Shown here in pieces: positions 1-64,000 of a DNA stretch of 64,000 bases. Source of the stretch: Adenophora triphylla var. japonica (Eukaryota > Streptophyta > Magnoliopsida > Asterales > Campanulaceae); the NCBI GenBank assembly GCA_022495995.1, contig JAFEMH010002592.1, positions 248,001 through 312,000 on the forward strand, read 5' to 3'. Below the pieces are notes generated by a model, which saw only the letters and a program-made list of their open reading frames with translations, searched no databases and was not told where the DNA came from. Each line of letters begins with the position of its first letter. Within the stretch, counting starts at the first letter, position 1. The position numbers were made by a program, and so were the translations under genes.

Positions 1-54
1 GGTCGCCGGAGTTGATGATCATCGGAGTTGATCGTGTTCTTAGTAGTTTAGTTG

Positions 55-291
55 ACAACCGAGAACTTACTGATAAATTCTCAGTTGTTTAGTCGCCGGA
101 GTTGGTGATCGCCACAGTTGGTAGTTTAGTTGACAACTGATAACTTACTGATAAGTTAAGCTCTCAGTTGTTTGGTCGCTGGAGTTGGTGGTCACCGGGG
201 AGGTCGGAGTTGGTGGTCGCCAGAGTTGATCGTGTTCTTAGTAGTTTCGTTGACAACTGAGAAATTACTGATATGTTAAGTTCTCAGTTGT
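55..291. repeat. Minisatellite of three hairpin-forming units
   Basis: Three copies (55-88, 133-171, 253-291) of a 34-39 bp inverted repeat are visible. The arms are ACAACTGAGAA and TTCTCAGTTGT, flanking a short centre with TACTGATA. The copies are separated by variable spacers rich in GGTCGCCGGAGTTGG. Copy 3 has perfect 11-bp arms and copies 1 and 2 carry one or two mismatches. No coding potential is visible. It could be a decayed MITE array or an ordinary minisatellite. Confidence 0.7.
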
Positions 292-701
292 TTGGTCGCC
301 GGTATAAAAAAAATAATAATAAAAAAAGTTCACCGGAGTTGGTCGCTAGAGTTAGTCGTCGAAGTAGGTTGCCGGAGTTGTTGACTGGAGAAGATAGGGA
401 GGGGTGAACTAAGGTAATGGTGGTTGGAGAGAAAGTAAATCGATAAATAGTGTGGACTTAGTAAAATGATGTGAGGATGAACTTAGTAAAATGATGGGTG
501 GGTATACTTATTATGCTAGGGATTATATGGTTATATGAAATATTGCTTGTCTTATGAGGTAAAATTGATAAGTTTGAGAGATTATATGGTAAATGCCCCT
601 ATAGTTAATTGGAATTTTAATTAAAATGTGCGATGACATTTTTATACTTAATTGACACTTTTTCAAAAATAGTAATAGTGTTTTTCAGTGTCAGGTATAG
701 T
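292..701. other. Host intergenic DNA, no gene seen
   Basis: AT-rich sequence with an A/T run near 305-330 and scattered degenerate GTCGCCGGAGTTGG spacer repeats up to about 385. No credible exon was recognised. It ends with GGTATAGT (694-701), the left target-site duplication of the composite hAT element. Before that insertion this DNA was contiguous with 20564 onward, so it is distal 5' flank of the CoA-ligase gene. Confidence 0.6.
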
Positions 702-981
702 TAGAGATGTCAAAATCGAGCCCGACCTATAGGCCCGGTCCAGCCCACCCGATTTTTTAAGGGCATGAGCCTCAAATTAGAAGGCCCAAAAAAAATCGGA
801 CCTCTCTCGCCCGGCCCGGTAGGCCCGTGGACTTATGCGGTCCGAACATGAAAAGCCGGAAAAGCCCGGCCCGACAAGACCAAATAGTTGACAAAGTAAG
901 TGTGTTTTACTGCATTCTAACCCAATTCTTTTTTTTCTTTTCTGGGCAGCCAATATTGCTGGATGATTGCTGCTGGAACTT

Positions 982-2964
982 AGGGTGCGCTCCAGAGATA
1001 AAAAATGGAGAGAAGAGAAAGAAAAGGAGAGGAATTGAAAACAATTTTTCCTTCCATGGTTGCTCCCAAGTTTTGCAATGAAGGAATTGGAGAGAAATGG
1101 AGGGAAAGTAATTGGGATTTTCCCTCTTTCCAAATCATCCCAAAATTGAGAATATTTGGGAGGAAAGAAAATGTTTGGCTCAATTTTTTTTACATAATTC
1201 CAATTTTACCCCCCACAAAAAATTAATCAGATATATCCCACAAACCACACAAATCGATCGTCATTTCCCCCGCTTGCTCTACCCACCATTTCTCTCTCTG
1301 TGCTGCTGCACCCGCCATTTCTCTGCGGCGCTGCTGCTGCCATTTCTCTGCAGCGCTGCTGAACTCCTTCTTCGTTCCAACAGCGAGCCAAGCAACTCCA
1401 TTGTCAAGTTTATGGAAGAGGTATGTTTCACGTTGCGTTAATTTGATCAGTTTCTTGATTCTTATCTCTCTGTTTGGAATTAAATTAGTTGTTTGTTGCT
1501 TGTTTCTGCTGCTGTATGATGGAGTCACCATTGTTCATTTAGGTTAATTCAATTTCTTGATTCTATCATTTTTTCCCTTCAATTCCTCATTATGTTTTTA
1601 AATCTCAATGAGTGATGTGCTCGTCTCTTTCTTAACAGGCTTCTTGTTGTTGCATGTGTGCAAGTGTTTCTTTCACATATATCTAGATCATATTTCTCCT
1701 TAAGTGTCTACAAATTCTTTCATCATAACTGGTTCCATTTGTGTTTGCTTTCCAGGATTTGAAAGAGCATGCAGCTTCAAGGTAGTGTAATACTTATATT
1801 TGTTTCTGCTAGTTTGTTAAGAGGCGCCTAATTTTCTTGTTTTAAGTAGTTAGTTGCATAGCAGTTAGTACTCACTTTTGCTTTCAGTTGTCATCACCGT
1901 GTCTTTCTGAGCTTTCAATTCAACCAAAGAGAGATACGGAGTTCTTCATTTGACCTTAGTTTTTTGGTTTATTTAATCCATTTGACTTTTATTATGACTG
2001 TTGCATCTCAATTTCGATCATCCTAGTTTTTTTTATCTTAGTTAGTTGCATAGAAGTCTATTTAATCCATTTGACTTTTATTATGACTGTTGCATCTCAA
2101 TTTCGATCATCCTAGTTTTTTATCTTTGCTCCCTATTCTTGCTTCTGCTTTGGTTGCTCCCTTATTAACAATGCCATGGCATCTCTTTGTTTAAGCTATC
2201 GTTTGTATATTTGTTTCTAAAGTTATTTCCATGCCCATCTTTGTACATTATATTAAATTTGATGTAAGCTATTCAGTAATTTGTTCATCTCATATGTATA
2301 ATGTGATCTAGAGATGTTTATTTTACATGTTTCATCACTTCACATGATCTTATTTGCATTTTCCTGACTAAGGTAATGACGCCAAACCCCGAATATGCAT
2401 CAGTAGACACAACCATTCTTGAGGCATTGCGCATGATGCACGATAGGAAGTTCTTGCATCTTCCTGTGGTAGACAATGGTGAGTTTTATTTTTTTAATTC
2501 ATCAAATGAACTTCAGAATCAAATCCTTATCAATATTTTGCAGATGGAAATGTTGCTGCATGTGTGGATGTTCTGCAGATAACTCATGCTCCTATTTCGA
2601 TGGTAAATCAGCTATCATCTTCATGTCTGCGTTGTTGTGTATGATCCTTGTATTTTTAGTCAGAGTCTATTGTGATGTTTTCTGCAACTTTTGACCATTT
2701 AGATGGTAAACCTATATAAATCAACTTATTTTGTTTTATTTTTAAAGTCTTGTAAGGGTACAAATGTAATTTTGTTTTATTTTCTTTCATTTCTTTCCAA
2801 AACTTCGGAGCATGGAAAGAAAAATATGAGTGTTTCCTCCCATTTCTTTCCTAACTCGGGAGCATGTTGAAAGAATTTTAAATTTCCTTCCCTTCTCTTC
2901 CTTCCCCTCCCTTTCTCTCCACTTCCTTTCTTTTCTTCCCATTAAAAACTCTGGAGCGCACCCT
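982..2964. mobile_element. TIR element carrying host gene exons (Pack-type)
   Basis: AGGGTGCGCTCCAGAG at 982-997 is inverted exactly at 2949-2964. Similarity continues inward for some 200 bp as purine-rich/pyrimidine-rich arms. Possible 8-bp duplications TGGAACTT and TAGAATTG match only 5 of 8, so the insertion is old or the boundary is off by a base; hAT versus MULE-type is not settled. Inside are a 5'UTR-like stretch (about 1240-1420), a roughly 65-bp tandem duplication (1971-2035 and 2060-2124) and two exons of a CBS-domain gene. No transposase is present. Confidence 0.7.
2373..2602 (+). pseudogene. Captured exons of a CBS-domain protein (CBSCBSPB-like)
   Basis: Two exons, 2373-2478 and 2544-2602, join in phase across a GT-AG intron (donor GGTGAGT, acceptor TTGCAG). 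They encode one CBS-domain piece starting VMTPNPEYASVDTTILEALR and ending near ITHAPISM. The MTPNPE..VDTTILEAL and KFLHLPVVD segments closely resemble plant CBSCBSPB (paired CBS plus PB1) proteins. Those proteins have several CBS domains, so this is a small fragment without start or stop. The preserved intron implies capture at DNA level. It lies inside the TIR element and is probably non-functional. Confidence 0.75.
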
Positions 2965-3104
2965 TAGAATTGTGGGTATTTCTTGAGGATGCTCTCCCTA
3001 GTTATAAACTCTTGTATAGTTATAAAAAAAAAAAATCCTATTTTCCTTGCCCCTGTCATATGAGGTGGGCTTTGACAGAAAATTGCAATTATAGTTATCT
3101 TTTA

Positions 3105-3293
3105 GGCTCCGTTTGTTTAGCGTAAAACATTTTTTGGAAAATGATTTTCGGCAAAATGTTTTCCGAAAAAATGAAAATGTTTTCCGAAAAATAAGATAAA
3201 ACTGAAGTTTTTCCCATTTTCTGGTGCGAAACAAACACCAAAAAATGAGGAAAATGTTTTCCGAAAAACATTTTCCCCCAAACAAACGGAGCC
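3105..3293. mobile_element. Tourist/PIF-Harbinger-like MITE
   Basis: GGCTCCGTTTGTTT at 3105-3118 is inverted at 3280-3293. A 3-bp duplication TTA flanks it on both sides (3102-3104, 3294-3296), as expected for PIF/Harbinger-type MITEs. Internally TTTTCCGAAAA-type repeats make most of the 189 bp self-complementary. No coding capacity. It lies within the hAT element's own sequence, outside the LTR retrotransposon. Confidence 0.85.
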
Positions 3294-3425
3294 TTACACT
3301 ATAAACAGTTGGTCAAAGCTATGTAGTTTTTTTTTGTTTTTTTTTGGAATGTAACGTATTCTTAATATCAGTTTTTGGAGACTTTTCAGTAAAACTCTTA
3401 TTTTGCTGGTTTTGTTTTGCATAGG

Positions 3426-4498
3426 TGTGAATACCCCGTCCCGATGCAACGCGCATTCGGAAGTTTCAAATAATTAATCATGAAAATGTTGGACCGAAAT
3501 GGGATATTTATCTAGTGACACTCGCTTTAAACCATATTAAAATATTAGTTTAAATTTTGAGAGTCGCCACGCCACTTTGATATAGCCCAAAGCTTTGAAA
3601 AAAGGCTAAACAGTTAATTGGGTTCGGGGGTCAAGTTACAACAGAAGAAGAAACGCTATCACTCCTATTGCCCGACGGATCGGTCTTTCTAACATATGGG
3701 GTGTTGGTTGTGTGCGGTGTTTACAGGAATAGATAGAAGAAACGGGATCATGCATAAGGAGGAGGGGAGAGAAAGAATTAATTGATGATCACACCCTAGA
3801 ACCTTTGAGTTAGGCCCTCGGAAGGCGCACTAATCAACGTTCATCCTTGGGGGATTGTTGATCATGGGATAATTATAACTAAGGTGGAAGGAAAGAAATA
3901 GTTCCTAGATCCATTGGGTTTCTTAGGGCGAAACCTTAGATCATCCTCGGCTATGAACAATTAAATATATTAAAACAACCCTAAATCTAGCATATATGGC
4001 ATAAGCAAGAGATAAAGCAATTAAAATATACTAAGCATGCAAACAATAATAATAAAGACAATAATAAAGAACAAGAATATTAAAAAGAGAGTCTTACCAA
4101 TTGTAGCAAGACTTGGGGGTCGAATCTTGGCGATCCGAGAGGAAAAAGAAGAACTATGGGTAAAGCAAGTGTGGTCTCGCTTCTCCCGGAGAAAATTGTG
4201 TGTGAATATGGGGAGCCGGGCACCCCTATTTATAATACCTCGGAACTTGGGCTGGGCCTCTAAAGGGTCGATCGGCTCTAGGACAGAAGGGTCGATCGGC
4301 TCTAAATAAAAGGGTCGATCGGCCAATGCACGGGCAAAGGGCCGATCGGCTCTTCCAACTGGCGTCCTTTCCAAGCTGACAGCGACGGCGCAGTACGGAA
4401 GAATTAATGAATTAGGGTTTTTAGGGTTTCCCTAGGGTTTCTTATATATTAACCGGGCCAAGCATTTAAAATGCCTTTTTTCGGACCGGGTACTAACA
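3426..4498 (-). repeat. 3' LTR of the Tat element
   Basis: A 1073-bp LTR, TG...CA bounded, nearly identical to 18636-19707. In element orientation it carries four YCGATCGGC palindromes (cores at 4269, 4293, 4316, 4343) followed by a TATA box (minus-strand TATAAATA, plus 4227-4234). The purine-rich GCCGAGGGGCTAC on the minus strand immediately before it (about 4499-4511) is a plausible polypurine tract. The short frames inside both LTRs are not genes. Confidence 0.92.
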
Positions 4499-4786
4499 GT
4501 AGCCCCTCGGCGACGCTTCTTGTAAGACAAGTGGGGTCGACGATAAAAGAATAGGGTCCGTCCTGAAAAAAGGGATTTCAGGAGGTAAGAAGAGTGATCT
4601 TGCGGATGCAAGGGATTGGACTCGAGCTGAGTCGCAAAAGGATGACCAGATAGGTCAAGTGGCTGAACCCACGTCGGGCTACCTACGTATCCCAAAAAGG
4701 AATCAAGCCAAGTCGTAGTTCAAAAGAGTGGGCGTTTTTAATACCCGAGAATGGCGGATGTGTGGCGTCAAGGATACGTGACTGCA

Positions 4787-5010
4787 CGGGAGTCACCAAA
4801 AGATTTGACTGTCCGGGGAGTCACCCAAAGATTTGACTGTCCGGGGAGTCACCCAAAGATTTGACTGTACGGGGAGTCACCCAAAGATTTGACTGTACGG
4901 GGAGTCACCCAAAGATTTGACTGTCCGGGGAGTCACCCAAAGATTTGACTGTCCGGGGAGTCACCCAAAGATTTGACTGTACGGGGAGTCACCCAAAGAT
5001 TTGATAATTT
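4787..5010. repeat. 28-bp tandem repeat in the Tat 3' region
   Basis: Seven well-conserved 28-bp units start with GGGGAGTCACCC at 4815, 4843, 4871, 4899, 4927, 4955 and 4983, preceded by one degenerate unit. Units differ mainly by C/A in TGTCC versus TGTAC. The repeat lies between the antisense ORFs and the 3' LTR. Tandem repeats at this location are frequent in Tat/Ogre elements and can seed satellites. There are no unique spacers, so it is not a CRISPR array. Confidence 0.9.
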
Positions 5011-5282
5011 TGACTTCTGCGGGAGTTACCCCGAAAAAATATTAATCTAAAAAAGTTTGGAATTATGAAATGAATTAAAAAAAGAGGTTTTATTTTAAAA
5101 AGGGGTTTTAAAAAACGGTTGTATTTTGGAAAATGGGGGAATTTTTGAAAATGGGGGATTTGTTTTGGGGAAGGGGAAAAGTTTTTTGAAAAAGGGGAGA
5201 GTTCCTCGGGAAGGAGGAGAAATTAAATCAACCGGTCAAATTACTCTGCCCGAGGAGGACACGCGTCAGGCCTAGAGACTGA

Positions 5283-5440
5283 AGGGCCGATCGGCCCTAT
5301 GCTCTGATTGGCTGGGGCCTTTTGACGAGGATCGGGGTCACCAGGAGGAATCCTGGCCGTTCGATCAGGCGGAAGAAGCACAAAAATGGGAGGGCCGATC
5401 GGCCCTTGACTCCCATTGGCTGAAAAAGCGGCCGATCGGC
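5283..5440 (+). promoter_or_regulatory. Palindrome cluster upstream of antisense ORF 1
   Basis: Two perfect 16-bp palindromes AGGGCCGATCGGCCCT (5283-5298 and 5391-5406) and a third, GGCCGATCGGCC (about 5430-5441), lie 130-290 bp before the antisense ORF start at 5571. Inverted CCAAT boxes (ATTGGCTG) occur near 5307 and 5415. The same core is in the element's LTR promoter and before antisense ORF 2. No clear TATA box was seen here; the 5455-5520 leader is CT-rich. Promoter function is inferred from recurrence and position. Confidence 0.55.
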
Positions 5441-5570
5441 CTTAAGAACGTGCCGTCTTCTTCTCCAACTCACTTTCTTCTTCTTTCTCTGAAACTTCTT
5501 CCTTCGCCGAGTTTCTTGAAGATTTTCGCCGAGTTCACTTGATTTTGTGCCGAGATTTTTTGCTTTTGCC

Positions 5571-7948
5571 ATGGATCCCGACGTCGCAGCTTTGGAACGA
5601 TTGCTCAATCAACCGGATTATTCACCGCTGGGCTCATACACCGGAGGTATAGGCGGTTTTCATGGTTATGGGGGAGAAGTTGGAGCTAGTGGTTATGGCG
5701 CCGGGGGTAGCCGTAGTTCTGGCAGTTTTAGGGGTGGTTTTGGTGATATGGGTGGTGGTTTTGGTGGTATGGCTGGTGGTTTTGGAGGTGCTGGCATGGC
5801 GGCAGTGGTGGCGGTTATGGTGGTGCTGGCGGCGGCAGCCATGGTGGTGATGGCGGTGGGTATGGCGGCAACGGTGGTGGCCATGGCGGGAATGATGGTG
5901 GTGATGATGATGAAGAGGAGGTGGATGTTGATGCCGGGGAGAGTGACCGGAGTGACGCCGGCGGGAATGCCGAGGCTAGGAGGCGGCGAGCTTCGCGTAA
6001 CTATCGACCTTCGAGGCTGTTCGTTCTGTTGCACAATCAGGCGGACTTTTATGCGGGCCTGAATTTTCATGGATCCACTGGTCTCCGATCCCGCGTCGGG
6101 ATGAAGGTACAATTTTTATTTAACAACATAATAATTGATACATGTGCAAAGTATATTTTTTTTTATTTAAAATGCGAGTAATGACACATACCTGTGCTGT
6201 GTTTACCTGCAGATGAAGAAGATGAAGGGACGTAGTTCCCTTAAGGCGGTTGGTGAGCTATGGGCGCTTTTGCCAGCCGGTGAGGGTGGTCCTCGCGAGA
6301 TGGTGTGGAACTTGGGGTTGGGCCCCTTCTTTGATATGGTTGCACCGACGGGTCGACCCTAAGTGTAATGCGGTGGTGAAGGTGTGTCGTGAGTTCCGTG
6401 GGACACGACACATACTTTCCATCCGAGTTGGGGTGAGACTACGATCACTCCTACCGACTTTGCCGTCCTCACCGGCCGAGGTTTACGGATGTAGTGTTGC
6501 CTTTTGACGAGACTTTACATTCCGACAAGGCTCGTCGATTCACTATTCGGTGCTAGCGTTGGCCCGAGCAGAATTTCGGTGTTGACGCAGTGGAAGCCGT
6601 ACAAGCTTGTGGAGACTGCTATCGATCGATACAGAGTCTGGCCAAGCATGGGATGGACGCACTTGTCCGGGGATTCCTCCGGTACGGCTTATCAGCCGGC
6701 CCTCTTTTCCCAACTCGGGCCCTGTGCCGATTCTCTTTATTGGGCGCCTTGTCCGATTTGGACTTAGTGCGATACATTTCTTGGGGAGGGGCCGGCTGGC
6801 CGAGCCGAGCTGCACGGCCCTCGACACCTGTCTCGAGGTCCAACACCTCTTCTTTCGCTGCTTTCCACTTTGTCTTGGAGGTATGCTTAACTCTTGTCAT
6901 TCTCACTACCTCTTACTTGTTACCTTGTCTTTCCGTTTTTTGTGCCTATCTGCTTTTCTGTCTTTCGCAGGCTTGGGTTTATGAGATTTTCGGCGTTGCG
7001 CCGTTCACCTTACGGGACCAGACTCGGGATGTGCCCGTCTTGCGGGACTGGAGGAAGGAAAACCGGGTTGAGGGGTATCCGAAGACAAGCTCGCGAATCC
7101 GATTTGAGGGCCGTGTTTGATGGTCCCAAGAGACTCCGAGCTTTACTCTTCCCTCGACCCCCGAGGCTTCGAGGCCGTTAGTGCCGTTCGGGATGTTACC
7201 GCTTCCCGCAGACCGCCGGGTTGGATTGCTTGCCGACGAGATGTATCTCGGGCGAGCGGGTGTCGAGACAAAGACCATGCGTGGGCTCCACTTTATGCGC
7301 CACAGCATCCTCCCAAGAATATGTGGTATCCGGACCGACTGCCGAGGAGGATGGAGTACCTGTATGGGGTCCCCGCTCATCACTTTCGCCTTGACATGCC
7401 GTACGTAGATTTTGTATCTCTTTATCTGAGATCACCACAGGTGGTGCGGCGGGCTGCTGCGGAGGCCTGTGCCGCCGGTATGGGGAGCAGGATCCGGTTA
7501 TTCCTGAGCAGATGGGTGCTCCACCTCCCGAGATAGTAGATATGCCTCCCTTTCCTGATCACTTCTATGTGCACATGGCTGACGGGGAGGTGCGAGTAGA
7601 CTTGACACCCACAGAGGCTGACGAGGTCGAGGGTGCTCATCTTCCTCCCGGTGGCGCTGGCGGGGTATGCCTTTTACCTTTCCTCTTTATATACTGGTAC
7701 TTATACTTTAGCTGTGATGTAACTCTCGCCCTTTGATTTTTCAGGTCACTCGGGAGTCTTATGTGCGGTCGGTGAGGCACGAATGTGCCGACCCGTCGTC
7801 GAGGAGTGCCGTGGCGGCGCTTTCTTGCCAATCCCGGAGATCGGTAGATGTGGATCCAAGACAAGGAGACAACAGCTCCCAGGGTGAGGGTAGCTCGACA
7901 TCTGGATTTTCTCGCGGCCGTGCCTCGACTTCCCGTAGGGGTCATTAG
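5571..7948 (+). pseudogene. Antisense ORF 1 of the Tat element (plant-mobile-domain-like, four exons)
   Basis: Opposite in strand to gag-pol. Four exons are inferred from GT-AG boundaries: 5571-6106, 6213-6880, 6971-7664 and 7745-7948 (stop TAG). The protein starts MDPDVAALERLLNQPDYS, has a glycine-rich stretch (about 5640-5890) and an acidic segment. The body carries ITPTDFAVLTG and AWVYEIFGVAPF, resembling the plant mobile domain found in accessory ORFs of Tat elements and in MAIL1-type proteins. The C-terminus is Ser/Arg-rich. Frameshifts occur near 5800 and 6430-6450 and in exon 3, so this copy is not intact. Function unknown; a DNA- or chromatin-associated role is speculation. Confidence 0.7.
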
Positions 7949-8301
7949 GATTTTTTTATTTTTATGTAGTACCTGTAGGGAAAAAAGTAGGAGCATGCAG
8001 ACTCTAGATTTTATGCTGTCTCACTGATGTATGCGACTGATTTATGTACTAGTTTATGGATTTAATATATAAAAGTTAGTCTTTCTGTTTATGTACATTT
8101 CTATTTTTGGATGTTATCTATTTTTGTACACTGACAAAATGAGGACAAATCAAAATAAAATAAAATAAAGTAAAAATTGAAAATAGAAAATAATAATAAT
8201 AAAGAATAAAGATAAAAAATAAAATAAAAGAACAAAAGGAGGGGCCTTGGGATCTGTAAAAGCTGCTGAAGTTGAGCCGTCTTCTGGAGAGACCAAAGGG
8301 T
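7949..8301. other. Spacer between the two antisense ORFs
   Basis: No gene is visible. The first part is a plausible 3'UTR for antisense ORF 1. Positions 8150-8240 are a run of AATAAAATAAAG-type A-rich sequence that could supply polyadenylation signals. Frames on the opposite strand here are low-complexity shadows. Confidence 0.5.
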
Positions 8302-8476
8302 CGATCGGCCCAATATTAAAGGTCCGATCGGCCCAATATTAAAGGTCCGATCGGCCCTACGCTGAAAAGGCGGCGGTTGTGATTCTGAATGATGGGCCGA
8401 TCGGCCTTCCTTTTCCTGCACGGATTTCTTTACTGTCCTTTTCCTGCACGGATTTTGACACCAAAACCTATATAAA
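8302..8476 (+). promoter_or_regulatory. Palindrome cluster plus TATA box of antisense ORF 2
   Basis: Four CGATCGGCC palindromes have cores at 8302-8307, 8325-8330, 8348-8353 and 8398-8403. The first three are spaced exactly 23 bp and two lie in repeated CCCAATATTAAAGGTC units. A TATA box TATATAAA is at 8469-8476, 66 bp beyond the last palindrome, and the ATG is at 8574. This repeats the order seen in the LTR (palindromes, TATA, start), suggesting an autonomous promoter on the strand opposite gag-pol. Confidence 0.65.
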
Positions 8477-8573
8477 CCCTTTGTCAGCCGTCGGGTACCA
8501 CACACAATTTCTTTTCTCTCTTCTTTGTACTGTTCTTCTGCTCCCTTTTTTTGCCGTGGACATTAACATAATA

Positions 8574-9963
8574 ATGAATTCTCATCCCTCTGTCTTGATG
8601 GAGAAGCAAAATAATTTTGAGAGTGATTTGGCCGTTTGGGTATCCAAAGTACCTCGTTCTGTTCGTCATGTCTTTGACAAACGTTTTGGGGTAAAGTGTA
8701 TTTGGTCCCTTTTGCCTATGCATCCCAATTGGAATCTCTTACATGCTGCTGCTGCTTTTTGGGATGAATCTAATCACGTCTTCAACTTCTCTTACAACGA
8801 GGTTACACCCACCTACGAGGATTTTCTTGCTCTGTGTGGAGGGGATGATGTCAGTTTGATAGCGGTTCCACAGGATAGAGTTCCGTTGGTGACAAGGGTG
8901 GCCAAATTTCTGCACCTCCCTACAAACTGGCTAGAGGTTTGGTTGAAGGTGTAGACATAGATATCTGTGATTTGCCGGGGAGATTTGCTCATGGTGATGA
9001 CTTCGACTCGGATTTTGCCTTGGATTGCCTGGCTCTCTGCTTATTTTCCAAGGTTTTGTTTTCTCCTTATGTGGGTGTAGCTACCAGTGGATGTTTGGAT
9101 ATGGTTGATCAGGCCCGTTCTGGGAGGAGCATCATTCCGGTTCTCTTGGGCGAGACGCTTCATGGTATATCTCAGATAGCTAGGGTGCTCCGCTTATGAC
9201 TAGGGCGTGCCAAATTACCGACCACGTGGCTCGAGGATCGACTTTTTGTTCTAGAGATTCCCCTTCGAGTGTTAGGCCTTGGTTTCATGGTTGTAGGAGG
9301 AAGATTGATCCGCTTCCGCTTGTCGAACGGGAGTGGAAGATGTATTTGGCGGAGGTGGATACCGATAGGATTCATCGGAGAGTACAAAGATTGGGGCCTC
9401 TCCTTCATTCTGAGCCTTCACTTGGGCAATGCCCGATTCGTGGTACTGCCTGAGACCACCACCTTTTACTATGCAGAGCGGGTACTTCGGCAATATGGCA
9501 TGGAGCAGGTCCGTCCTCCAACTTGGGGCACTTCGAGTTTGATGATTCTCGCCAAAGTCCTTCCAACGGACGCTGGTGTTTCGCTTTGATGGTAAGCTTA
9601 CGGGGTTCTCATGGGATGCCACGAGCCTATCTTGCGCAGCGGACCCTTAGCACTCATTTGGCGCATGCTTATTTGACATGGTATGAAGAAAACTTGGGAC
9701 CGATGAGGGAGACTTTCTATGACTTGAGACGGAGATTGGTTCCTAACATATCTTCGAGCCGTTTTCTCAGAGACAAGGAGGCTTTGGGGATTTCTCTAGA
9801 CACAGTGGAGGAGAATCCTCCCAAGAGGATGGAGCGGAAGTTGAAGGGTAAGGCGATCGAGGATGTTCCCCCATTGAAGAAGAAGTATCCGCCTTATTTT
9901 AAGAGAGAGAGTAAGAAGAAACCGACTCGACGAGCTGTCAAGAAGAAGAAGGATCTGAGATGA
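8574..9963 (+). pseudogene. Antisense ORF 2 of the Tat element (DUF7745-like)
   Basis: Starts MNSHPSVLMEKQNNFESD. Near residues 57-85 it has LLHAAAAFWDESNHVF followed by VTPTYEDFLALCGG, matching the LxxAxxFWD...F...TPTxEEY pattern of the plant DUF7745 family, typical of accessory ORFs in gypsy elements. The frame shifts near 8935, 9185-9260 and 9450. The last part (about 9520-9963) reads to a lysine/arginine-rich tail ending KKKKDLR, a likely nuclear-localisation region. The family's function is unknown. This copy is disrupted but recognisable along its whole length. Confidence 0.65.
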
Positions 9964-10499
9964 GGGCCTAGTGCCAAGGAGTAGACCTTATATGTCCGAG
10001 TATCCACCCACAGTCATATGCAGACACATTAGTTATTTATTTTGTCTTTTAATTTTTTAATTTCTTTGCAAGTTATTTAGTCATTAGTATAGTCGAGCTT
10101 AGACTCATCAAATAAGTGTAATCAAGCATTGATTGTGGGAATGAAAAAAGTTTATTTCTTTAGTAAAAACAGATTGGATTTTTATTTATTTTTTGGACCG
10201 CGCCGATTAAGGCTGCCTACGTTCCCCTTTTACAATGAGAACCAAGGGGCTCAGGTCGTCGTAGTTCATTTTCATCAAGCTACTATTTTTAGAAAGGGAA
10301 GATAGAAGCGGGACAATTTTTATTTTATTTGCTCTAACTTTTGCCTAGACCGCCCTTTACGGGTTTTCAATCTAGCGAGCTTTTGAACGCACCCTTTCTT
10401 TTATTGCTAGACCGCCCTTTGCGGGTTTTCAATCTAGCGGGCTTCTTTTTGCGTTTTTTTTTTTTTTTTTTTTTTTTATATTTAGAGGGGGGGAAGAGC
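9964..10499. other. Tat intergenic region between antisense ORF 2 and integrase
   Basis: Convergent 3' ends of antisense ORF 2 (plus) and integrase (minus). It contains a 35-bp direct repeat (about 10345-10380 and 10407-10441, with CTAGACCGCCCTTT) and a long T run (about 10456-10478) followed by a GGGGGGGAAG stretch. No gene is seen. Confidence 0.6.
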
Positions 10500-11824
10500 T
10501 CAATCATAGTAGCGTCTGAGCTTGCTGAGGTTGGTGGGCTCCTTGAATTCGTTGCCATCCAGATCTGCCATTTTAACTGCTCCACCCGAAAATATCTTCT
10601 TAATCACATACGGGCCGGTCCATGTAGGGGCCCACTTCCCAAGAGGATTGAACTTGTTGGGAAGTTGCTGCTTCAAAACCAAATCTCCTTCCTTAATGTC
10701 TAAGGGCTGCACCTTTTTGTTGAAAGCCCTTGCTGTCCGTCTCTGATAGGCTCGGATGTGTTCCATGGCTTTGAGCCTACGCTCATCAAGTGTGGCCAAT
10801 CGATCATATCTGGCCGCGGAGCCATTCAACTTCTCGCTACTTGATTTTCTAATAAGATCCTCAAAGACGGGACTTCCAACTCAACCGAGTACCGCTCCAT
10901 CCCATATGTCGAGCAAAAGGAGTTTCGCTCGTAGCCGTACGAACGGAAGTTCTATATCCCCAAAGTGCCAATGGTAGTTTCTCGTGCCGCTCCCTACCTC
11001 GAATCGTCGTCTTTCGATTATCTCGCTCAATCGTTTTGTTAGCCGCTTCGACCGCTTCCATTGGTCCGAGGCCTATAAGCGGGAAGACTTGTGCCGGTAA
11101 TCTTGAACTCGCCGCACCGTCACAATCTCCGCCGAAGTGGGACCCGTTGTCCGAGATAATCTCATTTGGTACTCCATATCTGCACATGATGTCCTCCTTA
11201 ATGAACTGTGCCACCTTTTTGGAAGTCAACACCTTGTAAGATTTTGCCTCGATCCACTTGGTGAAGTAATCCACTGCTACTAATACAAAACAATGCCCAT
11301 TGCTTCCCTACGTGTAATCTTGCCAATCACATCAATCCCCATGTCGCAAATGGCCAAGGGGTTACCATACTATACAACTCGTGAGGGGGTACATGGTTCA
11401 AATTGGAACACATTTGGCATTTGGGACATTTCCGCACAAACCGGATGCGCCGGCTTCTATAGTGACCCAATAATAACCCAACCGTGTGATTTTCTCGTCT
11501 CAACATTCTGGCATTCATGTGTGGACCGCACAAACCGTCGTGTACTTCTTCCATGATCACTTCTGCCCGGTTCGCGTCTACACAGAGTAACAGGAGACCA
11601 TCGTAGTGTCTTTTGTACAACATATCATCCAAGAGGAACAAACCGTCCTGGCCAATCGCTTCAATGCCTCGCAAACTTTTAGCTTTCACGTCACCTAGAA
11701 AAGACACATTACCCTTCTTGAGATATTCATAAACTGCTGCGTACCACGGATCCTTATTTTCCTCGATGTCGTGAATCTCGCAGCAGAGGCTTCGTAGCGC
11801 AAGCGGGGTTCTCTCTTCGGCCAA
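10500..11824 (-). pseudogene. Tat integrase (frameshifted)
   Basis: Three frames together cover an integrase. 11824-11327 holds the N-terminal zinc-binding region with CPKCQMC. 11274-10861 holds the core, with the first Asp in MDYFTKWIEA, the second in ISDNGSHF and a glutamate in MEAVEAANKT, the D,D,E pattern. 10829-10500 holds the C-terminal domain with GKWAPTWTGPYVIKK, the Tat-type GKW...GPY signature, and no chromodomain. At least two frame changes (near 11300 and 10850) and an internal lesion near 11100-11140 make it inactive as encoded. Confidence 0.85.
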
Positions 11825-11884
11825 CTCGAACGGTTTTGGCGTACATTCCGTGAGGGATCTCGACCAAAGAAGCCAGCCAGAAGC

Positions 11885-12240
11885 TAAAGCGTCGGCAAAT
11901 CTATTTCGTCCCCGGGTAGATAATGGAATGTCACTTCCTTGAATTGCTTGACAAGCTCTTCCATATGAGTCTCGATATCAAGTTGCAAGTAGGGGTCAAC
12001 AGCCTTCCACTTCTTAGATGTCTCGATTGATAATTAAAGCCGAATCTCCGTATACTTCCAATTCTTTCACATTACGCTCCAAGGTCGCTTCTAAACCGGC
12101 TATGCATGCCTCGTATTCACCGCGTTATTGGTGGTTGTAAAATTCAGCTTGATGGCGATGGGGCGTGCTCATCTTTGGGATCAACCGTAGGATTCCCACT
12201 CCGTTGCCTCTCTTGTTTGCGGCTCCATCAAAGAATAGTT
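11885..12240 (-). pseudogene. Second (archaeal-type) RNase H of the Tat element
   Basis: Reading the minus strand, pieces in different frames match the dual RNase H typical of Tat: FDGAANKRGNGVGIL near 12230, EYEACIAGLEATLE near 12115, ELEVYGDSALIIN near 12060 and FADALASGW near 11900. The order and the FDG, E, GDS, DAL residues fit the archaeal-like RNase H of Ogre/Tat elements. Several single-base lesions break the frame. This domain decides assignment to Tat rather than Athila or chromoviruses. Confidence 0.75.
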
Positions 12241-12539
12241 GCCATCTCTCTTCCGTATCAATGTTAAAAATCCCTCGTCGGAAATTCCGGCTCAAGCCCC
12301 CGTTCTTCTACTTGGAAACTCGCTAAATGATCCGCCATGGCTCTCCCTTTAACTCGCTTTTTCTCGGCACATAGGTGATATCAAATTCCCTGCAAATACC
12401 GACCACTTGGCTAGTCTCATGGACAGAGAAGGTTTGTCAAACAAATACTTAATTGGATCCATCTTTGATACTAGCAGATCGGATGCGCCGACAAGTAATG
12501 CTTCGAGCTTGTTAACCACCCAAACTAGCCCTAAGATGT

Positions 12540-13988
12540 GTCTTTTCCAATGCCGAGTAGTTTAGCTCACTCCCCGCAACTTTCGACTAACAAAATAAAC
12601 GGCGTTCTCCACCCGAGAGTCCTTGGCTTCTTGTGCCAGCATAGCCCCAACGGCTGTATCGCCATCGTTAGGTACAATAGCAACGGTTTCTCCGAATGTG
12701 GGGGCGAAGGATAGGGGATTGACCAAGTATCTCTTGATTTCCTCGAAGGCTTCTTGACACTTCCAAATTCCAATCTATACTTGCGGTTTTCTTCATCAAT
12801 CTAAAAATCGGCTCACACATGGTAGTTAATTGATTAATGAAGCGGCTGATGTATTGTAACCGTCCCATGAATCCCTTGACTTCCTTTTCTGTACGTGGTG
12901 GCCTCATCTCCATGATGGCTTGAATCTTCCTTGGATCTGCCTCAATCCCTCGTTCGGTGACCATGTAGCCCAGGACCTTTCCTCGAATAACTCCAAATGT
13001 ACACTTGGCAGGATTCAAACGCATTGCGTGCTCTCGCAGTCTATCGAAGAATTTTCTCAAATCAATGAAATGCTGACCGTCTGACCCCTTGGAATGAATG
13101 ATCATATCGTCGACATACACCTCGATCTCCTTATGGATCATGTCATGGAATAATGCTGTGACCGCTCTCTGGTATGTAGCCCCTGCATTTTTCAATCCAA
13201 ATGGCATTACAGTGTAGCAGTATGTTCCCCATGGTGTGGTGAAAGCCGTCTTCTCCCGGGTCCGCTCCGCCATCTTAATCCGATTATATCCTCGCAAACC
13301 ATCTACAAAAGACTTGACCTCGTAATTGGCAGTGGCATCTACTAGCATGTCGATATTGGGCAGCGGGAAGTCGTCCTTTGGGCTAGCCTTGTTGAGATCA
13401 CGAAAGTCAACACAAACTCTAACCTTGCCATTCGATTTACTGACCGTCACAATATTAGATAACCACGTCGGATATTCAATTACTCTGATAAAGCCCACTC
13501 GGAGGAGCTTCTCTATCTCTTCTTTAACTTGCAGAGACCATTCTGGCTTAATGCGGCGCAATTTCTGCTTGACAGGCTTGGCGTCTGGTGCTAGCGGTAT
13601 TCTATGCTCCACTATCGAGTTATCCAAATTTCCGCATATCCTTGTATGACCATGCGAACACATCCGAATATTCTTTAAGCAGCTCAATCAACGCTTCCCT
13701 TTCAGTCCCTTCGAAGAAGCTTCCAATCTGTGTCTCTCTCGGCTCTTCTTCCGTTCCCAAATTAATACGTGATAACACCTCATCGGCAGCTTGGGCCCGA
13801 CCTTCCTTTTGATTGATAACTTGCTTAGAAATTTCTTTAATGTATTCATTGTTTAGTGTGTCCGCTTCTTCTAATGAGTCATTATTAACTAGGTTAATTT
13901 GATTAAGTTGAGCATTATTTTTAGTTAATTTATCATTAAGAAGATTGGCTATGAGGGGATACTCATAAAGATCTAGTTTTTCATTCAT
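12540..13988 (-). pseudogene. Tat reverse transcriptase and first RNase H (frameshifted)
   Basis: 13988-13620 is the pre-RT linker ending in DVFAWSYKDM. 13687-12668 contains the RT: KVRVCVDFRDLNKASPKDDF, MPFGLKNAGATYQR and the catalytic VYVDDMIIHS, then GYMVTERGIEADPRKI and GRLQYISRFI. Frame is lost after WNLEVSRSL; the classical RNase H follows in other frames (KPLLLYLTMA near 12700, NAVYF-type near 12600). One frame change joins linker and RT near 13630. The RT core itself is open over 300 codons. Confidence 0.9.
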
Positions 13989-13999
13989 AGCGAAAGGGA

Positions 14000-15298
14000 A
14001 AACAACATTTGCAACTAACTCATAGTCTTCGACGTGAGGTCATCGACTTGGAAGACGACTCAAACTCAAAAGAAAACACATCGTACTCAAACAAAACAGA
14101 CGACTCAAGAAACAGGGACTTGGGGGAATCAGGGGAGACTCGACGGGAGGAGGCATCGCCCCAACTCTTCAACCATGTATTCCTTCGTGGCTACGGGTCC
14201 GCCAAATACGCACCAATTCTTCGCCTTTCCAACCATGGGTGTCACCAACGTCCTTGGATCTCGTATCGCCCGCCATCTCTCGCCCCAATGACCGCAACCA
14301 TATCGTCTTCTATATTCAGTATTCCCCAAATGCCGCAATGTGCTCGACCATCCCATTCTTCTCGCATCCTCTCGAAACCGCAATGTTCTCAACCATCGGC
14401 TCATCCAAAGATACCGCCCTAGCTGATCGGCCAACCCATCTTCGGTCTTGATGACGTACCGGCTCGATCGTGACAACCTTGCCTCTCTTCCGACGTGGAT
14501 CCATGAGAACCGTCTTCGCCTTCGACCTATCAACTTCGTATCCCCGAAAATTTCGAAACCTTCGCAGCCTCGCCCGTATGATCAAACCATGGCTCACTAA
14601 ACTCCATGCAAGAGAATTCTTCGCCCTCCTTAACAAAGTAACTATTGAGGGAAAGGCGGTATGGCCTCATTTCTCGCTGTTGGTAGGGCAGCTTCACTCT
14701 TTTGATGTATTCAATTCTTTCCATCTCGGCTTTATCTTCGGGAGTACGGACGTAGCCTAGACCTTGGTGGCTGCGGTGATCAATAGCCTCCACTATTTTC
14801 GTGGGTCCTTCGGGAGATGCCCGCCAAGACCCACCCCGGTACAAATCCCATGTTTCTCATCATTCTTATAGCCGGCCGTACTCGTCCGATGTCTTTGTGA
14901 GATCTACCGCGCAAACTTGTGCTCGTGCTATTAGCCGAAAACCGCCGAACATTGAACTACCCTCTTCGTGCCGAACTGTAGGACCGGCTTTCCCCTGCTT
15001 GTTCCTTGAGATGTTACGTATCGTCTGTAAATAATCGTCACTTGATCGCCCGATCGAATTTCACACATTGATGCAATGAGGAAGGGACTCCATTCATCCG
15101 ATGCAACCATGGCCTACCCTAGCAAAGATGGTGAAGGTGGAAGGTATGTCTATGACTTGAAACTCAAGAATCATAGTAGTGGTCCCGCAAGTAAGGGGCA
15201 AACCGATTATTCCCAACACCGACCGGCTAGTAGAATCATATCCCCGCACGGAATGAACTCAAGGTCTCAAATCTGTGGACTTAGATCAAGGACGTCCA
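14000..15298 (-). pseudogene. Tat protease-RT linker, degenerate
   Basis: The region between protease and RT has only short minus-strand frames. The best (14844-14530) contains GLGYVRTPEDKAEMERIEYI followed by a basic segment, similar in style to the poorly conserved linker of Tat/Ogre polyproteins. Other open frames here, on either strand, are arginine- or serine-rich shadows. No independent gene is seen. Confidence 0.5.
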
Positions 15299-15606
15299 TC
15301 ATCCTAGAAGGCGCATGTTCACCGCAGAACCGTTATCTATGAAAATACGTGGCAACCTTTTTCCGTTGACTTCAATAGTAATGTGCGGTGGTTCATTATG
15401 ATCCGATCCAAACTCCGGCATGTCCAACTCGAAAATGTAATGATATTCCCAAAGTGTATGTTGCCGATCATCTGCGTTACATCTTCCTCGGCTTTGTATC
15501 GACGGCACCAAAGTCGCAAAGAAGATTCTCGTTCCAACATCATCCTGTGGGCATACGAGGACGTTAGCAAGGACCATAAGGATATATTGGCTTGAGTTAG
15601 TTTCAC
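15299..15606 (-). pseudogene. Tat aspartic protease region
   Basis: Frame 15577-15299 contains HNEPPHITIEVNGKRLPRIF and the active-site segment IDNGSAVNM, where DNGSA replaces the DSGA/DTGA of many aspartic proteases, as is common in Tat elements. An overlapping frame (15606-15337) carries the upstream conserved stretch ANISLWSLLTSSYAHR, so a frame change lies inside the domain near 15550. Cleaves the Gag-Pol precursor when intact. Confidence 0.75.
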
Positions 15607-15915
15607 TGCGTGAGAATAGGGTCTTCTTTATCGTGGTTTACTACTTCGCTTTCGGACCAAACACTTTCTTCGCCCTTTATCTTCCTCGGTTGATACACCT
15701 TTCCTGACCTCGTGAGTAGACTAACCCCATTCTTCTCCATATCGATACTTCGCGTGAATTTCAGCCAACGAGAGAGGTTTAGGACTCTCTTCCACATAAT
15801 CACCATTTAACGAGGCAACTTCTCTAGACAGCTCCTCAAAAGACAAAGATATAACAAGAAAATTCTTTATAAATTGAACTCAAATTACAAACTGACACAC
15901 CTGCCTCACTGTCCG

Positions 15916-17793
15916 TCACAATGCACTGATCGGATCGGTGAGGTCTTTCTCTACCATAGCAACATCACTACCAACTATCTTACTAGGATTTTCTACCTTC
16001 CCTTCAATGATGAGCTTCTGCACAGCCCTTTTCAAAGCAAAACCAGCATACTCGGAGAATTTCGGCACGAACAATCCCTTTCTGACAATAGCTAAGAATA
16101 CATCTTCTGTTGACAGCCCCAGTTTCTCAAAAGCATCTTCCATTTCTACCAAGCTAATAAAATTACCTTCCACCATGTGGATCTTATTGTTAGGGAGAGG
16201 ATTCCCCACAACATTTGGAGGCTTCGGCTTCTCTACCTTGCCTTGCCGAATCAAGTCTTGCACTAACCGCTTGAACTGAAGGCAGTAATCAGTGGTGTGA
16301 CCCTTGTATTTGTGGTAGTGGCAATACTTAGAAGCATCTAAGCCTTCCCTTTGGTTTATCGGTTCATAGTTCTCAAGCGGCTTGACCAAGCCCTTCTTTA
16401 CTAGTACTTCAAAAACCTTGCCCATTGGCATTCCAAAATCGTCAAACACTTCCCTCTCGCGGTTGTTATTCCCCCTCATTACAGCTTGAACATCCAAAGC
16501 AGCTTCCCCTTGTACATAATTTACTTGCCCCACGGGCTCTTTCTTTGCTGCGGTATTTGCGGGAGCTCTATAGCGGAATGAATTATTAGCAGCCCCAGTG
16601 TCCTTTGGTGGAGCGATTCCGGTGATGCCACTCTCATAACGTACGCCCGAATCCACCATTTCCCTAAGATTGGGAAAGTAACCATTACCAACTGCCAACT
16701 TGTGTCCGGGCAACAAGCACTTGTAAAAAATCTGTTTCTGTTCATTCTCCTTGGGCGGATACTGAATTTCGCTCAACTTATCATTCCAACGTTTGTAGAA
16801 GTCATAAATCGATTCTCCATTCTTTTGAAGCGTGTGCTCCAAATCAGCTCTATTCACTTGCCAATCCATGTTTGCTTGATACTTTTCAGAGAATACCCTA
16901 CTAACCTTGTCCCATGTGTCCCTTTCCTCCTCATTCAACTTCGTAACCAACGGAGAGCAGCCCCTTCCAATGTGCTATGGAACATTCTCGCCATCTGCTC
17001 GGGTGTACAGTCTTTGGCCCTCATCGCCAACGTATAGCTGTCTAAATGTGTCTTTGGGCAAGTAACTCCTCCAAACATGGCCATCTTGGGCATCTTGAAA
17101 TCTTGAGGTAGGGGTGCAACTTTGCTCGGATTAAGCATCTTGATGGGGGACACACCTTGCTTTCCCATTTGCTCGGTCAATGCCTTCACTTGTTCAATCA
17201 ACGCTAACACAGTCGGGTCTGTAGCAATGTTGGAGTTCTGCATGGCTGGGGGTTGAGTGATGGTAGGGGAGGTGGAGTAGGTAGGGATATGGTGGCCGGA
17301 ATAATTGAAGGGTAAAGTGGGAGGGGTAGATTAGCAAAGTGGTCCTTGGGTGTGTTGGCAGGAGGTTGATAGTGGTCTTTTGGTCTTGCTTGAGCTCCCA
17401 TACATGACAGGTGGTGGAACATTATTGTAGTTGCTTGGAACATAGTTGGGTAGAGGGAAGGTAGGTGCATTGGGATTGGCGGGATTAGGAGCATTGACAG
17501 TTTCATCTTCAACATCGACTACTTCATTCCCCATCAAGATAACCTTGTGTCCCCTTTTACTGAGTTCCTCAACAAAATGATCCTTCAAATTTCTTGATTA
17601 TGGTTCTTCAAAGTGCGATTCTCGCTCTTCAAGTTTCTCAACCCTCATGGTTAAACCTAAGAAAGTAGGCGTGCAGAGCAGGCGGAATGTCATTGAAGTC
17701 GGGGTTGGCAGGACCTTCCATTGAAGTGACTGGAGTAGAGCCGGTTGCAGAGGCAGCAGGTGCGCTTGGAGTAGTGGGAGGCAAGGTTGTCAT
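15916..17793 (-). pseudogene. Tat Gag (several frameshifts)
   Basis: The probable start is ATG at 17793 (MTTLPPTTPSAPAASATG); that frame closes near 17640. It is continued in other frames by a Pro/Asn-rich segment (17588-17331), then QVKALTEQMGKQG...RMFHSTLEGAALRW (17243-16950), then the main frame 16950-15916. The latter has the retrotransposon gag core (TWDKVSRVFSEKYQANMDWQ...IYDFYKRWNDKLSEIQYP) and a zinc-finger-like CHYHKYKGHTTDYC segment. At least three frame changes are needed, so no full capsid protein can be made from this copy. Confidence 0.85.
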
Positions 17794-18615
17794 TGTTGAA
17801 TGAAGAACGCGGCCCGACCTTAGCTCTGCGAAAGTATCAGAAAAGACTCGGTTTTAGGAGAGGGGTTGACTCAATGCAGTGTACTAGCTTGAAATTTTTA
17901 TTTACAAAAGCTTTGTACATTTTAGTCCTACAAAGGTTGGAAGGGATACCCCTTTTTCGCAACTAACTAAATATCCTAAAGTGGTGAATCCTAACGACTA
18001 ACCTTTCTCGTATAGACAAATAATGTGATTTTTATGAAAAGTACCGCAAACCAATGATAGGTCAAGATCTTTTAACAATATATAACTCGTTCTCACATAG
18101 CACGTCCTTTGAAAGGAAATCAATTTTTTAGTGCTTTTAAACTCTCGATAGATCTTGACTTATCATTGGTTCGTGGTGACTTAGCATAAAGACCCCATTA
18201 ATTGTCTATATAAAAAAGCTAGTCAAACCAACCGGTCATATGGAGTGTATTCCTAGAAAAGTGGGTGACGCAAGGGTTAGGTTTTAGGTTCCCACCGTGC
18301 AGCCGAAGCGCACTGATGAGTGGATGGCCAAGTGAGACTCGGAAGGGAGGCGACATGATCACCACACTTCCCGCACTTTGGCTTCTCCGAAGGGTAAAAG
18401 GGTGTCTGTGCAGTGTGACACGGACTCTAGTGGTAGTGTGAGGTAGAGGAGTCTAATTCTTTTTAGAGAAAAAAGAGAAAGATTTTTATTTACATGAAAT
18501 GCATGCATGCAATGCAACAGTTAAGAGTAAAGAAAATAAAAAGAAAGCGAAAAATACAACACCATACAAGAAAACGAAAGTCTGACCCACTTAGTTTGAA
18601 AAAGTTTCAAAACAG
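17794..18615 (-). other. Tat 5' leader (untranslated)
   Basis: Sequence between the primer-binding site and gag start on the minus strand. No credible ORF; AT-rich with a purine-rich patch (18460-18490). An imperfect pair of related segments around 18040-18080 and 18140-18180 (TGATAGGTCAAGATC / GATCTTGACTTATCA) is inverted and could form a long stem in the genomic RNA, perhaps part of a packaging or dimerisation structure. Confidence 0.5.
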
Positions 18616-18634
18616 TCCCCAGCAGAGTCGCCAC
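18616..18634 (-). other. Primer-binding site of the Tat element
   Basis: One base inside the 5' LTR the minus strand reads TGGCGACTCTGCTGGGGAC. This begins with the TGG expected opposite a tRNA CCA end and resembles the tRNA-Arg-type site reported for many Tat/Ogre elements. Its position fixes the 5' LTR as 18636-19707 and the element as minus-oriented. Confidence 0.75.
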
Positions 18635-18635
18635 T

Positions 18636-19707
18636 GTGAATACCCCGTCCCGATGCAACGCGCATTCGGAAGTTTCAAATAATTAATCATGAAAATGTTG
18701 GACCGAAATGGGATATTCATCTAGTGACACTCGCTTTAAACCATATTAAAATATTAGTTTAAATTTTGAGAGTCGCCACGCCACTTTGATATAGCCCAAA
18801 GCTTTGAAAAAAAAGCTAAACAGTTAATTGGGTTCGGGGGTCAAGTTACAACAAGAAGAAACGCTTATCACTCCTATTGCCCGACGGATCGGTCTTTCTA
18901 GCATATGGGATGTTGGTTGTGTGCGGTGTTTACAGGAATAGATAGAAGAAACGGGATCATGCATAAGGAGGAGGGGAGAGAAAGAATTAATTGATGATCA
19001 CACCCTAGAACCTTTGAGTTAGGCCCTCGGAAGGCGCACTAATCAACGTTCATCCTTGGGGGATTGTTGATCATGGGATAATTATAACTAAGGTGGAAGG
19101 AAAGAAATAGTTCCTAGATCCATTGGGTTTCTTAGGGCGAAACCTTAGATCATCCTCGGCTATGAACAATTAAATATATTAAAACAACCCTAAATCTAGC
19201 ATATATGGCATAAGCAAGAGATAAAGCAATTAAAATATACTAAGCATGCAAACAATAATAATAAAGACAATAATAAAGAACAAGAATATTAAAAAGAGAG
19301 TCTTACCAATTGTAGCAAGACTTGGGGGTCGAATCTTGGCGATTCGAGAGGAAAAAGAAGAACTATGGGTAAAGCAAGTGTGGTCTCGCTTCTCCCGGAG
19401 AAAATTGTGTGTGAATATGGGGAGCCGGGCACCCCTATTTATAATACCTCGGAACTTGGGCTGGGCCTCTAAAGGGTCGATCGGCTCTAGGACAGAAGGG
19501 TCGATCGGCTCTAAATAAAAGGGTCGATCGGCCAATGCACGGGCAAAGGGCCGATCGGCTCTTCCAACTGGCGTCCTTTCCAAGCTGACAGCGACGGCGC
19601 AGTACGGAAGAATTAATGAATTAGGGTTTTTAGGGTTTCCCTAGGGTTTCTTATATATTAACCGGGCCAAGCATTTAAAATGCCTTTTTTCGGACCGGGT
19701 ACTAACA
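18636..19707 (-). repeat. 5' LTR of the Tat element
   Basis: A 1072-bp LTR nearly identical to 3426-4498; differences noted by eye are five transitions and three small indels. TG...CA bounded; TSD ATAGG directly outside at 19708-19712. As the 5' LTR in minus orientation it should drive the genomic RNA. Confidence 0.92.
19436..19557 (-). promoter_or_regulatory. U3 promoter with palindrome array (Tat 5' LTR)
   Basis: In minus orientation, four CGATCG-cored palindromes (19552-19557, 19525-19530, 19502-19507, 19478-19483) precede a TATA box TATAAATA (plus 19436-19443) by about 35-115 bp. The best copy reads GGCCGATCGGCT-like with GCCGATCGGC core. The same array is in the 3' LTR and, in the opposite direction, before both antisense ORFs. 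TATA placement supports U3 identity; the role of the palindromes is inferred. Confidence 0.65.
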
Positions 19708-19820
19708 ATAGGCGGCGTTTGATGTATGAAAAATAGCACTCCATCCGTCTCTGTAGTAAGTATGATAAATGTCATTTTGGTAAGGAGGGAATGTTATCTC
19801 TAAATTTTAGTAACACTCAT

Positions 19821-20200
19821 TAGGGGATGGTCAAAACCGGTTTCGGGCCCGGTTTCGGTTCGAAATCGTCGGTTCCGATTTGGCAAAAGGGTGAATCTTA
19901 ACCGGTCCTTATCCAAAACGGTTCCGGTTACCCCGGTTTCGGTTTTTGTGGCGGTTCATGGCGGTTTCGGGCTTTTCCGGTCCGGTTCCGGTCAATAATG
20001 AATAAAGAAGCTAAAAATTATTGAAAAACAAGGAATTTCCGGTTCCGGTCCGGTTCACCATTTAAGTGAACCTTAACCGGTCCTTATCCAAAACGGTTTC
20101 GATTTTCATGGCGGTTCATGGCGGTTTCGGGCTTTTCCAGTCCGATTCCGATCCGATTTTCTGGTTCCGGTCCGGTTCCGATCCGATTTGGCCATCCCTA
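19821..20200. mobile_element. hAT-type MITE
   Basis: Ends TAGGGGATGGTCAAA and TTTGGCCATCCCTA, flanked by identical 8-bp duplications ACACTCAT (19813-19820, 20201-20208). The 380-bp interior is filled with CCGGTTCCGG/ACCGGTTTCGG repeats, typical subterminal repeats of plant hAT MITEs. No coding capacity. It lies inside the larger hAT element's right arm. Confidence 0.9.
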
Positions 20201-20563
20201 ACACTCATCCGTCCCCTCATAAGATACTATAAATAATAAACTTGATGTGGTGCCAGAATCTTTGGATCAACCTACGACGGTTCGTAAAAGAAATGAAATG
20301 GAAAAACAAATACTCCTATAAATTAGCAGGCCATTTTCAGCTAAATTTTAGTAACACTCATCCTTTTGCTTTGTAATTGTGCAAGTTAGACTAGCAAGTA
20401 TAAGTATGTTTTGAAATAGTTATTATTTTGGCCTCCGATGTTTATATGGGCCGGACTTGACTTTTTTTAGGCCCACTAATGTTTAGGTCCGACCCGACAT
20501 TAAGTGAAACTCGGCGGGCTTGGGCAGGGTCGGGTCGGGCCATTTGACAGCACTAGGTATAGT

Positions 20564-20950
20564 GTAAAATTATTTACGAAATTGTCACCGTATCATTTTG
20601 AAAAAAGTTTCGATTATTTATAAAAATATCAACACACGCACTTTCTTAAAAAAATGGGTTACTTACAAAAATATGATCTTACAGAAATATCACTCACGTT
20701 TTCATTATGGGCCAACTGAACAACAAGCCGCCAATTACCCACAATCCTCTAAAGGGAACGTTTCAAAATTTGGACGGTTCAGAACATTTATTTAACTAGA
20801 TTCTTCCTCAATTCACTTTGACCTGGAACACCAAAAGTCTAACTCAATACATGCACTCCTATAAACCACTTTCCCGATCCACATATAATTGTCCGATCCT
20901 ATAAATTTCCATCATCGCCACCGTCCAGCCACCGTCCACCACCACATACC
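20564..20950 (+). promoter_or_regulatory. Proximal promoter of the CoA-ligase gene
   Basis: The 387 bp between the hAT insertion and the start codon. TATAAATT at 20900-20907 is the best TATA box, 44 bp before the ATG; another TATAAACC lies near 20861. The 5' leader (20920-20950) is CCACC-rich. All more distal promoter sequence has been pushed 19.9 kb away by the composite transposon. Confidence 0.6.
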
Positions 20951-23900
20951 ATGGCTCATATTAGCAGCACCGCCGCCGAAGTTGACCCCCGCAGCGGCTT
21001 CTGCCGTGCCAACTCAACTTTCTACAGCAAGCGCAAACTTACTGCCTTACCGGCGAATGATACGCTGGATGTCACCACTTTCATTTCCTCCCGTGCCCAC
21101 CGCGGCACCATCGCTTTCATCGACTCCACCACCGGCCGACACCTCACCTTCTCTGATGTATGGAGAGCCGTCGAATCGGTCTCTTCTGCTCTCTCCGACA
21201 TGGGAATTCGTAAGGGTGACGTTGTTCTTATCCTTTCACCTAATTCCATTTTCTTCCCTGTCGTTTGCCTTGCCGTTATGTCTCTCGGAGCGATTATTAC
21301 CACAACGAATCCGTTGAACACGAATCGGGAAATTAATAAACAAATTGCTGATTCGAAGACGGTTCTTGCCTTCACTGTTCCTGAACTCCTCCCCAAACTC
21401 GCCGATTCGAATTTGCCTATCGTGTTGATCGGAAATTCGTCGACGGGAACGGCTAAAATCGTCACCACTTTGGAGGAGATGATGAGGAAGGCGCCGAATC
21501 AGTCTCGAATTAAGGAGCGAGTGACGCAGGACGATACGGCGACGCTTCTCTACTCCTCCGGCACAACCGGTGCGAGCAAAGGCGTGATCTCGTCTCACAG
21601 GAACTTAATCGCGATGGTTCAGACCGTCGTGGAGAGGTTCAATCTGGACGACAAGAAGGAAACCTTCATCTGTACGGTCCCAATGTTTCACATCTACGGT
21701 CTAGTCGCTTTCGCGACGGGGATCCTGGCGTCTGGATCAACGGTGGTGATTTTGACCAAGTACGAATTGGATGAGATGTTGTCGGCGATTGGGCGGTACA
21801 AGGCGACGTACCTCCCACTTGTGCCGCCAATACTGGTGGCGCTACTCAACAACGCTGACCAGGTCAACAAGAAGTACGACTTGAGGACTTTGAAGTGGGT
21901 GTTGTCCGGCGGCGCTCCGTTGGGTAAGGAAGTGATTGAGGGTTTTGTTGAGAAGTATCCGCAGGCGACAATATTGCAAGGGTATGGGTTGACTGAGTCG
22001 ACTGGGATTGGGGCGGCAACGGATAACATGGAGGAGAGTAGGCGGTACGGGACGGCGGGGAGGTTGTCAGCTAATATGGAGGCCAAGATTGTTGATCCGG
22101 ATAGTGGTGAGGAGTTTCCGGTTAACCGGACCGGTGAGCTTTGGTTGAAAGGTCCTACCATTATGAAAGGTATGCTATTCAAAAGTACTCCCTCCGTCCC
22201 AGACCAAGGGTATATGGAGGGGATTTCACGCTTCTTAAGAATTTTTTTAAAAAATGAATAAAAGTTAAATGTGAGATATGGAATAGTAATTAAATGTGTG
22301 GTAGGAAATATGAGAGATAATGTAAAAGTTAAATGTGTGGTAGGGAATAGGAGAGAGAATGTAAAAGTTAAAAATATTTAATAGGAGAGAGAATGAGTGG
22401 GAGGAATAATAGTTAAATGTGTGGTAGAAAATAGGAGAGAGAATGTATAAGGATATAATGAATGGTTTTTTTGTAAATATATGAAGATGAAAAGGGTATT
22501 AATATATTCAAAAACTTGTCTTTTTTGGAAATGAACTCTTGGTCTGGGACGTCCCAAAAGGGAAAGATGAACCCTTGGTCTGGGACGGAGGGAGTATCAT
22601 TTTATAATTAACCACTTCTGCAGGAATATTTGTCCATAGTGTTTGGTTAAAATAATGTTGTCGAAGTTATTTATAGTTATTGTCATTATAATATCTCTGT
22701 AAAGTACAAAAGAATATACTCCCTCCGTCCCACGTTAGTTGAGACTTCTTTCCCTTTTGGGCCGTCCCACGTTAGTTGAGACTGTCCAAAATGGCAAAGG
22801 AATTTTCACTATTTATCCTACTCATTCTCTCTCCTATTTCACTTATACACTCACAACATTCTCTCTCCTAACTATTCCTCCCACTCATTCTCTCTCCTAT
22901 TTAATTCTTCATACTCACAACATTTTCTTTCACTTTTTCTCTCACTTACTTTTTCTTAATTGGTGTGCCAAAAAAGTTAGTCTCAACTAACGTGGGACGG
23001 AGGGAGTAATAAGTATAACAATTATCATCATCATCATATCTTCTAAAAAGGAAAATGCTTTTTCAACCGAATGGATCTACGACTTGATTTACAGGGTTGT
23101 CCCTTGCGTAAAAGGTACATCCCTGCAAATTATGGTTGATCCATCGGTTGAAATGTGATTGATGTAGCATTGTTTCACATAACGAGCCTATCTAAACGCC
23201 ATTTATGCTTCATGCCACACAAATTGTGTAACATTTTAAGTTCTTTTATTAGGAAAAAAAGTAAAGTGTGGACGAGCCAATACTTTGCTTTGGTTCTTTT
23301 CTGTAAATGTCACGCTTCAATATCATTGTTTATCACTAATGTGGCGTCTAGTGTATATAAGTAGTATAATCTCAATGGATAACTTGAATGATTCTCCATG
23401 AACTTCAATTTGTTGCTAATATTAGCCTATTATGTTAGTTGGCAATTTGATTTTGTTCTTTCTACACATTCGGAAAAAGAAATGTTTGCTGATCATTTGA
23501 TCACAGTAATTTATGGGATCGTTTATTTGATCAGCCTATGAGCTTCTGCCAAGTCAAATGTTACTCACCATACTCCTTTTCTCTACTTTCTTACCGGTCC
23601 TTGTATGAGCATTTGCATTTGCTCTTGCAGCCGTTTATCTGCCTTCCTGATGCAATAAACATGTTTTTGCTAGTATGTCAACTTAAAAGTGTTACGCTAA
23701 TCAGCGAATCTATGCCCTATAATATTGCTTGTTATATACTTTATATGGCTTACTTAAGTTCTTTGTTTGATTTATTTTCACCAACTTTCAATTTTTATTG
23801 ACTTATGGTTCGTGTTGTTACTGGCAGCTACATAATCTGTTCCCTACTTTATGTTAATAATTACTTTCACTGTCCCAAAATGAATGACCATATATTTTTT

Positions 23901-24825
23901 TAAAGTTTGATCTATATAAGAGCAAATTTAAAAAAAAATGGGATGGAGGGAGTAATGTGTTTTTATTGGTTCGTGTTATATACTCAATGTTGGTGTCACG
24001 AAAAATTATTGTGCTCTCAATTTTCATCTGCAAGAGCTTAAAAAAAATGTGTTATCAGGTTATTTCAATAATCCAGAAGCAACTGCATCAACTCTTGATT
24101 CCAAAGGGTGGTTAAAAACCGGAGATCTCTGTTACATTGATGAAGATGGTTTCATTTTTGTGGTTGATAGGTTGAAAGAGTTGATTAAATACAAGGGTTA
24201 TCAGGTAAATATACGACCCATATATTTTTGCTTCTGTTTCACCCATTATGCATGATATCATCACGAAATTTGTTAATTATTTTTTCGTACCAAGATTACA
24301 TTCTCATAGATATCGTGTTAATTATTATTTCTTTAGGTTCCTCCGGCAGAGCTAGAGGCTTTGCTACTCACTCACCCTGAAATAGCAGATGCTGCTGTCA
24401 TTCCGTAAGTTTTCTTACTGAGTGGTCATAAAAATTTGTCATAGTAACTTTGGCCTTTTTTATCTTGATGGTTTTATGTGTCGTGGAAATTTACGTTTAA
24501 TTTATGGTGTTTCAGGTTCCCAGATAAGGATGTTGGGCAATTTCCTATGGCTTATGTCGTTCGGAAAGCTGGAAGTAAATTATCTGATAGCGCAGTCATG
24601 GACTTTATTTCCAAATTGGTCCGTTACATAACTTGACATTCTTTTTTTTTTTTTTTCTGAACTCTTTTACAATTTTATCTTTCTTTAACGACTTGTCTGA
24701 ATCAGGTTGCTCCGTATAAGAGAATCAGGAGAGTGGCATTTGTGGATTCCATCCCCAAGAACCCGTCAGGCAAGATACTGAGGAAGGATCTGATAGCGCT
24801 TGCTACCTCTGGTTCCAGGCTTTAG
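20951..24825 (+). CDS. 4-coumarate:CoA ligase-like protein, peroxisomal
   Basis: Five exons with GT-AG introns: 20951-22169, 24059-24204, 24337-24404, 24516-24618 and 24706-24825, 551 codons in one frame. It is an adenylate-forming acyl-CoA synthetase (ANL superfamily): AMP-binding [14 protein letters not shown] near residues 198-211, QGYGLTES near 342, [13 protein letters not shown] spanning the first splice site, then [24 protein letters not shown] and catalytic-lysine [10 protein letters not shown]. The C-terminus is SRL, a PTS1 peroxisomal signal. Family members activate coumarate, fatty acids or OPDA-type jasmonate precursors with ATP and CoA; the substrate here is not determined, but the signal favours the peroxisomal 4CL-like (OPCL1-type) group. 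All motifs are intact, so it looks functional. Confidence 0.93.
22188..22594. mobile_element. Stowaway MITE in CoA-ligase intron 1
   Basis: CTCCCTCCGTCCCAGACCAAG at the left (shortened here) is inverted at the right as TTGGTCTGGGACGGAGGGAG, with TA on both sides. The 407-bp AT-rich interior repeats AAATGTGTGGTAGGAAATA-like units four times. This is a Tc1/mariner-type MITE. It starts 18 bp past the 5' splice site. Confidence 0.88.
22719..23006. mobile_element. Stowaway MITE in CoA-ligase intron 1
   Basis: CTCCCTCCGTCCCACGTTAG is inverted at the right end as CTAACGTGGGACGGAGGGAG, with TA flanks. 288 bp, with a pyrimidine-rich interior repeating CATTCTCTCTCCTA. A different subfamily from 22188-22594, sharing only the outer 13 bases. 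Confidence 0.9.
23864..23952. mobile_element. Short diverged Stowaway-like MITE
   Basis: CTTTCACTGTCCCAAAATGAA at left (first 20 bases given approximately) faces TGGGATGGAGGGAG at right, within TA dinucleotides; 89 bp. Termini match less well than in neighbouring copies, so it is older. Intronic; no coding role. Between 23007 and 24058 nothing else was recognised. Confidence 0.6.
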
Positions 24826-24828
24826 AGT

Positions 24829-25223
24829 CAGGGGCGGATCCACCTTAGGGCCAAAGTGGGCCATGGCCCACACTCAAATTTCCGAAATAAATAAAAATAA
24901 ATAAAAAATATTTTTTTGAAACTATGAATAACTAAACTTAGTTAATGTATTTCAACTCTAATATTTGATTGCCCAAGCGGTAGGTTGTTTACCATTCCCC
25001 TTCATGTCCTGGGTTTGACTCCTATACTCCCCATTCCGTCATTTGTCTTTTTAATATACTATATTATCTCTTTTTTTGAATGTTTAAAAAACAGAATTGT
25101 TTGTTAAGTAATTAATAAATTAATAAAAATAGCATCAATTGTTTAAACATTGGGAAAAATAGCATCATTAGAAAAAACAATTTTTTTGGCCCACACTGAA
25201 TTTTTTTTCTGGATCCGCCACTG
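24829..25223. mobile_element. hAT MITE abutting the CoA-ligase stop codon
   Basis: Starts CAGGGGCGGATCCACC and ends GGATCCGCCACTG. Identical 8-bp duplications TTTAGAGT lie at 24821-24828 and 25224-25231, and the left one contains the gene's TAG stop (24823-24825). Inner arms share GGCCCACACT. The CAGGGGCGGATCC terminus is a recurrent plant hAT MITE end. The insertion therefore replaced the transcript's 3'UTR from its third base without altering the protein. Confidence 0.92.
24969..25022 (+). other. tRNA-like Pol III box pair inside the MITE
   Basis: TTGCCCAAGCGGT (24969-24981) resembles a tRNA A box (TGGCCNAGYGG) and GGTTTGACTCC (25012-25022) a B box (GGTTCGANTCC), 31 bp apart as in tRNA genes. 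No cloverleaf could be folded by eye, so it is not a tRNA gene. It may be a SINE or tRNA fragment trapped in the MITE, or chance. Confidence 0.35.
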
Positions 25224-25231
25224 TTTAGAGT

Positions 25232-25628
25232 AAGAGCTCAACAAACCCCGATCAGACTGCCTTTCTTTTCTCCTTTTGTTCCGCCCTCAGTACTGAATAC
25301 TAAGTTTTCTTCTCTTGTTATACAGAGATCTATTGATCCATATTTCAGTGTTTTCTTTACCATCTCAATTTGAGTTTTGTTCATCCCCTTTGAGAAATGA
25401 AAAGTAAAAATAAATATTTATGTCCTATTTTTTTCCTTGTTATCGAAATAGCCCTAGGTAATACATGATAGATGATAGCTTTAATCCTTATGTCCCATAA
25501 TAAAGTGTCGTTTTTATTAAAATATTGACAAGTCAAGTGCGATGAATGTTATGGACGGAGATTATAATAAAACCGGAGTGAATGTTGGCTCTCGGCCGAT
25601 AATAAATTGAAAATAGAAATATAGAATC
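25232..25628. other. CoA-ligase 3' flank
   Basis: No gene seen. This is the original 3'UTR and downstream DNA of the CoA-ligase gene, displaced by the MITE, up to GAATC (25624-25628), the left target-site duplication of the Athila element. Confidence 0.55.
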
Positions 25629-27196
25629 TGATAGGTTAAAGTCGCACGCCTACAAATTAAATATCAAGACTCGGCTACAAAACTGTAGAAAGGACAAGTC
25701 CAGGGTCGATCCACTGAATAACGGTTATTTATTTGCACAATTGTCACTTGACAAGATTGGGGGTCTAAAATTGATTTTAATTAATTTCTAAGACGGGAAT
25801 AAAAAACTAGGTTTTAAACAATTATAGGAAACACTTTGGATCAATTATTTTTTCCGTCTATCATTCAAATATCATTGGTTAACTCTTTTCACTTTTACCC
25901 TATTCACTCGATCACGAGATTTATTTCAATCTATATCTCTTTCTTTAATAATAGCTAATAGCAATGATACATTCACTAATAACCCTAATCAATACCTAAA
26001 CCTAACTGACACAGTCTAGATTCACAATATCAAAATTGATTCCGATTTAAGAGATTAAGATCGAGAACACGTTCTAATGCTATTTCAATTAGATACTTGT
26101 CTATTTTCTTCCTATTCACAATTTACCATGACACATGCATAAATTATAAATTTGCTACTTTTGAAACCCTAAATTGACACAATCTTAGGGGATTCTAGCA
26201 ATGAATTAAGATCCAAGATTAATTAATTGGCCTAATTGAAAAACCCTAGAAATCAAATCAATCAATTAAAACAGAAGAAAATATGAATAGGACAAAATAG
26301 ATGAAAAGAAATTAACCTCAATTGAATTCAAGACGGTTCCAATAATCGAATCCAAAGCAAGAAATTTAGTTCTCCATAAAAAGTAGGGGTGCAAAAAACC
26401 GAGAAAACCGAAAAAATCGAGCCGAAACCGAGAAAATCGAACCGAAAAAACCGAAAACCGAAAAACCGATTAATGTACGGTAATTACTTTTGCAGAAACC
26501 GATCCTTCGGTTTTCGGTACGATATTCGTATGTCATAACCGAGAAAAATTACCGACCGAACCGAATTTCTTAAACTAATCGTTTTCCTTCCTTTATAAGT
26601 ATATATATATACATAGTTTTCCCTTTCCCCTTTCAATCTCTTCCATATTTCTTTCCGTAACCCTAGATTTGCTATAGCGGCCACTCAGTCTGGGATTGCG
26701 ATAACCATCTTCGTCAAATAATCTTCTCATCTATTACCAACGGTGAGACTCAATAACTCATTCTGATAGTGATTACTGTCATTATCCTATTTATTTGCTA
26801 TAGCCATCTCGTCAAATCGTTTGCTAAATGTTTAGTTTCTAGTGGATAGTTTTATATACTGATCCTTGCAAATTATTCTCGACATATGTGTTGAAATTTT
26901 TGATTTATAGCTTTAGTTTATGTCTTCTATTGTAAGAGTATTTATTGCTCCAGATAAAAAGTAAAGTGTGGTGCCCAACATGTGTTTATAGTTCTGTTTT
27001 ATATTCAAAGAATACCCCACAGGTGCCTTTTCCTTTTGACTTATTAGTTTATTTATTCTGTATATTTGTTGTCTATTTAGTGAATATTTAATTTATTAAG
27101 TCATTGAAATGGATGGTGTAAAAGAGTTGATTTGGAAAATTGAACATAAAGTTATGAAGTCTAGTCTGCTTGGCTTTCTCAAGTACAAATAAAATA

Positions 27197-27293
27197 CTCT
27201 CTCTGTCCCATAAATTAATGACTAAATTTAATATTTCTCTTGATTTAATTTGTCTTGAAAATATTTTCATCATTCATTTTGGGATAGGGGTAG
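27197..27293. mobile_element. Small Stowaway MITE inside the hAT element
   Basis: CTCTCTCTGTCCCATAAATT faces an inverted AATGATGAATGCATT-like end finishing TTTTGGGATAGGGGTAG, flanked by TA. 97 bp, located about 220 bp upstream of the transposase start. Termini are imperfect, so confidence is moderate. Confidence 0.55.
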
Positions 27294-27514
27294 TAATAAA
27301 TGGTTGTCCAACACATATACTAGGGAGGCTATAGCTTATAATCACTCAGTTAATTTGAAATCAGAAGCTTATGAATAATACCTCTATCAGATATTTCTCA
27401 TGAAAATTTAATATAAGAATGTCCTCTACTATTTATGCTTGTTGTTCTATTTAAAGAATTCATTTTTTTGAATGATTTCACCTCTTTATTTGATATGTTT
27501 ACATACTTTTGCAG

Positions 27515-29821
27515 ATGGAAACGGTGATTGAAGTTGATGATCAGGATGGAAGTAATAATGGTGGGACAGAATTTCAGAATGGCGATGTTAGTGAAAAAGG
27601 AAATGCAAATGAAAACAAAGAGACGCAAGATCAAGAAGAGGATGGGTCTAAGAAGGGTAAGATAAGATCAATGGTGTGGAATCATTTCACGTATGTAAAA
27701 GGTGCGACATCTTTTAAATGCCCCTACGGTAAGACATTTATAGCTTGTCATTCTAAGGAAAATGGAACTTCTGGTTTAAAAAGTCATCTCAAGTTTGCTT
27801 GTCGAACATCACCTCTTTATAAGAAAAATAAGTGTGATATGAAGAAACAATCTGTCTTAAGTTTTAAGCCTTCGGTGAAGGGAGAGGCTGGGGGTAATTC
27901 TCTTACTGCTCATTCTTTTAGTGAAGTGAAATGCCGAAGAGCGCTTGCGAGGATGTGTATAAATGATAATAGACCTTTTAGCATTGTAGATGATGAGGGA
28001 TTTCAGGAGTATTCTTGGGAATTGAATCCTATGTTCAAACTTCCTTCTAGGTGGTCCATTGCTAGAGATTGTTTGATCATTTATAAGGAAGAGGCTAACA
28101 ATTTGAAAAAGCTTTTAAAAAAACAAAATGTCTCCCTAACTACTGATACATGGTCATCGAGGCAAAATATCAATTACATGTGTTTGAATGCCCATTGGAT
28201 CGACGATGAGTGGGTCTTAAAGAAGAAAATCTTGAATTTTTGTCCTATAGCTAATCATAAAGGTGAAACAATTGGAAAGCTGGTGTATGCATGTTTGCAA
28301 AAATGGGAGATTGAGTGGGTTTTCACGGTTAAAGTGGATAATGCTTCATCAAATGATGGGGCTATTAAATTTCTGAAAACTATGCTTAGAGGACCCAATG
28401 CCATCCTAGATTGCAGGTATATGCATTTGAGATGTTGTGCACATATTGTTAATCTTGTTGTGCGGGATGGGTTAGACGAACAAGGGGATTCCATTTCAAG
28501 AATTAGAAATGGCGTGAGATATGTTAGGTCATCTCCAGCTAGGGGTGCAGCCTTTAAAGAATGTATTGAAAAAGCTGCTATTTCCAGTAAAAAAAAAACC
28601 GTGTCTTGATGTTGAAACAAGGTGGAATTCTACCTATTTGATGTTGGAAAGTGCGGAGAAGTATGCTGATGCTTTTGATAGGTTGAAGTCGATAGATTAC
28701 AAGTTTAGATCTTACTTCAGTGGTGATGATAAAGATTCAACTGAAACTGGCACTAGGCAAAGAAAAAGAAAAAGGAAGGAAAGAGTTGTAGGGCCTCCAG
28801 AGGAAAATGATTGGAATAACGCTGGACAGTTTATTGAGTATTTGAGGGTTTTTTATAATGTAACAAATTTAATTTCTGGGTCGAAATATGTCACCTCTAA
28901 CATGATTTTTGAGAAACTTGTGACTATGCATGCAAACATAGCACAAATGTGTGTAAATTTTGATGAGGCAAAGAAGAAAATGGCATTGTCTATGAAAGAA
29001 AAATACGAGAAGTATTGGGATAATATGGATAATATAAACTTTTTGTTGCTTGTGGCCGTTGTTTTAGATCCTCGAAACAAAATGATCTTTCTTGAGTGGT
29101 GTTTAGGACAAATTTATGGAATTTTATCTCCAAGAACCAAGGATATTTGTGATAAAGTGACCAAGTTAATCAATGAATTGTATGAGCACTACAAAATGAA
29201 AGCGGAGAAAGTGGGTGGTGGAAGCAGGGGATCTTCTTCATCTTCAAATTTTGTTGGAGTCTCTAAATTGGTGAACATTGATCCTAAAGTAAACTTAGAA
29301 TCAAATTTCTTAAAGTACTTAGAGGAGCGCGGAGGTTTGACAAATAAAACGGAGGTAGAAATATATTTGTCTGATGGAATGGAAAAAAGAGATGAGAATT
29401 TTGACATTTTAGGTTGGTGGAAAATAAATTCTTTCAAGTTTCCTATTCTTTCTCAAGTTGCTAGACATGTTTTAGGAATGTCAATTTCTACTATCGCTTC
29501 AGAGTCGGCATTTAGCACCGGTGGTAGGGTGATTGATCCATTTAGAAGTTCTCTAACTCCTAAGACTGCTGAAGCTCTAATTTGTTCCCAAGACTGGATT
29601 CGTTCTACACCAACGGATATTGAGCTCCCAAATGTTCATGCTAAGGCCATGGAAGAAATACAAGAAAAATTGGAGAAAATTGAAATTGGTATGAATTTCT
29701 TTGTTATTTCAATACTTCTTTTCCCTTTTTGTTATTTTAATGATTATGTTTGAAATTTCTGTTCTTAGATGAATTTGGAAGTGGACCAAAATTTTTCGCA
29801 CCATGTATGGTTGATGATTGA
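27515..29821 (+). pseudogene. hAT transposase (BED finger, hAT dimerisation domain), one frameshift
   Basis: ATG at 27515 follows TTTTGCAG, so an upstream intron is likely. The reading frame has an acidic N-terminus and a BED-like zinc finger near residues 50-90. A catalytic region follows, with TTDTWSSRQNINYM, VDNASSND, CAHIVNL and, after a frame change, CLDVETRWNSTYLML. The C-terminal dimerisation domain is complete (FDILGWWKIN...FPILSQVARHVL...ASESAFSTGGRV). The frame change is one extra A in a run of ten A (28588-28597). An intron 29689-29768 leads to a short last exon ending 29821. Close to RICESLEEPER/DAYSLEEPER-type proteins. Apart from the lesion it looks recently active. Confidence 0.9.
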
Positions 29822-30997
29822 TTGTTATTTTGGTAAGCTTAATTATGTCGATTTCAAATATTGAAAGGAAACTATTGTTAATTTGTTTTCAAGCTTTATT
29901 GTTAATTTATTGATAATCTGTGAATTTTTTGACAGATAATTGGGAGTTTACACTTTTGGAGAGCTTGTTTATGGAGCAGCCTTTTCCTTTTTATTCATAA
30001 GTATTCTGATAGAAACTTAGGAATTGGATCAATCGTTTATTTTAATGGTTTGTAATTTGATGGATATCTTTAATTTCTTTTAGACAAATGATGGGTCAAA
30101 TGTTAATTATTTTGTTGAGTAATTAAGATTTTGTTTCAAGGAAAAGGATCTAGTTTTTGAGTTGTAACTTAGTTAAATTATCTTGGGCTATTCATTGGGT
30201 TGTTGAGTTTTAAGTTGCTGGATTGGTTACTCCTTCATTAACCGAAGAAAACCGAACCGTTTCATAACCGAAACCGATAACCGACATACCGAACCGAGTA
30301 AAAACCGAACATAAATGGTTTTTAAATCCTACAAACCGAATGTGTTCGGTACGGTATCGGTTTTACCCCAAAACCGAACCAAACCATACCGTGCACACCC
30401 CTAATAAAAAGCTATGAACTCTCTAGCTCTAGGAAAAAATAATAATAAAAAGTCGAACCCTAAAACTATTGTTAAGAGAAGTATATATACTCCTCCGTTC
30501 TATAATCCTAAAACTAAAAGGAAAATAAGAAAGAATAATAAAAAGTACTTTCCTAAGTCCCTCTCAAGGAAAAGAAAATAAAGAAAGATTTTCCAAGTCA
30601 ACTTCACGGTCAATCGAGGTGAAAGTCGTGGTACGATTCGTGCGAAAAAAATCATTCGTGCTGTATTAGAACACGACTCGTGCTTCATGTAACTAGTCGT
30701 GCCATTTGCTGCCAAACCAACTTCTAGCTTTTCACTTTGGTCACTATTCTTTTCAGCTTTGCAGTTTAGTCCCTCAAGTTTTCAGAATTGCAGATTATCC
30801 CCTGAACTTTATATTTCCAGCTTACTTCCCAAATTTTCATAATTGCAGTTTGGTCCCTGAATTACAATAAAATCTCACTAACTCCTCTCAATACATATTT
30901 CACTCAAATTACATCAAACCTATACTAAATACATGGACATTGAATATAAAATGAACGGAAAACATAGGAATTACATAGTATGAATTACGGCACATCA

Positions 30998-31817
30998 AAT
31001 ACCCCCACGCTTAGACCATTACTCGTTCCTGAGTAATATCCTAAACTCCAATCTAACACCGGTCTAAAAACAGATGCATGGGAGGTAAATGACTCCTATT
31101 CTCCTCTAATCCGCCAACAAAACAATGATATCAACATAACACATTCGGAGAATGAAACTCCGCTCCTTATTACTCCACAAAAATGGTAATAATGGCCTTA
31201 GCTTGATCCCAACTCCAAATATGTAAAGGGACATCCAAACTAAGGCCCACACATAAAAAGCTAGGAAAAACTACAATGTCCTAAGCTTCCCACACGCTAT
31301 CCTCTCACTACTACTCTCTCAAACCAAGTCAATGCCCAAGCAAAGACTTATCTCGTGCAATACACCAACCCCCCTTATATCACCAAAAGGAAAACTACGA
31401 TTTTCTATCCTAACACCTTTAAACCAAACCTCATACGCCAAGAATAAACAATCCTACCCGACACTCCAATCCTCCCTTGTGTCTCCAACTCCGGTGATAT
31501 ATAAAAGATAGACAATATTTCAATTTCTCACCATTTGCCTAGGTGCCATTTTCGGTTTTCACCTAGCCTCTCATTTTTTTTATTTTCACCATTTACTTTT
31601 TTATTATTTTTTTTAAACACACCCTCTCCTTTTGCCTAAGTGCCCTCTCGGGTTTTCACTTAGCCTCTCTTTTCATCATTTTTTTTTTGTAAGTAAAGAA
31701 GAAAACAACTATATACAAACAACATGTAGGTACCCCACCCCCTCACTAAACCATGCATAGTCCCATATGCATTAACACAAAACAAATGAGAACGAGATAG
31801 GGAATACCTCGGCTAAC
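30998..31817 (-). other. Athila 3' untranslated region
   Basis: No gene on either strand. Two related copies of a TTTGCCTA(G/A)GTGCC...TTTTCAC(C/T)TAGCCTCTC segment (about 31544-31580 and 31628-31668) flank T-rich runs. It ends at the polypurine tract beside the 3' LTR. Confidence 0.6.
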
Positions 31818-33086
31818 TCACTGATGGGGCGGACCAAAATGATGGTCCCATGGACCTGGCTGGCTCGAACTCTCATCCCCTTGATGCTGTTGTTGCCACT
31901 CCATATGATGCGGGTCATGGTGGTGGGGGGAATACTGGCCATGGGGGGAATAATGTGGCGGAGGGGGTAGTCTCTCCATCACCAAGTGCATCATCCGCCT
32001 CTGCTCCTCCCTAAATGCCTGAGCATGTTCAATCTCGTTGTCAAGCTTCCCTTCTATTCTCTCTCTCCACAAGTGGTTGGTCTCAAACTCTGCTTCAACT
32101 CTGGTCTGAAGCTGCCCAACCTCCGTTTTCAGCCCTCTCATGTTCTCCTCAATCATCTCCACTTGCCCCGCCAAATAATACGTTGCCTCGGTAGGGTCCA
32201 TATTGTGTAGTTCCACCTCTTCTTCATCATCAACCCCATGGTCTATCTGTGGCCCTGCCCTAGCACGATTGAAGCTCGTGAGAGTGAACTTATCAATCTT
32301 CGAACCTGGCTTCAAATTACGGATTTCCCCTCTTATATTTAGCCCTGCCATTTTCGCCAACTCCGTGATAAGAATAGGAAAGTTGTAGTTTGACCTTCCC
32401 ATGTTGTTGGCCAATCTAATAATCTCATGTCTGATGATCAAGCCTGTGTTGATTCTCTTTCTCGAAATTACCACATGCATCAATGCATCCCTTCTCCAGC
32501 TAACATCCCCATAGTGGGATGAGGGCATGATCCGCTCACATATAAATCGGTGCAGAATGGCTAACTCCTTACTCAAAAATCTCATCTTCATTATGTTCCC
32601 TTTCTTATACCAGTAGGATCAATATCTACCCCAAGTGTGACCGAGAATAATGGGAGGTGGCCCAAGATATCCTCCTTTGTTTTCATCTCCCCCACCAACG
32701 TCTGATATGCACAATCTCCCTCCTATACATTAGCGGGCATGCTATAGTATCTGTTGATCACCGTGCTAGTATATGGGACTTCCAACCCACGCACATAGGA
32801 GTTGGGTGTATCACCTCTAGCACAAACATTAGCATAAAACTCCTGAACAATTCTATTCAATCCCCAAGTGCGCGAGTTCGAAGCAAGCATTTTCCATTTA
32901 TAAAAAGTGAATCTCCTTCAAATTACAGCTTGCCCAATCAAATTCCCTTTCTACGTTGAATGCATTAGCATGATGATCATTAAAAAATTTATCCGCTTTT
33001 TCGAAAACAAACCTATGTTGGTCAAATTGGGGTTCTTCCACAACCGGGGGAGGGGGAACATTTTTATCTCTACCCCTTTTACCCAT
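31818..33086 (-). pseudogene. Athila accessory ORF (plant transposon-protein domain)
   Basis: Downstream of gag-pro on the same strand. 33086-32898 starts MGKRGRDKNVPPPPVVEE and continues FDQHRFVFEKADKF. After a disrupted stretch (about 32600-32890) the frame 32591-31818 carries KRINTGLIIRHEIIRLANN...FPILITELAKMAGL, resembling the putative plant transposon protein family (PF20167-like) found in Athila-type ORFs. An acidic stretch, a coiled-coil-like segment (EMIEENMRGLKTEVGQLQTR) and a His/Pro/Gln-rich tail follow. Function unknown. It has its own candidate promoter at 33497-33744. Confidence 0.6.
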
Positions 33087-33496
33087 GACAACAGAAAGTG
33101 GCTCAACAAGATAGTAATTTTACCAGAACAGTGTCGTCGAAATACCGCCGGAGAGTCGCCGAAATGTCGCCGGAGTTGGAGAAGACGACAATGAAAATAA
33201 GCCCTTGGTCGGCACTACCTTCCCCACTACTTCTTCCTTTAAGCACCACCCCAAAACACAAGCTTTTCAACACAAAACTCCCTTTTAGGAATTTTAAAAT
33301 TTCTTCACCAATCGCCGGAATTAATGGAAGATGGGGCTTGAAACTTGGCTTTGGATGAAGATTAGGTAGTAGGGATATGGATTTGGTGGGTATGGGGTAA
33401 GGAATTTAAGGGTTTTGGTCGGATTTTTAGAGAGAGAGAAAGGAAGGGGGCGGTATTTTAGAGAGAGAAAGAGGTGAAGGGTTGGGTTTTATGAAA

Positions 33497-33744
33497 GGGT
33501 TTTATAATAATACGATTTTTGTTTCCAAAACCACCCAGGAATATGGCTGCATGACATTGGGAGCGGACGCTCCCCTACCCTGGGAGCGGACGCTCCCCTT
33601 CGACAGAAACTATGGGTGATGTTGGCCAAGTTGGGAGCGGACGCTCCCCCCTTTTGGGAGCGGACGCTCCCTATTTCCAGCAACTTTCATCGCTTTGAAC
33701 AAATTGAGAGCAAGGGCTCCCCCGCTTTTGGAGTAGACGCTCCC
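33497..33744 (-). promoter_or_regulatory. Palindrome array and TATA box before the Athila accessory ORF
   Basis: Four perfect copies of GGGAGCGGACGCTCCC (33559-33574, 33582-33597, 33633-33648, 33656-33671) and two decayed copies (about 33705-33721, 33730-33744). Each has 7-bp arms around GA. On the minus strand the array is followed after about 55 bp by TATAAAACCC (plus 33497-33506) and after about 410 bp by the ORF start. A CT-rich leader (plus 33428-33475 GA-rich) lies between. This is the same layout as in the Tat element, with an unrelated palindrome. Confidence 0.6.
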
Positions 33745-34001
33745 AAATTTCAGTAGCATTTTTTTTTAAAGGAAATAGGCCCCAGGTTGTATTGCTCCTT
33801 CTCCATGCTTTTTCCTGCACAACACTACAACACAAAATACCTCAGTAGCACCAATTCCGCATAAATAAATTAGTAAAAATAAATAAAACAAAGATAAAAA
33901 CCATGAAATTCCCAGGTTGCCTCCCGGTAAGCCGCCCTTCTTTACCGTCTTTAGCTAGACCAAATGCCGGGTAAGCCCCCGGCATAGCATACTCCAAATA
34001 A

Positions 34002-36559
34002 CTAAGTAATGGGACGGGAGGCCCCACAAACACGAGACACATCAATGTAAGGGGGATGAAAGTAATCTTTTTGAGTTACCTCTAAAAGATGATTCGGTTC
34101 AATGACATGCCTCCCCGTTGGAGACCATTTAAGCTTCCCCTTTTTCGACTTCACTTTCTTTTTCTCCCTTGGTGGCTCTCCTTTCTTATTTTTCTTCGGA
34201 TTCACTTTTGGAGACTCCACGTCATCATTCTCTACCTTTGCCCCATTTTTGATAATTGGCTCACTCAAATCCATGGCACAAACCTTGCGCACATTCTTGG
34301 GAAGGGTCTTATCACCAAACATATTAAAACTAACCACTTTCCCATCAAATTCTATGGTTAAAGATCCCTTCGTCACATCAATCTTAGTTTCAGAAGTAGA
34401 CATAAATGGTCTCCCCAACAGAATGGGAGCCTCAGAATCAGTCTCCATCTCAAGCACATAAAAATCTGCCGGGAAAATCAAGTCACCAACCCGAACTTCA
34501 ACATCTCGCACTACCCCCTTGGGGTATGCATTGGAATTATCCGCCAACTGTATAACCACTCGAGTATCCTCCAATTTACCCAATTTAAGGTCTCCAAATA
34601 ATGCATAGGGCATAGCATTAATTGAAGCCCCCAAGTCAAGCATGGCTCTATGAAAATTACTTCCCCCAAACGCAATAGGAATTACAAACATACCAGGGTA
34701 ACTACATTTTTTTGGCATCTTTTTCTGATAAACTGCAGATACATGCTCCAAAATTTTCACCTTTTTCTGACTCCGCTCCTTCTGATTCCTCTTCATAGTG
34801 CATAACTCCTTCAAAAACTTCGCATACCTAGGAACCGACTGAAGAATATCTAGAAACGGAATGTTCACCTCCAATCTCTTGAAAGTATCAAAAATAGCCT
34901 TGTCAGGCTTCTTTGAGGTGTCTCTCTTCAATGCTTCCGGAAAAGGTGCGACTAGCTCATAAACAGGAAATATGGGTGGAATATACTTCTCTTCAGAGAT
35001 TTTTTCTTCCACCTTCTCCACCTCCAACTTTGGCTCAACACTCTTCTCAACCTTCTGTTCAGGCTCTATAGACACCATTTGCCCATCAACTTTCTTCTTC
35101 CGCCTCACATACACTGCACTAACATTTTGTTTCGGAGGTTGCACAGTCTTTGCTGACTCTCTAGCCTCTATTTTTACCACAGCCTCTGCAATCTGACTCA
35201 CTTGCCTCTCCAAATTATTAATGCTCGCATCGGTCTTCTGCTGGAACTGTTGAAAATTCCCATTCATGGTAGACATGCTCTGCGCTAGTGACCAGACCAT
35301 GTCCTCTGTAGACTGTCCTTGCGGCTGCTGCTGCCCAACAGGTGCTCTGTACTGATTAAATTGGTTGCCCTAAAATTGTTGACCCTGCTGATTATTAAAC
35401 GGCTGCCTGAACCCTTGTTGACCTTGTGGTGGACCATACCTAAGGTTCGGATGAACATTATTCGTAGCGTTGTAATTGAACTGCAGTGGCCTCTGACCCT
35501 GCTGATTGAACCCTACAACATTAACATCTACCACCTTATCCGTCTGAAGAGTGGGACAAGAATCAGTCGGGTGAGTCACATCACCACATATACCGCAGGG
35601 ATGAGGTTGTTGACCCAAAACCAATGTCTTCAACAGACTCTTAACATCCGCCAGCTCGGTCTTCAAATCACTCGTTGTATCACCCGATCCTACTGCACTG
35701 ACTTGTCTAATGCTAGACCTCCTCCCATGAGTCCTTTTGCTTTTGGCTAATTCTTCTATCAACTGCTCTGCATCCCTAGTAGTTTTATTCAGAATACTAC
35801 CTCCACAAGCAGAATCCACCCATCTTTTATCCTGCACAGTCAATCCTCCATAGAAGTATACAATAAGCTGCTCATCATCAAAGCCATGATATGGACAGCT
35901 TCTGCAAAGCTTGTAAAACCGGTTGTGATAATCATATAACGATTCATCGGACATTCCGCTCCATATTCTTTGATATCCCTCTTCATAACATTAATCTGGT
36001 CTGGAGGGAAAAACTCATCAAGGAACACCTCCTTTAACTGCTGCCATGAAGTAATGCTATTGGGTGGCAAGTGATAATACCACGCATTCGCGTTATCCTT
36101 CAGAGTAAAGGAAAACGCCCTCAACAATAGTTGCTCTACAGGGAGTGCAGCCGGCTTCATGCTCTTGCAAATCTGCACAAACTGAGTTATGTGCTGATTA
36201 GGATTCTCCCCTGGTATACCATTAAAATGGGGCAACTAGTTCAACAACCCCGGCTTCAACTCAAAAGTGACCCCAGCCGGCAAATCAGGAAATAGCACTG
36301 CTTGTGGTTGCTCGTTCCAGTTCGGAGCAATCCTCTGTCTTAATGTCCGAATTGGGGGGTTATTATTGCCTCTTCCATTACCCTCATTGTTCACAACCTC
36401 CGGATCCTTATCACCCATGCCGTTATTATTATTCATCACGTTCTGCTGCAAATTTCTCCTGCACCTGAAATATCTTTCGATTTCCGGAACAAATGGACTA
36501 GCAAGTTGATTAGCAGAACGGGTATGGACCATAAAAGGTTCCACACCATAAGATGACAA
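34002..36559 (-). pseudogene. Athila Gag-protease
   Basis: Starts near 36559 (MVHTRSANQLASPFVPE follows the first codons). The gag core is in PHFNGIPGENPNQHITQF...LKDNANAWYYHLPPNSITSW and DYHNRFYKLCRSCPYHG, with a CGICGDVTHPTDSC zinc-binding segment. The C-terminal frame (35300-34002) has the Athila segment VYELVAPFPEALKRD...LEVNIPFLDILQSVPRYAKFL and protease active site LDLGASINAMP, then APILLGRPFM. Breaks: in-frame TAG at 36236-36238, frame change near 35950, in-frame TAG at 35370-35372. The protease is otherwise open for over 400 codons. Confidence 0.88.
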
Positions 36560-36650
36560 AAATAGTAAAGCTTAATAAACAGGATAAAAAAAGAAAAAGA
36601 AAAAAAAATAGATTAAGAAATAGAATAAGAGTGCAAACAATTAAACATCG

Positions 36651-36669
36651 TCCCCCGGCAACGACGCCA
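36651..36669 (-). other. Primer-binding site of the Athila element
   Basis: The minus strand reads TGGCGTCGTTGCCGGGGGA a few bases inside the LTR. This is one or two bases different from the TGGCGCCGTTGCCGGGGA site of Athila-type elements that prime from tRNA-Asp. It identifies 36675-38132 as the 5' LTR. Confidence 0.8.
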
Positions 36670-36674
36670 AAATT

Positions 36675-38132
36675 TGATAGGCTAAAGTCGCACGCCTACA
36701 AATTAAATACCAAAACTCGGCTACAAAACTGTAGAAAGGACAAGTCCAGGGTCGATCCACTGAAAAACGATTATTTATTTGCACAATTGTCACTTGACAA
36801 GATTGGGGGTCTAAAATTGATTTTAATTAATTCCTAAGACGGGAATAAAAAATTAGGTTTTAGACAGTTAAAGGAAACACTTTGGATCAATTATTTTCCC
36901 CGTCTATCATTCAAATATCATTGGTTAACTCTTTTTCACTTTTACCCTATTCACTCGATCACGAGATTTATTTCAATCTCTATCTCTTTCTTTAATAATA
37001 GCTAATAGCAATGACACATTCACTAATAACCCTAATCAATACCTAAACCTAACTGACACAGTCTAGATTCACAATATCAATTGATTTCGATTTAAGAGAT
37101 TAAGATCGAGAACACGTTCTAATGCTATTTCAATTAGATACTTGTCTATTTTCTTCATATTCACAATTTATCATGACACATGCATAAACCATAAATTTGC
37201 TACTTTTGAAACCCTAAATTGACACAATCTTAGGGGATTCTAGCAATGAATTAAGATCCAAGATTAATCAATTGGCCTAATTGAAAAACCCTAGAAATCA
37301 AATCAATCAATTAAAACAGAAGAAAATATGAATAGGACAAAATAGATGAAAAGAAATTAACCTCAATTGAATTCAAGACGGTTTCAATAATCGAATCCAA
37401 AGCAAGAAATTTAGTTCTCCATAAAAAGCTATGAACTCTCTAGCTCTAGGGAAAAATAATAATAAAAAGTCGAACCCTAAAACTATTGTTAAGAGAAGTA
37501 TATATACTCCTCCTAAAACTTAAAACTAAAAGAAAAATAAAAAGTACTTTCCTAAGTCCCTCTCATATATGCCAGGAAGGAAAAGAAAATAAAGAAAGAT
37601 TTTTCAAGTCAACTTCACGGTCAACCAAGGTGAAAGTCGTGGTACGATTCGTGCGAAAAAAATCAATCGTGCTGTATTAGAACACGACTCGTGCTTCATG
37701 TAACTAGTCGGGCCATTTGCTGCCAAACCAACTTCTAGCTTTCACTTTGGTCACTATTCTCGTGGTACGATTCGTGCGAAAAAAAATCAATCGTGCTGTA
37801 TTAGAACACGACTCGTGCTTCATGTAACTAGTCGTGCCATTTGCTGCCAAACCAACTTCTAGCTTTTCACTTTGGTCACTATTCTTTCCAGCTTTGCAGT
37901 TTAGTCCCTCAAGTTTCCAGAATTGCAGATTAGCTCCTGAACTTTATATTTCCAGCTTACTTTCCAATTTTTCATAATTGCAGTTTGGTCCCTGGATTAC
38001 AATAAAATCTCACTAACTCCTCTCAATAGATATTTCACTCAAATTACATCAAATCTATACTAAATACATGGACATTGAATATAAAATGAACGGAAAACAT
38101 AGAAATTACATAGTATGAAATACGCCACATCA
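36675..38132 (-). repeat. Right (5') LTR of the Athila element
   Basis: 1458 bp, TGATAGG...CACATCA. It differs from the left LTR mainly by a 123-bp tandem duplication (37638-37760 and 37761-37883) that doubles the GCACGA/CACGAGTCGTG palindrome region. It holds the empty hAT site at 37421-37428. As the 5' LTR of a minus element it lies head-to-head with the transporter gene starting at 38482. Confidence 0.92.
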
Positions 38133-38137
38133 GAATC

Positions 38138-38481
38138 CCATATCCATTTCTAGTTGACTTAGTCAAAGTGAAGCCAACAACAATATTTAACTGAATAAAA
38201 CACAAATAGTAACTGTAAAATAATCCAAAAAAAAAAAAAGAACTGCATATCAAATTTAAAGACATTATTCCATTCAAAACCAGACAAAATTATTCCCGCA
38301 AAAGTTAGTTTAACTGTAAAAACAGACTTCTAACTTTGTGAAAGATGTGAGTTTAGGGTCTAAAGGCCAGTCAACCCAAGTTCCCTACCAATAAATCCTT
38401 GCTCCATCTATATCTATATATAGAAAAGCATAATCTGATAGATACGAAAACTGAAAAACACACAATACACGCACACAGAGA
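38138..38481 (+). promoter_or_regulatory. Proximal promoter of transporter gene 1
   Basis: 344 bp between the Athila element and the start codon. CTATATATAG at 38414-38423 is the best TATA box, about 60 bp before the ATG. An A run lies near 38229. The retrotransposon's 5' LTR sits immediately upstream in divergent orientation, so it may influence expression. Confidence 0.55.
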
Positions 38482-40750
38482 ATGAGTGAAGTGGTAGAAA
38501 TAGACGGTGTTGCCGCCACTTCAAGGGTGGCAATAAGTAACGTGGCCCATGATCCAGCATCCTCGCCATTGCCATTGCCGCTAGTTGGCCACTATGGTTC
38601 TAGGCCTCAGTCGAATAAACCGTTACAACTAACCATTGAACAACCAAGTACTCCCAACCAAAGTAAAACACCAAGAACATCTCGGACTCCAAATTTCATG
38701 ACCCCTTTGGGTAGTCCCATAAGAAGAGCGATTAAACTCACAAAATTCGACCCTCAAGATGCTTGGCTTCCCATCACCGAGTCAAGAAATGGTAATGCTT
38801 ATTATGCCGCCTTTCACACTCTTTGTTCTGGCATTGGAATTCAAGCACTCGTACTGCCTGTCGCCTTCACCGTTCTTGGCTGGTAAGCCTCTTTTTTACT
38901 CTTTCCATTCAATTTTTCATACTCCCTCCGTCCCAAGATGAATGTCCAAAAAGGTTTTAAATTTGTTCTCGATCAAGAGAAAATTTGAAATTTTTTAGGA
39001 CATTCATTTTGGAACAGAGGGAGTAGATCAGTTTCACTATGCCTGTGTGTGCTAATTCGATGAATCTAACTTTGAGTATATGCAGGACATGGGGCATCGT
39101 AAGTTTAACTGTGGCATTCATATGGCAGCTTTACACCTTAGGTTTATTAGTCAAGCTTCATGAGTCAAACGAAAATGGCATGCGTTATAGTCGCTATCTC
39201 CAACTCTTTGGTGCCACTTTTGGTATGTTCGTTCATCTTTTCAAGAGCAAAAAATTTAAAATCTTGCCTTGTAATAGCTTTATTTGTTCACTTTTGGTGA
39301 TAATTTAGACTTGTTATGTCTTATATAGGTGAAAAAATGGGGAAAATCTTTGCTATGTTTCCAATAATGTATCTATCAGCTGGCACATGTGTGGCGCTAA
39401 TCATCATTGGCGGTTCAACCTCGAAGCTTTTCTATCAAATCATTTGTGGTGGGCATAATTGCTTAGCAAACCCTTTGACAACAGTTGAATGGTATTTGGT
39501 GTTTACTTGTGGAGCTGTTGTTTTATCTCAGCTACCAAACTTGAACTCCATTGCTGGGGTATCTCTCGTTGGGGCTGTCACGGCCATAGGGTATTGTACT
39601 ATTATGTGGGCCGTGTCCGTAACAGAGGATCGGCTTGATGGCGTAAGCTATGATCCGGAGAGGCCGAGTAGTGATGTTTCTTGGGTTTTCGGGATTCTCA
39701 ATGCACTCGGGATCATTGGGTTCGCGTTTAGAGGTCACAATCTCACCTTAGAAATCCAGGTATGTAATATTCATTCTTCTATGGTACAAATGCATAGGAA
39801 TTTGGGGGTTATGCATTCTGATTGCACAGCAGTCCAGCGCATGTAAGGCTCATATTTCATCTTCCCCAAACGGGTGGTCCCTGTTGTTGGGGTGGGAATC
39901 ACAATGATGATCGTAGCCTTAATGAAGTAATCTAACGGATGAAAATGGGCAAATTATAGGCCTTGTTTGAATTTTCATTCAAAATTATATATTTTGTGTT
40001 TGCAGGCTACCATGCCTTCAAGTGAGAAAAACCCATCTCATATTCCAATGTGGAGAGGTGTTCTAGCTGCATACCTTATCATTGCAGGCTGTTTATTTCC
40101 TCTTGCAATAGGAGGGTATTGGGCTTATGGCCAAATGGTATTTTGTTTTATTTTATTTTACAATGTTGATTAATTTACTTGTACATGATGCATAAATAAG
40201 TGTACAATGGCATTTCTTTGTTGAAAAATACTAAATTACTGTAACTTTTGTTTGGTTTCAGATACCTGAAAATGGTGGGATGCTTACTGCAATATACGCG
40301 TTCCATGGCCGCGACGTTTCAAGAAGTATTATGGGCTTAATGAGCTTAATAATCATTATTAACGCCGTGAGTTCATTCCAAATATACGGAATGCCAATGT
40401 TTGACCAAATAGAGTCGACATACACCACAAGAATGAAGAAGCCATGCCCATGGTTGCTTAGGTCCATTTCTCGTGCCCTATTTGCTTTCGCATGCTTCTT
40501 TGTAGCCATAGCTATACCCTTTCTGGGCAGCTTGGCGGGCTTGATTGGTGGGATAGCTGTACCGGTGACATTCGCGTACCCGTGTTTTATGTGGATCAAG
40601 ATTAAGAAGCCAAAGAAGTATGGTATTTCTTGGTGGGTAAATTGGGTATTAGGAGTTCTTGGCTCTTTGTTTAGTGTTGTTTTGATTGCTGCTGGGGTTT
40701 ATGTTGTTGTTGATACTGGTATAGAAGTCAGCTTCTTTAAGCCAAGCTAA
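38482..40750 (+). CDS. Lysine/histidine transporter-like 8 (amino-acid permease), copy 1
   Basis: Five exons with GT-AG introns: 38482-38882, 39086-39222, 39329-39759, 40006-40137 and 40262-40750, giving 529 residues. A membrane protein of the AAAP family (Aa_trans domain). The cytosolic N-terminus (about 95 residues) is Ser/Pro/Thr-rich and contains TPRTSRTPNFMTPLGSP. Then comes DAWLPITESRNGNAYYAAFHTL and about ten hydrophobic segments; conserved stretches are NLNSIAGVSLVGA, GIIGFAFRGHNLTLEIQATMPSS, MWRGV and AGLIGGIAVPVTFAYPCFMW. The C-terminus EVSFFKPS is typical of the LHT8/AATL1 group. Likely imports neutral or basic amino acids with protons; substrate inferred only from family. All exons are intact. 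A paralogue lies at 59677-62458. Confidence 0.94.
38922..39023. mobile_element. Stowaway MITE in transporter 1 intron 1
   Basis: CTCCCTCCGTCCCAAGATGA (38922 onward) is inverted at the right end (CATTTTGGAACAGAGGGAG), with TA duplications. 102 bp, lying inside the 203-bp first intron (38883-39085) without touching the splice sites. Confidence 0.85.
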
Positions 40751-41008
40751 GTCTTAAATTGCTATCTTCCTTGCTTGAGAAATGTATTTGTTCTATTAGT
40801 AGTATTGTCACAAATGTACAAAAAATATTTTTCTTTGTTTGTAATAGTGCATTTTCTCCAACTTCTTGGGCTAAAAATATTCATCAGGATACTTTTTACT
40901 TTATCAAGTTATGCTATGTATCTTGATTGACGCCATGAAAATCATCTCTTAAGTGGTGGTAAAGGTTGAATAAAGAGAATCGAACCTTAGCTAAAGATCT
41001 TCAAAATA

Positions 41009-41485
41009 TGATACAGGAGCGAGAGCGACCGCGCTCAAGGGGGTGCGCGACCGCGCTCAAGACGGTGTCAACCAGGCAGCAGTTTCGGCCAAGGTGCGCG
41101 ACCGCGCACGGGAGGAGAGCGACCGCGCTGAAGACGAGGAAGAACTGGCGTGAGCCTCGGCCAAGGTGCGCGACCGCGCTGGGCCTAAGGGCGGCCGCGC
41201 TCGAGACGGAGGATTGAAGACTGATTCCTTTTTAATTACGGAAAAACTCTTAATTTTGGCATTTTATTTATTTTGGGAACTCTTTTATTTGCTGCCTAGG
41301 TAGAAGTATAAATACTTAGTCTTTTATTTTTGGAGAACAACTTATTCATTATTGATTTCCAATTCAAAGAGGTTTTCTCTTTAATTTTAAGTAGATTCCA
41401 GATTTGTGTTCTTGAGGATTCATTGCTTGTGAATTCTTGTGTTTAGTGCGCTAAACACGAATCGTATTGCTTCCGTGCTGCGTCA
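41009..41485 (+). repeat. 5' LTR of the chromovirus element
   Basis: 477 bp. Differs from 50984-51461 essentially only in a short cluster near 41390 (TTTTAAGTAGATTCC versus TTTTCTGGTGGATTCC). TATAAATA lies at 41307-41314. Confidence 0.92.
41020..41314 (+). promoter_or_regulatory. LTR promoter with GCGACCGCGC palindrome array
   Basis: Five copies of a GCGACCGCGC core plus one GCGGCCGCGC variant lie within 41020-41205. The most symmetric is GTGCGCGACCGCGCAC (7-bp arms, 2-bp centre); others are GAGCGACCGCGCTC-like. TATAAATA follows at 41307-41314, about 100 bp beyond the last copy. The same array is repeated in the 3' LTR (50992-51182), where it is also translated. Confidence 0.65.
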
Positions 41486-41535
41486 GTTGGTATCAGAGCA
41501 GGCCATATCCTGTCTTTTCACCATACTGAGGGATT

Positions 41536-43053
41536 ATGGGAGATCAGGCTACCAAAGCTGATATTGAGGGGATTACTAACGCCATCGCTGCGTTGACAAC
41601 ACAGACCGCCGCGTTGGTTCTTTGCTCAACGGGATCGGAATGATGATCGAAACCCTAGGGGTGAAGGAGACAGGGAAGAACCCGTTCGACGTCCTCAGAG
41701 GGCTGAAAATCGGGTAGAAGATGGTTCCAGTTCGGAGGAAGAAGTCGTGGAGGATGATGGAGAACAAGGTAACAATCAAAATCGCCATGATTATAGAATT
41801 AAGGCTGAAATCCCTCATTTTTATGGAACTATGGGTATAGAGGATTTTCTAGATCGGCAAACTAATGTCGATCGCTTCTTTGAGGTCATGGAAGTACCTG
41901 CTAATAAACAGGTAAAGATGGTAGCGATTCGTTTAAAGAGTACTGCTGCAGTTTGGTGGGATAAACTAGTAGTACAGAGACGACGACAAGGGAAGGAGCC
42001 AGTTAGGACTTGGAGGCGGATGAAGCAGTTGATCTCCGGAAGGTTTTTGCCTGCAGATTACGAGCAGATTTTGTATAAGTTATATCTGAATTGTGTTCAA
42101 GGCAAGAGGACGGTTGATGAGTATACTACTGAGTTTCAGAGGTACACTGCAAGGGTGGAGATCGATGAGTCTGAGGAGCAGAAGGTTGCACGCTACATCA
42201 ATGGTCTGAAGGGCTCAATACAAGACAAGATGGGTTTGCATCAAGTACGGAATTTGACAGATGCTTCTACTCTGGCCTTGAAAGCGGAGCTTATGGAGAA
42301 GTCGAGTACAAGGGTCTTTAATGCTCCTTTTCGCAAATGGAGTCCGCAAGGTGGTGCTGATGAAGGGAGTAACAAGGAGAAGGGGGCGACTAGTAGCTCT
42401 GCAGGAAACAGTTCAGTGGGGAACAGCGCGACAGGGAACCGTGTAGCAGCGAGCAACTCGACAGGGAACAAGGCACCGGTACAGAAAACAGCAAATCCGT
42501 ATGCCAAGCCGAGGGGAGATAAATGTTTTCGCTGTCAGGGATTTGGTCATAGGTCCAACGTTTGCCCCAGTAGGCAGACTGCTGCATTCTTAGAAGAGGA
42601 AGAAGAAGTAGAGGAGGAGGATGATGAGTATGCCGGAGCCGAGTTCGCAGAGGAGGAATCCGGAGAACATGTGGGTTTTGTTCTTCAACAGATGTTGCTA
42701 TCTTCCAAGGACGAGGGGCAGAGGAAGAATCTTTTTCGTGCACACTGTTCCATTGCTAACAAGGTATGCAATTTAATTGTTGATAATGGTTGCACTGAAA
42801 ATTTAGTTTCGCAGAAATTAGTTGATTTCCTTGGATTGAAAACTGAACCACATGAGAAACCCTATGGTTTGGGGTGGGTGAATACGGGTTCAGAACTTAG
42901 AGTGTCACGTACTTGTAGGGTTCCCATTTCTATCGGGAAACACTATAAGGAGGAAGTTGTCTGTGATGTGCTGAATATGGTTGTATGTCATGTATTATTG
43001 GGTCGTCCATGGCAATACGATCATGATATTACCTATAGGGGTAAGGATAATGT
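41536..43053 (+). pseudogene. Chromovirus Gag and protease (5' part of gag-pol)
   Basis: ATG at 41536 (MGDQATKADIEGITNAIAAL); a one-base frame change near 41620 leads into a frame open from there to the CACTA insertion. It has an acidic segment, the retrotransposon gag core (DFLDRQTNVDRFFEVMEVP...VQGKRTVDEYTTEFQRY), a CCHC knuckle CFRCQGFGHRSNVC and the protease IVDNGCTENLVS...CHVLLGRPWQYDHDI. The active-site triad reads DNG rather than the usual DSG. Reading is broken after YRGKDN by the CACTA element; the sequence resumes at 48133. Confidence 0.88.
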
Positions 43054-43777
43054 CACTACAAGAAAAAGGTGTTTTTGTCACATTTTATTTGTCACGGTCC
43101 GTTAACCGTGGCAAATAATTTTACTATAAACCACGGTCTTCTTAACCGGAGCAAATATTTTTTTTTGAACCGGTTTAATAGTTAACCGTGGTTTAAGAGG
43201 GATAACTATTCTTTTAATTTTTATTTTTACGTTCAAAATCCAAAACTCCAGCGCCTTCCCCAAATTCCCCTCCCAAAATTCCCCCCAAAAATTTCATGTC
43301 GATCCAAATCCAAATCCAATTCCAATTCCAATTCCAAATCCAAATCCAAATCCAAATCCAAATCGTTTCTGTTTCGATTCCTCCTAGAATTCTCAGCTAA
43401 TTAGGATTTCGGCCAGTTCTTATTCTTATTGTCGCAGTTCAACGCAAACCTTCAACAGCAAAGCGACGACCCGGGAGCGGATTCCCCACCAGCAGGAGGA
43501 CAGGAGACCCAGCTAACCCTACTCCGGCGACTCAGAACAGAGTGAAACTGCCCGCTTAGGTCAATTGATAGTGGTGGCTTTCCTGTGAATTGGTTCGGAA
43601 TTAGGGGAAAGAAAGCTTCAAGAAGCAAGAAGCTTCCTGGCAAAGCTTCATTCAACGCAAACCGCAAACTTAGAAATCTTCACACGCCGAAATATTCTTG
43701 AAGGTAATCGATAGCTTGCAAAATCCTCCCTCCCTCATGTTCAATTATAATGTCCTATTTTTTTCCCGAAATAAGAC

Positions 43778-44997
43778 ATGGACAAGAGTTTTTCATCTGG
43801 TTCTTTTACAGGGTCTGGACAATTCAAAGACCGTAAAGAGGAGAGAGGGCCATATGCTGATATGATAGATGTTTTGAAGATATGCTTAGATGATGATAGT
43901 TTCAATAATGCTGCTAAAATGCTTGAAAATTTCAGGTACTCCAAGTGGACAACTTCATATTCCTTACTAACACTGTTATATGTATTAAAACCCCTCAGAT
44001 TTGTTTCTACCTCTGAACTTGCTACAGACATGGGCCGTCCTATTTGTTTTCAGCCCTTCTTTGTAGGTATAAGGTGCTGGGGTGTCTTGATTTAACTGTA
44101 GATAGGACCCGAAAAAGTGTCACGCTAACTCCAACCTCAACTTCTGTGAACCTCTGTCATCTTGCCGGCCTCTTGGGGTCTTGTGGCTTTCATTTGAAGA
44201 ACAAATAGAAGGCCCGCGATTCTGAATTTTCCTTCTTTTATTAGTTGGATTCTCTTTAATCCCTATGTTCTTATTGATTGAAGTTCAAACTTTGCAGATC
44301 TCTTATTAAACATCTCGAGAAGGTTGATCCGATGAAGCTGAAGCGTGAAGCGTGAAGAAAAGCTTGCATTTTGGATCAACATTCATACTGCCTTGGTGAT
44401 GCATGTATGCCCTGCAGAACATTTTTCATCGTATAACCACTAAAGCATGTGCACAAATGTTTGTGGGAAATTAGAGCATTGGAAGTATATATGCATCAGG
44501 AGCTCACTTCAATGAACGTACTCTTGCATGATGTTTCTCTGTGATGGAGTCAAACAAGTCTTATCTGTACACTAATTTGAGTTAAAATGCCTTGTTTTCC
44601 TTATATTTGTCTGAGGATCCCTTTCACTCAACGTCTATCATTCACCCCTTGCATGAGACAGGCACCGATTGTAGGTCTCTACCAATATTTTTGGGAAAAA
44701 GTGAACGAAAAGAATGGAAAAGAGAGCCAGTTTTCTTTGTTTCGTTTTGCTGACATGATTGTGTGATTATTTTTTGACAGGCATATTTAGCATATGGAAC
44801 TCAAAATTACATCAGAAGTAATTCAATTTTGAAGGTAAAGTGCAAGCGATTTTTCCTTTTCAAGTATCCGTCAAATGATTGATTCAGCAAATGTGGTTTG
44901 TGTTAGTTCTGATCAAAATCCTATCTTTCAGGCAGCTTATAATGTGGGTGGACATTGTATAAATGCTTATGTCATGCAAAGAAACATGACATAAGAG
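43778..44997 (+). pseudogene. Captured DUF547-domain gene fragment
   Basis: Exon-like blocks 43778-43935, 44298-about 44406, 44781-44834 and 44932-44997 sit between GT-AG-like borders. They read DMIDVLKICLDDDSFNNAAK...NFR, then SLIKHLEKVDPMKLKRE, AYLAYGTQNYIRSNSILK and AAYNVGGHCINAYVMQ. This matches the order of plant DUF547 proteins (LEKVDP.KMKREEKLAFWINIHNALVMH / AYLAYG / LKAAYNVGG). A 7-bp duplication (GCGTGAA twice near 44342-44355) breaks the second block and the last ends in a stop. Capture retained introns, so it was at DNA level. Confidence 0.75.
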
Positions 44998-45657
44998 GTA
45001 AGTCCACGAGGATGCAGTTATGGACACATGATGCTTATAGAGTGAGATAGACAACGCGAAATTGTTGTACTTCCTCTATCGCAAAATGAGTGTCCATTTT
45101 ATTAATCAATTTTCTCCTTTGCGAACTATCATGCCTTAATGTGCAGAGAATGATTGTCCATTCATTCTTTAATCCGTTTGTTTCCTTCTATTTTTAGAGG
45201 AGTAGCTTTGTGCAAAAAAGTATATCTACTTCTTAGCAATTTCTCAGTTCTAGTGTCATTGGAAAACTTAATTAGGATAGAAGAGAAATAAAGAGAATGC
45301 CTTTTTACTTATTGGAAGTCTCAAATAGGATAGAAGAGAAATAGAGCAATTGTTCATTTATTTTTATTATTTTATTTGGGGTTTGTTTTCAAACCTAAAT
45401 GCACTTTTAAATTTAAATAGGGCAATTGAACATCAATCTCACTTCATTATAAATAATGATTATAAATTTAAATGTCAAAGTTTATGATGGTCGTATTTAC
45501 TTGCGATTTAGTTTCATTGAATCACATTACCATTTTCCTTTGCATACTTGTTTGTTGACAAGTTCTCTATATGGGTGTATGCTTGTATGTTTGGATGGTA
45601 ACCATGTGATAAGATAGAAGAGTATTTTGGTCCTCATTCATGGATCTTGTAATGCAG

Positions 45658-45840
45658 GGGCTTGAGGATCCAACGAGAAGTAGATACAAGCTTCTCCTAA
45701 GTTGTTCATTGACTATAACTTCCGTGATTCCCCCTGAACTGCCAATGGAGTTGTCAATAGCTGTTAATACATCTTTGATTGCACTGGCACGACGAGGGAT
45801 ATTTTGTACTGAACCTTTCGTAATTCCATTTGCCGGAAAG
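45658..45840 (+). pseudogene. Captured exon of a P5A-type ATPase (MIA/PDR2-like)
   Basis: One clean 61-codon exon between acceptor AATGCAG and donor GTGAGT. It encodes [20 protein letters not shown] then [20 protein letters not shown] and ends IPFAGK. PPELP followed by [11 protein letters not shown] is the membrane-segment-4 signature of endoplasmic-reticulum P5A ATPases; in the family the next exon would hold the DKTGT phosphorylation site. The exon has no stop and few changes, suggesting recent capture. A possible further exon (46119-46201) was not recognised. Confidence 0.85.
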
Positions 45841-47680
45841 GTGAGTAGCGCCAGAAGTTACCTTCATTATTGTGTCATCATGTTAGGCTCATTTGGTGTA
45901 GTTTTTACTATTACCCTTCATAGTGTCACTAGTTATTTTTTCTGATCTTGGCCTCTATTTGTGTCCTTTTTCTTTGGCTTGCATGTTAATACGTAAACAC
46001 ATAAGATAGTAGAGGCCGGAACATTAGCCTGCCTTTGGACCGAATGAATGGCGTTGTCTAAAATTGGAATTGAGCATAGTTGTCTGCTTCTTTGCATTAT
46101 ATTTGTTACTTCTTAGAGATAATTTGGGGAGCTTATGAATTTGTTGGATGTGCAAGTACAAGAGATGAAGTCCATGAGTAACACTATAAGGAAGTTGGAA
46201 GGTAGTAGAGAAATTGCTTGTGTCAAATTCTGAAAATGGTTTATTTCCGTCATTAATTTTAGTCTGCCCCCAACTCTTCTGCCCATTGTGGTTCTTGTGT
46301 TTGTATTCAGTTCTTTATGGGTACCCTGTAGTTCATGTCACAGAGTATACTTTATTAGGAAAACAGACTCTTGATTTGCCAACATGTAGTTGTACAACCA
46401 AAGCTAGGATTCTTTTGTCAAAAGCTGAATATCAAACTTTTTAGTGTGTTTTACTGACTTCAACATGCTTATAGTTGATTTTAACTTATCATATGCAATA
46501 TGCATGTAACATTGTCAATTTTAGTTCTCTTTGCAGTCAATTTTGGCTATAAGAAAAATGATTATCTAGCAATTGATATGGTCCATTTGCCTCTTGTTTT
46601 CTGCTATTATGCAAGATATTAAATATTAGTATTCCTTAACACAATGATTCCTGTAAATAAGATACGAACAGTTGATGATCTGTCACCTCCCTAATCTGGA
46701 ATAAGAGCTTTACCAATGCCTTTATTCTATTGAGTAAGATATGGTGCTCAACCCTCCCTGTCTCCCATGGTTGTGCTAAATTATTTATGTGCTCTAATTG
46801 AGATGCTGGTCCCAACACATCTGGAAGTGATTTATTTGGGACAATGTTAAGTGCCGAACCATACTGTTGCGGTTAGACTGTATGATAGGTGTGGAAGCAT
46901 GACCCATATTTTTGAGTTCACATCTGTTCTATCATTTGGTATTTTAAAGGGATCTGGAAGTCCTTGAGTCATAAGAGAGTCCCAAAATAGTGTACTCCCT
47001 CTGTCGCAAAATGAATGACCATTTTGAATTTAAGTGTTATTTTGAAAATGACCATTTTGAATTTAAGTGTTATATTTGTTATCTTGACCCCCCCCCCCCT
47101 TTTCGGCTAAGAATTGTGTTCACCAATAGATGTAGGTTGTAAGGTCTTTTTGATCTGGAGTGTACTCTGCACTTGGGTGATGATTGACGAACCTTGCATT
47201 TATCGATTTCTCTCGGTTTCATACATATGTCATGTCATCGATTAGTAATTACTTGATTTTGTTTATGTTTTCAATTGTCAACGATATTCATTCACTTATG
47301 AAGATTTGCTTTTCTGTATACGCATGACAGGATTGGAGCCTTGATGATGTCTCTTTGATCTTCAACATCAACTTCAACTTCAACTTCAAAACTTTGATGT
47401 TTTAGACTAGATTATGGCCATGATTACACTTTTGTACATGTTTAACTTAAGACAAATGCTTAATAGTAGCAAATGTTTTATAAATAGTGGTTAGATTTGA
47501 CTTACTAGAATGAATTATTTAGGATTTTTGTTTAAGCACTTATATCACCGTTTTTGGATTTTTATGAAAATTTATGCATTACTGTTAAAATGGTCATTTA
47601 ACTCTTTTATTGCTACTAAATGTAGTACAATGAATATATAGTACACTAGGTTTTATAAAATATTATATATCACAGTTTTG
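45841..47680. other. CACTA interior without recognised genes
   Basis: AT-rich sequence. A possible exon (46119-46201, between TTCTTAG and GTAGTAG, reading LMNLLDVQVQEMKSMSNTI) is of unknown origin. Half-copies of Stowaway ends (CTCCCTCTGTCGCAAAATGA near 46996; a related one near 45066) occur without clear partners. A run of ten C lies at about 47089-47099. Nothing else is supported. Confidence 0.4.
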
Positions 47681-48132
47681 AATTGTGTTACAATTATGAA
47701 AAACACACGTTATGGTATCATTTGCCACATTAATTACCAATACAAATAATGATTTATATGTCGCACATAACTTTTGTGACGGTTTCAAATTGTCACAAGT
47801 ATTACAAATTGCACCGTTTTTAAAATGTCACAACAACCGTGGCGAATAAAAAAAATAATATTTGTCACGGTTTAGAAAATGTCACAACAACCGTGACAAA
47901 TAAAAAATAACATATATCACACTTATTGTGCTACGGTTTTTAACCGTGACCATAACCGTAGCAAATACTATTTGTCACGGTTTAGAAAACGTAGAACAGT
48001 ATAAGCGACGCTCACAAAAGCCTCGGACGTAAAAACGTGACAAAACCGTGGTAAATACTATTAGCCACGGTTTTAACTCTATTTACCACGGTCCGACGAC
48101 CGTGGCTAAAAACCCTGATTCTTGTAGTGTGT

Positions 48133-51128
48133 GGTGTTGTTCAACTGGAGCAAGCACAAGATTGCTATAGCTCCTGTTTCGCGGTTTGAAAAGCCAGTTG
48201 AGAAGGATAAGCCGGTGTTGATGCTTATTCAGAATGAGAAGGATCTTGCCGCAGCTATTGAGGAGTCGGAGTATTTTTGCCCTATAGTCATTAAGGGGTT
48301 GTTGGGTTCTGTCAGTGTGGAGATTGGGTTGCCAAGGGACATTGAAGAACTACTTGCAGATTTTCAGGGGTTGCTATCCGAAGAATTGCCAAATGATCTA
48401 CCACCTATGAGGGACATTCAGCATCAGATTGACTTGATTCCGGGAGCTAGCTTGCCAAACCTTCCACATTATCGCATGAGTCCTAAGGAGAATGAGATAC
48501 TTCGAGAGCAGATTGAGGACTTGCTGCGAAAGGGGTTTATTAGGGAGAGCATGAGTCCGTGTGCAGTGCCGGTTTTGCTTGTGCCAAAGAAGGGTAATCA
48601 GTGGCGTATGTGTGTGGACAGCCGGGCCATCAACAAAATTACCATCAAGTATCGATTTCCTATTCCCCGTTTGGAAGATATGCTTGATGAGTTATGCAGG
48701 TCGAGAGTGTTCACGAAGCTGGATTTGCGCGGCGGGTACCATCAGGTCGGATTAGGCCAGGAGATGAGTGGAAAACAGCCTTCAAGAGCAAGGATGGCCT
48801 TTATGAGTGGCTTGTCATGCCATTCGGACTCTCGAATGCCCCTAGCACTTTCATGCGGTTGATGAATCAGGTATTCCGACCTTTTATTGGTTCTTTTGTT
48901 GTCGTTTATTTCGATGATATCCTGATTTATAGTAGAGATAGAACTGCACATCTCGATCATCTTAGGCAAGTATTGCAAGTCCTAAAAGATAATCAGCTCT
49001 ACATCAATCTTAAGAAGTGTATTTTCTGCACCAACAAGTTACTTTTTCTGGGTTTTGTGGTTGGTGAGGATGGTATTCAGGTGGATGAGGAGAAAGTGAG
49101 GGCCATTAGAGATTGGCCAGCCCCAACTTCTGTCACTGAGGTGCGTAGCTTTCATGGCTTAGCTACCTTCTATAGGAGGTTTGTTCGGAATTTCAGTACC
49201 ATCACTGCTCCTATTACTGAGTGTTTGAAGAAGGGTAAGTTTCATTGGGGTTTCGAGCAAGAACAGAGTTTTGCCCTCATTAAGGAAAAACTTTGTACTG
49301 CACCAGTTCTTGCCCTACCCGACTTTGATAAAATCTTTCAGGTGGAATGTGATGCTAGTGGTGTAGGGATTGGAGCTGTCCTATCACAAGAGAAGCGACC
49401 TGTGGCTTTCTTTAGTGAGAAGTTGAGTGAGGCGCGTCAGAAGTGGAGTACTTATGACCAGGAATTCTATGCTGTTTTTCGGGCCTTGCGACAGTGGGAG
49501 CATTATCTTGTTCAGAGGGAATTTATTTTATTTTCTGATCATCTTGCCCTCAAGTTCTTGCACAGTCAGAAGGTGATAAACAAGATGCATGCTCGATGGG
49601 TGAGTTATCTGCAGAAGTTTCCTTTCATAATCCAACATAAGTCCGGGGTTCAGAACAAAGTGGCAGACGCTCTGAGTAGGAGGGCTTCCTTATTACTTAC
49701 ACTGTCTCAGGAAGTCGTCGGGTTTGAGTTGCTGAAGGAGTTATATGGGGAAGATCCGGATTTCAAGGAACTATGGTTTAAGTGTGTGGGCAAGCACCCG
49801 AGTGCAGATTTTCATGTCCGTGATGGTTTTCTGTTCAAAGGAGACCGATTGTGCATTCCTGTGACGTCATTACGTGAGAAGCTGATCCGAGACTTGCATG
49901 GGGGAGGCCTTAGTGGACACTTGGGGCGTGACAAGACAATCGCTAGCTTGGAGGAGCGTTATTTCTGGCCTCAACTGCGGAAGGATGCGGGTGCTATCGT
50001 CAGGCGTTGTTATGTTTGTCAGGTATCTAAAGGTCAATCTCAAAATACTGGTCTTTATTTGCCTTTGCCTATTCCTGATGATATATGGCTCGATTTATCT
50101 ATGGATTTTGTGTTGGGTTTACCTCGCACTCAACGAGGTGTGGATTCTGTTTTCGTGGTAGTGGATCGATTTTCCAAAATGTCTCATTTTATTGCTTGCA
50201 AGAAGACCTCGGATGCTTCTAATATTGCAAAATTGTTCTTTCGAGAGGTGGTACGTCTTCATGGTGTTCCTAAGTCCATTACTTCAGATAGGGACACTAA
50301 GTTTTTGAGCCATTTTTGGGTGACATTATGGCGTATGTTTGGTACTGCGTTGAATAGAAGTTCTACAGCTCATCCACAGACGGACGGACGGGCGAGGTTA
50401 CAAACAGGACATTGGGAAACATGATCGAAGTGTTTGTGGGGACAAGCCGAAGCAAAGTGGATTTGGCATTACCGCAGTGGAGTTTGCTTACAACGGTGCA
50501 GTCCATTCGGCTACGGGTAAATCACCATTTTCTGTAGTCTATTCGTCGACGCCAAGGCATGTTGTAGATTTGGTACCTTTACCAAGGGGTCGTGGTGTGA
50601 GCCAAGCAGCTGAAAATATGGCCAATGAAGTATGTGCTGTCAAAGAAGAGGTTCGGGCCAAATTGGAGGCAACGGGAGTAAAGAATAAAGGCTGCTGAGA
50701 CAAGAAGAAACGGGTCAAAGTTTTCAAGGTTGGGGATGATGTTATGGTTTTCCTTCGACGAGAGCGTTTTCCCTGTTAGCACGTACAAGAAATTGCAACC
50801 TCGCAAGTATGGGCCTTTCAAGGTGACTCGGAAGATTAATGACAATGCATATGTGGTGGCTCTTCCTGATAATTTGAACATCTCGAATACTTTCAACGTG
50901 GCGGACATATATGAGTATCATGCGGATGGAGTTCTTTATCCTGATGAGAACTCGGAGTCGAGTTCTTTGGAGGTGGAGGAGACTGATACAGGAGCGAGAG
51001 CGACCGCGCTCAAGGGGGTGCGCGACCGCGCTCAAGACGGTGTCAACCAGGCAGCAGTTTCGGCCAAGGTGCGCGACCGCGCACGGGAGGAGAGCGACCG
51101 CGCTGAAGACGAGGAAGAACTGGCGTGA
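48133..51128 (+). pseudogene. Chromovirus reverse transcriptase, RNase H and integrase
   Basis: The frame resumes [52 protein letters not shown] and catalytic [11 protein letters not shown]. RNase [43 protein letters not shown]. Integrase: zinc-binding H..H and [10 protein letters not shown], then [22 protein letters not shown] and the distal E region. Breaks: one frame change near 48750 (before DEWKTAF), one near 50395 and one near 50690. The C-terminal [15 protein letters not shown] segment runs on into the 3' LTR, stopping at 51126-51128. Confidence 0.92.
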
Positions 51129-51461
51129 GCCTCGGCCAAGGTGCGCGACCGCGCTGGGCCTAAGGGCGGCCGCGCTCGAGACGGAGGATTGAAGACTGAT
51201 TCCTTTTTAATTACGGAAAAACTCTTAATTTTGGCATTTTATTTATTTTGGGAACTCTTTTATTTGCTGCCTAGGTAGAAGTATAAATACTTAGTCTTTT
51301 ATTTTTGGAGAACAACTTATTCATTATTGATTTCCAATTCAAAGAGGTTTTCTCTTTAATTTTCTGGTGGATTCCAGATTTGTGTTCTTGAGGATTCATT
51401 GCTTGTGAATTCTTGTGTTTAGTGCGCTAAACACGAATCGTATTGCTTCCGTGCTGCGTCA
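50984..51461 (+). repeat. 3' LTR of the chromovirus element
   Basis: 478 bp, TGATACAGG...TGCGTCA, followed by TSD AAATA. Carries the same palindrome array and TATA box as the 5' LTR. The first 145 bp are also the end of the pol reading frame, so the array encodes an Arg/Ala/Asp-rich tail with repeated RDRA/DRA. Confidence 0.92.
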
Positions 51462-51466
51462 AAATA

Positions 51467-51781
51467 ACACCGTTAGGGGTACGAGGGTTGTCTCGCTATA
51501 ACTTTCGGGCGTAAGAATCAGTATATGTATATGTCTGTGAATAATCTCTAGAGGGTTGTCTCGCTATAACCTTCGGGGGTAAGAATCAGTATATGTATAT
51601 GTCTGTGAATAATCTCTAATATATGTATATGTCTGTGAATAATCTCTATGGAGTAAGCGCCGGAGAGAGTACCCTGTAGAGAGCATAATGATGTGTGAAT
51701 ATACCTTTTACCAAATGAAGCATGATGTGTGAATATTCCTTTTACCAAGTGAAGCAGGGTTATATATAATAGGAATAAGTA
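51467..51781. repeat. Tandem repeats in transporter intergenic DNA
   Basis: A roughly 63-bp unit (GAGGGTTGTCTCGCTATAAC...GTGAATAATCTCTA) occurs at about 51487-51550 and 51551-51617. Its last third is repeated once more (51618-51648). A second duplication (ATGATGTGTGAATAT.CCTTTTACCAA) lies at about 51690-51750. No gene seen. Confidence 0.75.
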
Positions 51782-52026
51782 CTCCCTCCTTCCCACAATA
51801 ATTCATAAAAAGATTTTTTTTTGGGCGTTTCATAATAATCTGCACTTTTTCAAAATGAAAATGGGACCCACTTCTCTCTACTCACAACACTTTTCAAATT
51901 TACTATTCTCTCCGCTCATTCTCTCTCCTATTTTACTTTTACACTCACAACATATTACCTTTATCACCTTTTACCTTAATTCCCGCACCGGCACAAAAAG
52001 TGTGTAGAATTGTGGGACCGAGGGAG
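51782..52026. mobile_element. Stowaway MITE
   Basis: CTCCCTCCTTCCCACAATAA at left and AATTGTGGGACCGAGGGAG at right with flanking TA, 245 bp. The interior contains CATTCTCTCTCCTATTTTAC as in the copy at 22719-23006, so they are related subfamilies. Confidence 0.88.
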
Positions 52027-52055
52027 TATATATTTACTCTTTTGTGGGTCACACC

Positions 52056-52142
52056 GTACGTATTTGATACAATTATATATGTGATATATTTGTGTGTACT
52101 ATATTGTGTATATGTGTATGTATAAATATATCAAATACGTAC
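52056..52142. repeat. 87-bp hairpin at the broken copia end
   Basis: Perfect 14-bp inverted repeat GTACGTATTTGATA (52056-52069) and TATCAAATACGTAC (52129-52142) around an AT-rich (TATATGTGTA-type) centre. It sits exactly where the copia RT coding sequence stops, directly after the Stowaway. It may be a tiny foldback element that inserted there, or filler from double-strand-break repair. Confidence 0.7.
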
Positions 52143-52510
52143 CTTGAAGGGTTGGTGGAGTCCTCAAATTCGGGGGGTTGGGTCATAAACACAATTTCAG
52201 AAAGGGTACCTTGAAGAAATGCGTTGTTGACATCAAGTTGGCGAAGGTGCCAATGGTTGGTGGTGGCAAGGGAGAGAAGAAGTCGGACAGTGGCTGGTTT
52301 TACAACGGTGCTGAAGGTTTTGGTGTAGTCAACACCGGGTTGTTGGTGAAAACCATTGGCTACAAGTCGAGCTTTGTATTTTTGAATTGTGTTGTCGGGA
52401 TTGTATTTGATGTGAAAAACCCATTTGCAACCGACAATGTTATGAGTTGTGGTAGGAGGGACCAAGGACCAAGTGTTATTGCAGGTTAGGACCTGAAATT
52501 TTTCAATCAT
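52143..52510 (-). pseudogene. Copia reverse transcriptase, N-terminal part only
   Basis: Encodes NNTWSLVPPTTTHNIVGCKW, YKARLVANGFHQQPGVDYTK, LDVNNAFLQGTLSEIVFMTQ and PPEFEDSTNPS, then runs into non-coding sequence at 52143. The catalytic YVDD region and RNase H are missing. Confidence 0.9.
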
Positions 52511-52718
52511 GGCATTACGCCAATGTGGAATGGATAGGGCCTGTTTGGTGGTGGTGGGGAGGCTTGTGGGAGAGGTGAGAAGGGAAATCTTGGCATACTT
52601 GAGATTAGGTTTGGTGATGCCATGGGATAATCTTGTGGTAATGGTATGGGTGGGAGGTGGAGGGGAGGTGGGGTTGAGAGTAGGTAGGGTTGTTTCAGGC
52701 TGAGGTGTGAGTGGGGAG

Positions 52719-53784
52719 TCATTTGGAATGGGGTTGGGAGGCAGGTTTGGGTTGGGGGAAGTATGGTTTGGGGAGGGAGGAGTGGGGGGAGGGGGGAGGT
52801 GGGACAGAGGAGATAGTGTTTAGGATAGGGAGGAATAGGGTGTGCCTGTCAGAGGGAGGGGGAGCAAAAGATGTGGGGGAAGTAGTGGTGAGGGAGTTGT
52901 ATGGGAAGGTGGTTTCAACAAAGCGGACATGACGGGAGGTGTAAACACGATGGGAGGTGGGGTCAAGGAAGTGGTACGCACTTTGCGTAGGTGAGTAGCC
53001 AACGAAGATACATGGGATGGATTTTGGGGCTAGCTTGTGGGGAGTGTATGGGCGAAGCCAGGGATAGCAGAAACAACCAAAGCTACGTAATTTGGTGTAG
53101 TTTGGAGGGGAGCAGAATAGGCAGAGGTAGGGGAAATCATTGTTTAGGGTGGGTGTAGGTAACCTGTTTATGAGGTAGGTAGCAGTGGTGAGGGCATAGG
53201 GCCAAAGGGTGAAGGGTAGGTTGGCATGGGAAAGGAGGGTGAGACCCGTTTCAACAATGTGACGGTGACGACGTTTGGCATACCCGTTGTGTTCAGGAGT
53301 GTGAGGGGGAGTGGTAAGATGGGTGATGCCGTTTTGACCAAGAGTGGGCGTGAGTTTGAGGTATTCACCCCCGTTGTCAGAGTAAACTTGAATTATGGGG
53401 CGGTTGAAGTATTTTTCGACTAGTGTTTTAAAGCGGAGGAAGGTGTTGTAAGTGTCGGATTTGTGTTTAAGAGGGTAGAACCAAATATATTTGGTGTAGT
53501 GATCGACAAAGATGACATAGTATTTGAAATTGTCAAGTGAATGGATTGAAGAGGTCCATACATCCGAAAAGTTGAGATCAAGCATGTGAGACAAGAGAAG
53601 AAGATGCAAATGGCAGCTTGTGGCTTTTATTAATAAAACAAGAATTACATGGAGGTAAGCTAGAAGAAATAGATAAACTAAACTTGCTACGTAATAAAGG
53701 GGAAGCGGGATGTCCTAATCTATGATGCCACAGCTGTGAAGATAGAGAGAGCTTGAATGAGCTTGAATGGGTGGAGGGTGCCAA
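52719..53784 (-). pseudogene. Copia gag-pre-integrase and integrase core
   Basis: Frame 53784-53578 has the zinc-binding LWHHRLGHP...CNSCFINKSHKLPF. Frame 53609-52719 has the core: first Asp in NFSDVWTSS, second in VYSDNGGEY, then TPEHNGYAKRRHRHIVETGL with the catalytic Glu, and GYSPTQSAYHFLDP near the end. Frame changes lie around 53590-53600. The segment 52511-52718 is a Pro-rich linker toward RT. Confidence 0.88.
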
Positions 53785-54299
53785 ATGTAGATGCCATCCT
53801 CAAGGTTTTCATGGATAAGAGTTTAACTCATGGCTTTGTCCTTGATAAGAAAAGAAGAGTGTGGGAATTCAATGATAGCATTGTTGTCACGACAAAATTG
53901 AGACATAGATAGAATGTTACGAGTAATAAGAGGGACATGTAAGACACTATTGAAATGAAGAAGAGAAGAGGATGTGGGGAAAGAGAAGGAACCTATGTGA
54001 GATATTGGAAGAGAAGAACCATCTCCGATAATGACGTCGTCACTGCCATTGTAGGGTGTGTGTAAGGCAAGGTTGGAAAGATCGTTGGTGATGTGGTTGG
54101 TTGCACCACTGTTGATGAGCCAAGAAGGAGGGGGAGGGGGTTGTGATAGGATGCGGTGTGGGCTTGGGGTTAGGGTTTGGATTTCTGTTTTGGAGAGGAA
54201 GAGGGGGGAAGGTTACGGTGGGGTGGTCGCGCTTGAATTGGTGACATTAGGAGATGACATGACCAATGTTACGGCATTATTGACACTTTCCTTTAAAGG

Positions 54300-55110
54300 G
54301 GAGGGGTGAGGGGTTTGAGCTAGAGGATGGGGAGGGTTGGTGGTGCGGTGGTAGCTACGGTTGGGTGATGGACGGGTTTGGGCGGTGAAGGCGGTGGTGG
54401 GGTGATGGGGGTGGATTGTTTTAGGGTGAGTTCATGTTGGATAAGTTTTTCGTGTAGGGCTTCAAAGGATATAGGGTTATCTCGGGCTCGGGTGGAATCA
54501 ATGACGGGTTTGAAGGTTTCATAGTCCAAACCTTTTAGGATGGTGTAGATTATGTCCTCGGAATCCATGGGTTTGCCAAGGATGGCAAGCTTGTCGGTGT
54601 AGGATTTGACAGCATTCATGTAGTCGGAGATGGATAGCTGGTTTTTGGTAAGGTTTGCAAGGTTGTCTTTTATTTGGAGGATGTGGCCACGGGAGGGGTT
54701 GGCATAGGTAGTTTTGAGGATGGTCCAGGCTTCGTGGGAGATTTTGGCTTAGTGAACTAGGGGAGCAATGGTGGGATCTAAGGTTCCTATGAGGGCTCCA
54801 AGGATAAGGCAATCTTGGCGAGACCAAGTTATGGCTGCCGGATTGGGGACAGAGGTGGTGGTGGCCGGTTTGGCCGGTTCATCGTCTGTTTCAGCGATGG
54901 CTGGGGTGGTGGTGGTGATGTTATCCTCGGGTTTTGTGTGGGTGCCATCGACAAACTTTAGGAGGTCGAGACTAAAGAGGATAGAGGTTATTTGGAATGC
55001 CCATGTGAGATAGGTTAGAGGGTGAGGGTACGACAATAAGATAGGTTGACCAAGAAGAGGGGTTGGTCGGGTTGGACAGCGTTTGGAATGGTGGAGGAAG
55101 CTCCGGCCAT
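54300..55110 (-). pseudogene. Copia Gag (UBN2-type), frameshifted
   Basis: ATG at 55110 (MAGASSTIPNAVQPDQPLFL). After a frame change near 55030 the frame 55036-54749 has DGTHTKPED...WSRQDCLILGALIGTL. Frame 54619-54320 has AVKSYTDKLAILGKPM and ILKGLDYETFKPV, typical of UBN2-type copia Gag. A Pro-rich tail follows. 53785-54299 is the poorly conserved protease/linker region in which only short frames remain. Confidence 0.75.
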
Positions 55111-55190
55111 TGTAAGGGTGGGGAGGGGCTGCCGAAAATTGAGAGAGTTTTTAGGATTTTTGGGTTTTGAATCTTAATGCTCTGATACCA

Positions 55191-55740
55191 TGTAAGATTT
55201 GGAAAAACTTGATTTGTGTATTCACAAGTAACCAATATATAGTACAATAGGAGGAATCCTATTCTAATACAAAGATTTGAAAATCTAATCTATACAATGA
55301 ATATTTGGTTTCCTAAATTTATGAACTACTGAATATACATTGAATCAAAGTAATATAGATACCCAATGTAATTAGGAAATAACCACGGACTGAGGATGAG
55401 GCGGCTGCTTGGTCCAAACTGAAGCCACGCCTGGAGGACAGAAGAATCAGCCATGGCCTTCATCAGTTGAGGCGAGCGCATGGGAGTTGCCGAGGCTGGC
55501 GCCTGGGAGGTAGTAGCTTCAGCTGAGGTATGTGACTGATGAGGCAGGCGCCTGGGAGTTGCCGAGGCTGGCGCCTCACTGCTTGATACTGGACGATCCT
55601 TGTTATCGTTAATAAAAGTCAGGGTTGATCGTATATCAAAATTGTCATCAAAGAAGAATAGCACATACTTTATATTTTGTTTCTTGATAAGAAAAAAAAG
55701 AAGGTAATTTATGTATATAAAAAAGAGAGACACAGGCATG
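55191..55740 (-). repeat. 5' LTR of the copia element (outer edge uncertain)
   Basis: On plus it begins TGTAAGATTTGG right beside the primer-binding site. In minus orientation a palindromic repeat region (55440-55580, GAGGCTGGCGCCT-type, with a 24-bp block repeated at 55481 and 55553) lies about 200-350 bp upstream of a CTATATATTGG TATA-like box (plus 55229-55243). The partner LTR is missing, so the outer end cannot be fixed. Confidence 0.55.
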
Positions 55741-55780
55741 TGTATGACCTTTCTAGATCACCTTTTTATATTACATTAAA

Positions 55781-57256
55781 GGGTTAATGACAATTTAGGG
55801 CCTGTAGTATAGGGGCAGTACCACATTGGGGCCTGAAGTCTGAAAACTATCAATTTGGGGCCCGAATTTACAATTTTGATCAATTTGGGGCTTTTTGACG
55901 GAAAACGTTAAAAAACCCCATTAAGTGACCATGTGCGAGGCATGTGACATTCAGTGTGGGCATTTTGGTCATTTCGCGTTCAGCCCAGACTTCAGGCCCT
56001 AAATTGACATTTTTCCTAGAAAATAATAAATACAAATATTTAGTTTTTTTTTTTACAAATAATAATTAGTAAATTATTCAATTTATAAAATATTTTTTGG
56101 AACATTAATAAATTATTTTAGTAGCATTATTATATTTAAACTAAAGCTAAATATTTTATTTTTTAAGGAATATATATTTATTTCATTGATTATATAATGA
56201 ATAATAAAATTATAAAATAAAAATATTTTTTCACAAAAAAAAAAAAAAAACTCATTAAAGTCACCGGAGTCCATCGAAAACGAGGAAGAAAGTTGTCGGA
56301 ATCCATGAAAATAGTCGCATGAATCTGAATTTGCTTTTCTTCTCTCTATGATTTCTAGGGTTTCAAAAATCAAGCACATAGCTCACATTTTCAATTATAC
56401 CCATCCAACAACACTACTAAATTCAAAAATCAAGATCTGGGTTTCTATTCAAATCAAAATTTCAGGAAATCCAGATCTGGGTCTGATGGGTATGATTAAA
56501 GGAGTGGAAATGTGTATGATTATTCAGTGTATTTCGTTCGATTCTTTCTAGTGTAAACAGTAATTCAATTTCGAAGCAATCAATTTAGGATGTTTCCAGA
56601 TGTGTTCGGGCCTGCTTTTGTCCGGCGAAGAGAGGGTCACCGGAGTTGGGGAGAGGGTGGCGGCCGGAAACTTGTGGCCTTCATATGAATCTGGGTTATC
56701 CTTGAATATGGGTTTCTTCATATTTGAATTAAATCTATGATTTGTTTATTTTCAAGTTTTGATTTTGTTCTTATTTCGGATTTGTGTTTTTCTCCATTCT
56801 TCTCTTATGATTTTGGTTTTGTGGTGGTGACAGGTGTGGGTCTGGTGGTGATGAAATCATGGTAGTCTATCAGTGGAAAATAATGGTTAACTGTGGTGGT
56901 ACAAGGAGGGTTTAGTGTGGTGGTGATAATGTGGTGGCGTGATAACAGGGAAAGAGACGAAATCCTTGGGGTGGATTAGAAAAATGGAGGTTTGCCACCA
57001 TGGGAGGAGGAGAGCAGAAGGTGAAGAATGTCAATTTAGGGCACAAGTCCAGCAGAACGTGAAATGACCAAAATGCCCTCACTGAATGTCACATGCCTCG
57101 CACATGGTCACTTAACGGGGGTTTTTTAACGTTTTCCGTCAAAAAGCCCCAAATTGATCAAAATTGTAAATTCGGGCCCCAAATTGATAGTTTTCAGACT
57201 TCAGGCCCCAATGTGGTACTGCCCCTATACTACAGGCCCTAAATTGTCATTAACCC
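55781..57256. mobile_element. Long-TIR Mutator-like (MULE) non-autonomous element
   Basis: Terminal inverted repeats of some 230 bp (GGGTTAATGACAATTTAGGG at left, its complement ending CATTAACCC at right) with a 9-bp duplication TACATTAAA at 55772-55780 and 57257-57265, the MULE signature. The inverted arms match almost base for base, including GGGGCAGTACCACATTGGGG. The 1-kb interior (about 56020-57030) has no recognised gene or transposase. It contains CACCGGAG..GGCGGCCGG-type sequence near 56640 that might be captured 5'UTR. Confidence 0.92.
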
Positions 57257-57399
57257 TACATTAAAAGTGAACATTTTTTATAATCGATTTAATCTCAGTC
57301 GATCATAACTTAAAAATATGCTTCAATTAACAACTGATTGCTACTGTTGATTTTATATCGATCACAACAACAGTTTCAGGTTCAGGTTCAGGTTCAACA

Positions 57400-57660
57400 T
57401 TAAAATGAAGGATGATCGAGTCGTTGATGCCATAAACTAACGGGAAAAGGATCTCGTGTCTGTTTTGCACGAAGACAAACATCACAAGATTTATTACTAC
57501 CAAAATTCTTAACTAATATGCCAGAAAGATGAGATAGTGGCTGACTTGAAGGATGTCCGAGTCGTTGATGCCATAAACTAGAATTTTCTCCTTTTTTAAC
57601 CATGGAAGCTGCCGTCAATGTCACATGCTTGAAGAAGAAGAGCCCATCAGCTTCTACCAA
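57400..57660 (-). pseudogene. Copia gag-pre-integrase fragment, inverted
   Basis: The minus strand reads VKKGENSSLWHQRLGHPSSQ...SNKSCDVCLRAKQTRDPF, the H-H-C-C zinc-binding segment before copia integrase. It then repeats SLWHQRLDHPSF, so part of the segment is duplicated (two similar blocks near 57410-57440 and 57550-57580 on plus). It is opposite in orientation to the RT that begins 100 bp away. Confidence 0.8.
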
Positions 57661-57754
57661 AAGGTGTCCTCAGGTATGCAGTATCCTATAACACATTTTG
57701 TCACATGTTCTAAATTTTCCAATGCCCATAGAAAATTTGTGGCTTCACTAACGT

Positions 57755-59298
57755 CTCAGGTGGAGCCTCAGTCGTACAGTCAGGCTGTGAAATCTCCAAG
57801 TTGACGATCTGCAATGAAGCTAGAAATTGATGCTTTGGAGCGAAATGGTACTTGGAAAATTACAGACCTTCCGCTAGGCAAGCGAGCAATTAGTAATAAA
57901 TGGGTGTATAAGGTGAATTATAATGCGGATGGTTCTGTGGAGCGCCTAAAGGCTCGCCTTATCGTTTGTGGCAATAATCAGACTGAAGGTGTGGATTATA
58001 ACGAAACGTTTGCGTCAGTGGCCAAACTAGTGAGTGTTCGTACTTTCTTATCTGTTGTTGTTGCCAAAGGTTGGGAGCTTCACCAACTCGATGTCAACAA
58101 CGCTTTTTTATATGGTGATTTGCATGAGGAGGTATACATGCGTCTTCCCCAAGGCTTTTCTATTGCTTCTTCTTCAGGCAAGGTTTATCGTCTCCGTAAA
58201 TCCCTGTACGGTTTACGACAATCTCCAAGAAACTGGTTCGCAAAATTAGCTGCGGCACTTCGGTCTTTTGGGTTCGTACAGTCACATGCCGACCACACTT
58301 TGTTCACTTATCGCAAAGGTGATGTATTTTTGTCTCTATTGGTATATGTCGATGACATTGTACTAGCTGGTAACTCTTCTGAAGTTGTTTTCAAATTAAA
58401 GATCTCGATCCGTTGAAGTATTTCCTTGGAATTGAGTTTGCTTGTTCATCTTCTGGTTTATACATGTGCCAGCGAAAATACGCATTGGACATCCTTGCAG
58501 AAACAGGCATCTTAGGGTGCAAACCTGTGGCTTTTCCTATGGAACAACACCACAGACTTGCACTTGTAGATGGTCCAATTCTTGATGATCCTGCTCGTTA
58601 TCGGAGCATTGTGGGTAGATTAATTTATCTTACTATCACCCGACCTGATATATGTTATTCTGTCCATATTTTGTCTCAATTCTTGCAAGAACCTCGCCAA
58701 GAACACTATGACGCTGCAATTCGTGTTCTACATTATCTCAAGAATTCTCCGGGCCAAGGTATTCTTCTTCGTTCCGACAGTGACTTGCAGTTATATGGAT
58801 TTTGTGATTTCGACTGGGCTAGTTGCCCTGTGACACGTCGGTCTCTCACGGGTTATTTTGTCACCCTTGGTTCTTCCCCTGTCTCTTGGAAAACCAAGAA
58901 ACAACCCACTGTTTCTCGCTCTTCTGCGGAAGCAGAATATCGTGCCATGGATGTCGCCACTTGTGAGCTAACTTGGTTAAAATCATTTCTTGCGTCTTTG
59001 GGTGTCTTCCGTACACAAGCGATGCGGTTGTTCAGTGACAATCAAGCTGCATTATATATTGCTTCTAATCCGGTGTTCCATGAGCGCACTAAGCACATTG
59101 AGATCGATTGTCATTATGTCCGTGAACAACTCATGCATGGCTCGGAATATTAGTCTCAATCATGTTCGCACACAACAACAATTGGCCGACATCTTCACCA
59201 AAGCCCTCGGTCAGCAGCAGTTCGAGTATCTCCTTCGCAAGTTGGGTATTTGTGACCTTCATGCTCCAACTCGAGGGAAAGTATGGGCAATATTTTAG
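57755..59298 (+). pseudogene. Copia reverse transcriptase and RNase H
   Basis: Begins VEPQSYSQAVKSPS then NGTWKITDLPLGKRAI...KWVYKVNYNADGSVERLKAR, LDVNNAFLYGDLHEEVYMRL, YGLRQSPRNWFAKL and catalytic LLVYVDDIVLAGN. A frame change near 58405 leads to LKYFLGIEFA..., YRSIVGRLIYLTITRPDICY, then RNase H GFCDFDWASCPVTRRSLTGY...SRSSAEAEYRAM. A last frame change near 59140 precedes QQLADIFTKALGQQQF. Integrase is missing. Degenerate copia pol, different family from 52143-55740. Confidence 0.92.
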
Positions 59299-59550
59299 GA
59301 AATCATATTAGCAAATATCCCATATTTGCTAAATCTCAGTATATTCTAGACATATTATAATAGGCATGTGTATATATATTTGAATGTAACATTACCATAG
59401 AGCATAGGTCTACTGTTAGCTAGGATCCTAAATCATAGCCTTATACTTTGGTTAGGACCTTGTATATAATTGATCAGTATTGGAATGAAAAGGACACAGC
59501 CATGAATTCAATAATGTTTTTTACAAAAACCGATTACTACAATAAGTAAC
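59299..59550 (+). repeat. Probable 3' LTR remnant of the copia fragment
   Basis: Follows the polypurine-like CTCGAGGGAAAGTATGGG. It contains short inverted pieces (AGCAAATATCCCATATTTGCT) and TATA-like boxes, ending about 59540 near TTTTTTAC. No partner LTR was found, so boundaries are uncertain. It lies just downstream of the stop codon of transporter 2. Confidence 0.45.
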
Positions 59551-59676
59551 AGATCATTCGCGAAATTGCTTTACAAATTGATCAATAAAATTGCTTTACA
59601 AATTGATAGAATGGCATCCATAGGATCTTTTACCACTCGGCTCCGCTGGACTGTACGTTTACATACCATAATTTTC

Positions 59677-62454
59677 TTATCGTGGCTTGAAGAAATTGGC
59701 TTCGATTCCTTGAGTAGCTATAGTCCATATCGCACCAAAAACGAGTAGTACACTTAAGATCATCCCTAAGCAACCTAATAACCAATTGAGGCACCACATT
59801 TTCCCAAATTTCTCGGGTTTCTTGATCACAATCCACATGAAGCAAGGATATGCTAAGGTAATGGGCAATGCAATTCCTCCGATCAATCCTGCCAAGCTTG
59901 GTAAGAATGGGAATGCCACAGATATGAAAAACGCCAAGGCCCCAAAGAAGACACGAAGCATTATTCTTAGCCACCAAGGGCACGGTCCGTTCCTACTACT
60001 TGTGTATCTCATCTCGAGATTATCAAAAACTAGCATTGCGTATATTTGGAAAGATGTTAGGCAGCTTATTACCACGAACAAGCTTGCTAACCCTAGAATT
60101 GATTTTGAGGTGTCTCTTCCATGGTACTTGTATAAGGCACTTAGCATTCCTCCACTTGAAGGTATCTGCAAAATACACCGTTAGCTGAAAATGTGGGCTT
60201 ATTTGTTGTAACCACTACAACCGCAAATTTGCTATTATGCTACTGCAGTGGTCGGGGAGAATTTAGTCACATCCACTTTTTTTGTATCGAGCGGTAGAGT
60301 TTCAATTGACTACTCATGAAGTCAACTTGGTCCCACATATTAACCACTCTGGTCTCAACCGCTCATATAAAAAAATCGTGGGTAAATTCTTTTCAATATG
60401 CTACAGCACAACAACAAATTTGTCGCAACCACAATATTGGGCATGGAAGTATGTATATGATACTTACCAAGTTTCCATAAGTCCAATAACCTGCTATTGC
60501 TAGGGGAAATAAACATAAGGCTATGATCAGATATGAGAATTTCACTCCTCTCCACATAGGCACACTTGATGGATGTTTTAGACTAGAAGGCATTGTTCCC
60601 TGCAGCAGTAAAATAAATTTATGAAATTATATATAGACATTTTTTTTTATAAATACTCGGTAATTTTTTTCCAAAATATCAGCTGCGTCATTTGCACTTC
60701 CTGGTGCCATACTGGATCCGCCCATGCGTACCTGAATTTCGAGCACAAGATTGTGACCTCTAAAAGCAAATGCAATGATCCCAAGGGCATTAAGAACATG
60801 ACAAACCCTAGCCAAATCCGATGACCCCTCATGCAAAGAAGCATACGAGACCTCATCTGGCCGGCCTTTGATAAGAGAAGCCACCCATATAAGAGTACAA
60901 TACGTGACCGCAGTTATTGCACCCATTAAAGAAACTCCGGCAATGGAGTTCAAGTTTGGAAGCTGAGCTAGAAGAATGGCCGAGCAAGTGAACACAAGGT
61001 ACCACTGTACGGATGATAGTGGGGTAGGGTCACCGAAATCATTGCCGGAGACTGTCTGGTAAAAAAGTTTCATTGTTCCTCCTCCGACCATGATTAGGGT
61101 TACGCATGTGCCACCGGAAAGATACATGGTCGGAAGTAGTGCCATCATCTTCCCCAACTTTTCTCCTGCATGCACAAAGAGGAAATGTATTAGTAATTTC
61201 CTTAATACAAAAAAAAAGCTTTTTAATAAAGTTTGATTCCATTTTAGTAGTCAATCGGTCCATGAAGAGTCACATCATCACATGCAACAATTATTTGCAT
61301 ATCTTTTATTCATATACTAAATTAAATCTAAATTAAATGACCATTTTTATTCCAAAATAAATAATAAATATTCCCCCGCTCCACTCGAAATGACACAAAT
61401 TTCGATTTTGGGTGTCCCATTTAAAAAGGCACACTTCCAAAATAAAAACTTTTAAATACTTCTTTATTTGTATGACCCACTTGTTATACTCACAATAACT
61501 ATTTCATATCCTAATTTTTTTTTCCTACATTACTTTTCATACTCACATCATTTACTCCACTATATACTTTCCTTAATTCCCATGCAACACCAAATTTTTG
61601 CCTTTTCGAGCGGGACAAAGTCAGTAATCTTTTGAATTTTACCTTTAAAATTGTCCCTAAATATTTTTTTTTTCATTTTTTATACTTCATTATATTTTTA
61701 CAAAACAAAAACTTTTGAAAGTGAATAGTAACAATATTTATGATTTTTTTTCTATTAAAAATCAACCATTTCAAAATCAAAATGACCCTTAAATTTCAAA
61801 TGATAATTTATTTTGCGACGGAGGAAGTAGTTTTTTGACCAATTGAAGATGAAATTTCATAATAAGAAAGCAAGCATACCAAAGGCAGCCATGGAAAGCC
61901 AAAGATATCGACTGTAGCGCGTCCCGGGGATGGATTCATGGAGTTGAATTAGTAGCCAAAGTGTATATAGTTGCCAAACAAAGGCCAATGACAAACATAT
62001 AATTCCCCAAGCCCTGAAAATAAAATATTCGTAAGCAAATTTGAAATTTTTAGACTCTAATTATAAGACAGAAGTAGTTCATAAGTTTGATAAGGATCAA
62101 AGGTCAAACTTTTTGAGCTATGGAATGGAACATACCAACCAAGAGCAGTGAAAGCAAGAGGAAGGACAAGAGCTTGGAATCCAATTCCGGAGCTGAGCGT
62201 GTGAAATGCAGCGTAAAAAGCATTTCCATGTCGCGACTCCGTGATAGGCAGCCAAGCCTCTTGAGGATTGAGTTTCGTAAATTGACCCATTTCTTCCAAA
62301 TAACCTTGCATGCTAGTAATCACTTTGTTCACCGGGCTAGCCAATGGGGTCATGACACGTGTAATTAACGGGCTTTTAGGTGTTTTAGGAGTCGAAACTA
62401 TAGAAGGTGATTGAAGTTGAAAGGTCGACGGAGTTTCTATATCCACCGCCTCAC

Positions 62455-62458
<4 letters not shown>
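59677..62458 (-). CDS. Lysine/histidine transporter-like 8 (amino-acid permease), copy 2
   Basis: Five exons on minus: 62458-62136, 62013-61880, 61165-60732, 60599-60468 and 60165-59677; 503 residues. Intron positions and phases equal those of copy 1 (38482-40750). Same AAAP transporter fold: N-terminal TPKTPKSP region, EAWLPITESRHGNAFYAAFHTL, NLNSIAGVSLMGA, IAFAFRGHNLVLEIQGTMPSS, MWRGV, AGLIGGIALPITLAYPCFMW and C-terminal EANFFKPR. The N-terminus is shorter than in copy 1 but has an extra VITSMQGYLEEMG segment. Likely a plasma-membrane amino-acid transporter. It faces copy 1 (convergent), so the pair arose by inverted duplication or later inversion. All exons intact. Confidence 0.94.
61369..61628. 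repeat. Possible MITE in transporter 2 intron 2
   Basis: CCCCCGCTCCACTCGAAATG near 61374 is roughly inverted as CCTTTTCGAGCGGGACAAAG near 61600-61620, enclosing AT-rich DNA with CATCATTTACTCC-type Stowaway-like internal sequence. A single Stowaway-like end (GCGACGGAGGAAGTAG) lies further on at about 61816-61831. Boundaries are unsure. Confidence 0.35.
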
Positions 62459-62491
<33 letters not shown>

Positions 62492-62553
62492 ATATGGATG
62501 GTTTGTTATATTGATTTTGTTGTGGAATGAATTAAGGTGAAAGGGTATTTATA
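62459..62553 (-). promoter_or_regulatory. GA microsatellite leader and TATA box of transporter 2
   Basis: A (CT)14-15 run on plus (62459-62487), i.e. (GA)n on the coding strand, ends directly at the ATG (plus CAT 62456-62458). TATAAATA (plus 62546-62553) lies about 90 bp upstream. GA repeats in plant leaders are known binding sites for BPC/GAGA-binding proteins. Copy 1 lacks such a tract. Confidence 0.7.
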
Positions 62554-63404
62554 GAAGGCATATATTGAAGGGGGCGTTTGGGAATTTCATGAATATTCAA
62601 GGGGGTGGAATAAAAGGTAGAAAGTAAAGTTGTATTGAATGGATCTTTGACTATCCACACTTGGCTGCTTCTCTTCAGAAATAAAGTTTTTACGTAAGAG
62701 TAAAAGTGTATTACAAATTGTAAACTCGTTGCTGGCGCATGCAGCTACCTTATAAATTACGTCACCTAACCCCTAATTATTAGCTCCCCGGACCCCGAAT
62801 GTCATACATATAGGGGCCGATCGACCGGCCTCCCCCGAATGTCATGGCAATCTCACCGTCCGTTTGAAATAATTCACTAACTACGAATATTAAAAATATG
62901 GTATATAGTTTTATTTTATTCACTTACTCTCGTCAATAAGGGTAACTAAATTTGAATAGTTGCTGCTGCGATGGGGCAACAAATTTCGACGTTTCTCAAC
63001 AAATAAAGATTATCCTATATCAAATTTACTGCTGCAACGATTTGTGATGTGTTTAAGCCTCGTTCCATTTAAAAAAGAGTCCTAATTCCGTCTAAAAAGA
63101 GGCTAGTGATCATTTTTTATATTTATTTTTATGAAGAAAGACAAGTGATTAATTAATTTAGTTAGCCATCTTTTGTTATTTTTAATTGTTGTTACCCATG
63201 TGACTCTGAATTGACTGTGTTGTGATTATATCCACACGTACGTTGGCCAGATGACCAAATTATGCTCCTCCAATTTGTCCAAATTGGCCACTGCCCTTGC
63301 TCTAAATTTGAACAATTTTAATGACTTCCAAGTCTAATTTTGTTGGTTAAATAAGACAGGTTCTAGCTAGAACCGTTTAGTCGACTCACTTGCAATTGTG
63401 AGAC
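62554..63404. other. Upstream DNA of transporter 2, no gene seen
   Basis: AT-rich 5' flank. Contains GGGGCCGATCGACCGGCC (about 62813-62830), which only partly matches the palindrome of the Tat element. The last five bases, GAGAC (63400-63404), are the predicted left target-site duplication of the LTR element that begins at 63405. Confidence 0.5.
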
Positions 63405-64000
63405 TGATGTAGGAGGGTCCATGAGGAGTACAAATCCAAAACGGGGCGAGAAGGATAAGAGCAAAAGGGGATGGGAGCCAGGCGGACGCCCCACGGACGG
63501 CCAGGCGTGCGCTTCAGAGGGAGGAAAACAAGGCCATCCTCCTGGACGCGAGGCTGGCGCCTCACATCAACCCAGGCGACCGCCTCACTGCGGTTCAACA
63601 CGACGGGAACAAGGCTGGGATCGAGGCTGGCGCCTCGCGAGAACCCAGGCGGGCGACTCACGCTGACGGGAAGTTGCTAATGTTTGTTTGCGTTGTTTTT
63701 ATTGTTGCCGTTTAAAATTAATTAAGAAGGGTATTTTAGTCTTTGTTTTATTATTTCATTTTAGGGTTTTAAGAAAGTATTTAAATACTTTTAGGGCTTG
63801 GTTAAACTTAGTTTTGATATTATTATTTAAAGGGTTTTATCTCTTTTTCTGGTGGATTCCAGTTTATTGTGTTTCTAGGGTTCATCGCTTGTGAACTCTT
63901 GTGTTTAGCGCTTGCTACTCATGAATATTGCTTTCGTGTTGCGTCAGTTGGTATCAGAGCAGGCTTTATCCCGTCTTTCACCGCTGATTCATTATGGGGG
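63405..64000 (+). mobile_element. 5' end of a further LTR retrotransposon (tRNA-Met primed), partial
   Basis: A 542-bp LTR (63405-63946, TGATGTAGGAGG...TTGCGTCA) followed by primer-binding site TGGTATCAGAGCAGG (63949 onward) and leader up to the window end. The LTR end and leader resemble those of the chromovirus element (CTGGTGGATTCCAG, CTTGTGTTTAG, GCGTCAGTTGGTATCAGAGC), so it is a related but distinct family. Coding region lies outside the window. Confidence 0.8.
63485..63788 (+). promoter_or_regulatory. LTR promoter with GAGGCTGGCGCCTC array
   Basis: GAGGCTGGCGCCTC occurs at 63550-63563 and 63623-63636, with related CCAGGCGACCGCCTC (about 63572-63586), CCAGGCGGGCGACTC and AGGCGGACGCCCC nearby. 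TATTTAAATA at 63779-63788 is the TATA-like box, about 150 bp beyond the second perfect copy. Any protein reading through the array is incidental. Confidence 0.6.

Follow-up and report, generated by a model that had tools for sequence, protein, structure and literature searches.

Palindrome arrays in retroelement promoters of Adenophora triphylla as a candidate exchangeable regulatory switch

This analysis bears on how plant LTR retrotransposons across superfamilies get transcribed, and on how they alter their regulation under silencing. The 64-kb stretch of Adenophora triphylla var. japonica DNA analysed here (the window) raises the question of what is meant by the clusters of short GC-rich palindromes near the promoters of several of its retroelements, which a sequence-only reading had described as family-specific and convergent. 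Here we analyse these arrays in the window and in the genome it belongs to. Their sequences suggest that they are candidates for a common, exchangeable genetic switch.

A plain count of all palindromes gave a weak signal (165 versus 132 at score 5.5). Six clusters emerged, whereas 24 shuffles averaged 2.2 and reached at most 5; one of the six is the Athila array and another the array of Tat ORF1. Because AT-rich palindromes swamp such a count, repeated GC-rich dyads were scanned instead. A first blind scan (arm 3, at least four copies within 250 bp) returned 10 clusters in the 64 kb against a mean of 0.02 and a maximum of 1 in 200 dinucleotide-preserving block shuffles, confirming the enrichment over shuffled controls. 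Eight of these are arrays of the families named earlier, five at the positions already reported (Tat LTR, antisense ORF2, Athila ORF, chromovirus LTR and the partial element f) and three in partner LTRs (at 4269, 37644 and 51000); the remaining two are a 28-bp tandem repeat (4788-5004) and a hAT-like MITE (about 19826-20200). The second scan (arm 4, at least three copies) found 10 clusters in the 64 kb against 0.00 expected, two of them other repeats (the window start and the MITE), and added the copia LTR array and an overlooked array at 5285-5442, before Tat antisense ORF1. All seven clusters of the sequence-only reading were found at or near the positions it gave. The labels Tat, Athila and chromovirus are taken from that reading, and the Pfam domains are compatible with them. 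Observed/expected CpG ratios are mixed across the arrays, from 0.51 to 1.75.

The 5' LTR of the Tat-type element (18635-19711, minus strand), which is 99.1% identical to its pair at 3426-4502, carries four CGATCG dyads at 19476-19560 (minus strand), spaced 24, 23 and 27 bp, with a TATA near 19436; the equivalent array of the 3' LTR lies at 4267-4351 (minus strand). Two antisense frames, ORF1 (5571-6059, plus strand) and ORF2 (8343-8951, plus strand), run opposite to the reverse transcriptase at 12671-13687 and are located between pol and the 3' LTR, as in the Retand/Tat lineage. Three GGCCGATCGGCC sites (5285-5442, plus strand) stand upstream of ORF1, which has no Pfam match. Upstream of ORF2, an open frame whose DUF7745 match is weak and does not reach the Pfam cut-off, there are four CGATCG dyads (8300-8405, plus strand) and a TATA at 8469. 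All 15 sites of the Tat 9-mers in the 64 kb fall inside the four Tat arrays. In the LTR, four of four sites are kept in 22 of 22 copies, the closest of a large set, and the 40 core positions show 0 divergence among these copies versus 1.9% in the array spacers; CpG loss is low throughout (0/176 in cores, 3/352 elsewhere). Each of the 8 Tat copies examined retains at least three sites of the ORF1 array, and the ORF2 array has four sites in 7 of 8 copies and two in the other. The motif is shared by the LTR and the promoters of the two antisense ORFs, so a single factor could regulate them jointly.

The Athila-like element has an array of six GGGAGCGTCCGCTCCC sites, four of them exact, in an internal promoter (33559-33744, minus strand; spacing 23/50/23/51/23; TATA near 33497), with an accessory ORF downstream (31818-32591, minus strand; PF20167, Transposase_32). 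Among 21 copies, the arms of these six sites are 97.9% conserved, compared with 86% for the centres and 80% for the spacers. We observed no double compensatory change at the five arm pairs of the six sites in the 21 copies, indicating that bases rather than pairing are kept. LTR and internal promoter of this element use two different motifs. The 5' LTR (36671-38139, minus strand) carries a CACGANTCGTG array at 37635-37885, in which a 124-bp unit is tandemly duplicated. A hAT insertion interrupts the 3' LTR, whose U3-side part (30404-31004, minus strand) has a weaker array at 30624-30712, with GTATATATAC at 30481. The cluster previously placed at 30626-30712 is present, but consists of only two ACGANTCGT dyads, and its strong version is found in the other LTR.

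In the chromovirus LTR (41009-41485, plus strand), six sites at 41021-41205 are spaced 22/51/21/51/21 and a TATA follows at 41307; the second LTR (50984-51461, plus strand) has the same array. The carrier encodes reverse transcriptase, RNase H and integrase in Ty3/gypsy order. Its cores show 0.4% divergence versus 2.1% in the array spacers, and CpG loss amounts to 2 of 396 in cores and 22 of 396 in the remainder of the LTR; the core-spacer contrast is smaller at non-CpG positions (0.9% versus 1.7%), and the stretch between array and TATA (0.46%) is as conserved as the cores (0.42%). The LTR of f (63408-63947, plus strand), whose internal region lies beyond the window, is similar to the chromovirus LTR on the R-U5 side and has six sites at 63478-63660 (plus strand; spacing 23/48/23/50/23). 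The cluster reported for f is present, but its supposed TATA at 63779 reads TATTTAAATA and is only TATA-like. The copia LTR carries a AGGCGCCNGCCT array (55468-55578, minus strand; spacing 23/49/23), and a minus-strand TATATA lies at 55236-55241. A loose site threshold gives spurious weak sites in the Tat and copia LTRs, and the spacings given for these two come from other analyses. The sequence-only reading had named conservation among copies as a test, and in the copies examined, which have a common ancestry and represent the closest members of large sets, sites are kept while spacers diverge.

Most classes of array have a CG-NN-CG core in common and vary in their arms. In the main class, with core GCGNCCGC, doublets of sites 21-23 bp apart recur with a period of 72-74 bp, and it is for this one class that the earlier statement that spacing and order recur is exact. 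The GCGNCCGC pattern has 80,417 matches (39,940 + 40,477) in the 2.48-Gb genome versus 271 (132 + 139) for the reversed pattern, and a second core, TCGGNCGA, has 17,665 + 17,972 matches versus 196 + 191 for its control; these counts reflect copies, not independent origins. Among the listed places of the GCGNCCGC pattern, the spacing is 21-23 bp in 85 of 95 distinct cases and neighbouring doublets are 72-74 bp apart in 29 of 41. Distances between sites peak at 19-24, 49-51 and 70-75 bp, and a spacing of about 23/50/23/50/23 is present in LTRs without other detectable homology. A probability calculated from this spacing template was set aside because the template was taken from the same data. 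A blind scan of 200 kb from this genome gives 30 clusters versus 0.85 in 20 shuffles; 10 of the 37 rows of the 200-kb array table are plain tandem repeats. Dyads of the form CG-N2-CG with 4/4 complementary arms number 50 versus 2.1 expected, with at most 11 for other CG spacings; other dyad cores are enriched too, for example CC-N4-GG (28 versus 3.7), partly at the same sites. The doublet grammar is not followed by L002/L008, L013/L014, Tat ORF1 or the Athila LTR class. The latter class and two clusters in L102 have three bases between the CGs, and 40 kb of L100-L103 contain no CG-N2-CG array.

The claim that the motifs are family-specific and differ by family finds no support in that form, as some palindromes are found in both Ty1/copia and Ty3/gypsy elements. 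GCGCGACCGCGC is present in the chromovirus LTR and in the copia LTR pair L009b, and AGGCGNNCGCCT in f and in the copia element g/L009a. Carriers of GGCACGACTCGTGCC or its variants are the Athila LTR, the direct-repeat pair L016/L017 and an array (L006) that lies close to a copia-type gag, possibly outside that element's LTR. Shared motifs were also observed in a 2.7-kb, apparently non-autonomous copia element. In two cases, L106/L006 and L111/L017, homologous flanks enclose different arrays. The recurrence that had been attributed to convergence is real, but common descent, module exchange or strong constraint fit the shared grammar at least as well.

The arrays had also been described as lying upstream of TATA boxes. 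Counting 300 bp to each side, TATA[AT]A is near 8 of the 10 window arrays and, for CG-type non-tandem arrays from 200 kb of genome, near 7 of 12; the corresponding figure for random positions is 37%. For eight arrays picked from the genome-wide list of pattern matches without prior view of their flanks, a TATA lies within 180 bp on the expected side in four and on the opposite side in two. In the window the arrays lie at LTR and accessory-ORF promoters, but nearness to TATA is not general, with 4 of 8 elsewhere against the 37% background. A fixed distance between array and TATA was rejected, since it ranges from 20 to about 170 bp; internal spacing is what recurs.

We propose, as a modestly favoured reading of these sequences, that the arrays are cis-regulatory cassettes for retroelement transcription, with dyads bound by one or more dimeric, sequence-specific proteins that are probably host-encoded. 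Each dyad would bind a protein dimer. In the main class, the bound dimers may be held in a fixed geometry beside the promoter, because the 72-74 bp period is close to seven DNA turns, and the bound factor would activate transcription. Since unrelated superfamilies use the same motif, the binder would be a host factor or a family of such factors. A more specific version, which is plausible but falls a little short of being evenly balanced, is that a shared exchangeable cassette with a strict grammar (doublets 22-23 bp, every 72-74 bp) has been passed among Ty1/copia elements, Ty3/gypsy elements and accessory genes; arm swaps would then change which member of a host protein family is used, and element families would compete over a small vocabulary of palindromes.

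It is unlikely that the arrays instead serve as entry points for silencing, at which host factors or siRNAs recognise them and start RNA-directed DNA methylation, so that array change would amount to escape. Sequence-specific Arabidopsis REM factors recruit Pol IV complexes (PMC12270911), homologous flanks enclose different arrays, and doublets of the Athila array (z -5.1 and -3.6) and of Tat (z -5.8 and -5.9) fold well as RNA. The chromovirus doublets, by contrast, fold at best slightly better than shuffles (z -1.9 and -0.2), and a pure host target should decay, yet successful copies keep their sites while spacers diverge. Slightly less likely still is element-encoded anti-silencing or self-regulation of the VANDAL/VANC kind, in which the accessory protein of each family would recognise that family's array, protecting the element from methylation or regulating LTR and accessory gene together. 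Such a role is consistent with the motif common to the Tat LTR and the promoters of antisense ORF1, where it is retained in 8 of 8 copies, and ORF2, where four sites are retained in 7 of 8; Retand antisense ORFs have been proposed as DNA-binding regulators (PMC11963269), and VANC motifs likewise expand and turn over as repeats (PMC5735166). Against it stand the sharing of motifs between copia and gypsy elements, an apparently non-autonomous copia element among them, the different motifs of the Athila-like LTR and internal promoter, and the absence of a known DNA-binding domain, by Pfam, in the open frames tested. Selection for RNA or single-strand structure, with hairpins acting in genomic RNA, packaging or reverse transcription, is improbable. 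Neighbouring palindromes are able to pair, with z -3.35 for the 16-mer and z -3.6 to -5.9 for Athila and Tat stretches, but compensatory change is absent and both chromovirus doublets that were tested fold weakly, which disfavours the hairpin as the main selected feature. Least probable is a functionless, neutral expansion of tandem repeats, since sites persist while the intervening spacers diverge and equal spacing and core are found in LTRs otherwise dissimilar, even though arrays resemble old triplications of a 73-bp unit and one LTR has a recent 124-bp duplication.

The closest precedent for the proposed cis-regulatory cassettes is the repeated motif (RM) boxes of Sireviruses (Bousios et al. 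2010, BMC Genomics 11:89; PMC2829016). Like the arrays reported here, RM boxes are palindromic, repeated, CpG-rich and clustered upstream of TATA in the LTR; the window LTRs share this arrangement, f with a TATA-like sequence only. Extra RM boxes precede an additional gene (ENV), as arrays do here before Tat antisense ORF1 and ORF2 and the Athila accessory ORF, and their arms vary between elements while several low-homology elements share near-identical boxes (PMC2829016). RM boxes have a CGG-CCG core and varied spacing, and were considered by their authors to be Sirevirus-specific and absent from classic copia elements (PMC2829016). By contrast, the cores here are CG-NN-CG (GCGNCCGC, TCGGCCGA, CCGATCGG, CCGTACGG) or CG-N3-CG, the arrays are in Ty3/gypsy as well as copia elements, one class follows a fixed grammar (22-23/72-74 bp) throughout the genome, and the chromovirus carrier has the Ty3/gypsy domain order rather than that of Sireviruses (Ty1/copia). 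If our reading is true, the Sirevirus box phenomenon extends to Ty3/gypsy and other copia elements. A simple countable grammar with 80,417 matches, together with natural pairs having different arrays, makes this a directly testable system.

Del chromovirus LTRs have a similar CpG-rich variable stretch, plastic CpG islands in the 5' half that were proposed to be a moving silencing target; the main text of that study does not use the term 'palindrom', and describes eudicot Del elements without the island (PMC4029996). The VANDAL/VANC parallel is loose. VANC arrays resemble those reported here in being dense, linked to a family, located in non-coding parts and altered through repeat formation, but VANC21 motifs are AT-rich (YAGTATTAY), have one orientation and belong to a DNA transposon with an element-encoded binder (PMC5735166). 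A VANC-type motif is largely confined to one family, whereas copia and gypsy elements share theirs here, which points to host factors instead. Antisense ORFs between pol and the 3' LTR with a possible regulatory role are known from Retand/Tat elements, as here; the available portion of that account is without promoter palindromes (PMC11963269), whereas in the present Tat-type element the LTR and the antisense-ORF promoters have a motif in common.

Two minor observations concern the surroundings of the sites. An upstream box, A[GA]YYNCTG, is present in 9 of 40 units versus 0.38 in shuffles, and is a lead only because the pattern was partly drawn from the same units. L019 has a TATA-like sequence on both strands and was therefore given no assignment.

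Nested LTR elements occur in the window (C2592:248001-312000; assembly 2.48 Gb). Self-comparison delimited a Tat LTR pair (3426-4502/18635-19711, 99.1% identity), Athila-like LTRs (36671-38139, and 25625-26383 plus 30404-31004, the latter split by a hAT insertion) and a chromovirus LTR pair (41009-41485/50984-51461, 99.2% identity). Their Pfam domains are consistent with retroelements. The Tat element has RVT_1 and gag, the Athila-like element has gag and protease, and the chromovirus combines gag, RT, RNase H and integrase; close to the copia LTR there is an integrase together with a retroviral SH3-like domain. The hAT transposon inside the Athila-like 3' LTR (26383-30404) contains pieces that match BED finger (weakly), hAT RNase-H fold and dimerisation domains (27509-29753). 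Two amino-acid transporter gene fragments (Aa_trans) lie on opposite strands (39316-39843 and 60630-61175), and inverted repeats of ~237 bp, 95% identical, enclose 1.5 kb of sequence next to the copia LTR (55780-57257).

All seven palindrome clusters described in the sequence-only reading are present in the window. A blind scan for repeated GC-rich dyads returned 10 clusters, compared with a mean of 0.02 in shuffled sequence, and a stricter rule 10 compared with 0.00. Under the first rule, five clusters coincided with the coordinates of that reading, three were in partner LTRs, and two were a 28-bp tandem repeat and a hAT-like MITE. The stricter rule gained the copia LTR array and the array preceding Tat antisense ORF1 (5571-6059); of its ten clusters, one is a repeat at the start of the window and another is the MITE just mentioned. 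The 28-bp repeat (7.8 copies) occupies 4788-5004, with the Tat 3' LTR on one side and antisense ORF1 on the other. CCGG-type subterminal repeats, caught by the blind scan, are abundant at 19826-20200, an element whose ends we take to be hAT-like. One of the two Athila-like LTRs, and only one, carries a duplicated palindrome-bearing unit of 124 bp (37637-37885).

The palindromes had been proposed to lie upstream of TATA boxes. With 300 bp allowed on either side, TATA[AT]A occurs near 8/10 window arrays and 7/12 CG-type arrays from 200 kb of the genome; random positions have it in 37% of cases. Eight arrays drawn from the GCGGNCGC doublet matches were chosen to be diverse, with their flanks still unread; TATA[AT]A lay no more than 180 bp away on the expected side in four of them and on the other side in two. 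Adjacency to promoters is clear for most window arrays, but is not proven as a general rule.

Similar arrays occur elsewhere in the genome. In 200 kb of contig C1 (20 pieces of 10 kb), the blind scan found 30 clusters where 0.85 were expected (first rule) and 21 where 0.55 were expected (second); 10 of the 37 cluster rows tabulated are plain tandem repeats. Several clusters sit in U3-like DNA, each with its own palindromes. L002/L008 carry GGTCCGTACGGACC, and farther downstream in L008 are RT and G-patch; the direct repeats L013/L014 carry TGTCGTSCGACA, and the DNA between them (L078) has an integrase and then an antisense frame; L009a, homologous to the window copia LTR, carries AGGCGCCCGCCT; the L009b LTR pair, which encloses Pol_BBD, carries GCGCGACCGCGC; L019 carries CTCGGCCGAG; and GGCACGACTCGTGCC is present both in L006 and in the direct repeats L016/L017. 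In a further 40 kb (L100-L103) the dyad scan found no CG-N2-CG array; its two clusters belong to L102 and have CGs separated by three bases. Related elements carry CGATCG-containing arrays of period ~36 bp that are not doublets (L017:7134-7277 and L019:9046-9313), with no TATA[AT]A within 300 bp.

A common core and spacing recur among many of these arrays. A count over 264 kb of CG-Nn-CG dyads whose arms are complementary over four bases per side gave 50 for n=2, compared with 2.1 in 16 shuffles, and at most 11 for any other n; families contribute several sites each, and some elements both of their LTRs. Other cores were raised too, foremost CC-N4-GG (28 compared with 3.7), which coincides in part with sites such as CCGTACGG; n=3 occurs in the palindrome type of the Athila-like LTR, the d class (CACGACTCGTG). 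Site-to-site distances (bp) are 23/50/23/51/23 in the Athila internal promoter (33559-33744), 22/51/21/51/21 in the chromovirus LTR, 23/48/23/50/23 in the f LTR (63408-63947), 23/49/23/49/23 in copia L009a and L005, 23/49/23 in the window copia LTR, 21/51/19 in L009b and 22/49/21/44/20/22 in L019. Comparison of these LTRs (E up to 0.001) gave matches only in R-U5 (chromovirus/f), between the homologues L009a and the window copia LTR, or within arrays (L009a/f and L009a/L005). Across 264 kb, the distances separating complementary-armed CG-NN-CG dyads peak at 19-24, 49-51, 70-75, 91-96 and 121-126 bp, and intermediate distances are rare or absent (130 sites compared with ~47, and 107 pairs compared with ~4, in 10 shuffles). 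The suggestion that spacing recurs between families stands for the near-23/50/23 series of the Athila internal promoter and the chromovirus, f and copia LTRs, but not for the Tat LTR (24/23/27), Tat ORF1 or the d class; L002/L008 and L013/L014 also depart from the full grammar, and the Tat ORF2 array (23/23/50) fits in part.

Genome-wide, GCGGNCGC-N(2-32)-GCGGNCGC gave 39,940 + 40,477 matches compared with 132 + 139 when the pattern was reversed, and a second core, TCGGNCGA, 17,665 + 17,972 compared with 196 + 191; these totals count copies within families and do not represent independent origins. Self-complementary cores appear on both strands, and spacing statistics rest on 95 distinct places among the matches listed (C1 and C2). 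Spacing was 21-23 in 85 of these 95, although 10-40 was allowed, and 29/41 neighbouring doublets less than 300 bp apart among the matches listed were spaced 72-74 bp.

Cores or arms are kept relative to spacers in the chromovirus LTR, Tat LTR and Athila internal promoter copies compared, which are not independent because they are related by descent. For the chromovirus LTR (22 copies: two from the window and 20 of 38 others among the matches listed; 1675 first-look candidates), divergence was 0.42% in cores, 2.1% in array spacers and 2.0% in R-U5, but 0.46% between array and TATA. At non-CpG positions only, cores diverged 0.9% and spacers 1.7%; CpG loss (cells) was 2/396 in cores, 12/264 elsewhere in the array and 10/132 in the rest. 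All four Tat LTR sites are present in 22/22 copies (two plus 20 of 38 others among the matches listed; 2048 candidates), with zero changes at 40 core positions, compared with 1.9% in spacers and 2.4% in the rest; CpG loss was 0/176 in cores and 3/352 elsewhere. Of 11 other elements for which both LTRs are among the matches listed, 8 were examined at the Tat antisense-ORF promoters: that of ORF1 has at least three sites in 8/8, and that of ORF2 (ORF 8343-8951) four sites in 7/8 and two in one, with a TATA 71-74 bp past the last site in 8/8.

In 21 copies of the Athila internal promoter (the window and 20 of 41 other rows among the matches listed; 75-94% identity), identity was 97.9% in arms, 86% in the centre four bases, 80% in spacers and 70-76% outside the array, gaps counting as differences. 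At least four exact GGAGC-N4-GCTCC dyads are present in 19/21 copies and three in the other two. The central pair is complementary in 0/125 cells, and no double compensatory change was found at five arm pairs in these copies. That bases are conserved with no compensatory change speaks more for sequence-specific protein binding than for structure, and motifs common to different superfamilies favour one or more host factors as the candidate binders. Sirevirus RM boxes are the clear precedent for such arrays (PMC2829016). The open-access literature searched yielded no description of the arrays themselves, whether as palindromes preceding TATA in gypsy LTRs, as palindromic U3 motifs, as 73-bp palindromic repeats or by exact motif. 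A later paper reportedly deals with siRNAs and palindromic sequences in the LTRs of maize Sireviruses.

Different arrays also lie between homologous flanks. L106 (six TGGGCGACCGCCCA-type sites) and L006 (six CACGACTCGTG-type sites) have both flanks in common (90.4% over 135 bp and 82.1% over 179 bp), although the sites are not shared; past the last L106 site, a stretch of 65 bp weakly matches spacer sequence within the L006 array. Flanks on both sides also match between L111, with five GCGNCCGC sites, and L017, with three of d type (84.1%/138 bp and 74.6%/63 bp), and the chromovirus and f LTRs have a common R-U5 (77-80%) and different arrays. A GC-rich inverted-repeat-like stretch (CCGCGGGGGGCTAC...) lies ~100 bp beyond the palindrome array in both L106 and L006.
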